NCBI GenBank assembly: GCA_017458125.1
Contig: JAFTGB010000031.1
Location: forward strand, 1 to 64,000
Source of the DNA: Prevotella sp.
Lineage (GTDB): Bacteria > Bacteroidota > Bacteroidia > Bacteroidales > Bacteroidaceae
DNA length: 64,000 nt
Direction of reading: 5' to 3'
Part shown: one piece after another, positions 1 to 64,000 of the stretch
Position numbering within the stretch: position 1 is the stretch's first letter
How the letters are laid out: every line of letters begins with the position of its first letter
Position numbers and translations under genes: made by a program
Notes under the pieces: model-generated
Databases searched by the model: none
Told to the model about the DNA's origin: nothing
What the model saw: only the letters and a program-made list of their open reading frames with translations

Positions 1-382
1 ATAGAACTTCCTGCTGTTTGTATTGGTCGGCAAGCATCTGTTTCTCCTGTTCCATCCATTGGTTATGGAGTTTTTGCATCTTCTCCCAGTCATCATCAGA
101 CACATTCACCGTTACCTTCAACTTTGTGGGTGCATCTTCCATAACTTGGTCGATGTGCTCATTTATGGAATCAACCTTTTTGCTGATGGTATTCACGGCT
201 GCACCAAGCACTCCTTCTTCACGCTGGGTTTGGCGGATTGAAGATTCCAAGGATAGCTTGGCATTGATGACGGCAGTTGTTGCCTTGTCAATGTCACTAC
301 TCAATTGTTTGAGTTCAGGAACACGACTGATGATGTCTTGTTCGGCATCCTTCTCCTGAATACTATAAGACCGCCCGCTCAC
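1..382 (-). CDS. Partial coiled-coil-like protein, function unknown
   Basis: An open frame on the minus strand runs off the left edge. It starts at a GTG two codons after an in-frame stop and gives at least 127 residues. The visible part is rich in charged residues and Gln and looks helical (for example EKDAEQDIISRVPELKQL, then VNTISKKVDSINEHID), followed by a stretch near VTVNVSDDDWEKMQKL. I see no signal peptide or catalytic motif. It is less GC-rich than the next genes and is followed upstream by a repeat array, which would fit the edge of a mobile element, but that is inference. I do not recognise the family. The start is uncertain because no ATG precedes the helical region. Confidence 0.5.
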   Translation of the reverse strand, partial: MSGRSYSIQEKDAEQDIISRVPELKQLSSDIDKATTAVINAKLSLESSIRQTQREEGVLGAAVNTISKKVDSINEHIDQVMEDAPTKLKVTVNVSDDDWEKMQKLHNQWMEQEKQMLADQYKQQEVL

Positions 383-450
383 CCCTCAGGGCTAACAAGC
401 GATGCTGCAAAGATCGGGAATAAATTTGAAACGGCAAAGGAACGGCGGGG

Positions 451-621
451 ATTTTAATCAGCGACGCGATGGAAAAGTATCAGCAACGGTGGTAAAAAGT
501 ATTGGCGGCAGTGGTAAAAAAATCAGCGACGTTACCAAATTTGATTAGCCGATTTGGTAAAGTCGCTGATACTTTTTGGTGCCGCGGGGCATCAAATTCG
601 GTGCCGCGGGGCATAAAATTT
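451..621. repeat. Array of about 22-bp imperfect repeats
   Basis: Direct copies begin near 451, 473, 494 and 516, with a period of 21-22 bp and a core resembling AAAAAGTATCAGCGACGGT. An inverted copy lies at 556-577. Two nearly identical 22-bp units with a different core (GGTGCCGCGGGGCAT) follow at 578-599 and 600-621. Arms 522-540 and 552-570 form an 18/19-bp inverted repeat around an 11-nt loop. The array fills the 261-bp gap between the partial gene and the KDG kinase stop. It could bind a protein, act as a two-way terminator, or be a remnant of a mobile-element end. Confidence 0.75.
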
Positions 622-643
622 CAACGCGGTGAAAATCAAAAGG

Positions 644-1702
644 TTACTCGAAGGACTTATAGAGCGTCGAGGCGGTGTAGCGATGATGCATGACGTCGAG
701 GATTTCGTCTTCCGTCGACAGGTTGAAGTCGCCGGGGATGGTGTTCTTCAGCGCGGCGGCGGCCAGCGAGTAGTCTAACTGGCGTTGGCGGTCGCCGGGG
801 AAGGCGTGGATGGCATGCAGGAACCCGCCCATGAAGGCATCGCCCACACCCACTGGGTCTACGACGTCGGGGATGTCGACGACGGGAGCCTGCAGCAGCG
901 TGCCCTCGGTCCATAGCAGTGCCGTCAGCGTGTGGTGGTTGGAGCTGACGATGTTGCGCATGCCCATGAGCCAGTGTCGGCAGCGGGGATAGGCGGCGTG
1001 GAGCTCGTCGAACCATGCGCTGTACTCGGGTATCTGCATCTGGAAGTTGCTGTCGGTAGCGGTGAAGGGGGGCTGCGGGTGTTCGGAAATCCACTCGAAC
1101 TCGATGGCGTCGCCAAACATCATATCGCAGCGCGCCAGCATGCGGCGCAGCGTCTGTCGCGCGTCGGCCCCGTAGCGCCACAGGTTTTTGCGGTAGTTGA
1201 TGTCGAAGGAGATGGTGATGCCCAATTCTTCGGCAATGTCGAGGGCTTCGAAGGTGGCGTCGGCGGCCTGCTGCGAGATGGCAGCTGTGATGCCCGAGAC
1301 CTGGAAGATGTCGGCATCCTTCAGGATGTCGCGCCAGGGTATCATGCCCGATGCCAGGTCGTAGTATGCCGAGTGGGCGCGGTCGTAGACCACCTTGGCG
1401 GCACGCATGCCGGCGGCCGGCTCAAAGTAGTAGGTGCCGATGCGCTGTCCGCCATAGACCACCCGGCTGATGTCGACGCCGAGCTGCGCCAGACATTGTG
1501 CTCCGGCGTGGCCCACGGGGGTGTCGGGCAGCCGGGTGATGTAGGTGACGTCCTCGTTCTGGGCAGCCAGCGAGACGGCCACGTTGGCCTCGCTTCCGCC
1601 ATACTTACTGGTAAACATGTCGCCCTGCGTGAGTCGCAGGTGGTCAGGTTTCGAGAATCGGAGCAAGAGTTCTCCGAAGGTTACGATGCGTTGTCTTTTC
1701 AT
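644..1702 (-). CDS. kdgK: PfkB-family sugar kinase, probable 2-dehydro-3-deoxygluconokinase
   Basis: This is a 352-residue ribokinase-fold kinase, probably phosphorylating 2-keto-3-deoxygluconate with ATP in the cytoplasm (Entner-Doudoroff or uronate breakdown). The N-terminus IVTFGELLLRFSKP and the glycine-rich GGSEANVAVSLA (35-46) are typical of KDG kinases, as is KVVYDRAHSAYYDL around residue 105. The ATP-site signature near 282-291 reads DPVGVGDAFM, with the presumed base Asp288; the usual GAGD is GVGD here. It abuts the NigD-like gene and is probably last in an operon with it and the acyltransferase. Family is firm. Substrate rests on resemblance to Bacteroidales KdgK, and no KDPG aldolase gene is adjacent. 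Confidence 0.8.
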   Translation of the reverse strand: MKRQRIVTFGELLLRFSKPDHLRLTQGDMFTSKYGGSEANVAVSLAAQNEDVTYITRLPDTPVGHAGAQCLAQLGVDISRVVYGGQRIGTYYFEPAAGMRAAKVVYDRAHSAYYDLASGMIPWRDILKDADIFQVSGITAAISQQAADATFEALDIAEELGITISFDINYRKNLWRYGADARQTLRRMLARCDMMFGDAIEFEWISEHPQPPFTATDSNFQMQIPEYSAWFDELHAAYPRCRHWLMGMRNIVSSNHHTLTALLWTEGTLLQAPVVDIPDVVDPVGVGDAFMGGFLHAIHAFPGDRQRQLDYSLAAAALKNTIPGDFNLSTEDEILDVMHHRYTASTLYKSFE

Positions 1703-2386
1703 TTATTCCGTTTTTGTGTCATTAGTCAGTGTGCGGGGTGTGAAGGTACGCTCCAACCGTCCGTCGTAGGTCTGAACGGAGAGCCGGATGGTGTCGGGGC
1801 GCGGCTGCGGCAGCAGGATGCTGACGTAGCGGCGGCTGGTGTAGTGCTCGGGAATGCCGTTCTGGCTGTGCAGCAGCCGGTAGCAGGCTGTGCGGCGGCC
1901 GTCGTCGCGGCGGTAGACGGTGTCCTGCGCCAGCCCGAGGGTGTGGGGTGCCTCCTCGTCGTCGACGCGTCCCGTCTTGATGAGCAGTCCCAGGTTGAGG
2001 TACTTGCCCGAGGCCGACAGCCACGCGCTCTCCAGCCCCATGGGGTCGGCGGGCAGCTCCTTGAAGCGCCAGTGCTCGACGGGCTTCAGCGTGGCTACGG
2101 CACTGGCTGAGAGGGCTTCGGCCTTGCCGTCGTCCACCTTATTATAATATAATAGTGCGCGGTAGACGGTGTCGGCCGTCTCTATCCACTTGGTAGTGAC
2201 GGGAACGGTCAGCAGGTAGCTGTCACCGTCGTCGGTGACAAAGCGGTGGCCCCGCTTCTGGCCGTCGACGGCCAGTTCGCACAGGTCGGCCTGCATCAGC
2301 GAGTAACGGCCCTCGCCCTTCTCGTAGCTGTCAGTGGTGCAGCCGACGGCTGTCAACACCAGAAGCGCCATTAGTACCTTTTTCAT
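1703..2386 (-). CDS. NigD-like lipoprotein
   Basis: The 227-residue protein starts with a lipoprotein signal (MKKVLMALLVLTAVGC; lipobox TAVGC, Cys16), so it is probably lipid-anchored in the envelope. The body (RFVTDDGDSYLLTVP, then YLNLGLLIKTGR) matches the pattern of the NigD-like family of Bacteroidales: an N-terminal OB-like domain and a C-terminal beta-sandwich. The molecular function of this family is not established. Its ATG overlaps the acyltransferase stop by 4 bp and its stop touches the kdgK start, so the three are probably co-transcribed. Confidence 0.7.
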   Translation of the reverse strand: MKKVLMALLVLTAVGCTTDSYEKGEGRYSLMQADLCELAVDGQKRGHRFVTDDGDSYLLTVPVTTKWIETADTVYRALLYYNKVDDGKAEALSASAVATLKPVEHWRFKELPADPMGLESAWLSASGKYLNLGLLIKTGRVDDEEAPHTLGLAQDTVYRRDDGRRTACYRLLHSQNGIPEHYTSRRYVSILLPQPRPDTIRLSVQTYDGRLERTFTPRTLTNDTKTE

Positions 2387-3621
2387 TGGCGGGTTTTTAG
2401 GTAGTTACGCAGCGGGTTGGCATACATGGTGAGCATGCGTTCGCGGAGGAAAGGCTCATCGCGGCCAGGAATGTCAATCTTGGCCAGCTGGCCCTGCAGG
2501 TAGTGCTCGAAGCGCTGCTCGTCGGCCGCCGTGTAGTGCTCCTGCCAGTCGCGCCGCCCGTTGAGCAGGTCAAGGGCGATGTAGTTGCAGGGATAGAGGC
2601 GGTAGTTGCTGTGCAGCTGTTGGTCGATGCGGTGGCTGAGTGTCTCGTAGAACTCCTTCTTCGGCAGCTCCGTGAGTTCGTCGAGCCAGGTGTTGATGGG
2701 GGGAGCACAATGGTAGTGGACGCGTCCCTTGTAGCCCAAGATGCCGGTACGCATGTTGGTCAGGTCGTCCTGCTTGCTCTTCTTGAAGGCAGGGTTGTCG
2801 CGTTTCTGCTGGAACTCCTGAGCTTTCAGGTAGTCGCAGGGGTCGTACTCGTAGCTGATGGTCAGCGGCACGATGTTCAGTTCGCGGAGGTCGCCGCCCA
2901 TAGCCAGCATCTTCAGCACCGACTCCTGCGTTTGGTCGCTGGAGTCCTTGGCACGCCCCTCGCGCTGGGCTATCCAGATGTTCTCGTGCTTCTGGGTGAC
3001 AGCATAGTGGATGTAGCGGCTCATCAGCTGCGAGGAGCGCATCATCTCGTGAGCCGTCAGTCCGCGCCGCACGGTGAATGCCTTGTTCATGCGCACCAGC
3101 GTCTTTATCCAAGGGTAGATAAGCAGGTTGTCGCCGATGCCTATCTCGACGGTCGTGGGATAGCCGTACTTGTTAAGCAACACGTCGAGGAAAGCCGAGT
3201 CGAGCACAATGTCGCGATGATTGCTGAGGAAAGTGTAACGCGGGGTGAGTTTATAGTTTATAGTTGACAGTGAATAGTTATGATTACCTTGTGCACCAAC
3301 GTTGCTGCTATCTGGCATATCACAACTATTCACTATACACTCTTCACTATTCACTGCCAAGGCACTGTCGTCAAAGCTGAGACCATCGGTATATTTGCGT
3401 ACGACATGCCACACGATGGGCTTCATAATGCGCATCTGGAAGTCTAACGGCGTCTTCACACCCGTGAAGGCCAGACGCAACAGTCCGTTGCGCACCGACT
3501 TGGGCATCCATGGCACGAATCCTTTCAGCAAGGCCGAGAACTGACGGTCAGCCAGCAGTTCCTCGAAAGCCTGCTTCATCTCCCCTGCCTCGTAAGGCCT
3601 TATCTCGTCAAACTCATTCAT
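2383..3621 (-). CDS. Glycerolipid acyltransferase with an in-frame repeat insert
   Basis: This 412-residue protein resembles the Bacteroidales family annotated as 1-acyl-sn-glycerol-3-phosphate acyltransferase. The core motif SNHRDIVLDSA lies at 133-143, followed by ENIWIAQREGRAKD and the conserved LNIVPLTISYEYDPCDYLK. It would move an acyl chain onto a glycerolipid at the inner membrane. Between TDGLSFDD and RYTFLSNHRD lies about 36 residues (roughly 90-126) of low-complexity sequence encoded by an intergenic-type repeat at 3250-3356. Family members normally have only a short linker there. The frame stays open, so the protein could still be made with an enlarged loop just before the active-site motif. 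Substrate is inferred only from the family. Confidence 0.75.
   Translation of the reverse strand: MNEFDEIRPYEAGEMKQAFEELLADRQFSALLKGFVPWMPKSVRNGLLRLAFTGVKTPLDFQMRIMKPIVWHVVRKYTDGLSFDDSALAVNSEECIVNSCDMPDSSNVGAQGNHNYSLSTINYKLTPRYTFLSNHRDIVLDSAFLDVLLNKYGYPTTVEIGIGDNLLIYPWIKTLVRMNKAFTVRRGLTAHEMMRSSQLMSRYIHYAVTQKHENIWIAQREGRAKDSSDQTQESVLKMLAMGGDLRELNIVPLTISYEYDPCDYLKAQEFQQKRDNPAFKKSKQDDLTNMRTGILGYKGRVHYHCAPPINTWLDELTELPKKEFYETLSHRIDQQLHSNYRLYPCNYIALDLLNGRRDWQEHYTAADEQRFEHYLQGQLAKIDIPGRDEPFLRERMLTMYANPLRNYLKTRQ
3250..3356. repeat. Inverted-repeat element inside a coding gene
   Basis: The left arm (3250-3286) is made of TTTATAGTTTATAGTTGACA-like units. The right arm (3322-3356) is made of the reverse units ACTATTCACTATACACT. 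About 35 bp separate them. The same units flank the four-helix-bundle gene at 3621-3660 and 4042-4080, 300 bp away, and the tail TAGTTATGATTA is identical in both places. The insert keeps the acyltransferase frame open. Confidence 0.8.
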
Positions 3622-4080
3622 AGTTTATAGTGTATAGTGAATAGTTTATAGTTATGATTACTTTTTGCCCATTCTATTCTTCATCGTTTTTATAGAAGAT
3701 ACCAGCATCTTAATAATTTCTGTAATGTCGGCCAACAAGGATTCGTAGCCTCTCCTGTCAATGACACCTGCATGATATAGTCGTTCTAACCAGTATTCTG
3801 TCTCGCCAGCTTCTTTCAATGCTATGCTCAGCTTGCTAACGAAGTCTGCACCGCTCTGGGCAAAACGACTCTCTATAACATTTGCCCCTACACTGGTTCC
3901 ACTTCGATAAATCTGCTTAGACATGACCTCCTCGTGCTTAACGTTCCTAAGATAGCCATAGAGTTGACTAATACGGTCAGAAAAGGCTGCGGTCTTCAGT
4001 TTTAAAGGACTCTCGTCTTGTTTCAACATCACTTGTCTGACTAATCAAAACTATAAACTATTCACTATAAACTGTGCACT
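3621..4080. repeat. Inverted-repeat element carrying a four-helix-bundle gene
   Basis: Arm 3621-3660 and arm 4042-4080 are inverted copies. Both contain TATAGTGAATAGTTTATAGT followed by an almost identical TGATTA tail. The arms are themselves degenerate tandem repeats of a TATAGTGAATAGTT-type unit. The left arm contains the stop codon of the enclosed gene. The element fills almost the whole gap between ddl and the acyltransferase. Confidence 0.75.
3658..4032 (-). CDS. Four-helix-bundle protein, 23S rRNA intervening-sequence family (copy 1)
   Basis: A 124-residue all-helical protein with the family motif RSGTSVGANVIESRFAQS, then a conserved ALKEAGETEYWLERL. The family was first seen in intervening sequences of 23S rRNA genes and resembles the Avd accessory protein of diversity-generating retroelements. 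Its biochemical role is not settled; nucleic-acid binding through a basic barrel-like surface is the usual proposal. There is no reverse transcriptase or rRNA gene here. This copy groups with those at 45.4 and 63.2 kb by sequence. It could start at the first or second of two Met codons. Confidence 0.85.
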   Translation of the reverse strand: MMLKQDESPLKLKTAAFSDRISQLYGYLRNVKHEEVMSKQIYRSGTSVGANVIESRFAQSGADFVSKLSIALKEAGETEYWLERLYHAGVIDRRGYESLLADITEIIKMLVSSIKTMKNRMGKK

Positions 4081-4083
4081 GAA

Positions 4084-5073
4084 TCAGAACTGGTTCTCTA
4101 CGATGTCGGTCAGTACGTCCTTCATCTCTAAGCCGGCGGCGCGCACCTGCTGGGGAATGAAGCTGGTGGGGGTCATGCCCGGAGTGGTGTTGACTTCCAG
4201 CATAGAGATTTTGCCCTCCTTCGAGATGATGTAGTCGATGCGGATGATGCCGTTGCAGTGCAGGATGTCGTAGATGTGGCTGGTAATCTCGCGCACGCGG
4301 CGGGTGATGTCGTCCGACAGGCGGGCAGGGGTAATCTCCTTCACCTGACCGTTGTACTTGGCATCGTAGTCGAAGAACTCGTTGCTGGTGACAACCTCCG
4401 TGGCGGGCAGCACCACCGACTTCTCGCGGGTCTTGTAGACACCAATGGAGATTTCGGTGCCGTCGAGGAACTGCTCGACCATCACCGTGTCGCTCTCCAT
4501 CATGGCTTTGCGGATGGCGGGAGCCAGCTGGTCCTTCTCCTTCACCTTAGACACACCGAAGCTGGAGCCGTCGGCAGCAGGCTTGACGAAGCACGGCATG
4601 CCAATGCGCTGCTCTATCTCGTCGTCGCTGACCAGCTGCTCATAGCCCTGACGGATGAGCAGCGAGTCGGCCACGCTGACGCCATAGCCACGCAGATACT
4701 GGTTGAGCACGAACTTGTCGAAGGTCATGGCCTCGACAAGCACGCCACTGGTAGAATAGGGAATGCCCACCAGGTCGAAATAGCCCTGCAGGATGCCGTT
4801 CTCGCCCGGCGTACCGTGAATGGTGATGTAGGCATAGTCGAAGAGCCGCGCCTTGCCGTTCTCAATAAACGAGAAGTCGTTGCGGTCGATGCGTGCCGTA
4901 GTGCCGTCGGGCAGCTCAACGTGCCAGTCCTGGCCTTTGATGTCGACGATGTAAACCTTATAGCGCTCTTTGTCGAAGAACGAGTAGAGCCCTTGTGCGG
5001 AGCGCAGTGAGACATCGTGCTCCGAAGAGTCGCCACCGCAGACGATGGCAATGTTGCGTTTTAAATTTTTCAT
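4084..5073 (-). CDS. ddl: D-alanine--D-alanine ligase
   Basis: This 329-residue ATP-grasp enzyme joins two D-alanines for the peptidoglycan precursor. Visible family signatures are an N-terminal GGDSSEHDVSLRSAQG, the ATP-grasp segment CFVKPAADGSSFGVSKV, and the C-terminal LEVNTTPGMTPTSFIPQQ with Asn and Glu metal ligands. The length is normal. It lies 13 bp downstream of the RluA-type gene and is probably co-transcribed with it and the PASTA gene. It sits 4 kb from the dcw cluster, whereas many bacteria keep ddl inside that cluster. Confidence 0.95.
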   Translation of the reverse strand: MKNLKRNIAIVCGGDSSEHDVSLRSAQGLYSFFDKERYKVYIVDIKGQDWHVELPDGTTARIDRNDFSFIENGKARLFDYAYITIHGTPGENGILQGYFDLVGIPYSTSGVLVEAMTFDKFVLNQYLRGYGVSVADSLLIRQGYEQLVSDDEIEQRIGMPCFVKPAADGSSFGVSKVKEKDQLAPAIRKAMMESDTVMVEQFLDGTEISIGVYKTREKSVVLPATEVVTSNEFFDYDAKYNGQVKEITPARLSDDITRRVREITSHIYDILHCNGIIRIDYIISKEGKISMLEVNTTPGMTPTSFIPQQVRAAGLEMKDVLTDIVENQF

Positions 5074-5086
5074 TTATTATGCTGTG

Positions 5087-6115
5087 TTATTTTGTTGTTG
5101 TCGTTGAAAGGCGCATGCGCCACTTGTCTAACAAAGCAGCCATGTCGGAAGGAAGCGCAGTAGTGAAGTCCATCTGCTCACGGGTCACGGGGTGGACGAA
5201 ACCCAGCGTGCGGGCATGCAGAGCCTGACGCGGACACAGCCGGAAACAGTTCTGCACGTACGCCTTGTAGGAGGCGGTGCGTTCGCCGCGCAGTATCTCC
5301 ATGCCGCCGTAGCGCTCGTCGGCAAACAGCGGGTGGCCAATGTGCTTCATGTGGGCACGTATCTGATGAGTGCGTCCCGTCTCCAAACGGCACTCCACAA
5401 GCGTGGTGTAGCCGTAGCGCTCCAGTACGCGGTAGTGGGTGACAGCAGACTTGCCCGTCTCGGAAGCGGGAGGAAACACCGCCATGCGCTGGCGGTCGCG
5501 CGGGTCGCGCCCGATGTTGCCTTCTATGCGCCCGGCGTCCTCGACAAAGTTGCCCCAGACCAGTGCCTGGTAGGTGCGGTGGGTGTCGTGGTTGAAGAAC
5601 TGGGCTCCTAACTCGGTCTTGGCCTCCGGCGTCTTTGCCACCACCAGGAGTCCGCTGGTGTCCTTGTCAATACGGTGCACCAGTCCCACGCTGGGGTCGT
5701 TGGGGTCGTAGGTTGGCAAGGCACGCAAGTGCCAGGCTATGGCGTTGACCAGGGTGCCGTGGAAATTGCCCACACCGGGGTGCACCACCAGTCCGGCGGG
5801 CTTGTTGACCACCATCAGGGCGTCGTCCTCGTAGACGACATCGAGCGGAATGTCCTCAGGCTCTATGGTCGTGTCGTAGTGCGGACGGTCCAGCATCAGG
5901 GTGATGACATCGCCGGGACGCACCTTATAGCTGCTCTTCACCGCCTCGCCGTTGACATGAACGAAGCCTGCGTCGGCAGCCTTTTGAATGCGGTTGCGCG
6001 AGGCGTGCTGCACGTGTTCCGACATATATTTGTCGATGCGCACAGCCTCCTGCCCGTCGTCCACCGTCAGACGAAGGTGTTCATAAAGCTCAATGTCGTC
6101 CAGTTCCTCTGCCAT
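5087..6115 (-). CDS. RluA-family 23S rRNA pseudouridine synthase (RluD-like)
   Basis: The 342-residue protein has an N-terminal S4 RNA-binding domain (about 24-75) and a pseudouridine synthase domain. The catalytic motif HRIDKDTSGLLV starts at residue 147, with nucleophile Asp150. NKPAGLVVHPG (104-114) and LETGRTHQIRAHM are further family signatures. S4 plus this motif fits RluD, which modifies helix 69 of 23S rRNA, but RluC-type targets cannot be excluded. Six bases separate its start from the upstream PASTA gene stop. Confidence 0.88.
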   Translation of the reverse strand: MAEELDDIELYEHLRLTVDDGQEAVRIDKYMSEHVQHASRNRIQKAADAGFVHVNGEAVKSSYKVRPGDVITLMLDRPHYDTTIEPEDIPLDVVYEDDALMVVNKPAGLVVHPGVGNFHGTLVNAIAWHLRALPTYDPNDPSVGLVHRIDKDTSGLLVVAKTPEAKTELGAQFFNHDTHRTYQALVWGNFVEDAGRIEGNIGRDPRDRQRMAVFPPASETGKSAVTHYRVLERYGYTTLVECRLETGRTHQIRAHMKHIGHPLFADERYGGMEILRGERTASYKAYVQNCFRLCPRQALHARTLGFVHPVTREQMDFTTALPSDMAALLDKWRMRLSTTTTK

Positions 6116-6121
6116 GGCTCA

Positions 6122-6778
6122 CTACTCTACTGGCGGCTCCACCACTTCTTCAAACTCGTCTACCAGCGCCTCGTCGGGCTCAGCATACGACGGGTTGACA
6201 TACTCAAAGTCCTCCGTATCGCTCACACTGCCGTTACCCACCAACAGCGTCAGCGGATACTCGATGGGCACACGGTCGCCATTGGCCACGCGGCGACCGC
6301 GCGACAGGATACCGTACACCCAGTCTTTCTCGCCGGGAACCTTCCTGGAGGGCAACAGGCGGAAGCCCATGGCCACAAGACGGGCCTCGGCTTCACGGGC
6401 ACTGGTATTGTCAATGATATCGGGAATGGTAAACGAAGGCGACATCGGAGAATTGACGGTCACGTAAACCACGTGACCACGCTTCACCTTCATGCCATAG
6501 GATGGGGTCTGAGCCAGAACGCAGTCAGGGGGCAGCGTCTTGTTGTAGCCCGAATCGGTGACTTCCATCATCAAGCCGTCCTCCTCAAGCAGCGACAAGG
6601 CCTTGGCAGAGGACAGCCCTTTCAGCTGAGGCACCACAATAGCCTCGCCGTGATGAGTATAGATATCCAAACCGTATTTCACACCCAGAGCAAGCAATAC
6701 CACTACGACCGCCATGGCCAGCAGATTGCCCCAAACGTAAGCACCCCGCCTCTTGCCCGGGTTCTTCTTTGTCTTCAT
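6122..6778 (-). CDS. Membrane-anchored PASTA-domain protein
   Basis: I place the start at MKTKKNPGKRRG (6778). The longer frame would begin at a GTG overlapping the promoter box. The resulting 218 residues have a short basic cytoplasmic tail, one membrane segment (about 16-36), two or more PASTA domains outside (about 46-110 and 115-190, with VPQLKGLSSAKAL and IPDIIDNTSAREAE starts) and an acidic C-terminal tail. PASTA domains generally bind peptidoglycan or muropeptides. There is no kinase or transpeptidase domain. It precedes an rRNA-modification gene and ddl. Confidence 0.8.
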   Translation of the reverse strand: MKTKKNPGKRRGAYVWGNLLAMAVVVVLLALGVKYGLDIYTHHGEAIVVPQLKGLSSAKALSLLEEDGLMMEVTDSGYNKTLPPDCVLAQTPSYGMKVKRGHVVYVTVNSPMSPSFTIPDIIDNTSAREAEARLVAMGFRLLPSRKVPGEKDWVYGILSRGRRVANGDRVPIEYPLTLLVGNGSVSDTEDFEYVNPSYAEPDEALVDEFEEVVEPPVE

Positions 6779-6806
6779 CAGCTGATCAAATACTTTGTTT
6801 CTGCAA

Positions 6807-6815
6807 GCAAAAGTA
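6807..6815 (-). promoter_or_regulatory. Bacteroidetes -7 box for the PASTA-rluA-ddl operon
   Basis: On the minus strand TACTTTTGC matches the Bacteroidetes primary sigma factor -7 consensus TAnnTTTG. It lies about 30 bases before the chosen PASTA start. A T-rich, TTG-containing stretch about 20 bp further upstream could serve as the -33 element. Confidence 0.6.
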
Positions 6816-6899
6816 CAAAGAATAATTGACACAACAAAAAAATTGGGTATATTTCTTACGCTAACATACCCAATCCTTTATCCATCGCTACCGGAGTGC

Positions 6900-7055
6900 T
6901 TACTTTCCGTGGCGCTCGGAAGATACTGTCAACTTCTTGCGGCCCTTGGCACGGCGGGAAGCCAGTACGCGACGGCCATTCTTCGTTGCCATGCGCTCGC
7001 GGAAACCATGCTTGTTCACGCGGCGGCGGTTGTGCGGCTGAAATGTTCTCTTCAT
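6900..7055 (-). CDS. rpmH: 50S ribosomal protein L34
   Basis: The 51-residue basic protein reads [20 protein letters not shown] and continues with a stretch rich in Arg, Lys and Gly, ending SERHGK. This is the universal L34 signature at normal length. L34 is a structural protein of the large ribosomal subunit. No rnpA or dnaA follows it, unlike the arrangement in many bacteria. It appears to be transcribed alone from the box at 7100-7108. Confidence 0.95.
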
Positions 7056-7099
7056 TGTTCTATCGTGTTATATTTGTTAATTTTCGTCGATTTCGGGCT

Positions 7100-7108
7100 G
7101 CAAAATTA
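7100..7108 (-). promoter_or_regulatory. -7 box for rpmH
   Basis: Minus-strand TAATTTTGC lies 45 bases upstream of the rpmH ATG. Confidence 0.6.
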
Positions 7109-7182
7109 CGCATTATTTTCCAAATACGCAAGTTTTGGCACACTTTTTCACCTTTAATTTTCAATTTTTAATTTATTTGTTG

Positions 7183-7191
7183 TAACTTTGC
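7183..7191 (+). promoter_or_regulatory. -7 box for efp operon
   Basis: TAACTTTGC lies 44 bases before the efp ATG. The preceding TTTAATTTTCAATTTTTAAT is an AT-rich low-complexity stretch of the same type seen in other gaps. Confidence 0.6.
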
Positions 7192-7234
7192 ACCCGCTAA
7201 TGCGATTATCATACATTATTATAATAGCACATTT

Positions 7235-7801
7235 ATGATCAATTCACAAGACATCAAGAAGGGTACTGCCATCCGCATGGACGGTGCCATCTGGGTTTGC
7301 ATCGACTTTCAGCACCGCAAGCCCGGCAAGGGTAACACCATCATGAACATCAAGCTGAAGAACGTCACGGACGGCCGCGTGTTGGAGCGCCGCTATAACA
7401 TCGGCGAGAAGCTGGAGGATGTGGTCATTGAGCACCGCGACTACCAGTATCTGTACGAAGACCAGGAAGGCCGCATCTTCATGAACCAGGAGACCTTTGA
7501 GCAGATTCCCATTGCCAACGACCTCGTCATCGGCCATGAGTACATGAAGGAGGGCGACGTGGTCTCTGTGGTCAGCGACACCACCGACGGTACCATCCTC
7601 TATGCCGAAATGCCGGTGAAGACCATTCTGAAGGTCACCCACTCAGAGCCCGGCATCAAGGGCGACACTGCCACCAACACCCTGAAGCCCGCAACGCTGG
7701 AGACTGGCGTGGAGGTTCGCGTTCCCCTGTTCATCAATGAGGGCGACCTCATTCAGGTCGACACCCGTGACGGTTCCTATCTGGCACGCGCAAAAGAGTA
7801 A
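7235..7801 (+). CDS. efp: Elongation factor P
   Basis: This 188-residue protein has the three beta-barrel domains of EF-P, which enters the ribosome E site and relieves stalling at consecutive prolines. The N-terminal KOW-like domain has the loop FQHRKPGKGNTIMNIKLKNV, where Lys in KPGKGN is the residue modified in other species. EVRVPLFINEGDLIQVDTRDGSY near the end is typical. Its TAA overlaps the next ATG by one base, so it is translationally coupled to the glycosyltransferase gene. Confidence 0.95.
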   Translation: MINSQDIKKGTAIRMDGAIWVCIDFQHRKPGKGNTIMNIKLKNVTDGRVLERRYNIGEKLEDVVIEHRDYQYLYEDQEGRIFMNQETFEQIPIANDLVIGHEYMKEGDVVSVVSDTTDGTILYAEMPVKTILKVTHSEPGIKGDTATNTLKPATLETGVEVRVPLFINEGDLIQVDTRDGSYLARAKE

Positions 7802-8778
7802 TGAAATACTCCATCATTGTTCCGGTCTACAACAGGCCCGACGAAGTGGACGAGCTGCTGGAGAGCCTTTGCTCACAGACGCTCAAGGACTTTGAGGTCG
7901 TCATCGTTGAAGACGGTTCGCAAGTGACATGCAAGGATGTCTGCAACAAGTATGCAGGCATCCTTGACATTCATTATTACTATAAGGAGAACAGCGGCCC
8001 CGGCCAGAGTCGCAACTACGGCGTAGAGCGCGCCAGTGGCAAGTATGTCGTCATTGTCGACTCAGACGCTGTGACGCCTCCGGGCTACATGCAGGCCATC
8101 GACGATGAGCTGAGCCGTCAGCCCAGCGACGCCTGGGGCGGTCCTGATGCTGCGCACGAGTCGTTCACCGACATTCAGAAGGCCATCTCCTACGCCATGA
8201 CCAGCTTCTTCACCACAGGCGGCATACGCGGTGGAAAGAAACAGCTCGACCGTTTCTATCCGCGTTCCTTCAACCTCGGCGTGAAGCGCGACGTCTATCA
8301 GGCTCTCGGAGGTTTCTCGCCGCTCAGGTTCTCCAAGATGTCGCTCTACGGCGAGGACATCGACTTCAGCATCCGCATCTATAAGGGCGGCTACTCGTGC
8401 CGTCTGTTCCCCGAAGCCTGGCTGTGGCACAAGCGCCGCACAGACTTCCGCCGCTTCTGGCGACAGGTCTACAACAGCGGCATAGCGCGCATCAATCTTT
8501 GGCGCAAATACCCCGAAGCCCTGAAGCCCGTCCATGCCCTACCCTCCGTGTTCACCATCGGCACGGCACTACTGTTGCTGTTGGCTCCCTTCACCTGCGG
8601 CCTGTCGCTGCTGCCCCTGCTGCTCTACATCCTGCTTATCTTCATCGACTCCACCCTACGCAACAGGAGCCTGAAGGTAGGACTCATCTCCATCCCTGCC
8701 GTCTTCGTTCAGCTTATAGGCTACGGCATCGGTTTCCTGGAGTCTTGGTGGACCAACTGCGTCAGAAAGAATGGATAA
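7801..8778 (+). CDS. Family 2 glycosyltransferase with C-terminal membrane segments
   Basis: The 325-residue protein begins with a GT-A fold: YSIIVPVYNRPDEVDELLES, then VVIVEDGS, and an acidic nucleotide-sugar motif VDSDAVTPPG near residue 85. A later GEDIDFSIRIYKGGY is typical of GT2 enzymes. Residues about 250-315 contain two to three hydrophobic stretches, so it is probably held at the inner membrane facing the cytoplasm. It would add a sugar to a lipid-linked or envelope glycan; the sugar and acceptor cannot be told. It overlaps radC by 8 bp. Confidence 0.85.
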   Translation: MKYSIIVPVYNRPDEVDELLESLCSQTLKDFEVVIVEDGSQVTCKDVCNKYAGILDIHYYYKENSGPGQSRNYGVERASGKYVVIVDSDAVTPPGYMQAIDDELSRQPSDAWGGPDAAHESFTDIQKAISYAMTSFFTTGGIRGGKKQLDRFYPRSFNLGVKRDVYQALGGFSPLRFSKMSLYGEDIDFSIRIYKGGYSCRLFPEAWLWHKRRTDFRRFWRQVYNSGIARINLWRKYPEALKPVHALPSVFTIGTALLLLLAPFTCGLSLLPLLLYILLIFIDSTLRNRSLKVGLISIPAVFVQLIGYGIGFLESWWTNCVRKNG

Positions 8779-9457
8779 ACTCAACATCAGTCAGTGGGCA
8801 GAAGAAGACCGGCCACGCGAGAAACTCATGCGGCTGGGACCTACTGCACTGAGTGATGCTGAACTGATAGCCATACTCATCGGCTCCGGGTCGCCGAAAG
8901 AAGACGCAGTGACACTGATGAAGCGCATTCTGGCCGACTGCAACAACAGCCTCAACACGCTGGGCAAGATGAGCATTCCGGAACTCATGCAGTACAACGG
9001 GGTGGGCGAAGCCAAGGCCATTACCATTCTGGCGGCCTGCGAACTGGGAAAGCGGCGGCAAATGGAGACACCGGAGGAGCGACCTGACCTGGGAACAGCA
9101 ACCCGCATCTATAACCACATGCACCCTCTGATGCAGGACCTTGACGTAGAGGAGTTCTGGATTCTGCTGATGAATCAGAACTACAGGCTCATCAAGAAGC
9201 TAAGGGTTTCGCACGGCGGCATTACCGAAGTGAGCGTCGACATCCGCATCATCATGCGCGAAGCTGTACTGGCCAACACCACTATACTGGCGGCCTGCCA
9301 CAACCATCCGTCAGGAAGCCTGCGTCCCAGCAAGCAGGACGATGCACTCACCAATAGCATCAAGGCAGCCTGCGACGTCATGCGCATCAAATTCCTCGAC
9401 CACATTATCATCACAGACGGAGCTTACTACAGCTACCACGAAAGCGGAAGAATATAG
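8771..9457 (+). CDS. radC: RadC-family JAB-domain protein
   Basis: At 228 residues it has an N-terminal helix-hairpin-helix region (ELMQYNGVGEAKAITILAACELGKR) and a C-terminal JAMM metalloprotease-like domain with HNHPSGSLRPSKQDD, where the two His and the Asp would bind zinc. The name RadC comes from an old repair assignment that has been questioned, and the real function remains unclear. It is the last gene of the efp-glycosyltransferase-radC run and faces ftsZ. Confidence 0.9.
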   Translation: MDKLNISQWAEEDRPREKLMRLGPTALSDAELIAILIGSGSPKEDAVTLMKRILADCNNSLNTLGKMSIPELMQYNGVGEAKAITILAACELGKRRQMETPEERPDLGTATRIYNHMHPLMQDLDVEEFWILLMNQNYRLIKKLRVSHGGITEVSVDIRIIMREAVLANTTILAACHNHPSGSLRPSKQDDALTNSIKAACDVMRIKFLDHIIITDGAYYSYHESGRI

Positions 9458-9505
9458 AAAGCAGAAAGCGGAGTCGTCAACAACTCCGCTTTCTGCTTTC
9501 TATAT
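9452..9505. terminator. Bidirectional hairpin between radC and ftsZ
   Basis: The 23-bp perfect arms 9452-9474 and 9483-9505 enclose an 8-nt loop. Each arm contains the internal repeat GAAAGCAGAAAGCGG, so it resembles the unit-repeat hairpins elsewhere in the window. It lies between two convergent genes and starts inside the radC stop codon. It is well placed to end transcription from both sides. Confidence 0.75.
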
Positions 9506-9513
9506 CTAAGCCG

Positions 9514-10839
9514 TTAAGCAAACCTGATGGTTCCCTGCACGATGTTGGCATCTGGAGCATCGGGCTTCTTTTGCAGGTCTTCACCACTGGCCTGAGAGTA
9601 GATGCCGTCCAGAACCTCGCGGGTACGCTTGTAGGTCGGCGTCTGCTCGACAGCCGAGATGACATCGTCGTTGTCCAGGTCTTCAGGACGGAACAGGTAG
9701 ATGTGAGGACGGCGCTTGTAGCGTCGGCTCTGTCCGTCACCGCCATAGTAGCGGTTACGGCGGTCCATACGCTTGGCCTCAGCCTCCTGTTCGGCAGCGA
9801 TGCGCGTTGCATCCTTGGCCTCGCGGCGTTGATGGTGAGTAGACATGCCGTCTACCTGCTCTATGCCGAAGCCGGTGGCCAGAATGGTGACCTTGACTTT
9901 CTTGCCCAGTTCGGGGTCGGTGGCCAGTCCCCACTTAATCTCAAAGTCGTTGCCAAACTTGGCCATGAAGTCGTTGACATCGTTCATCTCTTCCATCATC
10001 AGCGAGTCCTTGCCGTCCTTGGAGCCGGCGAAGGAGATGCTGAGCAGAATCTTCTTGGAGTTGAAGACGTCGTTCTCGTTAAGCAACGGTGAGTTGAGTG
10101 CGTCTTCGATGGCCTTGCGCACACGACCCTCGCCCTCGCCGTAGCCAGTGGACATGATGGCAACGCCACCATCCTTGAGCACAGTCTTGACATCGTTGAA
10201 GTCAAGGTTGATGAGACCATGTACGGTGATGATCTCGGCAATGCTCTTAGCTGCCACCGACAACGTGTCGTCGGCCTTGCCGAAGGCGTCAAGCACCGTA
10301 AGTTCAGGGTATATCTCGCGCAACCGCTCGTTATTGATGACGAGCAGAGCGTCGACATGTTTTGACATTTCCTCAACACCGTCCAGAGCCTGGTCTATCT
10401 TGCGGTCACCCTCAAAACGGAAAGGTATGGTGACGATGCCGACGGTGAGGATGCCCAGTTCCTTGGACACACGGGCAATGACTGGTGCCGCACCGGTGCC
10501 GGTGCCGCCGCCCATGCCGGCTGTGATGAATGCCATGCGCGTACCGTCGCTGAGCATGTTCTTGATGTCTTCAAGACTTTCTTCTGCAGCGGCGCGTGCC
10601 TTCTCGGGCTTGTTGCCTGCACCAAGTCCTTCCTTGCCCAGCTGCAGGTGCACAGGGACAGGAGAGTCGTTAAGAGCCTGGTTGTCAGTATTGCAAAGGA
10701 CGAAAGTGACGTCGTGAATACCTTCGCGGTACATGTGGTTGACAGCATTGCCGCCGCCACCGCCAACGCCGATGACCTTGATAATGCTATTTTCTTTCTC
10801 GGGCTCGCCAAAGTCGAGCAGTATCTTGTTGTCTGCCAT
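9514..10839 (-). CDS. ftsZ: Cell division protein FtsZ
   Basis: This 441-residue tubulin-like GTPase forms the division ring. The GTP signature GGGTGTGAAP starts at residue 110, and the N-terminal glycine loop VGGGGGNAVNHM is at 25-36. Residues from about 335 form a charged, low-complexity linker rich in Arg, Glu and Tyr, followed by a short C-terminal tail (NIVQGTIRFA) that would contact FtsA. The linker and tail are longer than in E. coli, as is common in this phylum. It is the last gene of the dcw cluster, 58 bp after ftsA. Confidence 0.97.
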   Translation of the reverse strand: MADNKILLDFGEPEKENSIIKVIGVGGGGGNAVNHMYREGIHDVTFVLCNTDNQALNDSPVPVHLQLGKEGLGAGNKPEKARAAAEESLEDIKNMLSDGTRMAFITAGMGGGTGTGAAPVIARVSKELGILTVGIVTIPFRFEGDRKIDQALDGVEEMSKHVDALLVINNERLREIYPELTVLDAFGKADDTLSVAAKSIAEIITVHGLINLDFNDVKTVLKDGGVAIMSTGYGEGEGRVRKAIEDALNSPLLNENDVFNSKKILLSISFAGSKDGKDSLMMEEMNDVNDFMAKFGNDFEIKWGLATDPELGKKVKVTILATGFGIEQVDGMSTHHQRREAKDATRIAAEQEAEAKRMDRRNRYYGGDGQSRRYKRRPHIYLFRPEDLDNDDVISAVEQTPTYKRTREVLDGIYSQASGEDLQKKPDAPDANIVQGTIRFA

Positions 10840-10897
10840 GTTTCAGTTTGTGTTTTAATTGTTCAATGTTTCATTTTCAAGTTATAACGAAATCGTG

Positions 10898-12349
10898 TTA
10901 ATCATCCTCTTTAACGATTTCAGTAGCGGCACGCTTCAGCCAACGTCCCAGCTTGCTCAAGGGACTGTTCTCCTTGCGGATGCGTTCCTGCTCGCGGGCT
11001 TCCTCCTCGGCTTTCTCGCGGGCTATGCGCTGTTCTTCCTCACGCTTCAGGCGGGCTTCCTCCTCGGCGCGACGAACCTCCTCGGCGGTACGCACGACAC
11101 CGGCGGGAGTCTCGGTAGCCTGGCGGGCACGGCGCTGTTCTGTCGTCTCCTGCGCAGCAGGCTTCTGGCTTCCAAAAAGGTCACCATTGGGGTCTATGGC
11201 ATGTCCGGCACAGTTGATGTCGCCTTTGGCCAGCAGTCCCAGCACAGTGTTCATCATACCGTTATGAGCATTGACGTCAGCATTCTGCGACGTAATGGTA
11301 TGGGTGACGAACTTGGCTATACGAATCTTGTCGATGCGGGTATAGTTCTGGAAAGCCTTCTCTATGTCCTTCATGTTGGAACCACCACCGGTAAGGATGA
11401 TACCGCCCAGCAACTTGTCGCAGTATTCTTCGGGCACCTGGCACCAGACATTGGCAATAATCTCCTCTAAGCGCCCCTCGACAATCTCGATGAATTTGCG
11501 CATCTCCACAGTGCGGTCCTGGTCGATGGAGTATTTCATGTTGTTGTCTATATCGCTGTTGTCGGTATAGGCACTGCCGTACTTCAGCTTCATCTTCTCT
11601 GCTTCGCTTTCCTCCATCTGAAGCGAGGCGATGTCCTTGGTGATGTTGTTAGAGCCCAGCGGGATGACGGCCAGGTGGCGCAGAATGTTTTTGGAATAGA
11701 CGCTGACGGTGGTCGTGTCGGCACCAAGGTCAACCAGTGCGCAACCTGAACGCTTCTCCGTCTCGGTGAGCACGCTGTCAGCCAGCGCCCGCGGAGCAAG
11801 GTACATCTCGGCGACATTAATCTCTGCCGCCTCGAAACACTTGTTGAGGTTCTTGTAGAAGGTCTTGCGCTGCAGGATGTTAAGGAAATTGCCCTCTATG
11901 TGGCTGCACTGGATACCCACGGGTTCCAGCTGATACTGCGAATCAACCTTGTACTCCTGCACGGCGGCATCGAGTATCTCCTGATCAGGGTACTTCATGT
12001 TGCGGTTGGCATCCATCAGTTCAATCACCATATCCTGCGAAACCAGTGTCTCACCGGGCAGTTCTTTGGTTATCACGTTGCGGATAGAGCGAATGCCCTG
12101 TCCGCCGACACCCACGTAAACCTGCGTAATCTGCGTCTTCAGCTGCTTCTCCAACTTGCTGACTATGCTGGTCAGACTTTGTGCCGTCTTGTCAATGTTA
12201 TACACCACACCTTTGTGAATGCACGACGAAGAGTCCTCCTTGACACAGGCCAGCACCTGAATGCTGCCGTCAAGGTTCTTTTTGCCTGCAATACCGGTCA
12301 TCTTTGATGAACCCAATTCAATTGCTACGATAAATTCCCTTGCCACCAT
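10898..12349 (-). CDS. ftsA: Cell division protein FtsA
   Basis: The 483-residue actin-fold protein tethers FtsZ to the membrane. Visible signatures are FIVAIELGSSKMTGIAGKK at the start, the phosphate loop CALVDLGADTTTVSVYS and ILTGGGSNMKDIEKAF. After about residue 385 comes a highly charged coiled-coil stretch (RRAEEEARLKREEEQR) that is not part of the E. coli protein. It ends in an amphipathic LSKLGRWLKRAATEIV helix, the presumed membrane-targeting element. It sits between ftsQ and ftsZ as in most bacteria. Confidence 0.95.
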   Translation of the reverse strand: MVAREFIVAIELGSSKMTGIAGKKNLDGSIQVLACVKEDSSSCIHKGVVYNIDKTAQSLTSIVSKLEKQLKTQITQVYVGVGGQGIRSIRNVITKELPGETLVSQDMVIELMDANRNMKYPDQEILDAAVQEYKVDSQYQLEPVGIQCSHIEGNFLNILQRKTFYKNLNKCFEAAEINVAEMYLAPRALADSVLTETEKRSGCALVDLGADTTTVSVYSKNILRHLAVIPLGSNNITKDIASLQMEESEAEKMKLKYGSAYTDNSDIDNNMKYSIDQDRTVEMRKFIEIVEGRLEEIIANVWCQVPEEYCDKLLGGIILTGGGSNMKDIEKAFQNYTRIDKIRIAKFVTHTITSQNADVNAHNGMMNTVLGLLAKGDINCAGHAIDPNGDLFGSQKPAAQETTEQRRARQATETPAGVVRTAEEVRRAEEEARLKREEEQRIAREKAEEEAREQERIRKENSPLSKLGRWLKRAATEIVKEDD

Positions 12350-12394
12350 ATTTATTTACGTTTTGACGATTTACTATTTACGATTTGTTGCACG
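12350..12394. repeat. AT-rich unit repeat filling the ftsQ-ftsA gap
   Basis: The whole gap consists of degenerate copies of a unit like TTTACGATTTGACGATTTAC. The same unit fills the gaps at 16932-16974, 19575-19628 and 58388-58430. These gaps fall exactly where the dcw genes do not overlap. Confidence 0.6.
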
Positions 12395-13141
12395 TTATTT
12401 TACTTTTTTACAGATTATCTGGTTGTCGAACTCCAGACTGATATAGGAGTATTTGTTCCAGCCAGCCTTGGACAGTCCGTATTTATAGAATTTCTCCAAC
12501 CGTTCCAACTTCTGCTTGAAGTTGTCGGGGCGTCCCAAGTAGACGATATGCTCACCCACACGGGGAACCAACTCTATAGAGCCATCAGCCAGCACGTTGA
12601 GCTGTTCTACCTGACTGCGCCACAGACGGTCGCGAAGCAGGTAGTTCCCCACGCGCGGAAGCACCTTCTGGGCATATTTGCGCGACACGGCGCCAGTGAC
12701 GATGACCAAGCTGTTGACATAATGAGTGGGAGGCATGATGTTGCCGTATGTGTCGACATAGTAGTCGTCACCGTTGGAGGCTTTCACATGTGCTATAGGC
12801 AAGCGTTGCGACAGGGTGATGAAGACGCGCCCCGTCTGCGTCTTGTAGCACTGGGCAGACTCTACGAAGGGATTTTTCAGCAGGTTCTCCTCTATGCGTC
12901 GCGCCTTTATCTGCTCCATCGGATCACCAAGCGGATAGAGACCGGCATGCAGCAGCTGGGCCTTGATTTCATCAGCATTGAGGAAACCTTTGACGACATC
13001 CTCCTTGATGTTTATCTTGACTTCACTGCACACGTTTGACTGTTCGTCAGGCTTGTTGAACGCCGTGACGGCCAGAAACAGGTAGACGGCAAGCAAGACA
13101 TCCGTCAATATGAGAGCCGGTTTCTTCCAGTTGAAGGTCAT
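12395..13141 (-). CDS. ftsQ: Cell division protein FtsQ
   Basis: The 248-residue bitopic protein has a short cytoplasmic tail, one membrane segment (about 8-27, ALILTDVLLAVYLFLAVTAF) and an exported region starting with a POTRA-like domain (residues about 50-115). FtsQ links FtsL/FtsB to the division ring. Sequence conservation in this family is low, so the call rests on size, topology and position between murC and ftsA. Its start overlaps the murC stop by 4 bp. Confidence 0.85.
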   Translation of the reverse strand: MTFNWKKPALILTDVLLAVYLFLAVTAFNKPDEQSNVCSEVKINIKEDVVKGFLNADEIKAQLLHAGLYPLGDPMEQIKARRIEENLLKNPFVESAQCYKTQTGRVFITLSQRLPIAHVKASNGDDYYVDTYGNIMPPTHYVNSLVIVTGAVSRKYAQKVLPRVGNYLLRDRLWRSQVEQLNVLADGSIELVPRVGEHIVYLGRPDNFKQKLERLEKFYKYGLSKAGWNKYSYISLEFDNQIICKKVK

Positions 13142-14517
13142 AGCATCTTGCTTTTAAGTATTTCTGTCATTTGCGGAACCATATTGTCCAGATCGCCGGC
13201 ACCCAGCACGATAAGCACGTCGAAGTCGCGCGACGCTACCAACGGCAACACGTCGTCCTTGCCGATGAGCTGCCGCTCTACGCCAGGGCGCAGGCGGTCG
13301 TATATGAGTTTCGACGTGACTCCTTCGATGGGTTGTTCACGAGCGGGATAGATGTCGGTCAGGATGACTTCGTCCAACAGGCTGAGCGCATCGGCAAAGT
13401 CTGCATAGAAGTCACGGGTGCGCGTATAGAGGTGAGGCTGGAATATGGCCGTTATCTTACGGTCACGGTACAGCTCACGGATGCTGCGGGCACTCTGGTA
13501 TATTTCCTTCGGGTGGTGAGCATAGTCGCTGAGGAATACCAGACGGTCGGACTTTATCTTGAAGTCGAAGCGACGCTCCACACCCTGATAGCTCGCCAGT
13601 CCGCTGCGCAGCTCGTCCGCCGTACATCCGGCCAACTGAGCCATGGCCATGGCGGCTATGCCGTTCTCGATGTTGATGGGTACGGGCTGTCCCAGCCTGA
13701 CATCCTTCACCGACGCTATCGGGGAACAGAAGTCGAAGGTAATCTCGCCGTTCTCTATGCGGATGTTCTCGGCGTGGAAGTCACCCTCTGTCAGGTCGTA
13801 GTCATAGCGGCGCACGCCTTCAGGCAGGTGTTCCTTCATCTCCAGTCCACGGTGTATGATAAGGGCACCGCCGGGCTGTATGAGCTCTGTGTAATGGCGG
13901 AAGCTCTCTAAGTAGGCCTCTTTGGTACCGTAGATGTCCAGATGGTCGGGGTCAGTCGAGGTTATCGCCGTCATGTATGGCGAAAGCCAGTGGAAGGAAC
14001 GGTCAAACTCGTCGGCTTCGATGACAACATAGTCGGAACCGGAAAGGATATAGTTCGTACCATAATTCTTGGAGATACCCCCTAAGAAGGCGTTACAGTC
14101 CAGATGGCTCTGGTGCATGATGTGTGCACACATGGTACTCGTGGTGGTCTTGCCATGCGTTCCCGCCACACAGAGTCCCTTGTGCTGGCGCGTTAGTGTG
14201 CCCAATACCTGCGCCCGTTTCTGAACCTCAAAGCCATTACTGCGAAAATACTGCAGTTCGGCATGGTCAGCGGGTATGGCGGGAGTGTAGATGACCAAGC
14301 AGGTCTGAGGGTCTGCACAGGCAGCAGGTATCAGGTCAACACGTTCTTCATAATGTATCAGCATGCCCTCCTCTTCCAACTGTCGCGTCAAGCTGCTGGG
14401 GGTCTTGTCGTAACCGCCTACAACCATGCCGCGATGCAGAAAGTAACGGGCTATAGCGCTCATGCCGATGCCACCGGCACCTACAAAATATACGGCTTGT
14501 AATTCGTTGATATTCAT
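13138..14517 (-). CDS. murC: UDP-N-acetylmuramate--L-alanine ligase
   Basis: This 459-residue Mur ligase adds the first residue, L-Ala, to UDP-MurNAc using ATP. It shows the N-terminal Rossmann loop GAGGIGMSAIA (13-23), the ATP loop GTHGKTTTST starting at 119, and the C-terminal IFQPHLYTRTRDFYADF, a MurC hallmark. The length is normal. It overlaps both neighbours, murG and ftsQ, by 4 bp, which implies translational coupling. Confidence 0.97.
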   Translation of the reverse strand: MNINELQAVYFVGAGGIGMSAIARYFLHRGMVVGGYDKTPSSLTRQLEEEGMLIHYEERVDLIPAACADPQTCLVIYTPAIPADHAELQYFRSNGFEVQKRAQVLGTLTRQHKGLCVAGTHGKTTTSTMCAHIMHQSHLDCNAFLGGISKNYGTNYILSGSDYVVIEADEFDRSFHWLSPYMTAITSTDPDHLDIYGTKEAYLESFRHYTELIQPGGALIIHRGLEMKEHLPEGVRRYDYDLTEGDFHAENIRIENGEITFDFCSPIASVKDVRLGQPVPINIENGIAAMAMAQLAGCTADELRSGLASYQGVERRFDFKIKSDRLVFLSDYAHHPKEIYQSARSIRELYRDRKITAIFQPHLYTRTRDFYADFADALSLLDEVILTDIYPAREQPIEGVTSKLIYDRLRPGVERQLIGKDDVLPLVASRDFDVLIVLGAGDLDNMVPQMTEILKSKML

Positions 14518-15629
14518 TTCGTTTTTTTCGTTGCTAATGTTATCACCTCCTTGGCTATGCGCTCTGCCGAGTCAGGCAGGGCCATCTTCAGGATGTTGTC
14601 ACTAAGGCTCTTGAGCTTCGCTTCGTCGCTGACGGTGGCGATAGCCAGCGGGATGAGCTGCTGAGGAGCATCGATGTCCTTCACGTAAAGGGCGGCCTGC
14701 TTGTTCACCAGTGCCAGGGCGTTTTTCGTCTGATGGTCTTCTGCCACATTGGGACTGGGCACAAGAATGACGGGCTTGCCCAACAGGCAGAACTCGCTGA
14801 TGGACCCGGCACCGGCACGGCTGACCACGATGTCAGCCGCCTTGTATGCCACACCCATATCGCTGATGAAGTCGGTGACGACGAGGTTCGTAAACGTCTC
14901 ACCCTTGAGCTGTTCCTTAATCTGCTGGTAGTAGTAGCTTCCCGTCTGCCACACAAACTGCACGTCGCTCTGGCGGATCTGCTCCAGATGCGCCATCACG
15001 CTTTCGTTGATGGTGCGTGCGCCAAGGCTACCACCTACAATGAGCACCGTTTTGCGCGCAGGGTCGAAGCCGAAGGAGCGTACGGCATCCTCACGGGTGA
15101 CTTTGGTCTGAAGCAACTGCTGGCGCACCGGGTTGCCGGTGAGCATGATTTTCTCTGCCGGGAAGAAGCGCTCCATGCCTTCGTAGGCCACACAGATGCG
15201 CTCGGCCTTGCGAGCCAGCAGCTTATTCGTCACGCCGGCGTATGAGTTTTGTTCCTGTATCAGGCACGGAATGCCCTTGGCTGCTGCCATGTTAAGCGTA
15301 GGACCGCTGGCATAGCCGCCGACACCGACGGCCACCTGAGGCTGAAAGTCTCTAATAATCTTCTTGGCCATGCGCTGACTCTTCCATATCTTGTAGAGCA
15401 CCTTGATGTTCTTCAGCGGGTTCTTACGGTCAAACCCTTGGATGGGGAGTCCCTTAATCTCGTATCCGGCAGCGGGAACGCGCTGCATCTCCATACGTCC
15501 TAAAGCGCCCACGAACAGTATTTCCGCTTTCGGGCACAAGGCTTTCACGGCGTTGGCTATGGACACAGCAGGGAAGATGTGCCCTCCGGTGCCGCCGCCA
15601 CTGATGATAACTCTCAAACTGTCACTCAT
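14514..15629 (-). CDS. murG: UDP-GlcNAc--undecaprenyl-PP-MurNAc-pentapeptide GlcNAc transferase
   Basis: At 371 residues this is the peripheral inner-membrane enzyme that makes lipid II from lipid I. The first glycine motif GGGTGGHIFPA lies at 11-21, a second glycine-rich loop VGVGGYASGPTLN around 90-103, and the C-terminal donor-site motif SRAGAGSISEFCLLGKPVILVP is clear. It lies between ftsW and murC in the standard order. Confidence 0.97.
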   Translation of the reverse strand: MSDSLRVIISGGGTGGHIFPAVSIANAVKALCPKAEILFVGALGRMEMQRVPAAGYEIKGLPIQGFDRKNPLKNIKVLYKIWKSQRMAKKIIRDFQPQVAVGVGGYASGPTLNMAAAKGIPCLIQEQNSYAGVTNKLLARKAERICVAYEGMERFFPAEKIMLTGNPVRQQLLQTKVTREDAVRSFGFDPARKTVLIVGGSLGARTINESVMAHLEQIRQSDVQFVWQTGSYYYQQIKEQLKGETFTNLVVTDFISDMGVAYKAADIVVSRAGAGSISEFCLLGKPVILVPSPNVAEDHQTKNALALVNKQAALYVKDIDAPQQLIPLAIATVSDEAKLKSLSDNILKMALPDSAERIAKEVITLATKKTK

Positions 15630-15671
15630 ATATGCCTTTTCTTAAAACTTTGCAAAATTACTAATTTTCTG

Positions 15672-16931
15672 TCAAACCGATGCCATGTCGGCCACATTTT
15701 CTTTCACCTTCTTCATCTTGGCCGAACGGCTAACACTCAGAATGGCACCCACATAGGCACAGTTGATGATGGTCGAAGTGCCACCCTTTGAGATGAGCGG
15801 CAGGGGCTGACCCGTCACGGGGGCAAGTCCCACGGCCACCATCATGTTGAATGTGGCCTGAACGACCAGCAGCAGTCCTAAGCCCATGACCAGAAAAGCC
15901 GGGAAATTGTTCTCACAGCGGCTGGCAATGCGGGCACAACGATAGAGGAGGACGACGTAAAGGAAGACGACGAAGACCGCGCCCACTATGCCCAGCTCCT
16001 CGATGATGATGGCATAGATGAAGTCGGAGAAGGCCTGTGCCAGGAAGTCGCGTTCCACCGACTTGCCCGGTCCTTTGCCGATGATGCCGCTGGAGACGAT
16101 GGCAATGTTGGCATGCGCTACCTGCGCGTCCTTGTCAAGGTCGTACTGCTGCGGTGTCGGAGCAGGTTTTCCAAACTTCATGATACGGCTCTTCCACGTG
16201 TCGGCACGGTGGAACACCTTCTCGACGAAACTTTTCTCATCCTTGCCCTTCTTGTCAATACGTTCCGTCTTGGTCAGCTGCTTGTCCTCGTTGGCCGTGT
16301 CATGACCTATGAGCATCACCATGGACAGGACGAAGACGCCAACGAAGATGATGACTGCCGCTAACTTGGCAAGCTGTTTTACGGGTACAAGTCCGATGAC
16401 CATCATCAGGAAAACGACAAAAAACAGCATGGCAGCCGTAGAGAGGTTTTCCAGACCGATGAACAGACAGGCAGGCAGCGTAATCCAAAGTATCCACTTG
16501 AACGCCTTCTTGTCGGCACCGTTCTCGCGCTGCATGGCGGCCAGTATCTGTGCTACGGCCAGCACTATGGTACCCTTGGCTATCTCGGAAGGCTGGAAAG
16601 TGAAGCCGAAGAGGTTGATCCATCGTCCGGCATCGCCCACCTTGGTACCTGCCACAAGCACCCAAAGCAGCGTCACCATGGATATAAGCATCAGGAAGGG
16701 TGTCATCAACTTGAAGTAGCGGCACGGAATATTCAGTGTCACCACCGCCACGACGACACCGAAGAGGATGGTTGCTGCATGGTACACAATAGGGCCTATG
16801 TAGTTGAAGCTCTTGTAAGTCAGTCCGCTGGAAGCCGAGAAGACCTCCACGATACTGATCATACAAAGGAAGAAGAACACCATCCAGATGACCTTGTCGC
16901 CTTTGAATATTCTGCCTATTTTCTTGTTCAC
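15672..16931 (-). CDS. ftsW: Septal peptidoglycan polymerase FtsW (SEDS family)
   Basis: The 419-residue integral membrane protein has about ten hydrophobic helices and the SEDS end motif PLPLISKGGTSTIINCAYVG. It polymerises lipid II at the septum together with the transpeptidase FtsI. Between two central helices lies a long charged loop (about residues 210-270, TERIDKKGKDEKSFVEKV) that is much larger than in E. coli FtsW, a feature I associate with Bacteroidales homologues. Translation starts at a GTG. Confidence 0.93.
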   Translation of the reverse strand: MNKKIGRIFKGDKVIWMVFFFLCMISIVEVFSASSGLTYKSFNYIGPIVYHAATILFGVVVAVVTLNIPCRYFKLMTPFLMLISMVTLLWVLVAGTKVGDAGRWINLFGFTFQPSEIAKGTIVLAVAQILAAMQRENGADKKAFKWILWITLPACLFIGLENLSTAAMLFFVVFLMMVIGLVPVKQLAKLAAVIIFVGVFVLSMVMLIGHDTANEDKQLTKTERIDKKGKDEKSFVEKVFHRADTWKSRIMKFGKPAPTPQQYDLDKDAQVAHANIAIVSSGIIGKGPGKSVERDFLAQAFSDFIYAIIIEELGIVGAVFVVFLYVVLLYRCARIASRCENNFPAFLVMGLGLLLVVQATFNMMVAVGLAPVTGQPLPLISKGGTSTIINCAYVGAILSVSRSAKMKKVKENVADMASV

Positions 16932-16974
16932 CCTATGACTATTTTCGATTTACTTATTGACGATTTTCGATTGA
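16932..16974. repeat. AT-rich unit repeat filling the murD-ftsW gap
   Basis: Units like CGATTTACTTATTGACGATT and CGATTTTCGATTGATTAC fill the gap. They are relatives of the repeats at 12350 and 19575. Confidence 0.55.
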
Positions 16975-18306
16975 TTACAGGTTGCGCGCCAGTTCTTTGA
17001 ACTGCTCGCCGCGGTCCTCCATGTTCTTAAACAGGTCGAACGAGGCGCAGCACGGACTGAGCAGCACGGTCATTCCCGGCTCGGCCATCTCGTAGCATGC
17101 GGCCACACAGTCCTTCATACTGTGGGTGTCGCGCACCGGAATGCCTAACTGGTCGAAGTTGTCGTGCAACTTACTGTTGTCAGCTCCCAAATAGACCAGC
17201 CCGGCGCACTTCTCCTTGACCAGCGGAATGATGGGGCCGTAGTCATTGCCCTTGTCTTTGCCGCCGATGATGAGGATGGTCTTGGTCTTCATCGACTCTA
17301 AGGCATACCAGCAGGCATCAACATTGGTGGCCTTCGAGTCGTTGATGTACTGCACGCCGCGCACGGTGCATACCTTCTCTAAGCGGTGTTCTACGCCGGG
17401 GAAGTCGCTGAGCGACTTGCGGATGACCTCTTTCTTGATGCCGGCAATATTGGAGGCTATGCCCGCAGCCAGCGAGTTGTATATGTTGTGCCGCCCTGAA
17501 AGGCTCAGCGACTCCTGCTCCATGTTGAAGGGTTCAGGCTGCTCTATCTTGTACTGCCCTTCCTCTATGTAGCCTATACTGCCCTTCTCTTTCAGCTCCG
17601 AGAAGGGGTACTGGATGGCCTGGATGTCATACTTTTGCAGCTCGGCTTTGATGACAGGGTCGTCATTCCAGTAGATGAAGGCATCATGGGGTGTCTGGTT
17701 GCGGATGATGCGCATCTTGGCGTCCACATAGTTCTGCATCTTGAAGTCGTAGCGGTCCAGGTGGTCAGGCGTTATGTTGAGCAGCACGGCTATATTGGCA
17801 CGGAAGTCGTACATGTTGTCCAGCTGGAACGAGCTGAGTTCTATGATATAGTATTCATGCGGGTCTTCAGCCACCTGCAGTGCCAGCGAGTGACCTATGT
17901 TGCCTGCCAGTCCGGCATCGTAGCCGGCAGCCTTGAAGATGTGATAGATAAGGCTGGTGGTGGTCGTCTTGCCGTTGGAGCCCGTGATGCATATCATCTT
18001 CGAGTCCGTATATCGTCCGGCAAACTCTATCTCGCTGATGATGGGCGTACCCTGTTCCTTCAGCTGCTTCACCATGGGCGCCGTGTCGGGAATGCCGGGA
18101 CTCTTGACCACTTCGTCGGCATCCAGTATGCGCGACGCCGTGTGCTGCCCCTCCTCCCACGCTATATCGTGGTCGTCCAACAGTTTCTTGTACTTTGCAT
18201 TGATGGCCGACATGTCAGAGACAAACACGTCAAAGCCCTGCTTCTTGGCCAGCACGGCAGCTCCTGCCCCGCTTTCGCCAGCACCTAATATGGCTATTTT
18301 ACTCAT
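16975..18306 (-). CDS. murD: UDP-N-acetylmuramoylalanine--D-glutamate ligase
   Basis: The 443-residue Mur ligase adds D-Glu to UDP-MurNAc-L-Ala. It has the N-terminal ILGAGESGAGAAVLA (6-20), the ATP loop GSNGKTTTT at 109-117 and the C-terminal LLSPCCASFDLFKNMEDRGEQF, which is diagnostic for MurD. It overlaps mraY by 4 bp. Confidence 0.97.
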   Translation of the reverse strand: MSKIAILGAGESGAGAAVLAKKQGFDVFVSDMSAINAKYKKLLDDHDIAWEEGQHTASRILDADEVVKSPGIPDTAPMVKQLKEQGTPIISEIEFAGRYTDSKMICITGSNGKTTTTSLIYHIFKAAGYDAGLAGNIGHSLALQVAEDPHEYYIIELSSFQLDNMYDFRANIAVLLNITPDHLDRYDFKMQNYVDAKMRIIRNQTPHDAFIYWNDDPVIKAELQKYDIQAIQYPFSELKEKGSIGYIEEGQYKIEQPEPFNMEQESLSLSGRHNIYNSLAAGIASNIAGIKKEVIRKSLSDFPGVEHRLEKVCTVRGVQYINDSKATNVDACWYALESMKTKTILIIGGKDKGNDYGPIIPLVKEKCAGLVYLGADNSKLHDNFDQLGIPVRDTHSMKDCVAACYEMAEPGMTVLLSPCCASFDLFKNMEDRGEQFKELARNL

Positions 18307-19574
18307 CGTATCTTCAGTGTTATGATGGTTAATGCTGCTAAAATTATCGTTGTTATCCAGAAGCGGATAGTGATCTTCGACTCATGGAACGGGCGGTGGG
18401 GCCAGCCCTTCAGCACGTAGGTGCTGGTCGGGTCGAGCTGCGAGTCGAGCCTGCGGAAGGCGTCGTGGATAGGCGTTGAACGGAACACCCTTACGCGTTT
18501 GCCCTTGCGTTTCTGCAGCTTGAACCACTGCGTCTGTATGATGACGCTGAGGCTTTCGATGAAGAAGATGCCGCAGAGTATGGGGAGCATCAGCTCCTTA
18601 TGGATGATGAGTGCACACACGCCGATGATGCCGCCTATGGTCAGCGACCCTGTGTCGCCCATGAACACCTGTGCCGGATAGGCGTTGTACCACAGGAAAC
18701 CAATCATGGCACCTACGAAGGCACTCAGGAACACGACCAGTTCCTGCGACCCGGGGATATACATGATGTCGAAGTAGGCTGCATAAACGATGTGCGACGA
18801 GATGTAGCAGAAGATGAGCAGCGCCACGCCGATGATAGCCGAGTTGCCGGCACACATGCCGTCCATGCCGTCGTTCAGGTTGGCTCCATTCGACACTGCT
18901 GTTACCACGAGGATGGTCATCAGGACAAAGAGCACCCATCCTGCCGCTACCTTGTACTTACCACAGAACGACATCACGTCGGAGTAGTTCAGGTTGTGAT
19001 TCTTGATGAAGGGTATGGTGGTCTGCAGCGACTTCACCGCCTGGGCCTTGTGCTTCACCACGACCTCGCTGTTCTGCCGCACGTCGCTGACGTTCTCGCG
19101 CACTACGGCGTCGGGGCTCAGCCATAGCGTCAGACCGACGATGAAGCCGATGGATATCTGTCCCACTATTTTGTAGATGCCTTTCAGCCCTTCCTTGTTC
19201 TTACGGAAGATTTTGATGTAGTCGTCCATGAAACCTAAGAAACCCAACCATACCGTAGTGGCTATCATCAGCAGCAAGTAGATGTTGCGCATGCGGCCCA
19301 GCAGGATGACGGGAACCAGAATGCTGACGATGATGATGATGCCGCCCATGGTGGGCACCCCTTTTTTCTCTACGCCAAAGGGGTCGATGCTGCTGTCGCG
19401 TGCCGTCTCCGCAATGTTGCGACGCTTCATCCATTTGATGAAATACTCACCAAACCATGCCGAGATGACCAGCGAGAGTATCAGGGCCAACAAGGAACGG
19501 AACGAGATGTACGACCAGATGTGTGCTCCGGGGATGTTGTACTGTTCCAGAAATCTGAAGAGATAATATAACAT
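18303..19574 (-). CDS. mraY: Phospho-MurNAc-pentapeptide transferase
   Basis: This 423-residue multi-pass inner-membrane enzyme makes lipid I from UDP-MurNAc-pentapeptide and undecaprenyl phosphate. Signatures include KKGVPTMGGIIII, FMDDYIKIFRKNKEGL with the catalytic Asp pair, NLDGMDGMCAGN-like ANLNDGMDGMCAGNS, and the late histidine-rich loop (STPIHDAFRR). It is about 60 residues longer than the E. coli enzyme. The extra length is an insertion around 170-215 (VRQNSEVVVKHKAQAVKS), usual for the phylum. Confidence 0.95.
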   Translation of the reverse strand: MLYYLFRFLEQYNIPGAHIWSYISFRSLLALILSLVISAWFGEYFIKWMKRRNIAETARDSSIDPFGVEKKGVPTMGGIIIIVSILVPVILLGRMRNIYLLLMIATTVWLGFLGFMDDYIKIFRKNKEGLKGIYKIVGQISIGFIVGLTLWLSPDAVVRENVSDVRQNSEVVVKHKAQAVKSLQTTIPFIKNHNLNYSDVMSFCGKYKVAAGWVLFVLMTILVVTAVSNGANLNDGMDGMCAGNSAIIGVALLIFCYISSHIVYAAYFDIMYIPGSQELVVFLSAFVGAMIGFLWYNAYPAQVFMGDTGSLTIGGIIGVCALIIHKELMLPILCGIFFIESLSVIIQTQWFKLQKRKGKRVRVFRSTPIHDAFRRLDSQLDPTSTYVLKGWPHRPFHESKITIRFWITTIILAALTIITLKIR

Positions 19575-19628
19575 CTTGTTTATTTACGATTTGACGATTT
19601 TCGATTTACGATTTCCTGCGCCTAACGC
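19575..19628. repeat. AT-rich unit repeat filling the murE-mraY gap
   Basis: The gap carries TTTATTTACGATTTGACGAT and then TTCGATTTACGATTTCC, the same unit family as the gaps upstream of ftsA and around murD. Confidence 0.6.
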
Positions 19629-21080
19629 TCAACTGAAGATTTCGCGCACTACCTCACGGTCGTCGAAGTGGTGCTTCACCCCTTTGATTTCCTGATAGTC
19701 CTCATGGCCCTTGCCGGCAATGAGGATGACGTCTCCTTTCTCTGCCATCATCGTGGCCGTACGTATGGCCTCCTTGCGGTCGACGATGGCCACCACTTTC
19801 TTCATCTGCTTGGCGTCCAAACCGGCAAGCATGTCGTTGATGATGTCCTGCGGTTCCTCATTACGCGGGTTGTCGCTGGTGATGATGACGCGGTCGCTCT
19901 GCCGCACGGCCTCCTGGGCCATGAGCGGACGCTTGCCTTTGTCGCGGTTGCCACCGGCTCCGCACACGGTGATGACCTTGCCCTTCTTGCCTTCCATCAC
20001 CTCACGAATGGCGTTCAGCACGTTCTGCAGTGCGTCCGGCGTGTGGGCATAGTCCACGATGGCCGTGACTCCTTCTTCCGAGCGGATAGGCTCCAGGCGC
20101 CCGGCCACGCTCTTCAGCGTGCTCAGCACCACGAGAATGTCCTCCGGGTGCTTGCCTAACATGACGGCGGCACCGTAGACAGCCAATAGGTTCGACACAT
20201 TGAACTTGCCAATGAACTGCACGCCGACCTCGTGGCCGTTGATTTCCAAGTACATGCCCTCGAAGTGGCATTCTATGATGCGGGCGCGGTAGTCGGCCAT
20301 CGACCGTATGCTGTAGGTCTTCACCGTAGCCTTGGTGTTCTGCACCATGTAGCTGCCGTTTTTGTCGTCGGCATTGGTAATGGCAAACGCCTCCTTGGGC
20401 AACATGTCGAAGAAAGCCTTTTTGGCGTCGCGGTAGTTCTCGAAGGTCTTATGGTAGTCCAAGTGGTCGCGCGTCAGGTTGGTGAACAAGCCGCCGGCGA
20501 AGCGCAGTCCCCCGATGCGGTGCTGCACTATGGCATGGCTGGAGCACTCCATGAAAGCGTACTCGCACCCTGCTTCCACCATGCGGTGCAGCAGTTTGTT
20601 CAGTTCTATGGGGTCCGGTGTGGTATGGTCGGCAGGTATGGCTTCGCCTTCTATGTAGTTGCAGACTGTGGACAGCAGGCCGCACCTGTGGCCCATCTTC
20701 CTGAACATATTATATAATAAGGTGGCGATGGTGGTCTTACCGTTGGTGCCCGTCACGCCCACCAGCTTCAAGTGCTGCGACGGCTCACCGTAGAACACCG
20801 TGGCCACCGGCCCCACGGCCTGCTCCGTCGACGCCACCTGCACGTAGGTCACGCCGTCCTGACATTCCGCAGGCAGCTCCTCGCACAGTACGGCGGCGGC
20901 ACCTAACGCTATGGCTTTCGGTATGTAGACGTGTCCGTCGGTCTGGGTTCCTTTGACGGCCACGAAGAGATGCCCCTTCTCTACCTTGCGCGAGTCTATG
21001 TTCACACCGGTAATGTCTACGTCCGCCTGACCGGTAATGGTCAGCGGCGTCACGTTCTTCAGCAGTTCAGACAGTTTCAT
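19629..21080 (-). CDS. murE: UDP-MurNAc-L-Ala-D-Glu--meso-diaminopimelate ligase
   Basis: I choose the start at [13 protein letters not shown] (21080), giving 483 residues. A longer frame would run into the ftsI stop. The ATP loop [14 protein letters not shown] begins at residue 111. The motif DNPR at 403-406 is the one found in enzymes that add meso-diaminopimelate rather than lysine, so a DAP-type peptidoglycan is inferred. It follows ftsI directly, in standard dcw order. Confidence 0.95.
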
Positions 21081-21106
21081 ATTTCTTACCTTCACATTAT
21101 TTATTA

Positions 21107-23221
21107 TTATTGCATGACCAGCACGCACTCAGCACCCTTCTGGATTTCCTTGCCGTAGGGATAGCTCTGCGATTTCACTTTGCCACGGCCCTGTAGCCTG
21201 ACCTTCAGTCCGCGGCTCTCCAACAGGTAGACGGCATCCTTGGCACCCATGCCCGTTACGTCAGGGGCTATGTTCTTGGGGTACTTCCGGGCGGGCTCCT
21301 TCACCCGCTTGTTCACGCCTATACGGTTCAGGATGAAGTTGGCCGACTCAGCGTCGCCGCTCTTCACGTCAGGGATGACCACCGAGTTTTCATCATGGGC
21401 GTCGTCGACACTCAGCTTCAGGTGGCGGGCCATTACACCCTCGGCAATATGGTGGAACACCACGCCGCTCATGCCGCCGCCCGAGGCGGGCAGTCCCGAC
21501 TTCTTGATGCAGACGATGCAGGTGTAGCGGGGATTGTCGGCAGGGAAGAAGCCGGCAAACGACAGCCAATACTGCACTACGCCGCTCTTGTAGCCCGCCT
21601 TACCCTGCGACACCTGGGCGGTGCCCGTCTTGCCTGCCACCTTGAACAGCGGCGAACCGGCCTTGCGGCCGAGGCCCTGACTGACCACATGCTCCAGAAT
21701 GGTCTGCATGGTCTTGATGGCCTGTGGCTTGGCTATGCGCTCTTTGAGCACCACGGGCGGAAACTCCATGACGGTCTCGCCGTTCCTTACCACCTTCTTC
21801 ACAAAGCGCGGACGCATCATCTTGCCGTCGTTGGCTATGGCGTTGTAGAAGGCTACGGTGTTAATCGGGGCTATCTGCGTCTCGTAGCCTATCGACATCC
21901 ATGGCAGGGTGGTGGCATACCAGTTGTCGTCGTAACGGCCGTTCTTCTTGCGCTTGGGCATGCGGATGATGGGCGGACGGTAGCCAGGCAGCACGTCCTG
22001 CAGCTTCAGGTCTTCGTGGATGCCCACGCGGTAGAGGCCCTTCACGTAGCGTTCGGCATTGTCGTGGTAGTATTTGTCTATGACGTGGCTGACGCCGATG
22101 TTGGAACTGACCTCCAAGGTGCGGGCCACGTTGATGTCGCCGTAGCCGCCGCGCCGCCAGTTGTGGTCTTTCATCTCGCGACCGTACATCGGCTGCACGC
22201 CGCAGCCCGTATGGATGACGTAGCTGGTATCGACCACACCGTCGTCCAAGGCCACGAGGAACGATGCCGTCTTGAACACCGAACCCGGTTCGCAACGGTA
22301 GCTGACGGCCGAGTTGACAGCCTCCACATAGTTGCCGTTCTCGTTGCGCATCATGTTGACTATGGCTTTCACGTCGCCCGTCTGCACCTCCATCAGTATG
22401 GCCACGCCCAACTCGCCGTTCACCTCCGGGCGCTTCAGCATGTCGAGCAGGGCACGCTCTGCCAGGTCCTGCATGTTGACGTCGATGGTGGTGACGATGT
22501 CGGCACCGTCGACAGGCAGCATGACGGGGATGTTCATATATTGGTTGAGCACCTTCCTGCGGTCCGTCAGGCCCGGCGTACCGCGCAGCACGGAGTCGTA
22601 ACCCAGCTCCAGTCCGAAGTAGGGTTTTCCCGTGGCCATCATCGTTCCGCCAAGGGTGCGCTGGGCCAGCGTGCCGAAGGGGCGCCGGCGGGCGTTGTAG
22701 ATGGTATCATGGAAACCGCTTTTGTATTTCGACATATTGAAAAACGGCAGTGCTTTCACCTCTAAGTACGTGTTGAGGTCTATGCGGCGGGGCCACAGGG
22801 GCCAGTGGCGCGCTCCCGTCTTGCCGCTGCGCAGCTTCTTCAGGCGGCCCGCTTCCAGGTAGCTTTTAAACTCGGCGGCCGTCTTTTGGGGGAAGATGCG
22901 GTGCAGGCCCTCGCTGATGGAGTCCAGCTTGGCCAGCCACAGGGAGTCGTTCTCGAAAGCCGAGGCCTGGAAGTCCATGAATATCTTGTACTCCGGTATG
23001 GACGTAGCCATCAGCTGTTCGTCGCAGCTGAGGATGTTGCCACGGTTGGGCAGCACGTCGACACTGTCGCGCTTGAGCCTGTCGGCCACCTCGGTCCAAT
23101 ATTGCTTCTTGGCCGTCATGATGTAGAGGGCCTTGCCGATGACGGCAACGCTTATCAGTGTCAGCACCAAGGCAATAGCCATATAACGTGCCATCACGTT
23201 CTCGTTCTTGAACTTGCTCAC
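21107..23221 (-). CDS. ftsI: Septal peptidoglycan transpeptidase FtsI (PBP3) with PASTA tail
   Basis: The 704-residue class B penicillin-binding protein cross-links septal peptidoglycan. It has one N-terminal membrane segment (about 12-36), a dimerisation domain, then the transpeptidase domain with the three active-site motifs: SVFK (Ser314 as nucleophile), SSN, and [10 protein letters not shown]. Residues about 635-704 form a PASTA domain ([20 protein letters not shown]). That domain is usual for Gram-positive or Bacteroidetes FtsI and absent in E. coli. It lies between ftsL and murE. Confidence 0.95.
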
Positions 23222-23245
23222 CTTATTCTTCTATTTTGTTTACCG

Positions 23246-23698
23246 TTACTCGGGCACTTCGATGATGTAGGGAGGCTGGTCAGCCTGGTGCAACAGCGAG
23301 TCCTCGTTTAGCTTCAGCATCTCCAGGACGTGCGTCTCGCGGCATTTCTCCGTCAGCATGCTCGACGACGACAGTGCCTTGTACTTGGCCTCCTTCAGCT
23401 CCTTCTCCATGCGGTCTATGGCTATCATGTCCTGCTGGCACTGGTAGCGGAAGGCCACATAGACGATGGAGAAGACGACAATGAGCACGAACAGCCATAT
23501 CTGCGAGCGCACCAGCTCCGTGGTCAGCAGGTCGCCGCCCAGGATGGTGCGCAGGTTCAGCTGTCCGGACGGCCTCGGGTCTTCCTCGCTGGCCGACTCC
23601 TTGATTTTCTGGATGGTCTCTTTCAGTCCGCTCTCCTTGGCTACCGCCTCGTCGTTCACGGGCTGCTGTACGTCTATATTCTTGTCTTCTTCCATCAT
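23246..23698 (-). CDS. ftsL: FtsL-like division protein
   Basis: A 150-residue protein with a long charged N-terminal tail, one membrane segment near 72-90 (IWLFVLIVVFSIVYVAFRY) and a heptad-rich helix after it (DMIAIDRMEKELKEAKYKAL). This matches FtsL, the coiled-coil partner of FtsB and FtsQ that activates FtsWI. Sequence similarity in FtsL is weak in general, so position between rsmH and ftsI carries most of the weight. The N-terminal tail of about 70 residues is longer than in E. coli. Confidence 0.8.
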   Translation of the reverse strand: MMEEDKNIDVQQPVNDEAVAKESGLKETIQKIKESASEEDPRPSGQLNLRTILGGDLLTTELVRSQIWLFVLIVVFSIVYVAFRYQCQQDMIAIDRMEKELKEAKYKALSSSSMLTEKCRETHVLEMLKLNEDSLLHQADQPPYIIEVPE

Positions 23699-23699
23699 G

Positions 23700-24608
23700 C
23701 TATATCTTTTCTGCCACCCTCAGTTTTGCACTGCGGCTGCGCGGGTTACGCTGCTGTTCGTCGTCGCCGGGCGTGACGACCTTGCCTACCATGCGGAACG
23801 GCGACGTGATGCGGCCGTAGAAGTCCTGCACCACCTTGCCCTCGGCATTGCCCGACTTCATCACATTCTTCACGATGCGGTCCTCTAACGAGTGATAGGT
23901 GATGACGCTCAGCCGACCACCCTCACGCAGCCACTCCGTGGCACCTTGCAGCATGTCGCGCAGCGCGTCCATTTCGTGGTTCACCTCTATGCGCAGGGCC
24001 TGGTAGACACGTGCCAGGTCTTTCTTCTCGCGCTCCGTCCGCAGCAGCACCGCTGCCACTTCGTTCAGGTCGGCGGTGGTGACTACGGGCTTTTCCTGCC
24101 TGCTGCCGACCACAGCCTTGGCCAGACGTCGGGCCTGCTTGAACTCGCCGTACAGGTAGAAGATGTCGGCCAGCCGCTCCTCGCTGTAGCTGTTCAGCAC
24201 GTCGGCGGCGGTCATACCAGCGCGTTTGTTCATCCGCATGTCTAAAGGAGCATTGAAGCGGAACGAGAAACCGCGCGTCTCGTCGTCGAAGTGGTGGCTC
24301 GACACGCCGAGGTCGCCTAACAGTCCGTCTATGTGGTCTACGCCGTAGTAGCGCATCCAGTTGCTCAGGTAGCGGAAGTTGCTGCGGACAAAGGTGAAGC
24401 GCTCGTCGGCGACGATGTTCTTTTCAGCATCGGCGTCCTGGTCGAAACTGTAGAGACGGCCCTTGGGACCTAAGCGCGAGAGGATTTCGCGCGAGTGGCC
24501 GCCACCGCCGAAGGTGACGTCTACGTAAATGCCATCGGGCTGGATATCCAGCCCGTCTACGCTCTCCCGTAGGAGTACGGGTACGTGGTATGTCTCAGCC
24601 GTTATCAT
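23700..24608 (-). CDS. rsmH: 16S rRNA (cytosine-1402-N4)-methyltransferase
   Basis: At 302 residues it matches RsmH (MraW), which methylates C1402 of 16S rRNA with S-adenosylmethionine. The N-terminus VPVLLRESVDGL, the SAM loop VDVTFGGGGHSREIL, DLGVSSHHFDDETRGFSFR and the C-terminal VITYHSLEDRIVK are all diagnostic. It starts 3 bp after mraZ and ends 1 bp before ftsL. Confidence 0.97.
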   Translation of the reverse strand: MITAETYHVPVLLRESVDGLDIQPDGIYVDVTFGGGGHSREILSRLGPKGRLYSFDQDADAEKNIVADERFTFVRSNFRYLSNWMRYYGVDHIDGLLGDLGVSSHHFDDETRGFSFRFNAPLDMRMNKRAGMTAADVLNSYSEERLADIFYLYGEFKQARRLAKAVVGSRQEKPVVTTADLNEVAAVLLRTEREKKDLARVYQALRIEVNHEMDALRDMLQGATEWLREGGRLSVITYHSLEDRIVKNVMKSGNAEGKVVQDFYGRITSPFRMVGKVVTPGDDEQQRNPRSRSAKLRVAEKI

Positions 24609-24611
24609 CGT

Positions 24612-25061
24612 CTATTCCTCCGTTGCCATCAGGGTCTCCAAGGCGTCGCCGAAGTCGTCGGCAGTCATCTGCGCCTCCTCGGCCCTGGCGTTGCTCCATA
24701 TCTCGATGGTGTCGCCCATGCCCACGAAGCGGATGTCCTGCTCAATGGCCGCCATGCGCTGGTAGCGCTTCGGTATCAGGAAACGGCCGTTGCCGTCAAG
24801 GCTCAAAAGCTCTACGTCGCTGACGAACTGCCGGAACACTTGCTGCTCGCGGCGGTTCCAGCGGTTCAGACGACTGCGCAGCAGGTCCATCTGCTCGTTC
24901 CACACACTTTCAGGGTAGAGCACCAGACACGACTGGAACACGTCCTTGCGCAGCACGAGGCGCTCCTCGCCTCTGGCCTGCAGCACCTTGCGGAACTGGG
25001 CGGGAAGGAAGGCGCGGCCCTTGGAGTCGGTCTTGGCTTCTATGCTTCCTAAAAAACGCAT
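24612..25061 (-). CDS. mraZ: Transcriptional regulator MraZ
   Basis: The 149-residue protein contains two tandem SpoVT/AbrB-like halves (GSIEAKTDSKGRAFLPAQFR and VELLSLDGNGRFLIPKRYQ). MraZ is a DNA-binding regulator of the dcw cluster in E. coli and binds repeats upstream of its own gene. It heads the cluster here and probably shares one promoter with all downstream genes. Confidence 0.95.
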   Translation of the reverse strand: MRFLGSIEAKTDSKGRAFLPAQFRKVLQARGEERLVLRKDVFQSCLVLYPESVWNEQMDLLRSRLNRWNRREQQVFRQFVSDVELLSLDGNGRFLIPKRYQRMAAIEQDIRFVGMGDTIEIWSNARAEEAQMTADDFGDALETLMATEE

Positions 25062-25111
25062 GCGAACTTATTTCTTTTTTATTCTATTTATATATCAGCG
25101 CAACTTCGACT

Positions 25112-25120
25112 GCAAAGGTA
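25112..25120 (-). promoter_or_regulatory. -7 box for the dcw cluster
   Basis: Minus-strand TACCTTTGC lies 51 bases before the mraZ ATG. Just upstream (25138-25160) are two CCCCCACTTT repeats about 11 bp apart. On the minus strand these read AAAGTGGGGG, resembling the GTGGG-type repeats bound by MraZ in other bacteria, so they are a plausible operator. Confidence 0.6.
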
Positions 25121-25365
25121 ACACTATTTTTCGGAAACTCCCCCACTTTCCCCCACTTTTTTCTGAAAATTTTTATTCTAACCTAAATTAAATTCATAAC
25201 GTGCTGTTATTAAGTAACTTGTGATTTCGTTACAAAGGTGGGGCAACAATGCCGTAAAACACCTGCGACACCACCCGAAAACCTGCCCCGAAACCCTGCC
25301 AAAACGGCCCGCCAACTTTGACCATCTGCCGCCACCATGTTGACAAACAGCACCGACGCTTTTGC

Positions 25366-25475
25366 AATTTAATTTAAATTGCTCGGTAATTTAATTTAAA
25401 TTGCTCGGTAATTTAATTTAAATTGCTCACCAATTTAATTTAATTTGCTCTGCAATTTAATTTAAATTGCAACAC
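25366..25475. repeat. Five tandem 22-bp AT-rich repeats
   Basis: Units start at 25366, 25388, 25410, 25432 and 25454. The first two are identical, and each begins with AATTTAATTTAAATTGC, which is nearly palindromic. The array lies in the 584-bp gap between mraZ and glsA, which start on opposite strands. Apart from the promoters and this array I see no gene in that gap. Confidence 0.9.
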
Positions 25476-25623
25476 CGCCAGCGATAAATGTCAAGACTGC
25501 GGGCGCTATTTGGCAAAGCCACACGGTAACCATGTCAACGGAAACGGGCATGAAAAAAATGACAAAATGCAAACTGCCTGCACTTTTTTCGGTCAAATGT
25601 GCAGGGTTATCAAAGAAAATGAT

Positions 25624-25632
25624 TACCTTTGC
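25624..25632 (+). promoter_or_regulatory. -7 box for glsA-glsB
   Basis: TACCTTTGC lies 14 bases before the chosen ATG at 25646, so the leader would be very short. Confidence 0.55.
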
Positions 25633-25645
25633 AAGTCGTTAATGT

Positions 25646-26485
25646 ATGACCAACGCTGAGAGAATAATGGAACAAATCACTGAAAAAACCATTGACATCG
25701 AACGGATTATCAAGGACAAGATGGGCGACAAAGCCAAATGGGTGCCCGGCTTTCTGCTGTCATGGCTCAAACGCATCATCCACCAGGACCAGGTGAACGG
25801 GTTCCTGTGGAGGGCACGCGACCTGAAAGGTACGGAGTGGCTGGAGGAATGCGTGCAATACCTGCAGATGACGCTCGTAGTCGAGGGACGCGAAAACCTG
25901 CCCGACGACGGACGCCTCTACACCTTCGTGTCGAACCACCCGTTAGGCGGCATCGACGGCGTAGCCTTGGGTTCCATCATCGGCCGCCACTACGACTCGC
26001 ACTTCCGCTACCTGGTCAACGACCTGCTGATGAACCTGCCGGGACTGGCTCCGCTATGCATACCCATCAACAAGACGGGACACCAGAGCCGCAACTTCCC
26101 TGCCATGGTGAAGGCGGGCTTTGAAAGCGACAACCACATCCTCATGTTCCCCGCCGGCATCTGCTCAAGAAAACGCAACGGCGAGATACGCGACATACCG
26201 TGGACGAAGACCTTCATCAGCAAGAGCGTAGAGTACCAGCGCGACGTGGTGCCCATACATTTCAGCGGTCAGAACTCCAACTTCTTCTACCGTCTGGCCA
26301 ACTTCAGCGACCGTTTCCTGCCGTTTAACTTAGCCATGGTCTTTCTGGTTGACGAGATGTATAAGAACGTGGGCAAGACCTTCCACATCCATATAGGCAA
26401 GCCCATACCCTGGCAGACCTTCGACCGCTCGAAAAGTCCGGTGGAATGGGCACAATATGTGCAGCAAAAGGTATACGAACTCTAA
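25646..26485 (+). CDS. glsA: O-acyltransferase of glycine-lipid synthesis (GlsA-like)
   Basis: This 279-residue lysophospholipid acyltransferase-type protein has the HX4D active-site motif in SNHPLGGIDGVAL and the acceptor motif MFPAGICSRKRNGEI. Together with the next gene it matches the pair that in Bacteroides makes glycine lipids: an N-acyltransferase (GlsB) makes N-acylglycine and this enzyme adds the second acyl chain. The order glsA then glsB and the close spacing (31 bp) support the pairing. The product could instead be an ornithine-type amino lipid, since the OlsA/OlsB enzymes are related. Confidence 0.75.
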   Translation: MTNAERIMEQITEKTIDIERIIKDKMGDKAKWVPGFLLSWLKRIIHQDQVNGFLWRARDLKGTEWLEECVQYLQMTLVVEGRENLPDDGRLYTFVSNHPLGGIDGVALGSIIGRHYDSHFRYLVNDLLMNLPGLAPLCIPINKTGHQSRNFPAMVKAGFESDNHILMFPAGICSRKRNGEIRDIPWTKTFISKSVEYQRDVVPIHFSGQNSNFFYRLANFSDRFLPFNLAMVFLVDEMYKNVGKTFHIHIGKPIPWQTFDRSKSPVEWAQYVQQKVYEL

Positions 26486-26516
26486 ACGACAACGATAAAA
26501 GCTAACCTACAACGTT

Positions 26517-27509
26517 ATGGAACAGCCTATCATATCTCCCATCAGCAAGGAACTGCTGAAAAGCGAACTGACCGACGACAAGCAGCTCCGCATGACCAAC
26601 AAGAGCCACAACAAAATCTACGTCATCACGGCGCATAACGCGCCCAACGTGATGCGCGAGATAGGCCGACTGCGCGAGATTGCCTTCCGCGAGGCTGGCG
26701 GCGGGACGGGCAAAGAGATGGACATCGACGAGTTCGACACTTGCGATAACTGCTACAAGCAGCTCATAGTGTGGAACCCGGACGAAGAGGAAATCATCGG
26801 CGGCTACCGCTATCTGGCCGGTACCGACTGGCAGTACGACGACAAAGGACAGCCCATACTGGCCACGAGCCACATGTTTCACTTCTCGGAGAAGTTCATC
26901 AAGGAGTACGCGCCACGCACCATCGAACTGGGACGCTCCTTCGTTTCGCTGCCCTACCAGTCGTCACGCAAGGGCGCCAAGAGTCTTTTCGCCCTCGACA
27001 ACCTATGGGACGGACTGGGTGCGCTGACGGTCATACGCCCGGATGTGAAATACTACTTCGGCAAGATGACCATGTATCCCTCCTACATCCGCAAGGGACG
27101 CGACATGATACTGTACTTCCTGAAGAAGCATTTCGACGATAAAGAGCACCTCATCATCCCGATGAAACCGCTGAAAATGGAGACGGACGTCCACGAACTG
27201 GAACAGCTCTTCAACGGACAGACGTTCAAGGAGGACTACCTGATTCTCAACCACGAGATACGAAAGCTGGGCTACAACATCCCGCCATTGGTGAATGCCT
27301 ACATGGGACTGTCGCCAACGATGAAGCTCTTCGGCACGGCCATCAACTACGGCTTCGGCGACGTGGAGGAAACGGGCATCCTGATAGCCATCGACGAAAT
27401 CTTTGAGGAAAAGCGCAAGCGCCATATTGACACCTTCATCCGCGACCACCGCGATGAGCTGGAAATCACGTCCGGTGCCAACAAGATTATCTATAAGGCT
27501 AAAAAATAA
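26517..27509 (+). CDS. glsB: N-acyltransferase of glycine-lipid synthesis (GlsB-like)
   Basis: The 330-residue protein is a GNAT-fold acyltransferase of the OlsB/hemolysin type. Visible family segments are REIGRLREIAFREAGGGTGKE near the N-terminus, IIGGYRYLAG, and PRTIELGRSFVSLPYQ in the acyl-ACP binding region. It would transfer a 3-hydroxyacyl chain to the amino group of glycine in Bacteroides-type pathways. It is probably co-transcribed with glsA. A unit-repeat element starts exactly at its stop codon. Confidence 0.75.
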   Translation: MEQPIISPISKELLKSELTDDKQLRMTNKSHNKIYVITAHNAPNVMREIGRLREIAFREAGGGTGKEMDIDEFDTCDNCYKQLIVWNPDEEEIIGGYRYLAGTDWQYDDKGQPILATSHMFHFSEKFIKEYAPRTIELGRSFVSLPYQSSRKGAKSLFALDNLWDGLGALTVIRPDVKYYFGKMTMYPSYIRKGRDMILYFLKKHFDDKEHLIIPMKPLKMETDVHELEQLFNGQTFKEDYLILNHEIRKLGYNIPPLVNAYMGLSPTMKLFGTAINYGFGDVEETGILIAIDEIFEEKRKRHIDTFIRDHRDELEITSGANKIIYKAKK

Positions 27510-27619
27510 GAAGCAAGAGGCAAGAAGCAAGAGATATGATGGTAAACGATGAAAAGGGTGAGCAGAGACAGAAGCGGCAGGAGTATTCTCTTGCTTCTTG
27601 CTTCTTGCCTCTTGCTTCT
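27509..27619. repeat. GAAGCAAGA-type inverted-repeat element overlapping a gene start
   Basis: The left arm (27509-27533) is built of AGAAGCAAGAGGCAAGAAGC-type units. The right arm (27588-27619) is the reverse complement with one extra unit. The right arm is identical over 32 bp to the right arm at 37021-37052. Further single units follow at about 27632-27645 and 27651-27664. The right arm and these units are translated as the N-terminus of the next protein. Confidence 0.85.
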
Positions 27620-29878
27620 AAGATTTTCTTATCTCTTGCTTCTAAAGCACTACTCTTGCTTCTCGTGCCCTCACAGGCTATGGCCCAACGGTTGGACGCC
27701 GCCCACATCATGATTGATGCGGAGACGACCGCAAACTCCAAACACATCTACCGAACATTCCAGGACGCCGCCGCACGCATCGCCGACGCCAACAACGCCG
27801 AAGGCATCACCGTCTACATCCGACCGGGGGTCTACTGGATAGACGACCCGGACGACAATACCGTTAAAATCGGCGAAAACGGGCGCGAACCGTTTGGCAT
27901 GGTGCTCCGATGCGCACCTACGGCAAAGCTGCGACTGATAGGTATGGGCAGCCGACCGGAGGACGTCGTGCTGGCCTCACAGCGCGGACAGACGCAGGGC
28001 GCCGTGGGCAACTTCACCATGTTCGACATCTGGTGCGGCAGCCTGACGGTGGAGAACCTGACCATGGGCAACTACTGCAACGTGGACTTGGTGTACCCGA
28101 GGAACCCGAAACTGAACAGGCCGCGACGCTCCGACGCCATCACGCAGGCACATGTCGGCTACGTACACGGCGACAGTCTCGTGGCCAAAAAGGTCCGTTT
28201 CATCAGCCGTCTGAACCTCAACCCGCTGAACGGCGCCAAGAACTCGTACTATGAGGACTGCCACTTTGAATGCACCGACGACGCCCTGAACGGCAACGCT
28301 ACCTACCGCCACTGCAACTTCGACCTGTACGGCGAGAAACCGTTCTGGTCGACATTCGGCGACGGCGCACTGTTCGTGGACTGCGACTTCCACGTCATGG
28401 GCAACAACCGCACAATGTATTTCTGCAAGCGCGGAGGACCGGTGACCGTCGTCAACAGCCGCTACCATGCACCGTCGGACAGCATGTATATAGGATGGAC
28501 TGCTTATCCGCAACGCTGGCTGCGCTGCTACCAGAAAGGGTTCACACTGAACGGCAAACCCTACACCATAGGCCAGCGGCAGCCGCAGAACACGCTGACG
28601 CCGGACTTCCTGAACGACGCCATGCAACGGCCGCCACACCTCACCATCAACCAGCATGAGGCCACGCTGCGCACAGGCGAGGATGACCTGACGCTGACGG
28701 CTCCCGGCGCCGACGGCTGGCGCGTGGAGCAGGGCTACGAGCAATATGCCACACTGCGGGTGGGCAGCGACGGCACAGCCGTCGTCACACCGTCGAACAA
28801 TACCGATGAAACCGTGGAATTCTGCGTCGTAGCCACGACGGCCGACGGGCGAGAGGCTGCGTGCCAGTTAACGGTGAAACCGTCCATTTTGCCGCCTCCG
28901 GGCTTTGTGAAAGCCCCTGAAATCAGACAGAACGGGCGACAGCTATTCTTAGACTACGAGCTGGCGTTGGAGGGTCGCCGCGACCTTTCGGAGGTGACAT
29001 GGCTGCGCGACGGCATCGCCGTGAGCGTCACCCACAACGAGCCTCAGCGTCACTACACGCTGACCAAGGCTGACGTGGGGCACGACCTCTGCGTGATGAT
29101 GAAGCCGCGGCACCAGCGCAGCAACTACGGCAAGGCGATGAAGACGTGCTTCTCTGTAGAAAATGTGAACGACACAGGCAGCAGTGCCACGCTGACCACT
29201 GACTTCCACGACTTCCCCTGCCAGTGGCAGCCGAAGGTGCTGCCGGGCTTCTGGACGGTGGACGGATATAAGCCGGCGGACACTGCGGAATTTCCGTGGT
29301 CGTTTGACAACACAAAACCCATGTGGGAGTACGGCAAGGGCTACAACGGTGCCGTAGGCTACGGCCTGCTGCAAGCGCAGCGCGGCGCACGTTTGATGTA
29401 TACTCCGGTCAGCGGCAGCTACGGCGACATGCACCTGAAACTGTTCGTCGACCCCACCAAGACGGCCGGACAGGGCTTCGGCTCGGCTACTCAGCAGTAC
29501 ATGGACGTCTGCCTGAAGTTCGACACCGAGACGCTGACGGGCTACGGCCTGCGCATCGTCCGCACCACCAAGCATGCCAAGGCCGTCGACTTCCTGTTAG
29601 TGCGTTATGACCACGGACAGGTAACGCCGCTGACGGAGCCGGTAGCTTCGACCTGCTACCGCACCAACTGCACCATTTCCGTCGATTTCATCGGGAACGT
29701 GCTGACAGCACACGTAGAGACGGCGACGCCACAACCCGCCGAGTCGACACTGGCCAAGCAGGTGGACCTGCGGGCCGAGGTGGCACCGAACGCGTTCGGC
29801 GGCGTACACATACAGCACACCGGGACGTGCGGCGAGAGCACCACCATGCTGCACCAGCTGACGGTGAGCTGGCCGTAG
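27536..29878 (+). CDS. Secreted right-handed beta-helix protein, pectinesterase-like
   Basis: The 780-residue product starts at tandem ATGs inside a repeat element. The next Met is at the signal cleavage region, so residues 17-48 (SLASCFLPLASKIFLSLAS, then KALLLLLVPSQAMAQ) would serve as signal peptide, with cleavage after AMA. Residues about 50-360 look like a parallel beta-helix of the pectinesterase/pectate-lyase type (ITVYIRPGVYWID, LTVENLTMGNYCN, DDALNGNATYRHCNF). Then follow Ig-like beta-sandwich regions (about 380-560) and a C-terminal jelly-roll-like region. It probably acts on a plant or host polysaccharide outside the cytoplasm. No catalytic set could be assigned, so the substrate is unknown. 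Confidence 0.65.
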   Translation: MMVNDEKGEQRQKRQEYSLASCFLPLASKIFLSLASKALLLLLVPSQAMAQRLDAAHIMIDAETTANSKHIYRTFQDAAARIADANNAEGITVYIRPGVYWIDDPDDNTVKIGENGREPFGMVLRCAPTAKLRLIGMGSRPEDVVLASQRGQTQGAVGNFTMFDIWCGSLTVENLTMGNYCNVDLVYPRNPKLNRPRRSDAITQAHVGYVHGDSLVAKKVRFISRLNLNPLNGAKNSYYEDCHFECTDDALNGNATYRHCNFDLYGEKPFWSTFGDGALFVDCDFHVMGNNRTMYFCKRGGPVTVVNSRYHAPSDSMYIGWTAYPQRWLRCYQKGFTLNGKPYTIGQRQPQNTLTPDFLNDAMQRPPHLTINQHEATLRTGEDDLTLTAPGADGWRVEQGYEQYATLRVGSDGTAVVTPSNNTDETVEFCVVATTADGREAACQLTVKPSILPPPGFVKAPEIRQNGRQLFLDYELALEGRRDLSEVTWLRDGIAVSVTHNEPQRHYTLTKADVGHDLCVMMKPRHQRSNYGKAMKTCFSVENVNDTGSSATLTTDFHDFPCQWQPKVLPGFWTVDGYKPADTAEFPWSFDNTKPMWEYGKGYNGAVGYGLLQAQRGARLMYTPVSGSYGDMHLKLFVDPTKTAGQGFGSATQQYMDVCLKFDTETLTGYGLRIVRTTKHAKAVDFLLVRYDHGQVTPLTEPVASTCYRTNCTISVDFIGNVLTAHVETATPQPAESTLAKQVDLRAEVAPNAFGGVHIQHTGTCGESTTMLHQLTVSWP

Positions 29879-29879
29879 G

Positions 29880-31217
29880 TCACACGATGGGCAGCGAGAT
29901 ACCGTTGATTTTCTGATAGACATCCAAGGCATAGACGTCGGTCATGCCTGAGATGTAGTCGATGACAGCCATCAGACGCTCTTCCAGTCCCGGGGCATTG
30001 ATATCGTACTGGGAGGAAACGCGGCTGATGAGCTGATGAGAATAGAAACGGTCGGGGTTGGTCACGGCCTCCACCATCTTCTCCATAAGCGTGGCCATAA
30101 TCTGATAACCGGACAACTCGACGTCAAGGACAGGACGGCTCTTATAGACCCGCTCGACCGACAGCTGAGCGCAACGCTTGTAGGCAGCGCGCTGCAAGGG
30201 ACTGATGTGGTCGATAAGGCTACCCTCAAAGACACCATTGAGAATGTCCTGCTCATGGGCGAGGAACGTGTTGACACACTCATTCTCCAACTTTCCGATG
30301 ACACAGGCGCGCAGGTAGACCACCTGCTCGTTCTCGTCGGTCAGCTGTTCGTCGCGGATGCGCTGCAGTATCTTCTGCTGTGTGTCGTCGTCGAAGAAGC
30401 CAAGGAACAGGTCTGACACCGTCTCGAAAGACAGAATCTTGAGCTTGTGGGCATCTTCCAAGTCCATAATCTCGTAACAGATGTCGTCGGCGGCTTCTAC
30501 TAAGTAGACCAGCGGATGGCGGGCATAACGCAGCGGCTCACCGGGTTTCGACTTGCAGATAATGCCCATTTCATCGGCAATACGCTGATAGGTGTCGCGC
30601 TCGCTAAGAAAGAAGCCGAACTTGCCGCTCCGACTGGGAGCCATGGACGAGAAAGGGTACTTCACGATGCTGGCAATAGTGCTGTAGGTCATGACGAAAC
30701 CGCCGGGACGACGGCCCTTGAACTGGTGCGTCAGCAAACGGAAGGCATTGGCGTTGCCCTCAAAGTGGGTGATATCGGACCAGAACTCGGGACTCACCTG
30801 GTGCTGAAGGAAATGGCCGCCGCCCTCGGTGAAGAAGGTCTGGATGGCTTTCTCGCCGGAATGGCCGAAAGGCGGATTGCCCAGGTCGTGGGCCAGACAG
30901 GCCGTGGCCACAATCTGGCCAATCTCCTCGAACAGCGTTCCGCGCAATTCGGGACGGTAGGCACAAATGCGTTGTGCCACATCGTTGCCCAACGACATGC
31001 CCACGCTGGCCACTTCCAAAGAGTGGGTGAGACGATTGTGCACAAACACGCTGCCCGGCAGCGGGAACACCTGAGTCTTGTTCTGCAGTCGCCGGAAGGG
31101 TGCCGAGAATATGAGGCGGTCGTAGTCGCGCTTGAATTCTGTACGGTCGTCATGCCGCTCCACATGCCGATGCTCTTGTCCTAATCGCTTGTTGGATATC
31201 AGTTTCTGCCACTCCAT
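29880..31217 (-). CDS. dgt: Deoxyguanosinetriphosphate triphosphohydrolase
   Basis: The 445-residue HD-domain enzyme splits dGTP into deoxyguanosine and triphosphate. Metal-binding motifs are visible: RLTHSLEVASVG (first His) and ACLAHDLGNPPFGHSGE (HD pair, then the second His), with a later Asp in VEAADDICYEIMDLEDA. The N-terminus RTEFKRDYDRLIFSAPFRRLQNKTQV is typical. It ends 1 bp from the beta-helix stop, convergent with it. The divergent neighbour dut also controls nucleotide pools. Confidence 0.93.
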   Translation of the reverse strand: MEWQKLISNKRLGQEHRHVERHDDRTEFKRDYDRLIFSAPFRRLQNKTQVFPLPGSVFVHNRLTHSLEVASVGMSLGNDVAQRICAYRPELRGTLFEEIGQIVATACLAHDLGNPPFGHSGEKAIQTFFTEGGGHFLQHQVSPEFWSDITHFEGNANAFRLLTHQFKGRRPGGFVMTYSTIASIVKYPFSSMAPSRSGKFGFFLSERDTYQRIADEMGIICKSKPGEPLRYARHPLVYLVEAADDICYEIMDLEDAHKLKILSFETVSDLFLGFFDDDTQQKILQRIRDEQLTDENEQVVYLRACVIGKLENECVNTFLAHEQDILNGVFEGSLIDHISPLQRAAYKRCAQLSVERVYKSRPVLDVELSGYQIMATLMEKMVEAVTNPDRFYSHQLISRVSSQYDINAPGLEERLMAVIDYISGMTDVYALDVYQKINGISLPIV

Positions 31218-31392
31218 AATCGTTGTCGCTCTGCATTAAAGCGGCATGGCTGCCGCTGTGATGCCTTTTTTCGGGGCGTAAAGGTACTGCAAAATGGCTG
31301 AATTGCCAAATTTCAACGCAAGAAGTTAAAGAAAATGTGGGGAAATAAGACTTTTTAAGGACGAAAATGATGGTAGTTTCAAGAGGATTGAG

Positions 31393-31401
31393 TACCTTTG
31401 C
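31393..31401 (+). promoter_or_regulatory. -7 box for dut operon
   Basis: TACCTTTGC lies 31 bases before the dut ATG. The 214-bp divergent gap also carries GCAAAATGG near 31290, a weaker candidate for dgt on the other strand. Confidence 0.55.
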
Positions 31402-31431
31402 ACATTATTAATAAACGTAACGCTTGAAAAG

Positions 31432-31869
31432 ATGATAAAAGTCAAGGTTGTCAACCGTGGGCACCAGCAGCTGCCCGCATACGCCACGACACAGAGTGCG
31501 GGCATGGACCTGAGGGCAAACCTGAGTGAACCCGTCACGCTACGGCCCATGGAACGCAGGCTTATTCCCACAGGACTGCACATCGCACTGCCCGAGGGCT
31601 TTGAAGCCCAAGTGCGCCCGCGCAGCGGGCTGGCCCTGAAGCACGGGCTCACGGTGCTGAACACTCCGGGAACGATTGACGCCGACTACCGTGGCGAGAT
31701 AGGCGTGGTGTTAGTGAACCTGTCGCAGGAAGACTTCACCGTCAACGACGGCGAGCGCATAGCCCAGTTAGTGATAGCGCGTTACGAACAGGCTGAGCTG
31801 ACACCCGTCGAGGTGCTGGACGAGACGGCACGCGGCGAGGGTGGCTACGGGCACACTGGGGTGAAATAA
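31432..31869 (+). CDS. dut: dUTP diphosphatase
   Basis: This 145-residue trimeric dUTPase converts dUTP to dUMP and pyrophosphate, keeping uracil out of DNA. All five family motifs are seen: [28 protein letters not shown] with the catalytic Asp/Tyr pair, [12 protein letters not shown], and the C-terminal GEGGYGHTG. It heads a plus-strand run with the TPR protein, the DUF4292 lipoprotein and the EnvC-like protein. Confidence 0.97.
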
Positions 31870-31903
31870 GCTAAAACACAATGCAAGACACAGGCGAGAG
31901 ACG

Positions 31904-33664
31904 ATGAGACGACTGACGGTATGGATGGTGACGATAATGATGGGGCTGACTTGCCAAGGGCAGGTGAGCACGGACAGCGTGTCTGCCGCCTTTCCATCGG
32001 TACCCACTACGGCCATGCGCTATGACGCCATGTTCTTGGATGCCATCTGCCAAAGGGAGAAAGGCAACAGCGACGCCTGCTTCGACCTGCTGAACCACTG
32101 CATAGAAATAGACTCCACACGCGCAGAGGCTTACTACTTCCTGACGCAATACTATAGCGCACTGAAGGACAAAGAGAAGGCGTTCAGCTATGCACTGAAG
32201 GCCACGCAGTTAGAACCGGGCAACGCCACGTTCCTGGAAACTCTCGGCAACGCCTACATCCAGCAGCGCGAATACGCCAAGGCTGCCGAGACCCTGGAGA
32301 AGCTCTACGAATTGAACCGCGACCGCGAGGACGTGTTAGGCGTGCTGGTGCAGCTGTACGAACAGTTGGAGGACTACGACCACGCCATCCAGACGCTGGC
32401 GCGCTTAGAGATGATGGAGGGCAAGACGGAACGGCTCTCGTTAGCCAAGAGCCAGCTGTTCACCCAGAAGGGCGACAAGAAAGCGGCCATCAGCGAGATA
32501 GAACAGTTGGCCGACCAGTACCCCAACGACCTCAACTACCGCTGCCTCTATGCCACGACGCTCTACCAGAACGGACAGCAGAAGAAGGCGCTTGCCCTGT
32601 ATCAGGATATCCTGCGGGAGGAGCCGACAAACCGCAACGCCCTGATGGCCATGCTGGGCTACTACAACGAACAGAAAGACTCGGCCAACATGGACTGCAC
32701 CATTGAGCGCATCCTGCTGAACAAAGAGACAACGCTGCAAGACCGGGTGGCACTGATGCGGCAGGTCATCAGCGACAGCGAGCAGCACGGAGGCGACTCC
32801 ACCCGCGTGCTCCAGCTGTTCCACCAGATGCTCCGGCAGCCGGAGGCCGAGGCCGACATGGCCATCTTCTGCGCTACATACATGAACCTGAAGAAAATGC
32901 CGCAGGACAGCATCGTACCCATACTGGAACGCGCCCTGCAGTTAGCCCCCGACCATGCAGCAGCACGCCTGCAGTTAGTGAGCTATGCCTGGCAGGCCGA
33001 AGACCGCGACCGCGTCATCGCCCTGTGCCGCGACGCACGCCAGTATAACCCTGACGAGATGGCGTTCTACTACTATCAGGGCATCGCCTACTACCAGAAG
33101 GAGCAGTTAGACGACGCACTGAATGCCTTCCAAAACGGCATCAGCGTCATCACCGCCGACAGCGACCCCGCCATTGTCTCGGACTTCTACGCCGTCATGG
33201 GCGACATCATGCACCAGAAAGGCATGGAGCAAGAGGCATACGCCGCCTACGACTCGTGCTTAGTCTGGAAGGACGACAACATCGGATGCCTGAACAACTA
33301 TGCCTACTATCTGAGTGAAAAGGGAAAACAACTGGAAAAGGCGGAGCAGATGTCGTACCGCACCATCAAGGCCGAGCCCAAGAATGCCACCTACTTAGAC
33401 ACCTACGCCTGGATCCTCTTCATGCAGAAACGCTACGACGAGGCCAAGATATACATAGACCAGACCCTGCAGTGCGACAGCGACTCGTCGGCAGTCATGC
33501 TGGAGCACGCCGGCGACATCTACTACCACACCGGGAACGCGGCAGAAGCCGTGGCACTATGGCAGAAGGCACTGGAGCGCAGCTCTGAGAAGTCAGAGAT
33601 AAAGGACGACCGCAAGAAAGTGCTGATAAGGAAAATCAAACTCAAAAAATACCTCAAAGAATGA
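31904..33664 (+). CDS. Secreted tetratricopeptide-repeat protein
   Basis: The 586-residue protein has a signal peptide (MRRLTVWMVTIMMGLTCQG) and then TPR units over most of its length. Examples are AYYFLTQYYSALKDKEKAFS, ATFLETLGNAYIQQREYAKA and, near the end, TYLDTYAWILFMQKRYDEAK. TPR arrays act as protein-binding scaffolds. It is probably periplasmic. Its stop overlaps the next ATG by 4 bp, so it is likely coupled to the DUF4292 lipoprotein and EnvC-like genes. This trio is common in Bacteroidales and points to an envelope role. Confidence 0.85.
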   Translation: MRRLTVWMVTIMMGLTCQGQVSTDSVSAAFPSVPTTAMRYDAMFLDAICQREKGNSDACFDLLNHCIEIDSTRAEAYYFLTQYYSALKDKEKAFSYALKATQLEPGNATFLETLGNAYIQQREYAKAAETLEKLYELNRDREDVLGVLVQLYEQLEDYDHAIQTLARLEMMEGKTERLSLAKSQLFTQKGDKKAAISEIEQLADQYPNDLNYRCLYATTLYQNGQQKKALALYQDILREEPTNRNALMAMLGYYNEQKDSANMDCTIERILLNKETTLQDRVALMRQVISDSEQHGGDSTRVLQLFHQMLRQPEAEADMAIFCATYMNLKKMPQDSIVPILERALQLAPDHAAARLQLVSYAWQAEDRDRVIALCRDARQYNPDEMAFYYYQGIAYYQKEQLDDALNAFQNGISVITADSDPAIVSDFYAVMGDIMHQKGMEQEAYAAYDSCLVWKDDNIGCLNNYAYYLSEKGKQLEKAEQMSYRTIKAEPKNATYLDTYAWILFMQKRYDEAKIYIDQTLQCDSDSSAVMLEHAGDIYYHTGNAAEAVALWQKALERSSEKSEIKDDRKKVLIRKIKLKKYLKE

Positions 33665-34521
33665 AACCACTACACATCGCAAAAATGACCGTCATGGCTA
33701 TGACGCTGACGCTGGTGGCTGCCTGCGGTACACACCGCAAGGCTGTCAAAGACACAACGGCTGCTGTGATCACTCCTGCTGACACGCTGAAGAAACAGGC
33801 ATTCCTGCAGAAGGTGAACGACAATGCGCAATACGCCCATTTCATCACATCGAAACTACGGTTCACGGTGGAAGTGGGAAACAGGCAGATGACGCTGACA
33901 GGCAACCTGAAGATGAAACGCGACGACGTCATACGCCTGCAGCTGATGGCCTTCGGCTTTGTGGAGGCCGGACGGTTGGAGTTCACCAAGGAGTACGTCC
34001 TGATTATGGACCGCATCAACAAACTGTACCTGAAGGTTCCTTACGCGCAGGTGGACTTCCTGCGCAACAGCAACATCGACTTCTACGTGCTGCAGGGACT
34101 GTTCTGGAACCAGCTGTTCCAGCCGCGCGTGTCAAGACCTACCGACCAGCAGCTCAAAAGCTACAAGACGGAGGCTGGTGCTGACAACACCATCATCTCC
34201 ATTGAGGACGGCAAGCTCTCGTACCGCTGGTTAGCTGACAACAACACGCAACTGGTGAAGATGGCCAACATCCTATACAACGACAAGTTCCGTGGCAACT
34301 ACCAGCTGAACTGGGACTACGAGGACTTCAAAATGCACAACCGCAAGCAGTTCCCCATGGAACACAAGGTGTCGTTCACCACTCCCGAAAAGGAAATCAA
34401 GCTGGGCTTCATCTTCAACTACATGGGCAATGACGAGGAGTGGGAGACACGCACTGAGGTGTCAACAAAATACCGTCAGGTCAGCATTGACGAAATACTG
34501 CAACGCTTTATGTCACTATAA
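33661..34521 (+). CDS. DUF4292 lipoprotein
   Basis: The 286-residue protein begins with a lipoprotein signal ending LVAAC (Cys21). The rest has the pattern of DUF4292, a LolB-like beta-rich lipoprotein family of Bacteroidetes (FITSKLRFTVEVGNRQMTLTGNLKMKRDDVIRLQL-type segment around 60-95). A role in lipoprotein or envelope handling is inferred from the LolA/LolB-like fold and is unproven. It is tightly placed between the TPR gene and the EnvC-like gene. Confidence 0.75.
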   Translation: MKPLHIAKMTVMAMTLTLVAACGTHRKAVKDTTAAVITPADTLKKQAFLQKVNDNAQYAHFITSKLRFTVEVGNRQMTLTGNLKMKRDDVIRLQLMAFGFVEAGRLEFTKEYVLIMDRINKLYLKVPYAQVDFLRNSNIDFYVLQGLFWNQLFQPRVSRPTDQQLKSYKTEAGADNTIISIEDGKLSYRWLADNNTQLVKMANILYNDKFRGNYQLNWDYEDFKMHNRKQFPMEHKVSFTTPEKEIKLGFIFNYMGNDEEWETRTEVSTKYRQVSIDEILQRFMSL

Positions 34522-34530
34522 CTCTTGAGA

Positions 34531-36120
34531 ATGAAGCGATTAGGTATTCTCATCTTCCTCATGCTCTTCGCACTGACCCCTTATGCGCAAAAGAAACAAA
34601 GCACAAGGTCAGCAGCGAAGAAGACTGCCGTAACCAAACGGAACAGCAGGTCGGCAAAGACCAAACGGAGCACGAAGAGAAAAGCGAAGAGCACCCAGAA
34701 GGCACCGTCAGTACAGTCGCTGCAGACGCAACGGAAGCAGATACAGCAACAGATAAAGGCCCAGGAGCAGCGACTGCGCAAAAACGAGCAGGACGTGAAG
34801 AAGCGTCTGGAAAACCTGATGGTCATCAACACCGAGATAGAGGGCAAGCGGCGCACCATAGACACCATACGCCACGACATCACCAACCTTGACACGCGGA
34901 TAGACCAGTTAGGAAATCAGTTGGAAGACCTGCAGCAACAGTTGGAAGAGAAGAAGCAGAACTACGTCAAGTCCATGCGCTACATGCACCGCAACCGCTC
35001 GACGCAGAGCCAGCTCATGTTCATCTTCAGCGCAGACAACCTGACGCAGATGTACCGCCGACTGCGCTTCATGCGCGAATACGCCTCCTACCAGCGCGCA
35101 CAGGGCGAGGAGGTGAAAGCCAAGCAAGAAGAGGTAAACAAGAAGTTCCAAAGTCTGAACATAGCACAGGAGAAGAAGCGCCGCCTGCTGTCTAAAGGCG
35201 AGCAGGAACAGCACCTGCTGGAGGGCAAGCAGACGGAGCAGCAGAACGTGGTGAACACGCTGAAGAAGGAACAGAAGACCATCCAGGGCATCATCAGCCA
35301 GCAGAAGAAGAAAGACGCTGACCTAAACGCCCAGATAGACAGGCTGATAGCCGAGGAGGTGGCACGCCAGAAAGCCCGTGCCGCCGCTGAAGCCAAGAAG
35401 CGCGCTGAAGCCGAGGCTGCCAAGAAGCGGGCCGCTGAGCTGGCACGCAAGAAAGCCGAGGCCGAAGCGGCCGCCCGCGAACATGCGCGCCGCATAGCCG
35501 AGGCCAAGGCTAAAGAGGAGAAAGCCAAGGCCGAGGCCAAGGCTGCCAGGGACAAGAAGGAACGCGAGGCCGCCGAACGCAGGCTGCGTGAGGCCGAGCG
35601 CAAGCGTCTGGCCGCCGAACGCAAGGCAGAAGCTGAGCGCCGTGAGCGCGCCAAGGCCATCGCCACGGCCACCAAGGAGAATGACGACGCACTGAAGATG
35701 CCGACGGAGGACGTGCGCCTGAGCGGCAAGTTCGAGAGCAACCGCGGCCGTCTGCCCATGCCCATCACCGGGCCCTACCGCATCGTCAGCCACTTCGGAC
35801 AATATAACGTGGAAGGACTGCATAACGTGACCCTCGACAACAAAGGCATCAACATACGCGGTGAAGCCGGAGCGCAGGCCCGCAGCATATTCGACGGTGA
35901 AGTGAGCGCCGTCTTCAACTTCGGAAGAACGATGGTGGTCATGGTGCGTCACGGCAGCTACATCTCCGTCTACTGCAATCTGGCCAGTGTCAACGTCAGC
36001 CGGGGACAGCGCGTCAGCACCCGTCAGGCATTGGGACGCGTAGGCCAGGACAACATCCTGCAGTTCCAGCTGCGCCGAGAGACGGCGAAACTTAACCCCG
36101 AGAGCTGGTTGGGCAGATAA
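34531..36120 (+). CDS. EnvC-like murein hydrolase activator with degenerate LytM domain
   Basis: I start at the ATG of MKRLGILIFLML (34531) rather than an upstream TTG, giving 529 residues. After the signal peptide comes a basic Lys/Arg/Ser-rich stretch, then coiled coil (about 60-260), a long Ala/Lys/Glu-rich helix (about 265-375) and a C-terminal LytM/M23 domain (about 405-529). The zinc-binding residues look lost: the HxGxD position reads NKGINIRG and the HxH-type YxHL position reads YCNLASV. EnvC-type proteins with dead LytM domains activate amidases, so a regulatory rather than lytic role is inferred. Confidence 0.8.
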   Translation: MKRLGILIFLMLFALTPYAQKKQSTRSAAKKTAVTKRNSRSAKTKRSTKRKAKSTQKAPSVQSLQTQRKQIQQQIKAQEQRLRKNEQDVKKRLENLMVINTEIEGKRRTIDTIRHDITNLDTRIDQLGNQLEDLQQQLEEKKQNYVKSMRYMHRNRSTQSQLMFIFSADNLTQMYRRLRFMREYASYQRAQGEEVKAKQEEVNKKFQSLNIAQEKKRRLLSKGEQEQHLLEGKQTEQQNVVNTLKKEQKTIQGIISQQKKKDADLNAQIDRLIAEEVARQKARAAAEAKKRAEAEAAKKRAAELARKKAEAEAAAREHARRIAEAKAKEEKAKAEAKAARDKKEREAAERRLREAERKRLAAERKAEAERRERAKAIATATKENDDALKMPTEDVRLSGKFESNRGRLPMPITGPYRIVSHFGQYNVEGLHNVTLDNKGINIRGEAGAQARSIFDGEVSAVFNFGRTMVVMVRHGSYISVYCNLASVNVSRGQRVSTRQALGRVGQDNILQFQLRRETAKLNPESWLGR

Positions 36121-36210
36121 ACAAAGACGCTACTTCACGTCGCGGGTGAGCATGAGCCGGTAGTCGACCGGGCTTTCAACAGCTGCACGAACAAAAAAGA
36201 TAACAAAAAG

Positions 36211-36960
36211 ATGAAGACAAACATGATTTCCCTGACGGCGGCCGCCCTGATGCTGTGCACGATGGAGGTGTCGGCCCAGCAGACAGTGGCCGACAAACCG
36301 CACAACACACTGAAGACGCCTCCGTTTCTCAGCGTCAACGAACAGCCCAACCACGCCAAGTACCTGGCCCAGCCACCAGCCACGGACAGCATGGCCTTCA
36401 TGACTGATGCCTACTACTACCAGTGGGGCAAGCAGCAGCGCACGACAGCGCGCGGCGAGCAGGCTGCCGCCGACGAAGAGCAGAGGACGTCCAAGGCATT
36501 CAGTGATGCGGCAGGCTTCGTCATCAGCCCCGACGAATGCCCTGAAATCTTCAAGTTAGTGGAAGGAGCATGGGTGGATGCCCTGACTGCCAACCTGCGC
36601 TCCAAGAACTACTTCAAGCGCGTCCGTCCGTTCGTATATTTCTGCGAGCCGTCGTTAGTGTCCAGAACCGACTCTTTCGCCAGAAAGAGCTTCAGCTACC
36701 CCTCGGGGCACGCCAGCAGGGGATGGGTCTATGCGCTGACGCTGGCCCTTGTGGTGCCCGACTCCACGGAGGCTCTTATCCGCCGCGGACAGGAGTACGC
36801 CCTGAACCGTGTCATCTGCGGCCGCCACTACAAGAGCGACGTGGACGCCTCGCTCATTGAGGCCAACGCCGTCATGTGCCGTCTGCTCTCCAACGAGGCC
36901 TTCCTTGCCCAGCTGTCGCGTGCCCGCAAGGAGTACGCTGAGATGAGGGGCAAGAAGTAA
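36211..36960 (+). CDS. Class A non-specific acid phosphatase (PAP2 superfamily)
   Basis: The 249-residue protein has a signal peptide (MKTNMISLTAAALMLCTMEVSA) and the three-part phosphatase motif: KNYFKRVRPF, YPSGHASRGW and NRVICGRHYKSD. The catalytic His are in PSGH and GRHYKSD. The usual Ser before the third-motif Arg is Asn. It resembles PhoN-type periplasmic phosphatases that release phosphate from diverse monoesters. It is followed at once by a perfect inverted repeat. Confidence 0.88.
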   Translation: MKTNMISLTAAALMLCTMEVSAQQTVADKPHNTLKTPPFLSVNEQPNHAKYLAQPPATDSMAFMTDAYYYQWGKQQRTTARGEQAAADEEQRTSKAFSDAAGFVISPDECPEIFKLVEGAWVDALTANLRSKNYFKRVRPFVYFCEPSLVSRTDSFARKSFSYPSGHASRGWVYALTLALVVPDSTEALIRRGQEYALNRVICGRHYKSDVDASLIEANAVMCRLLSNEAFLAQLSRARKEYAEMRGKK

Positions 36961-36965
36961 TTTTG

Positions 36966-37052
36966 AGAAGCAAGAGGCAAGAAGCAAGAAGCAAGAGAAT
37001 AGTTCAATCGCTGGACATTTCTCTTGCTTCTTGCTTCTTGCCTCTTGCTTCT
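36966..37052. repeat. Perfect 32-bp inverted repeat of GAAGCAAGA units
   Basis: Arms 36966-36997 and 37021-37052 are perfect reverse complements with a 23-nt spacer. Each arm is itself made of 7- to 8-bp units (AGAAGCA, AGAGGCA). More units trail to about 37078. It sits between convergent genes and could terminate both. The right arm is identical to 27588-27619. Confidence 0.9.
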
Positions 37053-37082
37053 TATCTCTTGCCTCTTGCTTCTCACTTCTCT

Positions 37083-39374
37083 CTACTCGATGGGTACACC
37101 AGCCTGCAGGATGTCGTTGATGTTGCGGATGTTGTCATTGAAGTCGCTGGCCATGCCCTCCCAGTTGGCGTTATTCTCTGCACTCGTCTTGTGGTACTTC
37201 TCCCAGATGAAGATGGTGTCGAACTTGGCGCGCTTCTGGACGTTCTGCGGATACTCCTTGCGCCAGTTGTGCTGGTCCAGGTAGCTCTCCATGAATTCCC
37301 ACATGGGCGTGTCCTTCTTGTGGCGGTTGTAGTAGATTTCGCTGGCGCGGAGCGTCATCTCCAAGAGTGCCTTCAGGTCAGCCGACGTATGCTCGGGCAG
37401 ACGGCCGTACTCCCGCTGGAACTCCTCGCCAATCTCTGTGAAGTCGATGCTCTCGGCCCAGCCCTTCATCCGCTTGCTGTAGGTCTTGAAGGCCCTGTTG
37501 TCGCGCACCAGAATCTCCATCTCGCTCATGTGGTTGGCGACAACCCACTTCTGGAAGCGCTCGTTCACCTCAGTCTTGTAGCTGTTGTAACTGCTCCTGA
37601 GCCAGTTCATGACGCTCGGGGTTCTCAGGTCGGCATCGGTGATGGGCTGGTTCTTCAGGATGCTGTTGGCAGTCTCGGTGATGGCCGTCTCGCGGGTCCA
37701 GCCGTTCATGTTGATGAGCTGGGTGATCATGTCCTCGTACTCCTCGATGAACTGCTGCGAGCCGTTAGCCATAGCCTGCACCACGTTGCCCCAGAGTGCG
37801 TTCTTCTCTTCCTGCTTCTTAGCGTCGGGGTCCTTGTGCTCAGTACCGTCGCTGGGGTACTTGAACAGTGTCCAGGGACCGGCCAGCTTTACCTCGGTGC
37901 TCCACTTGGCCAGGTCGTAGCCCAGAACGGAGAGCTTGGCTCCTGCGAAAGCGTGGATCTTCAGGTCGACGCTGGCCTTGAAGTCGAAGATATCCTCTTT
38001 CTTATCCTCGAAGGGACGTACGTTGCAGCTCAGCTTGGTGCCCAGGTTGGGACCGATGCCAATCTCGGGTCCTGCCACTCCGTAGATCATCACGTCTACT
38101 CCTAAGTAGAAGCCTACGCCGCCATCGACTGTGAAGAAAGCCTCGGGCTTCACGAGCTTGAAATCGTTCTTCAGCTCCTCAAACTCCTTGATGACGCTCC
38201 AGCCGTCCTGGTAGCGGATGCCGGCCTTGAAGCGGCTGGCGTACTCGTACTTGAAACCTATGCGGGCACCACCCTCGACACCGGCGTTGAATTTCATATA
38301 GAGAGAGGGCTTAACCACGATACAGATGGGAACGACGCCTACTACGAAGGTGAAGGTGTACTGCCCGAAGGTGGCCAGCGTCAGACGCTCCAGCTCCTTC
38401 TTCAGGTTAACCTTGGCCCTCCACGACAGGTAGCACTCGGGGCTGAAGCTGTAGTTGCCGTCCAGACCAGTCTCAAACTTCTTGACGTACACCTCGGGCA
38501 GCCAGCTGCTCCAACGGACGCCACCCTCCAAGGTCATGAAGTAGTTGACGTTGTAGTCGATGGGAATCTGTCCGCTCAGGCTGAGGGTGTCGCCAGGGGC
38601 TGCGCTGACGTGGAAGTCGTGGTCGAAGCTGATCTTGCCGCTCAGCGACAGCACGTTGACGTGCATCGAGGCTCCTAAGGCACCGCGGGTCGTTCCGCCG
38701 ACCAGATCCTCGGCAGTGTAGAACTTGTAGTGACCGTTATTCACTGCGGCGTTGTTCTTCAGCAGCGGCTTGTTGTTAACCTTATGGATGGGCTCGTCGT
38801 AACCCTCAGGGTCGGTCAGGTGGATGACGGCGGGGTGGATGATGCCGGCCTCGTCGACATACTTGGCACCGTACTGCGAGAACTGGCCGCCGTTGTTGCG
38901 AGTCAGCAGCTGCGGCTTGTCGTTGACGTAGGCTGCGGTGCTCAGCTTGGCACTCTTCTCGCCAATGAGCTCTGCCACCGTAGCGCGCTCCACCTTCAGG
39001 ATGTAGGTGTCGCCCACCAGACGCTCCTCCGTGGCCTTGCGGGCGTAGGGCAGCTCGTCGATGGCCTGCCAGATACCCATCGGGTGGCCTACAAACGAGA
39101 CGATGCCGAGCTTGTCGGCCAACTTCTTGCTGACGGCTATCTCCGTGGTGTCGGCGTCCAGTATCTGTACGTCGTTCTCCGACTCGAAGTCGGTATACAT
39201 CAGTCCGTAGGCCTCCAGTATGCGGGTGTCGGCACCGGCAGGCACTTTGTCCTTGTCATTGCGAGCATCGCTCATCTCGTCGGAACAGGCGGTCATCGTC
39301 AGTCCGATAGCGAAAACACCTGCGGTCAGGATGTTCATGAACATCATCTTAACCAAATCTTTCTGAGTCTTCAT
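37083..39374 (-). CDS. Large surface-type lipoprotein of unknown function
   Basis: Starting at MKTQKDLVKMMFMNI (39374) the product is 763 residues, with a lipoprotein signal ending LTMTACSDE. The middle (about 240-530) is rich in beta-strand patterns and aromatic residues (LEGGVRWSSWLPEVYVKKFE, AGVEGGARIGFKYEYASRFK). The C-terminal 220 residues look helical and charged. I do not recognise a family. It is monocistronic, with its own promoter box, and faces the phosphatase gene. Confidence 0.7.
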   Translation of the reverse strand: MKTQKDLVKMMFMNILTAGVFAIGLTMTACSDEMSDARNDKDKVPAGADTRILEAYGLMYTDFESENDVQILDADTTEIAVSKKLADKLGIVSFVGHPMGIWQAIDELPYARKATEERLVGDTYILKVERATVAELIGEKSAKLSTAAYVNDKPQLLTRNNGGQFSQYGAKYVDEAGIIHPAVIHLTDPEGYDEPIHKVNNKPLLKNNAAVNNGHYKFYTAEDLVGGTTRGALGASMHVNVLSLSGKISFDHDFHVSAAPGDTLSLSGQIPIDYNVNYFMTLEGGVRWSSWLPEVYVKKFETGLDGNYSFSPECYLSWRAKVNLKKELERLTLATFGQYTFTFVVGVVPICIVVKPSLYMKFNAGVEGGARIGFKYEYASRFKAGIRYQDGWSVIKEFEELKNDFKLVKPEAFFTVDGGVGFYLGVDVMIYGVAGPEIGIGPNLGTKLSCNVRPFEDKKEDIFDFKASVDLKIHAFAGAKLSVLGYDLAKWSTEVKLAGPWTLFKYPSDGTEHKDPDAKKQEEKNALWGNVVQAMANGSQQFIEEYEDMITQLINMNGWTRETAITETANSILKNQPITDADLRTPSVMNWLRSSYNSYKTEVNERFQKWVVANHMSEMEILVRDNRAFKTYSKRMKGWAESIDFTEIGEEFQREYGRLPEHTSADLKALLEMTLRASEIYYNRHKKDTPMWEFMESYLDQHNWRKEYPQNVQKRAKFDTIFIWEKYHKTSAENNANWEGMASDFNDNIRNINDILQAGVPIE

Positions 39375-39473
39375 AGTCGTCAACTTTTGGGAGGTTCTTT
39401 TATTTTGTTACTAACTCGCTGCTGTCGTCAGGTTCTGGGGAGTTTATGGCGTCCGTTCGTTCCTTTTGACACT

Positions 39474-39482
39474 GCAAAGATA
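39474..39482 (-). promoter_or_regulatory. -7 box for the large lipoprotein
   Basis: Minus-strand TATCTTTGC lies 100 bases before the chosen ATG, leaving a leader of about 90 nt. Confidence 0.55.
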
Positions 39483-39554
39483 GGGAGTCTTCAGCCTCCC
39501 GCCAACAGTTTTCATGGTTTTCGTCACCACTTGTAGCGACAAACAAGCAGTGAA

Positions 39555-39590
39555 GCGACAAATCGGCACCAGTGCCTGATTATTTGTCGC
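39555..39590. terminator. Nested hairpin after the PepSY-like gene
   Basis: GCGACAAAT (39555-39563) pairs with ATTTGTCGC (39582-39590), and GGCA/TGCC nests inside. There is no clear T-run. An extra TAGCGACAAAC copy lies just outside the left arm. It may end the PepSY-like transcript or act in the leader of the next gene. Confidence 0.4.
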
Positions 39591-39647
39591 CTCGCACATG
39601 ACTGAAACGAAAAACAAAGATAATGAATTTATTACAACTCCGACGGG

Positions 39648-40073
39648 CTAATCAATCTCTTCGACAAACTGGCACTGCTCGTTGAAGCGCAAGTCCATGT
39701 CGTCGGACAGCTCCACTTTGTAGCCATAGTCCTTGCGGCTGAACTTCGTTACCACGTTGTTGGGATAATGGGTAGTGATGTACTGCATGATGCCGTCGGG
39801 TATCATGGCGACTGGCACACCACTCTTATTGCGACCCACGCGGCGCCACTCGCCCCACATGTCGAACTCCACTTTAGTGCCGTCGTTGAGCCAGACCTCG
39901 TATTCGGCCACGCCTTCCTCCACGTCCGTCTCTATCAGCACGACGGAGCACTTGGGGAAATACTGGTCCAGAAAGTGCTGCGCCTTCTGCGGCAGCGGCT
40001 GGTCAGCGCAGGCGGTCATCACCACCAGCGCCAGGCTCATCAACAGTATCTTTGACCATCTCATAACTCTCAT
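39648..40073 (-). CDS. PepSY-like lipoprotein
   Basis: The 141-residue protein has a lipoprotein signal (MRVMRWSKILLMSLALVVMTAC). It also has one PepSY-like domain, visible as YEVWLNDGTKVEFDMWGEWRRV and a later GYKVELSDDMDLRFNEQCQFVEE. These small exported beta proteins are common in Bacteroidales, and their binding partners are unknown. It lies 21 bp downstream of the ABC exporter on the same strand, so the two are probably co-transcribed. Confidence 0.75.
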   Translation of the reverse strand: MRVMRWSKILLMSLALVVMTACADQPLPQKAQHFLDQYFPKCSVVLIETDVEEGVAEYEVWLNDGTKVEFDMWGEWRRVGRNKSGVPVAMIPDGIMQYITTHYPNNVVTKFSRKDYGYKVELSDDMDLRFNEQCQFVEEID

Positions 40074-40094
40074 CTATGAACTATGAACGCTAAA

Positions 40095-41927
40095 TTATGA
40101 ACTCTCTCTCAGCTCCTCTGCAATCCTGTCGGCATTCATACTGCGCACGCTGGCATCGAATATCTGCTTGTAGCGGCCGCCCTGCTTGTAGGCTTCCGTC
40201 GGCGTGCCGCTCTCCACCACCCTACCCTGCTCCAGCAGGTACAGGTAGTCGGCAGACACTATTTGGCCGATGTTGTGCGAGATGATGATGACCGTGCGCC
40301 CCTGCTTGATGGCGTCGAGGCTGGCCTTGATCTGCTCGGCGGCTATGGCGTCAAGACTGGCCGTAGGCTCGTCAAGGATGATGACCGACGGGTTTTTGAT
40401 AAACATGCGGGCTATGGCCACGCGCTGCTGCTGTCCGCCGCTGAGGCGGAGGGCACTGCTCTCGAAACCGTCGGGCAGCGCCATGACCTGGTCGTAGAGG
40501 AAGGCCTGACGCGCCGCCCGCACCACTTCGTCGTGCGTGGCCGCAGGGTTGCCGTACTTGATATTCTCCTCGATGGTGCCGTCGAAGATGTGGTTCTTCT
40601 GCAACACCAGTCCCACATGGTCGCGCAGCCAGCTGGTATCCCACTGGCTCAGCGGTTTGCCGTCGAGGGTAATGGTGCCGGCGTCCGCCTCATAGAACTT
40701 GTCGAGCAGGTTGACCACCGTGCTCTTGCCGGCACCGCTCAGTCCCACTAACGCCGTAATCTTGCCCGGCTCTATGCGCATCGACACATCATGCAGGGCC
40801 TGCACACCGTTGGGATAGGTAAAGTCAACGTGGCTCAGCTCGAAGCAGCCTTTCACCCCGTCAGGGTGGTAGTCGCCCGACGCCTCCACGTCCTCCTCGC
40901 CCTCCAAGAGCCCGAAGAGCCCCTCGGAGTAGATGAGGGCATCGTTCAGGTCGTCGTAGATGCGGTGCAACTGGCGTATGGGGGCGGTAACGTTGGAGAA
41001 GAGCATGACGTGGTACATAATCTTACCGATGGTCATGCCGGGGTAGTCGGCCAGCACGAGATAGGCCGTCAGGATGATGACGAGCACGGTGCCCACCTGC
41101 TCCAAGAAACCTTTCAGCCCGGTGTAGAAGTAGCTCTGGCGGCGTGTGCTCAGCTGCAGGTCGGTGACGTAGTTCTGCACGCTGGCCTGGCGCTGGCTCT
41201 CTATCTCCTCGCGGTTGAACGACTTGATGACGGTGATGCTCTCTATGGTGTTCAGCACGTTCTGGCTGACGGCCTGCTGTCCGTCGAAAATGGCGTGGCG
41301 TCCGGCTCTCATGCGTTCGGCCTGGATATAGGTGACGTAGAAATAGAGGGGGACTATAGCCAGTGCCACCAAGCCGACGTAGACGTTGGCGGCGAACATT
41401 AGTATAAGGGCCAGCACCGCACTGGAGGCAAGGGGCAGAATGTCGATGAACAGCAGATTGACGGAACGGCTCAGGCTGGTCACGCCCTTGTCGATACGCG
41501 ACTGCAGTCGCCCGGGCTCGTTGCCGGCAGTGCTGAAGAAGGCCAAACGGAAGGTCAGGATGTGGCGCACCACCTGCAGCGACAGGTCACGGTTGACCAA
41601 TATGCGCATGCGCTCACCGTAGTAACGCCGGAAGAAGTTGACAATGGCCGCCAGCAGCTCCTTACCCAACAGCACCGTGCTGATGACGATAAGCAGGCTT
41701 ACGGCATTGCTCCAAAGCAGGGTGGGCTGCTGGTCCAGGATATTGATGGCGTCAACAGAACGGTCGAGCACGACGGCATTGACCTGCGCCAACAGCGAAC
41801 TGACCAGTGTCAGAAACAGGGTCATGCCCACCAGCCACCGGTACGGACGTACGTAGCGGATGATGTGGCTGAGCAATTTTCCTATGCCCATCTGTCCTTT
41901 CACTTTCTGGTTGTGACTCTTCATCAC
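40095..41927 (-). CDS. ABC exporter, fused permease and ATPase
   Basis: The 610-residue half-transporter has a six-helix membrane domain (about 20-330) and a C-terminal ATPase. Walker A is GLSGAGKST, the signature is LSGGQQQRVAIARM, and Walker B is VIILDEPTASLD. This is the MsbA/multidrug exporter type and should work as a homodimer in the inner membrane. The substrate could be a lipid, peptide or drug; the sequence does not decide. It has its own promoter box at 41950. Confidence 0.9.
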   Translation of the reverse strand: MMKSHNQKVKGQMGIGKLLSHIIRYVRPYRWLVGMTLFLTLVSSLLAQVNAVVLDRSVDAINILDQQPTLLWSNAVSLLIVISTVLLGKELLAAIVNFFRRYYGERMRILVNRDLSLQVVRHILTFRLAFFSTAGNEPGRLQSRIDKGVTSLSRSVNLLFIDILPLASSAVLALILMFAANVYVGLVALAIVPLYFYVTYIQAERMRAGRHAIFDGQQAVSQNVLNTIESITVIKSFNREEIESQRQASVQNYVTDLQLSTRRQSYFYTGLKGFLEQVGTVLVIILTAYLVLADYPGMTIGKIMYHVMLFSNVTAPIRQLHRIYDDLNDALIYSEGLFGLLEGEEDVEASGDYHPDGVKGCFELSHVDFTYPNGVQALHDVSMRIEPGKITALVGLSGAGKSTVVNLLDKFYEADAGTITLDGKPLSQWDTSWLRDHVGLVLQKNHIFDGTIEENIKYGNPAATHDEVVRAARQAFLYDQVMALPDGFESSALRLSGGQQQRVAIARMFIKNPSVIILDEPTASLDAIAAEQIKASLDAIKQGRTVIIISHNIGQIVSADYLYLLEQGRVVESGTPTEAYKQGGRYKQIFDASVRSMNADRIAEELRESS

Positions 41928-41949
41928 CTAAAAACTCGTGAATTTAGGT

Positions 41950-41958
41950 GCAAAGGTA
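41950..41958 (-). promoter_or_regulatory. -7 box for the ABC exporter
   Basis: Minus-strand TACCTTTGC lies 23 bases before the ATG. Confidence 0.6.
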
Positions 41959-42070
41959 AGCATTATTTTTAAATTCGCGCGCGTTATATAAGGAATTATT
42001 ACGCTGAGCGTTATTTTTTGCCTATGAATGAAACAAATGATACGGAATTGTGAAACAAAAAAACTACCCG

Positions 42071-42121
42071 CACCCACAACACCCACAACACTGGACTTCA
42101 GTGTCGTGGGTGTTGTGGGTG
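42071..42121. repeat. GC-rich 23-bp inverted repeat
   Basis: Arms 42071-42093 and 42099-42121 match at 22 of 23 positions around a 5-nt loop. Each arm contains the direct repeat CACCCACAA twice. It lies in the 394-bp gap between the exporter start and the M20 gene stop. That gap otherwise holds only repeats and a terminator. Confidence 0.85.
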
Positions 42122-42153
42122 TAGGGTAAAAAATCATTCAACTATACATAAAT

Positions 42154-42247
42154 AAAATGAGAAATGAGAAATGAGGAATGAGAAATGTAAATGAAAAAAT
42201 GTAGAAATGAAGTAATCATAAATTTCAAACATCAAACATCAAACTTC
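42154..42247. repeat. Unpaired unit-repeat arms
   Basis: 42154-42201 is a run of AATGAGAAATGAGAAATG-type units and includes ATGAGAAATGTAAATGAAAA, which also occurs in the arms around the gene at 45356. 42223-42247 (CAAACATCAAACATCAAAC) resembles the tail of the element at 60890-60920. No inverted partner is present, so these look like half elements. Confidence 0.7.
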
Positions 42248-42264
42248 ACAGTGACGCTGATGAC

Positions 42265-42289
42265 AAAAATTCCCATGGTGGGAATTTTT
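42265..42289. terminator. Rho-independent terminator after the M20 deacylase
   Basis: AAAAATTCCCA and TGGGAATTTTT form perfect 11-bp arms around a TGG loop, with T-runs on both strands. It lies 33 bp beyond the stop of the minus-strand M20 gene. Confidence 0.8.
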
Positions 42290-42321
42290 TTTCTGATGGT
42301 CAGCATTTTGCTGATGAGCCT

Positions 42322-43377
42322 TCAGGACGGACTGATGAGGCGGACGTAGGTCTGGACGGCCTGCGAAATCTCGCTGAGCAGGATGAACTCGTCGGCACTA
42401 TGGCTGCGCGCCGACTGGCCGGGACCCAGCTTCAGCGAGGGGAAGGGCATCAGCGCCTGGTCGCTCAGCGTGGGCGACCCGAAGGGCGTCATGCCCATCT
42501 GCACGCAACGCTGCACCAAGGGGTGGTCGGCGGCGATGCTGGACGACGACAGGCGGAAGGAGCGCGCCGTGAGCTCGCACCGCTTCATGTGCTGCTGGAG
42601 GAAGTGGAAGAGGTACTCGTTTTTGTAAAATTCGTTGGTGCGCACGTCGATGACGAAGCGGCACTCGTCGGGGACGACGTTGTGCTGCGTGCCGCTGTTG
42701 AGGACGGTCACCGACATCTTGGTGGGGCCGAGCAGCGCACTCTCCTTGCGGAAACGGTAGTCGCGCAGCCACACGAGGTCGTCCAAAGCCTCGTAGATGG
42801 CGTTGACACCTTCGTCGCGGGCGGCATGGCCGCTCTTGCCGTGCGCCACGCCGTCGATGACCATGAGTCCCTTCTCGGCCACGGCGGGCTGCATGCCCGT
42901 GGGCTCGCCCACGATGGCCACGTCAATCTCAGGCAACTCGGGCAGGGCCAGCGAAAAGCCGCCGGCACCACTGACCTCCTCCTCGCAGGAGGCGAGGTAG
43001 ACCAGGTTGTACGCCGTGGACGTACCCCGGAGCGCGCGGTAGGCGGCCAGCAGGCTCACCAGTCCGCCGCCGCAGTCGTTGCTGCCCAAGCCGTAGAGGG
43101 TGTCGCCCTCGACGGTGGGGCTGAAGGGGTCGCGCGTCCATGTGCTGACGGGCTTCACCGTGTCGATGTGGGCGTTGAGCAGCAGGGTGGGCTTCCGGGG
43201 GTCTAAGGCTTCCTGTATCAGGATGTTGTTGCCGATGCGGCGGGCAGGCAGCCCCCATGCCGTGACCTGCTGCACGAAGGCGTCGGCAGCGTCGCCCTCC
43301 TGCCGGCTGACTGACGGTATGCTGATGAGCCGCTTCAGCAGCTCCACAGCGTCGAGCGTATATTGCGTAATGTCCAT
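42322..43377 (-). CDS. argE: M20-family deacylase, probable acetylornithine deacetylase type
   Basis: I start at MDITQYTLDAVELL (43377) because the longer frame begins at a TTG inside the promoter box. The 351-residue zinc enzyme has the metal motif LLLNAHIDTVKPV, the bridging Asp in YGLGSNDCGGGLVSLL and the Glu pair in ASCEEEVSGAGG. It would remove an N-acyl group from ornithine or a similar amino acid. Bacteroidales use N-succinyl intermediates in arginine synthesis, so the true substrate may be a succinylated one. No other arg gene is near, so the assignment is by family only. Confidence 0.7.
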   Translation of the reverse strand: MDITQYTLDAVELLKRLISIPSVSRQEGDAADAFVQQVTAWGLPARRIGNNILIQEALDPRKPTLLLNAHIDTVKPVSTWTRDPFSPTVEGDTLYGLGSNDCGGGLVSLLAAYRALRGTSTAYNLVYLASCEEEVSGAGGFSLALPELPEIDVAIVGEPTGMQPAVAEKGLMVIDGVAHGKSGHAARDEGVNAIYEALDDLVWLRDYRFRKESALLGPTKMSVTVLNSGTQHNVVPDECRFVIDVRTNEFYKNEYLFHFLQQHMKRCELTARSFRLSSSSIAADHPLVQRCVQMGMTPFGSPTLSDQALMPFPSLKLGPGQSARSHSADEFILLSEISQAVQTYVRLISPS

Positions 43378-43385
43378 AAACAGGT

Positions 43386-43394
43386 GCAAAAGTA
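43386..43394 (-). promoter_or_regulatory. -7 box for the M20 deacylase
   Basis: Minus-strand TACTTTTGC lies 9 bases before the chosen ATG, so the transcript would be nearly leaderless. Confidence 0.5.
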
Positions 43395-43399
43395 ATGAA

Positions 43400-43455
43400 A
43401 TTAATTGAAAATTGAAAATTGAAAATTGAAAATTAATTAATTTGAAAATTAATTT
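43400..43455. repeat. AATTGAAA unit repeat
   Basis: Four AATTGAAA units in a row (43406-43432) are followed by AATTAATTAATTTGAAAATT. They lie in the divergent promoter region between the M20 gene and the acyl-CoA ligase. Confidence 0.7.
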
Positions 43456-43457
43456 CG

Positions 43458-43466
43458 TACCTTTGC
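43458..43466 (+). promoter_or_regulatory. -7 box for the acyl-CoA ligase
   Basis: TACCTTTGC lies 27 bases before the ATG at 43493. Confidence 0.6.
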
Positions 43467-43492
43467 AAACGGAAAAACTAATTTAATAGCGT

Positions 43493-45301
43493 ATGCAGAC
43501 AAATTTCCACATGTCAGTGCTTGTGCACGAGCAAGCAAAGAAATACGGCAACCGTGAAATGTTAATCTATCAGGACTTCGGCGGCAAGGAGTGGAAGACA
43601 TTGTCGTGGAACGAGGTGTCGCTGACCGTCAAGCAGGTGTCGAACGCCCTGCTCAACATGGGTGTGAAGGTGCAGGAGAACATCGGCATCTTCTCGCAGA
43701 ACTCCGTGCAGTACATCGAGTGCGACTTCGCCGCATGGGGCGTGAGGGCTGTCACCATCCCGTTCTACGCCACCAGCTCGGAGCAGCAGATTCAGTTTAT
43801 GGTCAACGACGCCAAGATCCGGTTCCTCTTCGTCGGCGAACAGGAGCAGTACGACAAGGCGCACCGCGTCTTCTCGCTCTGTCCCACGCTGGAGCGCATC
43901 ATCGTCTTCGACCCGGCGGTCAGCATCAGCGACACGGACTCCAGTGCCATCTACTTCAGCGACTTCCTGCAGCTGGGCAACAACCTGCCGCGCCAGACCG
44001 AGGTGGAGCAGCTGCAGGCCGAAGCGTCGTTCGACGACATTGCCAACATCCTATACACCAGCGGTACCACGGGCGACTCCAAGGGCGTCATCCTGACGCA
44101 CGGCCAGTTCAACGCGGCCATGGTGGCCAACAGCAAGTGCGTGCCCGTCACCGACAGCGACCGCATCATGAATTTCCTGCCCTACACGCACGTCTTCGAG
44201 CGCGGATGGGCCATCCTGTGCATATACGCCGGTGCCACGCTCATCGTTAACACGCACCCGCAGGAGGTGCAGCAGTCCATGCGCGACACCCACCCCACCT
44301 GCATGTCGGCCGTGCCCCGCTTCTGGGAGAAGGTCTACATGGGCGTGATGGACAAGATAGAGCACTCCAGCGCCGTACAGCGCAAACTGTTCCTGCACGC
44401 CTTGGAGGTAGGCCGCAGGCACAACATAGAATACCTGAGCTTAGGCAAGAAGCCGCCCATGGCACTGCACTTGGAGTACGAGGTGCTCAACCGCACCGTC
44501 TTCTCGCTGGTACGCAAGGAGTTAGGACTGGAGAACGCCCACTTCTTCCCCACCGCCGGTGCTGCCGTCAGCGCCCATGTGGAGGAGTTCGTACACTCCA
44601 TAGGCATCAACATGATAGTGGGCTACGGACTGACCGAGAGCCTGGCCACCGTGTCGTGCGACCACTTAGGCGACCCCTACACCGTAGGCTCCGTGGGCAT
44701 ACCCATCGAGGGCATCGACATCAAGGTCAGCGAAGAGGGCGAGATACTGCTCAAAGGCCCCACCATCACCAAGGGCTACTACAACCGCGAAGACCTGACG
44801 AAGCAGGCTTTCACCGAAGACGGATACTTCAAGACGGGCGACGCCGGATACATGAAGGACGGCGAGCTGTTCCTGACGGAGCGCATCAAGGACCTGTTCA
44901 AGACGTCGAACGGCAAGTACATTGCTCCGCAGATGATAGAGTCGAAGCTGCTGGTCGACAAGTTCATCGACCAGATAGCCATCATTGCCGACCAGCGCAA
45001 ATTCGTGTCGGCACTCATCATACCCGTCTACAGCCTCTTGGAGGAGTACGCCCGTGAACACGGCATAGCCTACGACAGCCGCGAACAGCTCTGCACCAAC
45101 CCGCAGATTATGCAGATGATGAAGGAGCGCATCGACACCCTGCAGCAGCAGCTGGCTCACTACGAGCAGGTGAAGCGCTTCACCCTGCTGCCCAACCCGC
45201 TGTCAATGGCCAAGGGCGAACTGACAAACACGCTGAAAATCCGCCGCCGCGTGCTGAACGAAAACTATAAAGAACTGATTGACGCGATGTACGTTGATTA
45301 G
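43493..45301 (+). CDS. Long-chain fatty acid--CoA ligase
   Basis: The 602-residue AMP-forming enzyme activates fatty acids with ATP and coenzyme A. The P-loop-like motif YTSGTTGDSKGVILTH lies around residue 184. Later come VGYGLTESLATVSCD and the linker segment YFKTGDAGYMKDGELFLTERIKD. It belongs to the FadD/AMP-dependent synthetase group and is probably at the inner face of the membrane. It is followed by a repeat element rather than by other fatty-acid genes. Confidence 0.9.
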   Translation: MQTNFHMSVLVHEQAKKYGNREMLIYQDFGGKEWKTLSWNEVSLTVKQVSNALLNMGVKVQENIGIFSQNSVQYIECDFAAWGVRAVTIPFYATSSEQQIQFMVNDAKIRFLFVGEQEQYDKAHRVFSLCPTLERIIVFDPAVSISDTDSSAIYFSDFLQLGNNLPRQTEVEQLQAEASFDDIANILYTSGTTGDSKGVILTHGQFNAAMVANSKCVPVTDSDRIMNFLPYTHVFERGWAILCIYAGATLIVNTHPQEVQQSMRDTHPTCMSAVPRFWEKVYMGVMDKIEHSSAVQRKLFLHALEVGRRHNIEYLSLGKKPPMALHLEYEVLNRTVFSLVRKELGLENAHFFPTAGAAVSAHVEEFVHSIGINMIVGYGLTESLATVSCDHLGDPYTVGSVGIPIEGIDIKVSEEGEILLKGPTITKGYYNREDLTKQAFTEDGYFKTGDAGYMKDGELFLTERIKDLFKTSNGKYIAPQMIESKLLVDKFIDQIAIIADQRKFVSALIIPVYSLLEEYAREHGIAYDSREQLCTNPQIMQMMKERIDTLQQQLAHYEQVKRFTLLPNPLSMAKGELTNTLKIRRRVLNENYKELIDAMYVD

Positions 45302-45305
45302 TGTC

Positions 45306-45821
45306 AAATGAGTAATGAGTAATGAGAAATGAGAAATGTAAATGAAAAATGAATAATGGCCGAAGCACTAAGAGACAATATCATCGTGGATAAGTCCGAA
45401 AGGTTTGCCGACAGGATAACAAAAATGTACCGTTACCTGTCGGAGAAGCGTCAAGGCGACAAGGACATGCTGAAGCAGATAGTCCGCAGCGGCACCAGCG
45501 TCGGTGCCAATGTCTCGGAAGGACAATACGCACAGACAAAGGCAGACTTTCTGACTAAGATGACGATAGCTCTCAAGGAAGCCAACGAAACCAGGTTCTG
45601 GCTAAAAAGGCTATACGCATTCGGCTCTCTCACCGAGAAGGAATTTATATCAATCGTTAAGGACAGTGAAGAAATAATCAGTATATTGACAACAATAACC
45701 AAAACTACAAAAGAGAACCTGAAAAATGGTACTGAGAAACAGTAGACGAAGACAGGGAAGGACACTGTCATTTCTCATTTTTCATTTACATTTCTCATTA
45801 CTCATTTCTCATTTCTCATTT
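45306..45821. repeat. Inverted-repeat element carrying a four-helix-bundle gene
   Basis: Arms 45306-45357 and 45769-45821 are inverted and share GAGAAATGTAAATGAAAAAT exactly. Each arm is a run of AATGAGAA-type units about 50 bp long. The left arm ends at the start codon of the enclosed gene. The right arm ends 9 bp before prfB. Confidence 0.9.
45356..45745 (+). CDS. Four-helix-bundle protein, 23S rRNA intervening-sequence family (copy 2)
   Basis: The 129-residue helical protein carries RSGTSVGANVSEGQYAQTK and IALKEANETRFWLKRLYA. By sequence it is closest to the copies at 3.7 and 63.2 kb. It lies between an acyl-CoA ligase gene and prfB, enclosed by inverted arms, with no promoter box of its own. 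Confidence 0.85.
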   Translation: MAEALRDNIIVDKSERFADRITKMYRYLSEKRQGDKDMLKQIVRSGTSVGANVSEGQYAQTKADFLTKMTIALKEANETRFWLKRLYAFGSLTEKEFISIVKDSEEIISILTTITKTTKENLKNGTEKQ

Positions 45822-45829
45822 AAAACAAT

Positions 45830-46951
45830 ATGATCACACAAGACCAGTTAAAAAACGTACTCGACAGGGCTGAAGCACTGTATAAATACCTGAAGATAGG
45901 CGAAAAGCGCATGGAGTACGAGGAGGAGGAGCTCCGCACACAGGACCCCGACTTCTGGCAGGACCAGAAACGCGCCGAAGAACAAATGAAGAAGGTGAAG
46001 GGCATCAAGAAGTGGCTCGACGGCTACCAGGAGGTGCGCACGGCTGCCGACGAACTGCAACTGGCCTTCGACTTCTACAAGGAGGAGATGGTGACGGAGG
46101 ACGAGGTGGATGCCGACTACGCCAAAGCCATCAAGGCCATCGAGGCACTGGAGCTGAAGAACATGCTGCGCCAGAAGGAAGACCCGATGGACGCCGTGCT
46201 GAAAATCAACAGCGGCGCCGGTGGCACCGAGGCGCAGGACTGGGCACAGATGCTGATGCGCATGTACCAGCGCTGGGCCGAGGCCCACGACTACAAGGTG
46301 TCGATAGCCAACCTGCAGGACGGCGACGAGGCCGGCATCAAGAGCGTGACGATGCAGATAGAGGGCGGCGAGTTTGCCTACGGCTTCCTGAAAAGCGAAA
46401 ACGGCGTACACCGCCTGGTGCGCGTGTCGCCCTATAACGCGCAGGGCAAGCGCATGACGTCGTTTGCCTCGGTCTTCGTGTCGCCGCTGGTCGACGACAC
46501 CATCGAGGTGTATGTCGACCCCGCCAAACTGTCGTGGGACACCTTCCGCTCCAGCGGTGCCGGCGGCCAGAACGTCAACAAGGTGGAGTCGGGCGTGCGA
46601 CTGCGCTACTGGTACACTGACCCCGACACGGGCGAGGAGGAAGAGATACTCATTGAGAACACTGAGACGCGCGACCAACCCAAGAACAAGGAGCGCGCCA
46701 TGGCACTGCTGCGCTCGCAGCTCTACGACCGCGCCATGCAGAAGCGCTTGGAGGCGCAGGCCAAGATAGAGGCGGGCAAGAAGAAGATTGAGTGGGGCAG
46801 CCAGATACGCTCCTACGTCTTCGACGACCGCCGCGTCAAAGACCACCGCACCAACTACCAGACCTCTGACGTCGACGGCGTCATGGATGGCAAAATCGAC
46901 GATTTCATCAAAGCATACCTGATGGAATTTGGAATGGAGAATGTGGAATGA
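45830..46951 (+). CDS. prfB: Peptide chain release factor 2
   Basis: The 373-residue factor ends translation at UGA and UAA. The catalytic GGQ is in SSGAGGQNVNKVESGVRL. The codon-recognition region reads RVSPYNAQGKRMTSF, where E. coli RF2 has SPF. Domain 1 coiled coil covers about 1-110. The frame is continuous from the first ATG, with no internal UGA, so the autoregulatory frameshift found in many RF2 genes is absent. Four-helix-bundle genes lie on both sides. Confidence 0.95.
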   Translation: MITQDQLKNVLDRAEALYKYLKIGEKRMEYEEEELRTQDPDFWQDQKRAEEQMKKVKGIKKWLDGYQEVRTAADELQLAFDFYKEEMVTEDEVDADYAKAIKAIEALELKNMLRQKEDPMDAVLKINSGAGGTEAQDWAQMLMRMYQRWAEAHDYKVSIANLQDGDEAGIKSVTMQIEGGEFAYGFLKSENGVHRLVRVSPYNAQGKRMTSFASVFVSPLVDDTIEVYVDPAKLSWDTFRSSGAGGQNVNKVESGVRLRYWYTDPDTGEEEEILIENTETRDQPKNKERAMALLRSQLYDRAMQKRLEAQAKIEAGKKKIEWGSQIRSYVFDDRRVKDHRTNYQTSDVDGVMDGKIDDFIKAYLMEFGMENVE

Positions 46952-47452
46952 GGAGTGATTGTGCTTTGCACAATGAAAAATGACTTAATGAAGAGTGAAG
47001 CAATGAGTGATTTTGGTAAACTGATGGAAGAAAAGTGCATGAATTTTGCTGTTCGCATCACAAATTTATGCCGTTTCCTCGTTGACGAGAAAAAAGAAAA
47101 CAGGATTTCTGATCAATTGTTCAGAAGCGGCACCAGTATTGGTGCCAATATGGCCGAAGCTCAATGCGCAATCTCAAAGAAAGACTTCACCTCAAAAGTC
47201 TACATTTCATTAAAAGAGTGTAACGAGAGCTTGTTCTGGTTATCCCTTTTAATGAGAACAGGCTACTTAAACAAGAAACAATACGACTCTATTTATGATG
47301 ATTGTTTAGAACTGAAACGACTTTTAGCCACTATAACCAAGACGTCAAAGGAAAGAATTGAAATCGAAAATAACAAATAAACAATTTATCATTAAACATT
47401 GAAACATCAGCTAAGCTGAACATTCAACAATTAACATTCAACACTTAAAATT
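46935..47452. repeat. Weakly inverted unit repeats around copy 3
   Basis: Left flank 46935-47002 has GAATGGAGAATGTGGAATGA-type units and a small hairpin ATTGTGCTTTGCACAAT (46958-46974). Right flank 47386-47452 has AACATTCAACAATTAACATT-type units and a hairpin CAGCTAAGCTG (47408-47418). The inverted match is much weaker than in the other elements. The left flank runs into the prfB stop codon. Confidence 0.5.
47003..47380 (+). CDS. Four-helix-bundle protein, 23S rRNA intervening-sequence family (copy 3)
   Basis: I choose the start MSDFGKLMEEKCMNF at 47003 because it aligns with copy 4 (MSDFGDIMQDKCLNF). An upstream Met would add repeat-encoded residues. The 125-residue protein has RSGTSIGANMAEAQCAISK and ISLKECNESLFWLSLL. 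Copies 3 and 4 form a second subgroup, with Cys-rich AEAQCAIS in place of AQS. Confidence 0.85.
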   Translation: MSDFGKLMEEKCMNFAVRITNLCRFLVDEKKENRISDQLFRSGTSIGANMAEAQCAISKKDFTSKVYISLKECNESLFWLSLLMRTGYLNKKQYDSIYDDCLELKRLLATITKTSKERIEIENNK

Positions 47453-47596
47453 ATGAATAAAAAAGTAAATGCAAAGCGTGAAGCCTATGCCAAGAAGCAG
47501 GAAGAGCAGGGCAAGAAAGTAGTGACGTGGATTTTCGCAGGACTCATCATCCTCGCTATCATCTACTTGATCTGGACCATAGCAATGATGGCGTAA
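47453..47596 (+). CDS. Small single-span membrane protein
   Basis: The 47-residue frame reads MNKKVNAKREAYAKKQEEQG, then a hydrophobic segment (about 24-46: VVTWIFAGLIILAIIYLIWT) and stops directly against the next ATG. A basic, charged N-terminus and one membrane helix are clear. I know no function. The perfect junction with the CYTH gene suggests co-translation. Confidence 0.65.
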   Translation: MNKKVNAKREAYAKKQEEQGKKVVTWIFAGLIILAIIYLIWTIAMMA

Positions 47597-48070
47597 ATGG
47601 CACTGGAGATTGAACGCAAGTTCCTCGTGCTTGACGACTCGTTCAAGCACGAGGCTTTTTCAAAGAGCCACATCGTACAGGGCTACATCTGCAGCGGACA
47701 CGGGCGCACCGTGCGCATACGCATCAGGGACGAGCACGCCTACATCACCATCAAGGGACCGTCCCGACAGGGCGGACTGGCGCGCTACGAGTTTGAGCAG
47801 GAGATACCCATGGACGACGCCCGCCAGCTGCTGACGCTGTGCGACCCGGGCACCGTGGAAAAGACACGGTGGCTGGTGAAAGCCGGGCGTCACACCTTTG
47901 AGGTGGACGAGTTTCACGGCGACAACGCCGGACTCGTCGTGGCCGAGGTGGAGTTGGGCAGTGAGGACGAAAGCTACGAAAAGCCCCATTTCATCGGGAA
48001 AGAGGTTACCGGCGACCGCCGCTACTACAACAACCAGCTGCGCCAGAACCCCTACTCGCGGTGGAAATAG
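47597..48070 (+). CDS. CYTH-domain protein, triphosphate tunnel family
   Basis: The 157-residue protein begins with the family motif EIERKFLVLD and has alternating charged strands (RIRIRDEHAYITIKGPSR, RYEFEQEIPMDDA, VDEFHGDNAGLVVAEVELGSED). CYTH proteins bind triphosphate-bearing substrates in a tunnel lined by Glu, Lys and Arg. Bacterial members are often inorganic triphosphatases. It is convergent with, and overlaps by 19 bp, the VanZ gene. Confidence 0.88.
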   Translation: MALEIERKFLVLDDSFKHEAFSKSHIVQGYICSGHGRTVRIRIRDEHAYITIKGPSRQGGLARYEFEQEIPMDDARQLLTLCDPGTVEKTRWLVKAGRHTFEVDEFHGDNAGLVVAEVELGSEDESYEKPHFIGKEVTGDRRYYNNQLRQNPYSRWK

Positions 48071-48447
48071 CAGCGGTTCATCAGCAGGCCGACGGCCGTA
48101 CCCATGAGCACGCCCACCGTGTCGGCGCAGAAGTCAAGCCACTCGCCTGAGCGCGTGGTGGTGCAGTAGGCCTGCATCAGCTCCATCAGTCCGCCCAACA
48201 GCGTCATGCCGATGACGGCGAAACGGAACAGCTTGCCCGCGTCAGTGCTGACGTGGGTGCGCAGGTATTCCCACCAAATGACGGTGCACGTTCCGCCGTA
48301 CATGGCGAGGTGTGTCCACTTGTCGATGAACTGCACGTTGTCGAGCGGTGTCTCCGGGAATAACGGGGTGAGCGACAGCACCAGTATCAGGATGATGCAG
48401 AGCGAGGAGAGCGGGTATTTTCTTACCTTTTGCAGCACTTCTGACAT
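48052..48447 (-). CDS. VanZ-family membrane protein
   Basis: The 131-residue protein has about four hydrophobic segments and the VanZ pattern: an early FIDKWTHLAMYGGTC-like DKxxH motif and a late GGLMELMQAY...SGEWLDFCADTVGVLMG. VanZ proteins can raise teicoplanin tolerance in enterococci, but most family members have unknown function. A promoter box lies 20 bp upstream. Confidence 0.8.
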   Translation of the reverse strand: MSEVLQKVRKYPLSSLCIILILVLSLTPLFPETPLDNVQFIDKWTHLAMYGGTCTVIWWEYLRTHVSTDAGKLFRFAVIGMTLLGGLMELMQAYCTTTRSGEWLDFCADTVGVLMGTAVGLLMNRCYFHRE

Positions 48448-48466
48448 AATATCTTTCGTTTTGGTT

Positions 48467-48475
48467 GCAAAAGTA
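48467..48475 (-). promoter_or_regulatory. -7 box for the VanZ gene
   Basis: Minus-strand TACTTTTGC. It lies back to back with the box at 48488 on the other strand, forming a compact divergent promoter. Confidence 0.55.
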
Positions 48476-48487
48476 AGAATTAATTGC

Positions 48488-48496
48488 TACTTTTGC
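48488..48496 (+). promoter_or_regulatory. -7 box for the NSS transporter pair
   Basis: TACTTTTGC lies 8 bases before the ATG at 48504, so the leader would be almost absent. Confidence 0.55.
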
Positions 48497-48503
48497 AAGC
48501 GTT

Positions 48504-49874
48504 ATGACGAATAATACGACTGAGAGAGCCAACTTCGGCAGTAAGTTGGGAGTTATCCTGGCCACGGCGGGCAGTGCCGTCGGACTGGGCAACGTATGGC
48601 GGTTCCCTTACATGGCAGGCGAGAACGGCGGCGCCGTGTTCATCATTATCTATGTGGGCTGTGTCATCCTGCTCGGCATTCCCTGCATGATCAGCGAGTT
48701 CATTGTGGGCCGTCACGGACACTGCAACACGGCACGTGCCTTCAGCGCACTGGCAGGCCCCCGCAGTCCGTGGGCCATCATCGGCTATATGAGTGTGCTG
48801 ACGGGCTTTCTCATCACAGGTTACTATGCCGTGGTCTCCGGCTGGTGCCTGCAATACGTGTGGGCGTCGCTCATCGGACACCTGCAGGGCGACCCGGAGT
48901 ATTTCCGCACCTACTTCGCCGAACTGTCCGGCGACCCCGTGAAACCCGTGCTCTGGACGTTCATCATCTTAGGTGTCACCTACCTCATCATCGAGCACGG
49001 CGTGCGCGACGGCATCGAACGGGCCTCGAAACTGCTCATGCCTACGCTGTTCATCCTGCTGTTAGTCATCGTAGTGGCCGCATGTCTGCTGCCGGGCGGC
49101 AGCAAGGGTGTCGAGTTCCTGTTCAAGCCCGACTTCACAAAGATTACCAGCGACGTGTTCCTCGGTGCCTTGGGACAGTCGTTCTACTCGCTGAGTATCG
49201 CCATGGGATGCCTGTGTACCTACGCCAGCTACTTCTCGCGCAGCACTGACATCACCAAGTCGGCGGCACAGATAGCCATCATCGACTGTCTGGTGGCCAT
49301 ACTGGCCGGACTCATGATATTCCCCGCAGCATTCTCCGTCGGCGTGAGTCCCGACTCCGGACCTTCGCTCATCTTCATCACGCTGCCCAACGTGTTCCAG
49401 CAGGCCTTCGCCGCTGTGCCCGTCGTGGGCTACATCATCTCGCTGCTCTTCTTCGTGTTGCTCTCATTAGCCGCACTGACGTCGCTCATGTCGCTGCACG
49501 AGGTGTCGACGGCATTCTTCCAAGAGGAGCTGCGCACCACACGCAAGCGCGCCGCGCTGCTGGTCTCCACGCTGGCCTTCATCATCGGAGCGTTCTGCTC
49601 GCTGTCGCTCGGTGCCGTCGACGGGCTGACGTTCTTCGGCAAGACGCTGTTCGACTGGTTCGACTTCATCACGGGACAGATATTCCTGCCCATCGGCGGT
49701 TTCCTGACGTGCATCTTCATCGGCTGGAGCGTGTCGCACAAAGTGGTGCGCGACGAGTTTACCAACTGGGGAACACTGCGCGGCCGCTACTTCCACTTCT
49801 ACATCTTCTTGGTGAAGTACGTCTGTCCGCTGGCCATTCTCTTTATCTTTCTGCACCAGTTCGACCTCATCTGA
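48504..49874 (+). CDS. Neurotransmitter:sodium symporter family transporter 1
   Basis: The 456-residue inner-membrane protein has about 11-12 helices and the NSS signature TAGSAVGLGNVWRFPYMAGENGGAVF near the N-terminus, which forms part of the sodium and substrate site. It would import an amino acid or amine with sodium. It is 18 bp upstream of a close paralogue, indicating tandem duplication and co-transcription. Confidence 0.93.
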   Translation: MTNNTTERANFGSKLGVILATAGSAVGLGNVWRFPYMAGENGGAVFIIIYVGCVILLGIPCMISEFIVGRHGHCNTARAFSALAGPRSPWAIIGYMSVLTGFLITGYYAVVSGWCLQYVWASLIGHLQGDPEYFRTYFAELSGDPVKPVLWTFIILGVTYLIIEHGVRDGIERASKLLMPTLFILLLVIVVAACLLPGGSKGVEFLFKPDFTKITSDVFLGALGQSFYSLSIAMGCLCTYASYFSRSTDITKSAAQIAIIDCLVAILAGLMIFPAAFSVGVSPDSGPSLIFITLPNVFQQAFAAVPVVGYIISLLFFVLLSLAALTSLMSLHEVSTAFFQEELRTTRKRAALLVSTLAFIIGAFCSLSLGAVDGLTFFGKTLFDWFDFITGQIFLPIGGFLTCIFIGWSVSHKVVRDEFTNWGTLRGRYFHFYIFLVKYVCPLAILFIFLHQFDLI

Positions 49875-49892
49875 ACGAAAGGAGTAATGTAA

Positions 49893-51260
49893 ATGAAAAA
49901 TAAGGCATTGAAGGGACGCGCCAGGTTCGGCAGCAGGTTAGGCATCGTGCTGGCCACGGCAGGGTCGGCGGTCGGTCTGGGCAACGTGTGGCGGTTCCCC
50001 TATATGGTCGGCGAGAACGGTGGCGCACCGTTCATCGTGCTTTACATCGGGTGCATTCTCATGCTCGGACTGCCGGGCATGATAGCCGAATTTATCGTCG
50101 GACGCCACGCACAGGCCAATGCGGCGCGCGCCTACGACAAGCTGTCAGGCGGCAGGCCGTGGCGCTTCGTGGGCTACCTCGGCATCCTGACGTCCACCAT
50201 CATCTTAGGCTTCTACGCCGTGGTCGCCGGCTGGTGCCTGCAGTACCTGTACGCCTCGCTGGCCGGTCATGTCACCGGCACGGCAGACTACGTGCGGCAA
50301 TACTTCGTCAGCTTCTCCACCCATCCGCTGAAACCCGTCGTCTGGGGCGTGGCCTTCGTCATCATCACCCACCTGGTGGTGGTGCGCGGCGTGCGCGCCG
50401 GCATCGAGCGGGCCTCCAAAGTGCTCATGCCCATCCTGTTAGTGCTGCTAGTGGTGCTGGTGGTGGCTTCGTGCCTGTTGCCCGGTGCTGCCGACGGCAT
50501 CAGGTTCCTGTTAGAGCCCGACTTCTCCGAACTCAGCAGCAAGGCGATGCTTGAGGCGTTGGGACAGGCCTTCTTCTCGCTCTCCTTGGGCACGGCATGC
50601 CTGTGCACCTACGCCAGCTACTTCTCGCGAAAGGTCAACCTGTTGCGGTCGGCAGGACAGATAGCCGTGCTCGACACCATGATAGCCATCCTTTCCGGAC
50701 TCATGATATTCCCTGCTGCCGCCTCGGTAGGCGTCAACCCCGACTCCGGACCCTCGCTCATCTTCATCACCCTGCCTAACGTGTTCCAGCAAGCCTTTGC
50801 CGCCATACCCGCCGTAGGCTACATGGTCAGCGTCATGTTCTACGCCCTCTTGGTGTTCGCCGCCCTCACCAGCACCATCTCGATGCACGAGATAGGCACG
50901 GCCTTCTTCACCGAGGAGCTGAACCTGCCGCGCAAGCGCTCGGCATGGGTCATCACCACGGTGGCCTCGCTGCTGTGCGTCGGCTGCGCACTCTCCGTAG
51001 GTGCCGTCGACCTGAAGGTGGCGGGGCTGTCGCTCATGACCTTCTGCGACCAGCTGACAGCCAACGTGATGCTGCCGACGGGTGCCCTGCTGACCTGCAT
51101 ATTCGTGGGATGGTACATCCCCCGGCAGGTGGTGCACGACGAGTTCACCAACTGCGGCACACTCAGCAACAGCCTGTTCAGCATCTTCCTCTTTTTCGTG
51201 CGCTTCGTCTGCCCCATCTGCATTGCACTGGTATTCCTCCATCAGCTTGGCGTGATATGA
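49893..51260 (+). CDS. Neurotransmitter:sodium symporter family transporter 2
   Basis: The 455-residue paralogue of the preceding gene shares its N-terminus (GSAVGLGNVWRFPYMVGENG), the ARGVRxGIERASK-type loop and the MFPAA..VGVNPDSGPSLIFITLPNVFQQAF segment. The copies differ in several helices, so they may carry different substrates. Its stop overlaps the next ATG (ATGA), coupling it to the ComEA-like gene. Confidence 0.93.
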   Translation: MKNKALKGRARFGSRLGIVLATAGSAVGLGNVWRFPYMVGENGGAPFIVLYIGCILMLGLPGMIAEFIVGRHAQANAARAYDKLSGGRPWRFVGYLGILTSTIILGFYAVVAGWCLQYLYASLAGHVTGTADYVRQYFVSFSTHPLKPVVWGVAFVIITHLVVVRGVRAGIERASKVLMPILLVLLVVLVVASCLLPGAADGIRFLLEPDFSELSSKAMLEALGQAFFSLSLGTACLCTYASYFSRKVNLLRSAGQIAVLDTMIAILSGLMIFPAAASVGVNPDSGPSLIFITLPNVFQQAFAAIPAVGYMVSVMFYALLVFAALTSTISMHEIGTAFFTEELNLPRKRSAWVITTVASLLCVGCALSVGAVDLKVAGLSLMTFCDQLTANVMLPTGALLTCIFVGWYIPRQVVHDEFTNCGTLSNSLFSIFLFFVRFVCPICIALVFLHQLGVI

Positions 51261-52123
51261 ACCGCAACGACCGTAAGATTGCCCTTGCCGCGCTGGCTGT
51301 TGCCACGGCAGCCGTCATCGGTATCTATGTCGTAGGCCACGACGGTCAGCAGCCTGCTGCCGACGACCAGCGCCAGCCCGCCCGTTATGACCGCGCGCGC
51401 CAGCAGCGCGCGCCCATCCGCTATGCCACCGACGAGGTGCGCAAGGTGGAACGCTTCCCCTTCGACCCCAACACGGCCGACTCCACCCAGCTGCTGCGCT
51501 TAGGTCTGCAGCCGTGGCAGGTGCGTAACATCTATAAGTATCGGAGCCGAGGTGGCATCTACCGCCGGAAGGAAGACTTCGCACGCCTCTACGGCCTCAC
51601 CGTGAAGGAGTACCGTGAGCTGGAGCCTTACATCCGTATCTCTGCCGACTACCTGCCCGCGGCCACGCTGGTCGGTGACAGGGAGCGTCCGGATACGGAG
51701 CGCGACACGCTACGCTATCCCGTTAAAATCAAGGCTGACGAGCACGTCGTGCTGAACACTGCCGACACCACGCAGCTGAAGCGCGTGCCGGGCATCGGCT
51801 CCTACTACGCCCGCCGCATTGCCAACTACGGCCAGCGCTTAGGCGGCTACGTCAGCGTCGACCAGCTGGACGAGATAGAGGGTTTCCCACAGGAAGCCAA
51901 GAAGTTTTTCGTGGTTCAGGCTCCCGAGGTCCGCAAGCTGAACGTCAACCGCCTCACGCTGCAACAGCTGCGCCAGCATCCTTACATCAACTACTTTCAG
52001 GCAAAGGCCATCACCGACTACCGCCGTCTGCACGGCAAGCTGAACAGTCTGCAGGACCTGCGTCTCTCTCCCGACTTCCCTCCCGCCGCCATCGAACGCC
52101 TGCAGCATTATGTCGAATATTAA
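51257..52123 (+). CDS. ComEA-like helix-hairpin-helix protein
   Basis: The start at 51257 (MNRNDRKIALAALAVAT) gives 288 residues; longer frames run inside the transporter gene. After an N-terminal membrane anchor (about 8-27) and a Gln/Arg-rich linker there are three helix-hairpin-helix units: around NTADSTQLLRLGL, LNTADTTQLKRVPGIGSYYA and LNVNRLTLQQLRQHPYI. HhH units bind DNA backbone, and ComEA does so during DNA uptake. No other competence gene is near, so the role is inferred. Confidence 0.8.
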   Translation: MNRNDRKIALAALAVATAAVIGIYVVGHDGQQPAADDQRQPARYDRARQQRAPIRYATDEVRKVERFPFDPNTADSTQLLRLGLQPWQVRNIYKYRSRGGIYRRKEDFARLYGLTVKEYRELEPYIRISADYLPAATLVGDRERPDTERDTLRYPVKIKADEHVVLNTADTTQLKRVPGIGSYYARRIANYGQRLGGYVSVDQLDEIEGFPQEAKKFFVVQAPEVRKLNVNRLTLQQLRQHPYINYFQAKAITDYRRLHGKLNSLQDLRLSPDFPPAAIERLQHYVEY

Positions 52124-52184
52124 ATATCAAATAGCAAATGAAGGATTTTTCGGAGTAAAAGACACGAAACTCGGAATTTTTCGT

Positions 52185-52193
52185 TAACTTTGC
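52185..52193 (+). promoter_or_regulatory. Orphan -7 box
   Basis: TAACTTTGC is followed by the small hairpin GCGACAAAAGTCGC and later AAGAAACAAGTTTCTT. A second TAACTTTGC lies at 52267-52275. No gene starts in the following 400 bp on this strand, so either these drive a small RNA or they are remnants. Confidence 0.35.
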
Positions 52194-52301
52194 GACAAAA
52201 GTCGCGAAGTTACTCTGTCTCGGCAAAAAAAGAAACAAGTTTCTTTGTTTTGCTCTCGACTTTTCGTAACTTTGCAAGAATTCGCAGGATTTCTTTAAAT
52301 A

Positions 52302-52370
52302 AAGGCAGTCTGGGGAATTGAAGATTTTTAGGGTTACGAATAGGAGACCGTACTCAATTCCACGTTCTGC
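52302..52370. repeat. Inverted repeat at the left edge of the accessory island
   Basis: GCAG and GGAATTGA on the left pair with TCAATTCC and CTGC on the right, with about 35 nt between. A related sequence on the opposite strand lies at 57404-57460 (shared AAATAAAGGCAG). The 405-bp gap 52124-52528 holds this, the boxes above and one short frame. Confidence 0.45.
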
Positions 52371-52450
52371 TATAAATTGCTATCAATGCGCTCGGCTTTG
52401 CCGCTTCGCTTGTCGAAAAACACCCGACGCTGAGCCACCAGCCGTTTCAT
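52370..52450 (-). pseudogene. 26-residue frame behind a promoter box, possible gene remnant
   Basis: The minus-strand frame reads MKRLVAQRRVFFDKRSGKAE and ends six residues later. TACCTTTGC lies 16 bases upstream on the same strand (52466-52474). It is basic and short, and I do not recognise it. It may be the start of a gene whose body was lost. Confidence 0.3.
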
Positions 52451-52528
52451 GACTCATCATCGGGTGCAAAGGTAGTCATTTCTTCTGAATCCTCCAAACG
52501 GATATACATTTTTATTTTGTGAGCTTAC

Positions 52529-53240
52529 CTACTTCCATATAGGTTCTTTACGCCAATCACCAGTGAATCCGTACTTGAAAATAGGAATGCTTGTACTGTT
52601 GTCTATCAATGAGAGCAGTTTCTCCTTAATCTGGTTTTCAGGATAAACGGCATTGCAAAGATAGAGCATAGCGGTGACAACTCCGTAAGGTTTCTTCTTC
52701 TGATTGTCTGTCAGAGGATTCAATAGCCACTTATCACGATGGCCTTTGGGATTGGTTATCTGTTTAGCAAGACTACGATTCCAAAGACGAGAATGATGAG
52801 CAATGATGTTACGCAATACTGAAATAGCCTCCAGCCAACTGGACAACTCCTTTGCAGAATAGAGTCCAAAGTCGTTAGCTATCGCAGCACGCTCAGGCAA
52901 TTGGCTTTTCAGGTTCTTGTACATCTTTGAGAGTGTACCAAAGGTAGCACTTTCGAGTATCATCCATGCATCAGGATTATCACCTACCATCGACTCCCAA
53001 TCCCAGTTGGAATGTTCAGCAATATATTCCTTCGCAAACGGCTCCGTACTTCGGTCAAACTCGTATTTGAGGTCAAGCACGAAATCCTCGTAATAGTCAG
53101 AACGCTCAAAAAGAGATTCGTCCAAGTACCAAAGCCCGCTGTCCTTTGCTTGCGACAGATGGTTGATGATTTTGGCCCTCAAAGCCACTTCTATGATTTC
53201 GATACTGTTCTTCTATTGTACGTGGCTTTTGATTGCTCAT
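52529..53240 (-). pseudogene. Abi-family (Abi_2) gene with internal deletion and frameshift
   Basis: The intact C-terminal part (219 residues from a GTG) matches Abi_2-type abortive infection proteins: VALRAKIINHLSQ, a Glu/Asp-rich helix, FGTLSKMYKNL and the RNxxAHH-like LRNIIAHHSRLWNR. Upstream codons in the same frame read IEIIE, as expected, but then run out. A typical family start (MSNQKPRTIEEQ) lies at 53240 in a different frame. About 70 residues between these parts are missing. Full-length members of about 300 residues give phage resistance by an unsettled mechanism. This copy is probably inactive. Confidence 0.7.
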
Positions 53241-53325
53241 ACTATATATAAAAAGGTGACCCGCCAGCAGATCTACGTTTACTCAATTTTCTGACGAAAA
53301 GATGGGAAATTAGTGAAAAATGTTG

Positions 53326-53640
53326 TATCTTTGTAGCCGACTCGAAGTAGCCCGAAGGGGCATGCGGGTCGAACTTTAGTGGAAAAAGGACGTTTACGAA
53401 CGTTATCTTCGACTGTCGAATCTCGCAAATTCAAGTCCAGAAGAAACGCAACCGAAACGTCCACATTGGGTGTATTGAACCCTAGCCCTTCAAAATGGGC
53501 TTCGTCAATATATCTCGGCGTGGGCTATCGAGTTGCTTATCCTGGACAAGGCAATGCGAGAGCCCGACAGTGGGATAGGCGAAGTAGAGCACCCACGTCT
53601 TTCTGTTTAACTATTACTAACCGCTGAATCTGGGTGACTA
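53326..53640 (+). ncRNA. Candidate structured RNA or long leader
   Basis: A -7 box TATCTTTG (53326-53333) is followed by about 310 nt without a convincing frame. It holds several possible stems: GGACGTTT (53388-53395) with AAACGTCC (53455-53462), the palindrome TTCGACTGTCGAA (53408-53420), GGGT/ACCC and GCCC/GGGC between 53467 and 53500, and GGGCT with AGCCC further on. It is more GC-rich than the genes around it. The next gene starts at 53663. It might be a regulatory leader or a stand-alone RNA. I matched it to no known family. Confidence 0.35.
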
Positions 53641-53662
53641 TAAGCATAAAAGATTTGTGATT

Positions 53663-54109
53663 ATGTGTCAAGTTTTTGATGATTGCGACCCTAACGAGTT
53701 CACTCGACCCGAAGTGACTATTACAGAGGAGGATGCCAAAGGAATTTGTGATTTGGCAATCAAGTTTGTTTTTGACCAAGTCCCTAATTATGAACTACTC
53801 ATTAAGAAAATCAAAGTCGTTTTCGAAAAGTCATGTTTTGTAGACCTCTTATTTTTTGATGAGGCACCATTCATTGTCTGGATAAAACGCTTACCACTGC
53901 CTCTAAAAGAAAGGTTGTGTAAGCAAACTGCAGAAAATCTGAAAAACATTCTTCAAACTATAAATGGCGGCCAAATACTTATATATTTACATTCGGATGA
54001 GCGGGGCTTAGATAGAAATCTGAATGGGCAAAACTTGAAGGATAGTCATATCTTGTTGCCTAAAGCTAATCTGGATGCGGAACGAATTGCGAAAGTATTT
54101 GTGGCATAG
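53663..54109 (+). CDS. Unknown 148-residue protein
   Basis: I take the ATG of MCQVFDDCDPNEF at 53663; a GTG two codons earlier is possible. The protein is mixed helix and strand (ICDLAIKFVFDQVPNYELLI, FVDLLFFDEAPFIVWIKRLP, GGQILIYLHSDERGLDRNLN) with no signal peptide and no motif I know. It is AT-rich like the rest of the island and lies 28 bp before the BspA-type gene, possibly in the same transcript. Confidence 0.55.
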   Translation: MCQVFDDCDPNEFTRPEVTITEEDAKGICDLAIKFVFDQVPNYELLIKKIKVVFEKSCFVDLLFFDEAPFIVWIKRLPLPLKERLCKQTAENLKNILQTINGGQILIYLHSDERGLDRNLNGQNLKDSHILLPKANLDAERIAKVFVA

Positions 54110-54137
54110 TTACTTGTAATAAAAAAAGATTAAAAAC

Positions 54138-56675
54138 ATGAAGCAACTTCTATTACTTTTACTTGTGTTCCTACCCAAGTTCGCAGATGCTTATGATATT
54201 GCAGTAGCTAATGCAGATGGCGTGACGATTTACTATAACTATATCAACGATGGAACGGAGTTGGAAGTAACACGTGGAGGATTGGGTCTTCCATATTCTG
54301 GTTCCGTTGGCATTCCCGAGAATGTAACGTATATGGGAAGAACCCGTACTGTAACCAGAATTGGAATAGATGCGTTTAATTACTTTAATCATCCTGGTCC
54401 GACATCCATAAGAATTCCTAGTACTGTGAAAAGTATTGGAAATGAGGCTTTCGTACAGTGTACGGGTTTGAAGAAAGTGATTATTTCAGACATTGCAAAT
54501 TGGTGTGAGATGGTATTTGAAGGCGATAATTCAAATCCGCTTTATTACGCCCAACACATTTACAGCGATGACTATACAGAAATAATTGATTTAGTTATTC
54601 CAGAAGGTGTTACAAACATTGTTAGCACTGCATTCTATTACTGCAAAAGTTTGAACTCTGTGACCATTCCTAATAGCGTAACTAGTATTGGTAATGATGC
54701 TTTCAAACGCTGTGACAATCTGAAATCTGTGACAGTAGGTAATGGTTTGAAGACCATCGGTAATAATGCTTTTTTAGACTGCAAGAATTTGAAAAAAGTA
54801 ATTGTACAAGAGATTGCAGCATGGTGCGGAATAGAATTCAAAGAAGTTACTTCAAATCCACTATATTATGCCCATCATCTATACAGCAATGATAATACAG
54901 AAATGCATGATTTGGTCATTTCAAATAACGTTACTAAGGTAGGTGATTATGCGTTTGGTAGTGTAGACTTCACATCTGTTCAATCTCTAATAGTAAATCC
55001 GTCAAAAATCACGAGTAGTTCATCAGACAAAAGACCTTTTAGTAAAAACACTTTTTACAACGCTACATTGTACGTACCAATAGGAAGCATTGAAAAATAC
55101 AAAACAACAGAGGGGTGGAAGGATTTTATATTCATTGAAGAGTTTGATGCGCCGCAGGTTCCTGTTAGCGGCATTGCCCTTAATAAGGCAGCAATAACAC
55201 TTGAGGTCGGAGAGAGTGAGACACTAACAGCTATTATTACTCCCATAGACGCGACTAACAAAGATGTTATATGGATGTCTTCCAACAATTTTGTGGCAGA
55301 AGTCGATATCAATGGCGTTGTGACAGCCAAGAAAGCAGGAACAACGACAATAACTGCTCAATCCGCTTCAGATCCAGAATTAATAGCAACCTGCGAAGTA
55401 ACCGTTACGGGTTCCTTTATTAACTTTGCTGACGCAACCGTCAGGGCCATCTGTGTTGCCAACTGGGACACAAATGGTGATGGAGAACTGAGTGAAGCCG
55501 AAGCCGCTGCTGTTAGTGACCTGGGGCAGGTATTTAGGGATAGCAAAGGCATTATATCATTTGATGAACTAAAATACTTTACGGGGTTATCCAGTATAGG
55601 ATATGCTGCATTTTCAAGTTGCACGAGCCTAAGTTCTGTAACTATTCCCAAGAACGTTACAACTATAGGCGATTGGGCTTTATATAACTGCAGCAGCTTG
55701 ACAACTATCACGATTCCCAACAGCGTAAATACCATTGGAACAGGGGCATTTCAAAACTGTGCAAGTATGACTTCCGTAGATATCCCCAACAGCGTAATAA
55801 GCATTGGAATACAGGCATTCTACGGATGTATTGAACTTTCTTCAATAACTATCCCCAACAGCGTTACAAGCATTGGAAAGGTTGCTTTTGGTGGTTGCAG
55901 CAAACTAATCTCTGTGGTAATTCCCAGCAGCATAACGAAAATTGAAATGCAGACGTTCCAAGATTGCTCCAGTTTATTATCAATAAACATTCCCAATAGT
56001 GTGACTAGTATAGGAAGCCGGGCGTTTACTGGTTGTACAAATTTGACATCTGTGACGATTCCTAGCAGTATAACAAGTATTGAAGCAGGACTATTCATAG
56101 GCTGTACAGCGCTAACTTCCATAATTATTCCCAATAGCATTACAAGCATTGATGACTATGCATTCGATGGCTGCAGTAACTTATCATCCATCAATATACC
56201 TGAAGGAGTATTATATCTTGGAGAGTGTGCATTTTTAGATTGCAGCAAACTGACCGCTATCAGTATTCCCAATAAAGTGACAAAAATAGCTGCTGGAACT
56301 TTTGCAGATTGTAGTAGTCTTGTCTCCATCACAATTCCAGCCAGTGTTACGAACATAGAATGGAATGCATTCCGAGGTTGCACTAGTCTTACTACAGTAA
56401 CTTCATTAAACCCGACTCCCCCCACTATTACTTCGAATACTTTTAGTAATTATACAGCAACATTGAATGTTCCTGAAGGCAGCAAAACTGCTTATCTGAA
56501 TGCAGAATATTGGAAGAATTTTACGAATATCGTAGAGATAGATCCATCAGGTATTCAGACCATCACTTTGGATAAGGGCACCTATGCGCCAGTATATGAC
56601 CTGAACGGCAGGAAGTTGAAGGAGCCAAGCAAGGGTGTCAATATTATTGGTGATAGAAAAGTTTTGTTAAAGTAG
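54138..56675 (+). CDS. BspA-type leucine-rich repeat surface protein
   Basis: The 845-residue protein has a signal peptide (MKQLLLLLLVFLPKFADA), a first block of TpLRR/LRR_5 repeats (about 55-300), a bacterial Ig-like domain (about 338-425), an EF-hand-like DTNGDGELSEAEA (about 443-456) and a second LRR block (about 484-764). That block has some 12 units of the form LTSVTIPNSVTSIGxxAFxGC. The C-terminal 30 residues (PVYDLNGRKLKEPSKGVNII) resemble sorting tails of secreted Prevotella proteins. Such proteins bind host proteins or other bacteria. The repeats at DNA level invite recombination. Confidence 0.9.
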   Translation: MKQLLLLLLVFLPKFADAYDIAVANADGVTIYYNYINDGTELEVTRGGLGLPYSGSVGIPENVTYMGRTRTVTRIGIDAFNYFNHPGPTSIRIPSTVKSIGNEAFVQCTGLKKVIISDIANWCEMVFEGDNSNPLYYAQHIYSDDYTEIIDLVIPEGVTNIVSTAFYYCKSLNSVTIPNSVTSIGNDAFKRCDNLKSVTVGNGLKTIGNNAFLDCKNLKKVIVQEIAAWCGIEFKEVTSNPLYYAHHLYSNDNTEMHDLVISNNVTKVGDYAFGSVDFTSVQSLIVNPSKITSSSSDKRPFSKNTFYNATLYVPIGSIEKYKTTEGWKDFIFIEEFDAPQVPVSGIALNKAAITLEVGESETLTAIITPIDATNKDVIWMSSNNFVAEVDINGVVTAKKAGTTTITAQSASDPELIATCEVTVTGSFINFADATVRAICVANWDTNGDGELSEAEAAAVSDLGQVFRDSKGIISFDELKYFTGLSSIGYAAFSSCTSLSSVTIPKNVTTIGDWALYNCSSLTTITIPNSVNTIGTGAFQNCASMTSVDIPNSVISIGIQAFYGCIELSSITIPNSVTSIGKVAFGGCSKLISVVIPSSITKIEMQTFQDCSSLLSINIPNSVTSIGSRAFTGCTNLTSVTIPSSITSIEAGLFIGCTALTSIIIPNSITSIDDYAFDGCSNLSSINIPEGVLYLGECAFLDCSKLTAISIPNKVTKIAAGTFADCSSLVSITIPASVTNIEWNAFRGCTSLTTVTSLNPTPPTITSNTFSNYTATLNVPEGSKTAYLNAEYWKNFTNIVEIDPSGIQTITLDKGTYAPVYDLNGRKLKEPSKGVNIIGDRKVLLK

Positions 56676-56695
56676 TATTTTAAAAGAGAAAAGTT

Positions 56696-56908
56696 ATGAT
56701 TATCATTTCATCCAAAGGCAACAAAGTTAGTAGCAAAAGTGCTAACCACGATCCTAAAAACCCTATATTCAAATGTCCGAACTGTGGTTGCGTTTACGGG
56801 TCTATCGTTGACATAGAATCATGTTTTGACAAGAAACTTGAAACGGAAGATCAGTATCCACCGATGCTCTGTAATGAGTGCGGAACAGAACTGGAATCAT
56901 TCGAATGA
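56696..56908 (+). CDS. Small zinc-ribbon protein
   Basis: The 70-residue protein has two Cys pairs, FKCPNCGCVYGS and MLCNECGTELESF, fitting a zinc ribbon, and a basic N-terminus. The function is unknown. It follows the BspA-type gene by 20 bp and is probably in the same transcript. Confidence 0.6.
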   Translation: MIIISSKGNKVSSKSANHDPKNPIFKCPNCGCVYGSIVDIESCFDKKLETEDQYPPMLCNECGTELESFE

Positions 56909-56943
56909 GTTGATGTCAAAAAGGATGTAATATTCTTATTAAC

Positions 56944-56986
56944 AATGGGCTATCAATGATGCTTATCATGATAGCTCATTTGCTAT
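56944..56986 (+). terminator. Hairpin after the zinc-ribbon gene
   Basis: AATGGGCTATCAATGAT (56944-56960) pairs with ATCATGATAGCTCATT (56965-56980) with one bulge and one wobble, followed by TGCTATTTTC. It ends the island operon. The gap 56909-57266 otherwise shows no gene. Confidence 0.6.
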
Positions 56987-57230
56987 TTTCATATCTCCTG
57001 ATTCATCTGTTATACAGACAATCGTTAAACTAAAATACTCATTAGCATTTAGTTGTAAAAAAGGAAAGATACCGCTATAGGGGGTAGCTAATTCTTTCTG
57101 TGGAGTACCACACAAAGATGCTTGCCTGCTTTCTATTGAGCAAGCTCGGCAGACTTTTGATTTTTATCTCAGTGAAGTGTTATTTCACAATAAGGAATTT
57201 TCAAAATGGGTCTCTTTGGAAATCATGATG

Positions 57231-57239
57231 TACCTTTGC
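57231..57239 (+). promoter_or_regulatory. -7 box before the HTH remnant
   Basis: TACCTTTGC lies 27 bases before the ATG at 57267. Confidence 0.5.
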
Positions 57240-57266
57240 CCACAAATCACAAAAACTAAACAAAAT

Positions 57267-57359
57267 ATGGAAGTAATATCAATTGAGCGTAGTACTTACG
57301 AGGAACTGCTGACGAGCTTCAACAGTTTCGTCACAAAGATGAAAGAGATGGCTAAATGA
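57267..57359 (+). pseudogene. N-terminal remnant of an excisionase-type helix-turn-helix gene
   Basis: The 30-residue frame (MEVISIERSTYEELLTSFNS, then FVTKMKEMAK) looks like the leading helix of helix-turn-helix proteins common on Bacteroidales mobile elements, which start MEIITIERxTFE. The HTH domain that should follow is missing and a stop comes instead. Its promoter is intact. This suggests that a mobile element once lay here and was deleted. Confidence 0.5.
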
Positions 57360-57512
57360 GGTTACGATTTGGAAACCTAACTCCTTCACCAATCCTCCCC
57401 AATTTGCTATTTGTCCCAAGTTGAAATTCTTCATTCTTCCACGCTCTGCCTTTATTTCAGGCCGAATTGCGTTAATCTTCCAAAATCGCTTCGTTACAAC
57501 AACTTTTTTTCG

Positions 57513-57521
57513 TAACTTTGC
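57513..57521 (+). promoter_or_regulatory. -7 box for folP
   Basis: TAACTTTGC lies 22 bases before the folP ATG. Confidence 0.6.
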
Positions 57522-57542
57522 CATCTGAAACTATTTAGCATC

Positions 57543-58409
57543 ATGGACTATACGCTGAATTGCAACGGCAAACTGCTGAGCCTGGCAGAACCACAGGTAA
57601 TGGGCATCGTGAACGTGACACCCGACTCGTTCTATGCCGACAGCCGTAAGCAGACGGAGGCGGCGATAGCCGAAAGGGTAATCCAGATACAACGCGAGGG
57701 CGGCAGCATCATCGACGTGGGAGCATGCTCCACACGTCCGGACAGCACGACCGTCAGCGAGACCGAAGAGGCGGAGCGCCTGCGCTTCGCCCTGACCGTC
57801 GTACGGCGTGAGTGTCCCGACGCCATCGTCAGCGTCGACACGTTCCGTCCCGCCGTAGCCCGCATGGCCGTGGAGGAGTTCGGTGCCGACATCATCAATG
57901 ACGTGGGAGCCCCCTCAACCCTCATCCATCAACCTTCAACCCTCAACTCTGACAGGCTTCGCCTGATGGCCCGCTTACGCGTACCTTATATATATATGTC
58001 GTCAAAGCAGACCATGCGCGACATCCTTTTAGACTGCGCCGCTGTCGTCGACAACCTGCGGTCGCTGGGGCAGAAGGACATCATCCTTGACCCGGGCTTC
58101 GGCTTCGGCAAGACATTAGCCGACAACTACAGCGTGCTGAGCACGCTGGAACAGATGCAGATGACGGGGTTGCCCGTGCTGGCGGGCGTGTCGCGCAAGT
58201 CGATGGTATATAAGTTGTTAGGCACCGACCCCGCACAAGCCCTGAACGGCACGACGGTGCTTCACACCATAGCCCTGCTGAAAGGCGCCAGCATCCTTCG
58301 CGTCCACGACGTGCGCGAGGCTGTGGAGTGCGTCAGACTGGTGGGAATGCTGCGACAAAGCCGCAGCCCGCAAGGAATGGGGGAACAGGAAATCGCAAAT
58401 AGTAAATAG
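57543..58409 (+). CDS. folP: Dihydropteroate synthase
   Basis: The 288-residue TIM-barrel enzyme joins 6-hydroxymethyl-dihydropterin diphosphate and p-aminobenzoate, the sulfonamide-sensitive step of folate synthesis. Signatures are MGIVNVTPDSFYAD at the start, IIDVGACSTRPDST, VSVDTFRPAVA, ILDPGFGFGKT and the C-terminal RVHDVREAVE. In the middle, INDVGAP is followed by repeat-encoded STLIHQPSTLNSD, replacing the usual loop (57912-57953). The HM(R/K)G motif after it is degenerate (YIYMSSKQTMRD). The gene still looks intact and is coupled to cdaA. Confidence 0.9.
   Translation: MDYTLNCNGKLLSLAEPQVMGIVNVTPDSFYADSRKQTEAAIAERVIQIQREGGSIIDVGACSTRPDSTTVSETEEAERLRFALTVVRRECPDAIVSVDTFRPAVARMAVEEFGADIINDVGAPSTLIHQPSTLNSDRLRLMARLRVPYIYMSSKQTMRDILLDCAAVVDNLRSLGQKDIILDPGFGFGKTLADNYSVLSTLEQMQMTGLPVLAGVSRKSMVYKLLGTDPAQALNGTTVLHTIALLKGASILRVHDVREAVECVRLVGMLRQSRSPQGMGEQEIANSK
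57912..57965. repeat. Unit repeat and small hairpin inside folP
   Basis: 57912-57953 carries CTCAACCCTCATCCATCAAC-type units, followed by the hairpin CAGGCTTCGCCTG (57953-57965). A hairpin with a similar short TTT or TTC loop lies next to the unit repeats at 46958 and 60441. It is in frame with folP. Confidence 0.65.
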
Positions 58410-58430
58410 TAAATCGTAAATAACAAAGCC
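58388..58430. repeat. AT-rich unit repeat between folP and cdaA
   Basis: TCGCAAATAGTAAATAGTAA and AATCGTAAATAAC fill the gap and also encode the last residues of folP. The unit is the one found in the dcw gaps. Confidence 0.65.
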
Positions 58431-59207
58431 GTGTTTTTTGAATTTGGAATCAAGGATATCATCGACATACTGCTTGTCGCACTGATACTGTACTACGTCT
58501 ATAGACTGATGAAGGTGTCACGTTCGCTGAACGTCTTCATCGGCATTATGGTGTTTGTCGTCCTGTGGCTCGTTGTGTCGCAGATTTTAGAGATGAAACT
58601 GTTAGGTTCCATCATGGACAAACTGGTCAGCGTGGGTGTCATCGGACTCATCATCCTGTTTCAGGAGGACATCCGCAAGTTCCTCTACAACCTGGGTGCC
58701 CACCGGCGCTTCAAAGCGTTCCAGCGCCTGTTCGGCGGCAGCGACAAGAAGCGCGACAAGGAGAAGCTGAAGCAGATTATCATGCCCATCGTCATGGCGT
58801 GCATGAGCATGAGCAAGAAGAAGGTGGGCGCGCTCATCGTGCTGCAACGCTCCACACCCCTTGACGACATCGTGGCCACGGGCGAGCGCATCAATGCCAG
58901 CGTCAGCCAGCGGCTCATCGAGAACCTGTTCTTCAAGAACTCGCCACTGCACGACGGCGCCATGGTCATCGCCGACCGGCAGATACGCGCCGCGGGCTGC
59001 ATCCTGCCCGTGTCGCACGACCTCGACATCCCCAAGGAGTTAGGTCTGCGCCACCGTGCCGCCTTGGGCATCACCCACGAGAGCGACTGCATAGCCGTCG
59101 TAGTGTCAGAGGAGACGGGCGGCATCTCGGTGGCCATACACAGCCACTTCCAGCTGCGCCTGACAGCGGAGAAGCTGGAAAGCATCCTTACTAAGGAAAT
59201 GTCGTAG
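58431..59207 (+). CDS. cdaA: Diadenylate cyclase
   Basis: The 258-residue protein has three membrane helices at the N-terminus (about 5-85) and a DAC domain with the catalytic motifs PLHDGAMVI and LRHRAALGI. It makes cyclic di-AMP from two ATP. c-di-AMP controls potassium and cell-wall balance in many bacteria. Translation starts at GTG (MFFEFGIKDIIDI). The usual partner gene ybbR/cdaR does not follow. Confidence 0.95.
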   Translation: MFFEFGIKDIIDILLVALILYYVYRLMKVSRSLNVFIGIMVFVVLWLVVSQILEMKLLGSIMDKLVSVGVIGLIILFQEDIRKFLYNLGAHRRFKAFQRLFGGSDKKRDKEKLKQIIMPIVMACMSMSKKKVGALIVLQRSTPLDDIVATGERINASVSQRLIENLFFKNSPLHDGAMVIADRQIRAAGCILPVSHDLDIPKELGLRHRAALGITHESDCIAVVVSEETGGISVAIHSHFQLRLTAEKLESILTKEMS

Positions 59208-59222
59208 AAATGAAAAGTTAAT

Positions 59223-59333
59223 AGTGAAGAGTGAAGGGTGAAGAATTTACTGCTGACGATGATGTTCAACGAATGGGAAATTATAAAAAAGATTAAGGCA
59301 GCAGCAAATTCTTCACTCTTCACTCTTCACTCT
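59223..59333. repeat. Empty inverted-repeat element
   Basis: The left arm 59223-59255 (AGTGAAGAGTGAAGGGTGAA, then GAATTTACTGCTG) and the right arm 59299-59333 are inverted, with about 31 of 33 matches over a 43-nt spacer. The arms share AGTGAAGAATTT.CTGC with the element at 62117-62205. No gene is enclosed. Confidence 0.85.
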
Positions 59334-59346
59334 TCGCTAAATTTCG

Positions 59347-59355
59347 TACCTTTGC
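59347..59355 (+). promoter_or_regulatory. -7 box for pta
   Basis: TACCTTTGC lies 40 bases before the pta ATG and 14 bp after the repeat element, which therefore occupies the upstream promoter region. Confidence 0.6.
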
Positions 59356-59394
59356 AGACAGTGTTTATTTAAGAACTAAATATTAGAACAAACT

Positions 59395-60405
59395 ATGGAT
59401 TTATTAAGTCAAATCGTTGCACGTGCTAAGAGCAACAAGCAACGCATCGTGCTCCCCGAGGCTGAAGAGGAGCGCACACTTTGTGCAGCCGACAAGGCTC
59501 TGGCTGACGACATTGCTAACATCATCCTCATCGGCAACCCCGACAAGGTCTGCGCCCTGGCTAAGGAGAAGGGCCTGCAGAACATCGGCAAGGCTACCCT
59601 CATCGACCCCGAGAACTACGAGAAGAGCGAAGAGTTGGCCGAGAAGCTGGCCGAGATTCGCAAGTCAAAGGGCATGACCATTGAGCAGGCCCGTGAGCTG
59701 GTGAAGAACCCCCTCTACTTAGGTTGCATGATTATCAAGACCGAAGGTGCTGACGGCCAGATCAGCGGTGCCCTGTCAACCACTGGCGACACGCTGCGTC
59801 CCGCCCTGCAAATCATCAAGTGCGCCCCCGGCATCAACTGCGTCAGCGGCGGCCTGTTGCTCATCTCGAAGCAGAAGCAGTTCGGCGAGGACGGCGTACT
59901 CGTTGTTGCCGACGTGGCTGTAACGCCCATGCCCGATGCCAACCAGCTGGCCCAGTTTGCCGTCTGCACGGCACAGACCGCCAAGTCGGTGGCCGGTTTC
60001 ACCGACCCGCGCGTGGCCATGCTGAGCTTCTCGACGAAGGGCAGCGCCAAGCACGAGGTGTGCGACAAGGTCATCGAGGCCACGCGTCTGGCCAAAGAGA
60101 TGGATCCCACGCTGAAGATTGACGGCGAGCTGCAGGCCGATGCCGCACTCGTTCCCAGCGTAGGTGCCAAGAAGGCTCCCGGCAGCGACATCGCCGGTAA
60201 GGCCAACGTGCTGGTATTCCCCAACCTGGAGGTCGGCAACATCGGCTACAAGCTGGTGCAGCGCTTAGGCGACGCCATCGCCATCGGCCCCATCCTGCAG
60301 GGTATTGCCCGTCCGGTCAACGACCTGTCGCGTGGCTGCTCGGTTGACGACATCTACTACATGATAGCCATCACCGCCTGCCAGGCCATGGATGCTAAAA
60401 AGTGA
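59395..60405 (+). CDS. pta: Phosphate acetyltransferase
   Basis: The 336-residue enzyme converts acetyl-CoA and phosphate to acetyl phosphate. It matches the short, catalytic-only form of Pta: RIVLPEAEEERTLCAADKAL at the N-terminus, YLGCMIIKTEGADGQISGAL, MLSFSTKGSAKHE and the C-terminal GPILQGIARPVNDLSRGCS. It works with ackA to yield ATP and acetate, central to fermentation. A four-helix-bundle gene separates it from ackA. Confidence 0.96.
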   Translation: MDLLSQIVARAKSNKQRIVLPEAEEERTLCAADKALADDIANIILIGNPDKVCALAKEKGLQNIGKATLIDPENYEKSEELAEKLAEIRKSKGMTIEQARELVKNPLYLGCMIIKTEGADGQISGALSTTGDTLRPALQIIKCAPGINCVSGGLLLISKQKQFGEDGVLVVADVAVTPMPDANQLAQFAVCTAQTAKSVAGFTDPRVAMLSFSTKGSAKHEVCDKVIEATRLAKEMDPTLKIDGELQADAALVPSVGAKKAPGSDIAGKANVLVFPNLEVGNIGYKLVQRLGDAIAIGPILQGIARPVNDLSRGCSVDDIYYMIAITACQAMDAKK

Positions 60406-60417
60406 AGAATATTGACG

Positions 60418-60909
60418 GTGCAAGTTTGATGTACGATGTATTGCGCTTTGCGCAAGTTTAATGTATAAATTAGGACGTCGAAAGTTCTGACATGAGCGAT
60501 TTTGGGGACATTATGCAAGACAAGTGCTTGAACTTTGCTGTGCGAGTGGTTAATCTTTGTGACTTTCTCAATAAGGAGAAAAGCGAATTTAAGATAGCAG
60601 ACCAGCTTTACCGCAGCGGGACAAGTATTGGCGCAAATTATAGCGAGGCACAATGTGCCATTAGCAAAAATGATTTTATAGCAAAGGTCTATATATCGCT
60701 TAAAGAGTGTAATGAGTCTCTGTTTTGGCTACAACTACTAAGAAGGACGAATAAACTGACCCCAAGTCAGTTTGATTCCATCTATCAAGATTGTGAAGAA
60801 CTGAAGAGATTGTTGACTACCATCACGAAGTCATCACGTAAGAATCTGTAACACATCGTCCATTCATACATCGTACTTCAACCTTGCACCGCAATACATC
60901 GTACATCAA
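60418..60909. repeat. Inverted-repeat element carrying a four-helix-bundle gene, inside pta-ackA
   Basis: TTGATGTACGATGTATTGCG (60426-60445) is perfectly inverted at 60890-60909. A second inverted copy of GGTGCAAG...TACGATGTA (60418-60440) lies around 60863-60890. The left side also has the hairpin TTGCGCTTTGCGCAA (60441-60455). The right arm reaches 19 bp before ackA. Confidence 0.9.
60492..60851 (+). CDS. Four-helix-bundle protein, 23S rRNA intervening-sequence family (copy 4)
   Basis: The 119-residue protein has RSGTSIGANYSEAQCAISK and ISLKECNESLFWLQLL, and is very close to copy 3 across its whole length. It lies between pta and ackA in the same direction, so it is presumably transcribed with them. 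Low GC compared with both neighbours suggests later arrival. Confidence 0.87.
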   Translation: MSDFGDIMQDKCLNFAVRVVNLCDFLNKEKSEFKIADQLYRSGTSIGANYSEAQCAISKNDFIAKVYISLKECNESLFWLQLLRRTNKLTPSQFDSIYQDCEELKRLLTTITKSSRKNL

Positions 60910-60927
60910 AATTCAAACATCAAAATT

Positions 60928-62118
60928 ATGAAAATATTAGTTTTAAACTGTGGTTCGTCGTCCATTAAGTACGCCCTGTATAACATGGACGACAAGAGTG
61001 TGATGACCAGCGGCGGTGCCGAGCGTGTCGGTTTGGAAGGAGCCTTTGTCAAGGTGAAGCTGGCCAATGGTGAGAAGAAGCAGATTATGCACGACATACC
61101 CGAGCACACCGAGGGTGTGAAGTTCATCTTCTCGCTGCTCACCGACCCCGAGATTGGTGTCATCAAAGACCTGAAGGAGATTGACGCCGTTGGCCACCGC
61201 ATGGTGCACGGCGGCGAGAAGTTCAACAAGAGCGTGCTGCTGACCGACGAGGTGTTAGAGGCTTTCGAGGCCGTCAGCGACCTGGCTCCGCTGCACAACC
61301 CTGCCAACCTGAAAGGTGTCAACGCCGTTAAGGAGCTCATGCCCGGTCTGCCCCAGGTGGGTGTCTTCGACACGGCCTTCCACCAGACCATGCCCGCCAA
61401 GGCATACATGTATGCCATCCCCTACGAGCTGTACGAGAAGTACGGCGTGCGCCGCTACGGTTTCCACGGCACCTCTCACCGCTACGTCAGCGCCCGTGCG
61501 CTGGAGTTCCTCGGCATGAAGGCCGAAGGCACCAAGGTCATCACGTGCCATGTGGGTAATGGCGGCTCCATCGCTGCCGTCGTCGACGGCAAGTGCGTCG
61601 ACACGTCGATGGGTCTCACCCCGTTGGAGGGCCTGGTCATGGGTACCCGCTCTGGCGATATTGACGGCGGCGCCGTGACGTTCTTAGAGAAGAAGCTCGG
61701 TCTGGATGCCGACGGCATGTCGAACCTGCTGAACAAGAAGAGCGGCGTGGCCGGCATCACGGGTGGTTCCAGCGACATGCGCGACGTGGAGAGTGCCGCA
61801 AAGAGCGGCGACAAGCGCGCCCAGCTTGCTCAGGACATGTACTTCTACCGCATCAAGAAATACATCGGTGCCTACGCTGCCGCCATGGGTGGTGTCGACG
61901 TCATCGTGTTCACCGCCGGTGTTGGCGAGAACCAGTTGTCGATGCGCGCTGAGGTCTGCAAGGGCTTAGAGTTCCTCGGTGTCAAGTTCGACGAGTCGAA
62001 GAACACCAAGCGCGGCGAGGAGTGCATCATCTCTGCCGACGACTCTAAGGTAAAGGTTGTCGTCATCCCCACCGACGAGGAGCTGATGATTGCCACCGAC
62101 ACGATGAACCTTCTTTAA
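60928..62118 (+). CDS. ackA: Acetate kinase
   Basis: The 396-residue enzyme makes ATP and acetate from acetyl phosphate and ADP. Family signatures are LVLNCGSSSIKYAL at the start, GHRMVHGGEKF, RYGFHGTSHRYVS with the catalytic His, and FTAGVGENQLSMR. The length is normal. It ends in a hairpin of unit repeats that faces lpxH. Confidence 0.97.
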   Translation: MKILVLNCGSSSIKYALYNMDDKSVMTSGGAERVGLEGAFVKVKLANGEKKQIMHDIPEHTEGVKFIFSLLTDPEIGVIKDLKEIDAVGHRMVHGGEKFNKSVLLTDEVLEAFEAVSDLAPLHNPANLKGVNAVKELMPGLPQVGVFDTAFHQTMPAKAYMYAIPYELYEKYGVRRYGFHGTSHRYVSARALEFLGMKAEGTKVITCHVGNGGSIAAVVDGKCVDTSMGLTPLEGLVMGTRSGDIDGGAVTFLEKKLGLDADGMSNLLNKKSGVAGITGGSSDMRDVESAAKSGDKRAQLAQDMYFYRIKKYIGAYAAAMGGVDVIVFTAGVGENQLSMRAEVCKGLEFLGVKFDESKNTKRGEECIISADDSKVKVVVIPTDEELMIATDTMNLL

Positions 62119-62205
62119 GTGAAGAGTGAAAAGTGAAGAGTGAAGAATTTCCTGCCGGACTCCAAAGGCGGTAGCAAATTCTTCACTCTTCACTTTTCAC
62201 TCTTT
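62117..62205. repeat. Empty inverted-repeat element, probable terminator
   Basis: Arms 62117-62155 and 62171-62205 are inverted (AGAGTGAAAAGTGAAGAGTG and its reverse) with a 15-nt spacer. The left arm starts in the ackA stop codon. Being between convergent genes, it probably terminates both. It shares its inner motif with 59223-59333. Confidence 0.85.
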
Positions 62206-62210
62206 AAAGC

Positions 62211-62975
62211 TTAGGGTCTGCTTTCACCCTCCACGTATTCCTCTAAGAACATGTGCTCACCGTCATAGACGGCATAGGTGAACTGGCTTATCCAGTCGCC
62301 TAAAATCATCAGACGCGTATGGCGCGCCAGCTTCATGTCCAACTCTATGTGGCGGTGACCGAAGATGAAGTAGTCAATGTTAGGGTGGTCCTCCACATAC
62401 TTCCGGGCAAAGAGCACCAGATGCTCGCGGTTCTCACCCATGAACACGGGCTCGTCCTTCTCCTTATGCTTGATGTAGCTGTGCTTGGCCCACTGCAGTC
62501 CGAAGCCGACTCCCCAGCGCGGGTGCAGACCGGAGAAGAGCCACTGGCAGAAGGGCGAATGGAAGATGGCGCGGATAACCTTGAACGAACGGTTGGGGTC
62601 GCCCATGCCGTCGCCGTGTGCCAGGAAGAACTCATGGCCGTATATCTCCGTCGTCTCAGCCTTGTGGTGCAGCGTGACACCGCACTCCTCGGCCAAGTAG
62701 CCGTATGCCCAGATGTCGTGGTTGCCGGTAAAGTAATGCACTTCGACACCCATGTCCGTCAGTTCCGACAGCTTGCCGAGGAAGCGAGTAAAGCCCTTGG
62801 GCACCACGTAGCGGTACTCATACCAGAAGTCAAACATGTCGCCCAGCAGGTAGATGGCTGCCGCCTTCTCCTTGATGGAGTCGAGGAAGCGCACCAGCCT
62901 GCGTTCCTGCATGCGCTGATGCGGGATGGCAAGTGAGCCCAAGTGGGCATCGGAAAGGAAATAAACGTTTTTCAT
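62211..62975 (-). CDS. lpxH: UDP-2,3-diacylglucosamine diphosphatase, LpxH type
   Basis: This 254-residue calcineurin-like metallophosphatase contains all metal motifs: FLSDAHLGS, LLGDMFDFWYEY, FTGNHDIW, LAHGDGMGD and IFGHRHIE. LpxH removes UMP from UDP-diacyl-glucosamine to make lipid X for lipid A. The length and the FWYEY motif fit the Bacteroidales LpxH-like group. The start codon touches the left arm of the next element. Confidence 0.87.
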   Translation of the reverse strand: MKNVYFLSDAHLGSLAIPHQRMQERRLVRFLDSIKEKAAAIYLLGDMFDFWYEYRYVVPKGFTRFLGKLSELTDMGVEVHYFTGNHDIWAYGYLAEECGVTLHHKAETTEIYGHEFFLAHGDGMGDPNRSFKVIRAIFHSPFCQWLFSGLHPRWGVGFGLQWAKHSYIKHKEKDEPVFMGENREHLVLFARKYVEDHPNIDYFIFGHRHIELDMKLARHTRLMILGDWISQFTYAVYDGEHMFLEEYVEGESRP

Positions 62976-63455
62976 AGATGAGAGATGAGAAGTGAGAAAT
63001 GAGAGATATGATCACACTGTAGGCGGTAGTTTCCCCACCTTTTTCTTGAGCGTTTTAACTGGGGAGACCAGCATTCTGACAAGTTCGTCACAGTCTGCCG
63101 ATATAGAAACATATTCTTTTTCACTAAGATATCCTCCATGATATAAGTTTTTAATCCAGAAAGCTGTTTCATCAGCTTCTTTCAATGCGATATTTTGTTT
63201 ATTAATATAGTCCATCACGCTTTGCGCGTTCCTACTTTCCGCAATGTTTGCACCTATGCTGGTACCACTGCGTACAACCTGCTTGGACATGATTTGTTCC
63301 TTTTTCTGAGTTATGAGATACTGATACATCTTGACTATTCTACCGGCAAAGGCCTCCGACTTCTCCAACAGAATGTTTGGCTTCCTCTCCATCATACCCC
63401 CTCTGCTTATAAAGTAATCATATTTCTCATCTCTCACCTCTCACTTCTCATCTTA
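62975..63455. repeat. Inverted-repeat element carrying a four-helix-bundle gene
   Basis: Left arm 62975-63012 (GATGAGAGATGAGAAGTGAG-type units, ending GATATGAT) is inverted at 63417-63455. The left arm begins in the lpxH start codon and the right arm ends in the stop codon of the MIP18-type gene, so it fills the gap exactly. Confidence 0.88.
63012..63395 (-). CDS. Four-helix-bundle protein, 23S rRNA intervening-sequence family (copy 5)
   Basis: I start at MMERKPNILLEKSEAF (63395); the longer frame adds repeat-encoded MRDEKYDYF. The 127-residue protein has RSGTSIGANIAESRNAQS and IALKEADETAFWIKNLYH. It groups with copies 1 and 2. It is transcribed in the same direction as lpxH and the MIP18-type gene. 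Confidence 0.85.
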   Translation of the reverse strand: MMERKPNILLEKSEAFAGRIVKMYQYLITQKKEQIMSKQVVRSGTSIGANIAESRNAQSVMDYINKQNIALKEADETAFWIKNLYHGGYLSEKEYVSISADCDELVRMLVSPVKTLKKKVGKLPPTV

Positions 63456-63779
63456 GTCAAACCCCAGTTCCACGCGGGCTTCTTCGCTCATCATCGACTG
63501 GTCCCAGGCGGGCTCAAACACTAAGTTGACGTTGGCCGACCGGATGCCGTCCACACTCTCAACCTTCGTGCGCACATCCTCTAAGATGAAGTCTGCCGCC
63601 GGACAGTTGGGCGCGGTGAATGTCATGTCGAGTTCCACCGTCGCGTCGTCCTGCACGTCTATCTTGTATATCATTCCCAAGTCGTAGATGTTTACCGGTA
63701 TCTCCGGGTCGTAGACGGTCTTCAGCACGTCCACTATACGCTCCTCCATGCGCGTCTTTTCTTCTTGTGTCATCATCAC
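63453..63779 (-). CDS. MIP18/DUF59-family metal-sulfur assembly protein
   Basis: The 108-residue protein has the DUF59 pattern: VLKTVYDPEIPVNIYDLGMIYKI, then LDMTFTAPNCPAADFI with the single conserved Cys and VNLVFEPAWDQSMMSEEAR. Relatives (SufT, PaaD, MIP18) help mature iron-sulfur proteins. Which targets it serves cannot be seen, and no suf gene is in the window. Confidence 0.87.
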   Translation of the reverse strand: MMMTQEEKTRMEERIVDVLKTVYDPEIPVNIYDLGMIYKIDVQDDATVELDMTFTAPNCPAADFILEDVRTKVESVDGIRSANVNLVFEPAWDQSMMSEEARVELGFD

Positions 63780-63797
63780 TGCTGTTTTGGTTTGCCT

Positions 63798-63806
63798 GCA
63801 AAGGTA
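63798..63806 (-). promoter_or_regulatory. -7 box for the MIP18-type gene
   Basis: Minus-strand TACCTTTGC lies 19 bases before the ATG; the operon probably runs through copy 5 into lpxH. Confidence 0.55.
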
Positions 63807-63918
63807 CGTAAAAGTGTGTAAAAAAACGAATAATTTCAGATTTATAACTCAATAGTATGTGATTACATGCTGACAGAAATGGCTGATGTCGGTGCGTTTC
63901 CTCAGGATCAATTTTATA

Positions 63919-63997
63919 TTTTCCCGAGAATTGAGATATTTTTTCCCGAGATTTAAGGTAATTTTTCCCGAGATTGCATAGTAAATTCTCGGGAAAA
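63919..63997. repeat. 11-bp motif repeated every 22 bp
   Basis: TTTTCCCGAGA occurs at 63919-63929, 63941-63951 and 63963-63973, exactly 22 bp apart, separated by 11 bp of unlike AT-rich sequence. An inverted copy TCTCGGGAAAA follows at 63987-63997. The array may go on past the window end. Nothing coding is seen from 63780 to the end. Confidence 0.9.
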
Positions 63998-64000
63998 ATA

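What the first reader, a model, noticed from the sequence alone, without database searches (positions are those of the whole stretch)
3621..63455. A dispersed element family: four-helix-bundle genes framed by idiosyncratic inverted unit repeats
Seen: five paralogues of the 23S rRNA intervening-sequence protein family at 3.7, 45.4, 47.0, 60.5 and 63.0 kb, each alone in a gap between core genes. Four have clear inverted arms (3621-3660/4042-4080, 45306-45357/45769-45821, 60426-60445/60890-60909, 62975-63012/63417-63455). The arms are runs of short degenerate units, differ between loci, and abut start or stop codons. Known: the protein family is common, has no settled function and resembles Avd of diversity-generating retroelements. 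Inference: these are units of one element type in which the arm sequence drifts fast but symmetry is kept, perhaps because the protein or a host enzyme acts on the folded hairpin.
Basis: partly seen in the sequence, partly recalled or inferred. Interest (0 to 1): 0.82.

Follow-up and report, generated by a model that had tools for sequence, protein, structure and literature searches.

The report
Mobile-looking elements with heptamer arms
Small genes for a four-helix protein best known from inserts in ribosomal RNA genes sit between ordinary genes inside mirror-image runs of seven-letter repeats, in several bacterial phyla, and look like an unrecognised class of mobile element.

Summary
All five window genes are PF05635/TIGR02436 proteins. 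Four have inverted arms; the fifth fails the test. In 645 kb of this genome such arms flank 7 of 10 ORFs at these genes and 6 of 450 other genes. Of 77 testable loci from several phyla, 67 reach the same score and 44 exceed the 99% mismatched-pair quantile. Most arms are tandem heptamers with a shared grammar, about ARTKNAN, found de novo and again separately in Bacteroidota and Clostridia. ORF-less hairpins with the same units and cores are dispersed in the genome; one lies in frame inside a conserved gene and is missing from seven orthologs. Orthologous gaps are often empty or keep one arm. Unrelated GxxExxY (PF13366) genes have comparable, non-heptamer arms in 22 of 28 loci. Arm mismatches show no G-U bias, so RNA pairing does not explain the symmetry. 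Best reading: a broad class of mobile elements of which 23S rRNA IVSs are one kind, the Avd-like protein binding the arms. Movement and the enzyme were not shown.

The parts
3622..3660 (.). arm of element 1 (AGTKWAT heptamers, next to TTATGATTAC)
   Evidence: I1, 87% complementary to 4042-4080
3658..4032 (-). PF05635/TIGR02436 four-helix-bundle gene 1
4042..4080 (.). inverted arm of element 1
3262..3346 (.). ORF-less hairpin of the same family, in frame inside the conserved 412-aa gene 2383-3621(-)
   Evidence: absent in the G007 ortholog
45301..45358 (+). left arm of element 2 (AATGAGN heptamers)
   Evidence: 88% complementary to 45769-45826
45356..45745 (+). four-helix-bundle gene 2, between an AMP-binding-enzyme gene (up602) and prfB
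   Evidence: neighbours
45769..45826 (+). right arm of element 2
46930..46962 (+). left heptamer run of element 3, overlapping the end of prfB
   Evidence: read; no significant inverted partner
46955..47380 (+). four-helix-bundle gene 3
47381..47452 (+). right heptamer run of element 3, diverged from the left
   Evidence: read
60395..60445 (+). left arm of element 4, at the end of pta
   Evidence: I1 and I3
60492..60851 (+). four-helix-bundle gene 4, between pta and ackA
   Evidence: neighbours
60866..60940 (+). right arm of element 4
   Evidence: I1 and I3
62976..63007 (.). arm of element 5 (RTGAGAN heptamers)
   Evidence: I4 and I7
63012..63437 (-). four-helix-bundle gene 5, between a SUF-type gene and an lpxH-like gene
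   Evidence: neighbours
63424..63453 (.). inverted arm of element 5
   Evidence: I4 and I7
62117..62206 (.). ORF-less hairpin, AGTGAAR units
59212..59339 (.). ORF-less hairpin, AGTGAAG units, similar core
36964..37080 (.). ORF-less hairpin, RGCAAGA units, as in the gene-bearing element at C25
27508..27619 (.). ORF-less hairpin, RGCAAGA units
42153..42193 (.). single heptamer run of the element 2 family, no gene

Best explanation
These are copies of a widespread mobile element. Each copy is a small gene for an Avd-like four-helix-bundle protein (both solved relatives have five chains per entry) between two inverted arrays of mostly about 4-5 heptamers (octamers or other periods in some subfamilies), with short family-specific cores at the inner ends. 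Shown: the anatomy, its enrichment, the shared heptamer grammar in several phyla, empty and occupied orthologous gaps, and dispersed ORF-less derivatives. Inferred: the protein binds the arms, perhaps one heptamer per subunit, and with an enzyme supplied by the host or another element moves the DNA between them; ORF-less hairpins with cognate arms would be moved in trans, like MITEs; 23S rRNA IVSs would be members that settled in rRNA helices. The two arms probably stay alike because one protein recognises both ends as DNA, or because one arm is copied from the other, and not because of RNA pairing.
For: Arms at 7 of 10 such ORFs and 6 of 450 control genes. 52 of 73 loci in this and related genomes exceed the 99% quantile of 5256 mismatched up/down pairs. 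Of 77 testable cross-phylum loci 67 score 30 or more and 44 exceed that set's 99% mismatched quantile of 48. Heptamer motif 4.53 bits, maximum of 20 column-permuted nulls 3.67; same motif separately in 31 Bacteroidota and 22 Clostridia arms. Protein-arm Spearman 0.35 over 3022 different-site pairs, maximum of 500 permutations 0.126. The unit GCAAGARGCAAGAGA occurs 51 times in the genome, 0 times read backwards, and one of its clusters holds the gene; cores recur, also inverted. In-frame ORF-less insertion missing from seven orthologs. Gap without the gene in 24 of 25 (up602|prfB), 23 of 24 (ddl) and 22 of 26 (lpxH) genomes. At pta|ackA 6 of 26 loci hold a PF05635 gene and 2 of 26 a PF13366 gene. 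Gene-free tandem runs follow gene number over 13 genomes, Spearman 0.85. Model pLDDT 93.5; nearest solved folds 2rld and 2gsc; Avd 4dwl TMt 0.84.
Against: No movement was seen within a species; no target-site duplication was looked for; no enzyme was identified. Many copies are inherited at one site. The 13-genome correlation is matched by one with G+C (0.80) and is open to kinship; G061 has 10 runs per 100 kb with one gene, G004 only 1 with five, and gene-rich G008 shows no unit-type hairpin in 100 kb. Only 29% of 76 gene-free heptamer runs beat the 90% null for the motif, and RGCAAGA arms do not fit it. In one subfamily arms differ strongly at 81-85% protein identity. At one of three sites the arms do not evolve in concert. 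The Avd match is not significant by E-value (0.11) and unrelated four-helix proteins rank above it. Binding of arms by the protein is inference.
Confidence: 0.53

Rival explanations
1. The arms are operators. The four-helix-bundle protein binds them to control its own gene and its operon neighbours; the gene is an inherited accessory gene, not a mobile element.
For: 48 of 55 armed loci have both neighbours in the same direction, against 206 of 432 gene triples of the own genome. Same-site orthologs are common. Nonsynonymous change is low (0.10-0.33) while synonymous sites are saturated in the 10 pairs with gene 2.
Against: Dispersed ORF-less hairpins and an in-gene insertion; empty gaps; different gene types, and even another family, in one gap.
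Confidence: 0.2
2. RNA-processing elements like classical IVSs: the arms form an RNA stem in the polycistronic mRNA, cut by RNase III, and selection keeps the stem.
For: Co-directional operon position; IVS excision by RNase III is published for a 23S member (PMC4990558, passages read).
Against: No excess of G-U-compatible over A-C mismatches between arms: 65/79, 41/41, 33/25. ORF-less hairpins also lie between convergent genes.
Confidence: 0.13
3. Arms arise in place by replication slippage and template switching in short gaps; the genes are passive passengers that happen to sit there.
For: Degenerate tandem units and single-arm gaps in relatives.
Against: Four same-genus genomes with 0-1 of these genes show 0 unit-type hairpins in 400 kb, four with more show 9 in 400 kb, 0 of them in G008; shared heptamer grammar in different phyla; protein-arm correlation at different sites; only 6 of 450 other genes have arms.
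Confidence: 0.1

Closest known systems
23S rRNA intervening sequences (IVS) with S23 protein ORF
   Same: Same protein family; similar size (428 nt in Coxiella); terminal inverted repeats; the Coxiella IVS has tandem heptamers (GACAGAT) before the ORF (PMC4990558, passages)
   Different: Here between protein genes; arms are locus-specific heptamer arrays; ORF-less dispersed copies exist; a sibling class carries another ORF
Avd, accessory protein of diversity-generating retroelements (4dwl, 8ub7)
   Same: Four-helix-bundle fold, TMt 0.75-0.84 for 4dwl and 8ub7 chains
   Different: About 13% identity, E 0.11 at best; no reverse transcriptase or template repeat was sought here
MITEs, e.g. BrickBuilt of Porphyromonas (PMC4596501, passages)
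   Same: ORF-less, intergenic, inverted ends, tandem units
   Different: BrickBuilt has 23-nt units and separate short terminal inverted repeats; here the ends themselves are heptamer arrays
TAACTGA heptamer repeats of Beggiatoaceae, Cyanobacteria and Bacteroidetes (PMC4679880: abstract, one section, passages)
   Same: Intergenic heptamer direct repeats near start codons
   Different: One fixed heptamer, only one inverted case in the main genome; the text has no occurrence of S23 or four helix
Rickettsia palindromic elements and foldback transposons (both recalled, no call)
   Same: Palindromic inserts in frame in genes; inverted ends made of short tandem units
   Different: Neither is known to me to carry this protein

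Membership tests
23S rRNA IVS element | S23/PF05635 ORF | tested here: met
23S rRNA IVS element | terminal inverted repeats around the ORF | tested here: met
   four of five window loci; 67 of 77 cross-phylum loci
23S rRNA IVS element | lies inside a 23S rRNA helix | tested here: not met
   window loci lie between protein genes; Rfam scan of 20 of the 80 cross-phylum loci found two tRNAs and no rRNA
23S rRNA IVS element | excised by RNase III | not testable with these tools
   needs RNA-end mapping
DGR accessory protein Avd | Avd fold | tested here: inconclusive
   4dwl TMt 0.84 but E 0.11, and plant inhibitors of the four-helix kind rank higher; no Avd among sequence matches
DGR accessory protein Avd | neighbouring reverse transcriptase and template/variable repeats | not tested
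   no search for RT was made
MITE / non-autonomous transposon | dispersed ORF-less copies with shared ends | tested here: met
MITE / non-autonomous transposon | target-site duplication | not tested
   no systematic junction comparison was run
MITE / non-autonomous transposon | parent transposase with the same ends | tested here: inconclusive
   the ORF with the same ends is a four-helix bundle; no nuclease or transposase family appears in its scans

The most novel reading that the evidence does not exclude
A categorically new class of mobile element without a transposase: a pentameric Avd-like ring reads inverted arrays of heptamers, one unit per subunit, and a copying step that templates one arm on the other rewrites both arms together, so that new arm specificities arise while symmetry is kept. 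GxxExxY elements would be a parallel class.
Probability: 0.28. Interest if true: 0.92.

Novelty: new variant of a known kind. Interest (0 to 1): 0.78.

Why it matters
PF05635 has no settled function to my knowledge, and both solved structures that match are catalogued as uncharacterised proteins. The heptamer arms give it a candidate ligand that one binding assay can test, give a grammar that can find such elements in several phyla, and place rRNA IVSs, whose function and origin PMC4990558 calls unclear (passage), in a wider family. GxxExxY genes show a comparable architecture. My searches listed no report of such arms (open-access PMC papers only, listings not read in full).

Tried and rejected
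RNA-hairpin selection: rejected as the cause of symmetry by the G-U test; one locus (L092 = L298) is in both of its four-helix sets. RAYT/REP link: a control gene with arm score 33 looked to me like a RAYT fragment, but its dyad is a short repeat unlike the arms, so dropped. Insertion into hairpin loops: two symmetric nested cases (L021 1058-1223, L022 10068-10240), but other composites are one-sided, so only a lead. dN/dS: synonymous sites saturated (the raw estimate even exceeds 1 in some pairs), so only dN is used; the median printed rests on saturated pairs and is not used. rRNA location: none in the 20 of 80 loci scanned. Period against protein type: 18 of 25 RSGTS-type and 3 of 12 AAISI-type loci have period 7, p 0.012; suggestive only, since 5 loci without a clear period and 10 of neither type were left out. 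Sense orientation of gene-free runs between co-directional genes: 9 against 4, not significant. The gene 2383-3621 looked acyltransferase-like to me, but family scans gave nothing, so the name was dropped.

Rows dropped and limits: the 73 loci are those PF05635 loci fetched by then that my own seed profile found, overlapping copies removed; the long zinc-ribbon-type relatives (e.g. L011, L013, L100-L103) are not among them. One of the 73 (second gene of L105) has a cut flank and counts as a miss. One search used 81 loci with arm score 35 or more, so it cannot speak for armless copies. Of the homolog sets, 19 of 21 and 14 of 18 have arms of 35 or more. One search kept the best 80 of at least 580 relatives; one search left out 3 of them with short flanks. 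One search tested 28 of the 30 PF13366 loci fetched, with the 450 genes as its only control. In one search the three low-scoring ORFs include window 46955; I did not trace the other two. Genomes and stretches were my choice, not random.
Full report
OBSERVATION. The five ORFs belong to PF05635 and TIGR02436. Inverted arms flank four of them at the stated places; none of 100 dinucleotide shuffles matched them. The fifth fails (score 16, shuffle maximum 22), though its flanks hold heptamers that differ left and right (read). Neighbour names rest: ddl, an AMP-binding enzyme (here up602), prfB, pta, ackA, an lpxH-like gene (below that model's cut-off), a SUF-type gene.

ENRICHMENT. In 645 kb of this genome 7 of 10 ORFs overlapping these genes, but 6 of 450 other genes, have arm scores of 30 or more. 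Of 73 loci from this genome and its relatives (40 genomes searched, own included; not every match of that call was fetched), 52 exceed the 99% quantile of 5256 mismatched upstream/downstream pairs, so arms match their own partner. In GTDB contigs one search kept the best 80 of at least 580 relatives; of 77 testable ones 67 reach 30: Bacteroidota 35 of 41, Clostridia 26 of 28, Sulfurovum 2 of 2, one each of Lentisphaeria, Verrucomicrobia, Fibrobacter and an unclassified bacterium, but not the Treponema or the Ignavibacteria locus (groups by record title). Mismatched pairs there reach 35 at the 95% and 48 at the 99% quantile, so 30 is lenient; 62 reach 35 and 44 exceed 48.

HEPTAMER GRAMMAR. Best period is 7 or 14 in 50 of 83 arms and 8 in 13; 14 have none and 6 have other values. 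Of 1040 shuffled arms 953 have none. Unsupervised phasing of 84 period-7 left arms (of 114 armed loci) gives A, A/G, T, T/G, any, mostly A, any: 4.53 bits, against at most 3.67 in 20 column-permuted sets. Run separately, 31 Bacteroidota arms give AATT(A/G)A(any) and 22 Clostridia arms, after rotation, A(A/G)T(G/T)C(A/G)(any); both are part of the 84.

ARMS BELONG TO THE ELEMENT. Protein and arm similarity are correlated over 3022 pairs at different sites (Spearman 0.35; maximum of 500 permutations 0.126). The AATKAGN unit stays with its protein clade at different sites. In another clade units change strongly even at 81-85% protein identity.

SYMMETRY. Among same-site orthologs the left and right arms of one locus resemble each other more than arms of two species do at up602|prfB (normalised score 0.79 and 0.52; 14 of 16 loci had arms) and pta|ackA (0.62 and 0.28; 5 of 8), but not at a third site (0.50 and 0.58; 5 of 5). 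If RNA pairing were the reason, G-U mismatches should exceed A-C ones; they do not (65/79 in 57 loci, 41/41 in 32, 33/25 in 22 GxxExxY loci). In the closest same-site pair the arms are 91 and 94% identical while synonymous sites are saturated.

SITES. 48 of 55 armed loci lie between two genes of their own direction; 206 of 432 gene triples of the own genome are co-directional. In G007, the nearest of 30 genomes by prfB (93%), the up602|prfB gap is 2 nt. Gaps too short for the gene: 24 of 25, 23 of 24 and 22 of 26 genomes at up602|prfB, ddl and lpxH; one of the four filled lpxH gaps, in G044, is only 338 nt. At pta|ackA, of 26 loci with both genes, 6 hold a PF05635 gene and 2 a PF13366 gene; in five others (G007, G013, G020, G022, G041) the 28-35 nt are one run of units, that is a single arm; G003 and G042 keep what looks like one arm with an inner core.

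ORF-LESS COPIES. Of 50 intergenic inverted repeats in 645 kb, 43 have loops of 114 nt or less. Many of the 24 printed carry the units and cores of gene-bearing elements. The RGCAAGA unit pattern has 51 exact hits, 0 when read backwards, in about 34 clusters by my count, one with the gene. The core GAGAATACTCAAACATCAGACATTTCTC is the same in three copies, and a longer core, GAGAAATGTTGGTAAACCC...GTATTCTC, recurs with changes in both directions. One hairpin of the family of element 1 is in frame in the conserved gene 2383-3621: a 33-residue gap in the alignment with G007. Of nine orthologs printed, own included, G041 keeps only a right arm there and the other seven lack it, in a loop of variable length.

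CO-OCCURRENCE. Four genomes with 0-1 genes show no unit-type hairpin in 400 kb; four with more show 9 in 400 kb (G044 6, G282 2, G004 1, G008 0). Over 13 genomes gene-free runs follow gene number (Spearman 0.85) but also G+C (0.80); G061 and G004 are exceptions.

A SECOND FAMILY. PF13366 (GxxExxY) has no match in this genome but has matches in 21 of 30 same-genus genomes. 22 of 28 loci tested have inverted arms of 30 or more, none with a 7-nt period and 18 of the 22 with no clear one.

PROTEIN. The model (pLDDT 93.5) is closest to 2rld and 2gsc; Avd follows (4dwl, TMt 0.84, E 0.11), after unrelated four-helix proteins at E 0.009 to 0.1 with lower TM-scores. 2rld and 2gsc have five chains each; PMC4990558 calls the Xanthomonas protein a homopentamer (passage). 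About four to five heptamers per arm would suit one unit per subunit; that is inference.

LITERATURE. The Coxiella 23S IVS has a 28-bp inverted-repeat stem, RNase III excision and tandem GACAGAT heptamers before its S23p ORF (PMC4990558, passages). TAACTGA heptamers are reported as intergenic direct repeats; S23 and four helix do not occur in that text (PMC4679880). Searches listed no description of arms around these genes; most subscription papers and all preprints were out of reach.

VERDICT. The architecture is solid and I found no description of it. That it marks a mobile element is well supported by ORF-less copies, an in-gene insertion and empty gaps, but not proven; arm binding by the protein is a testable inference; the enzyme is unknown.

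Noticed in passing
G006:C45 and G023:C12 (L122, L126): GxxExxY (PF13366) genes lie between pta and ackA inside what read as inverted arms, in the gap where other genomes hold the four-helix gene.
   Followed up: partly
window 25362-25472; L030 18228-18316: A second palindromic repeat family (TTGCAATTTAAWTTAAATTGC-like units) without heptamers.
   Followed up: no
window 42071-42121; L069 1757-1819; L070 10124-10182; L072 14142-14202: Dispersed hairpins with 5-nt loops and CACCCACAACACCCACAACACTG-like arms.
   Followed up: no
L011: A 255-aa PF05635 relative with a C-terminus that looks zinc-ribbon-like (my reading), flanked by CGAAATCC-type repeats that look direct and not inverted; other long relatives were fetched (L100-L103) but not examined.
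   Followed up: no
L021 1058-1223; L022 10068-10240: An RGCAAGA hairpin sits at the centre of another hairpin, suggesting insertion at hairpin tips.
   Followed up: partly
lpxH site in G044 (L218): A 338-nt filled gap with both arms and, only a 62-aa PF05635 fragment nearby: probably a decaying copy.
   Followed up: no
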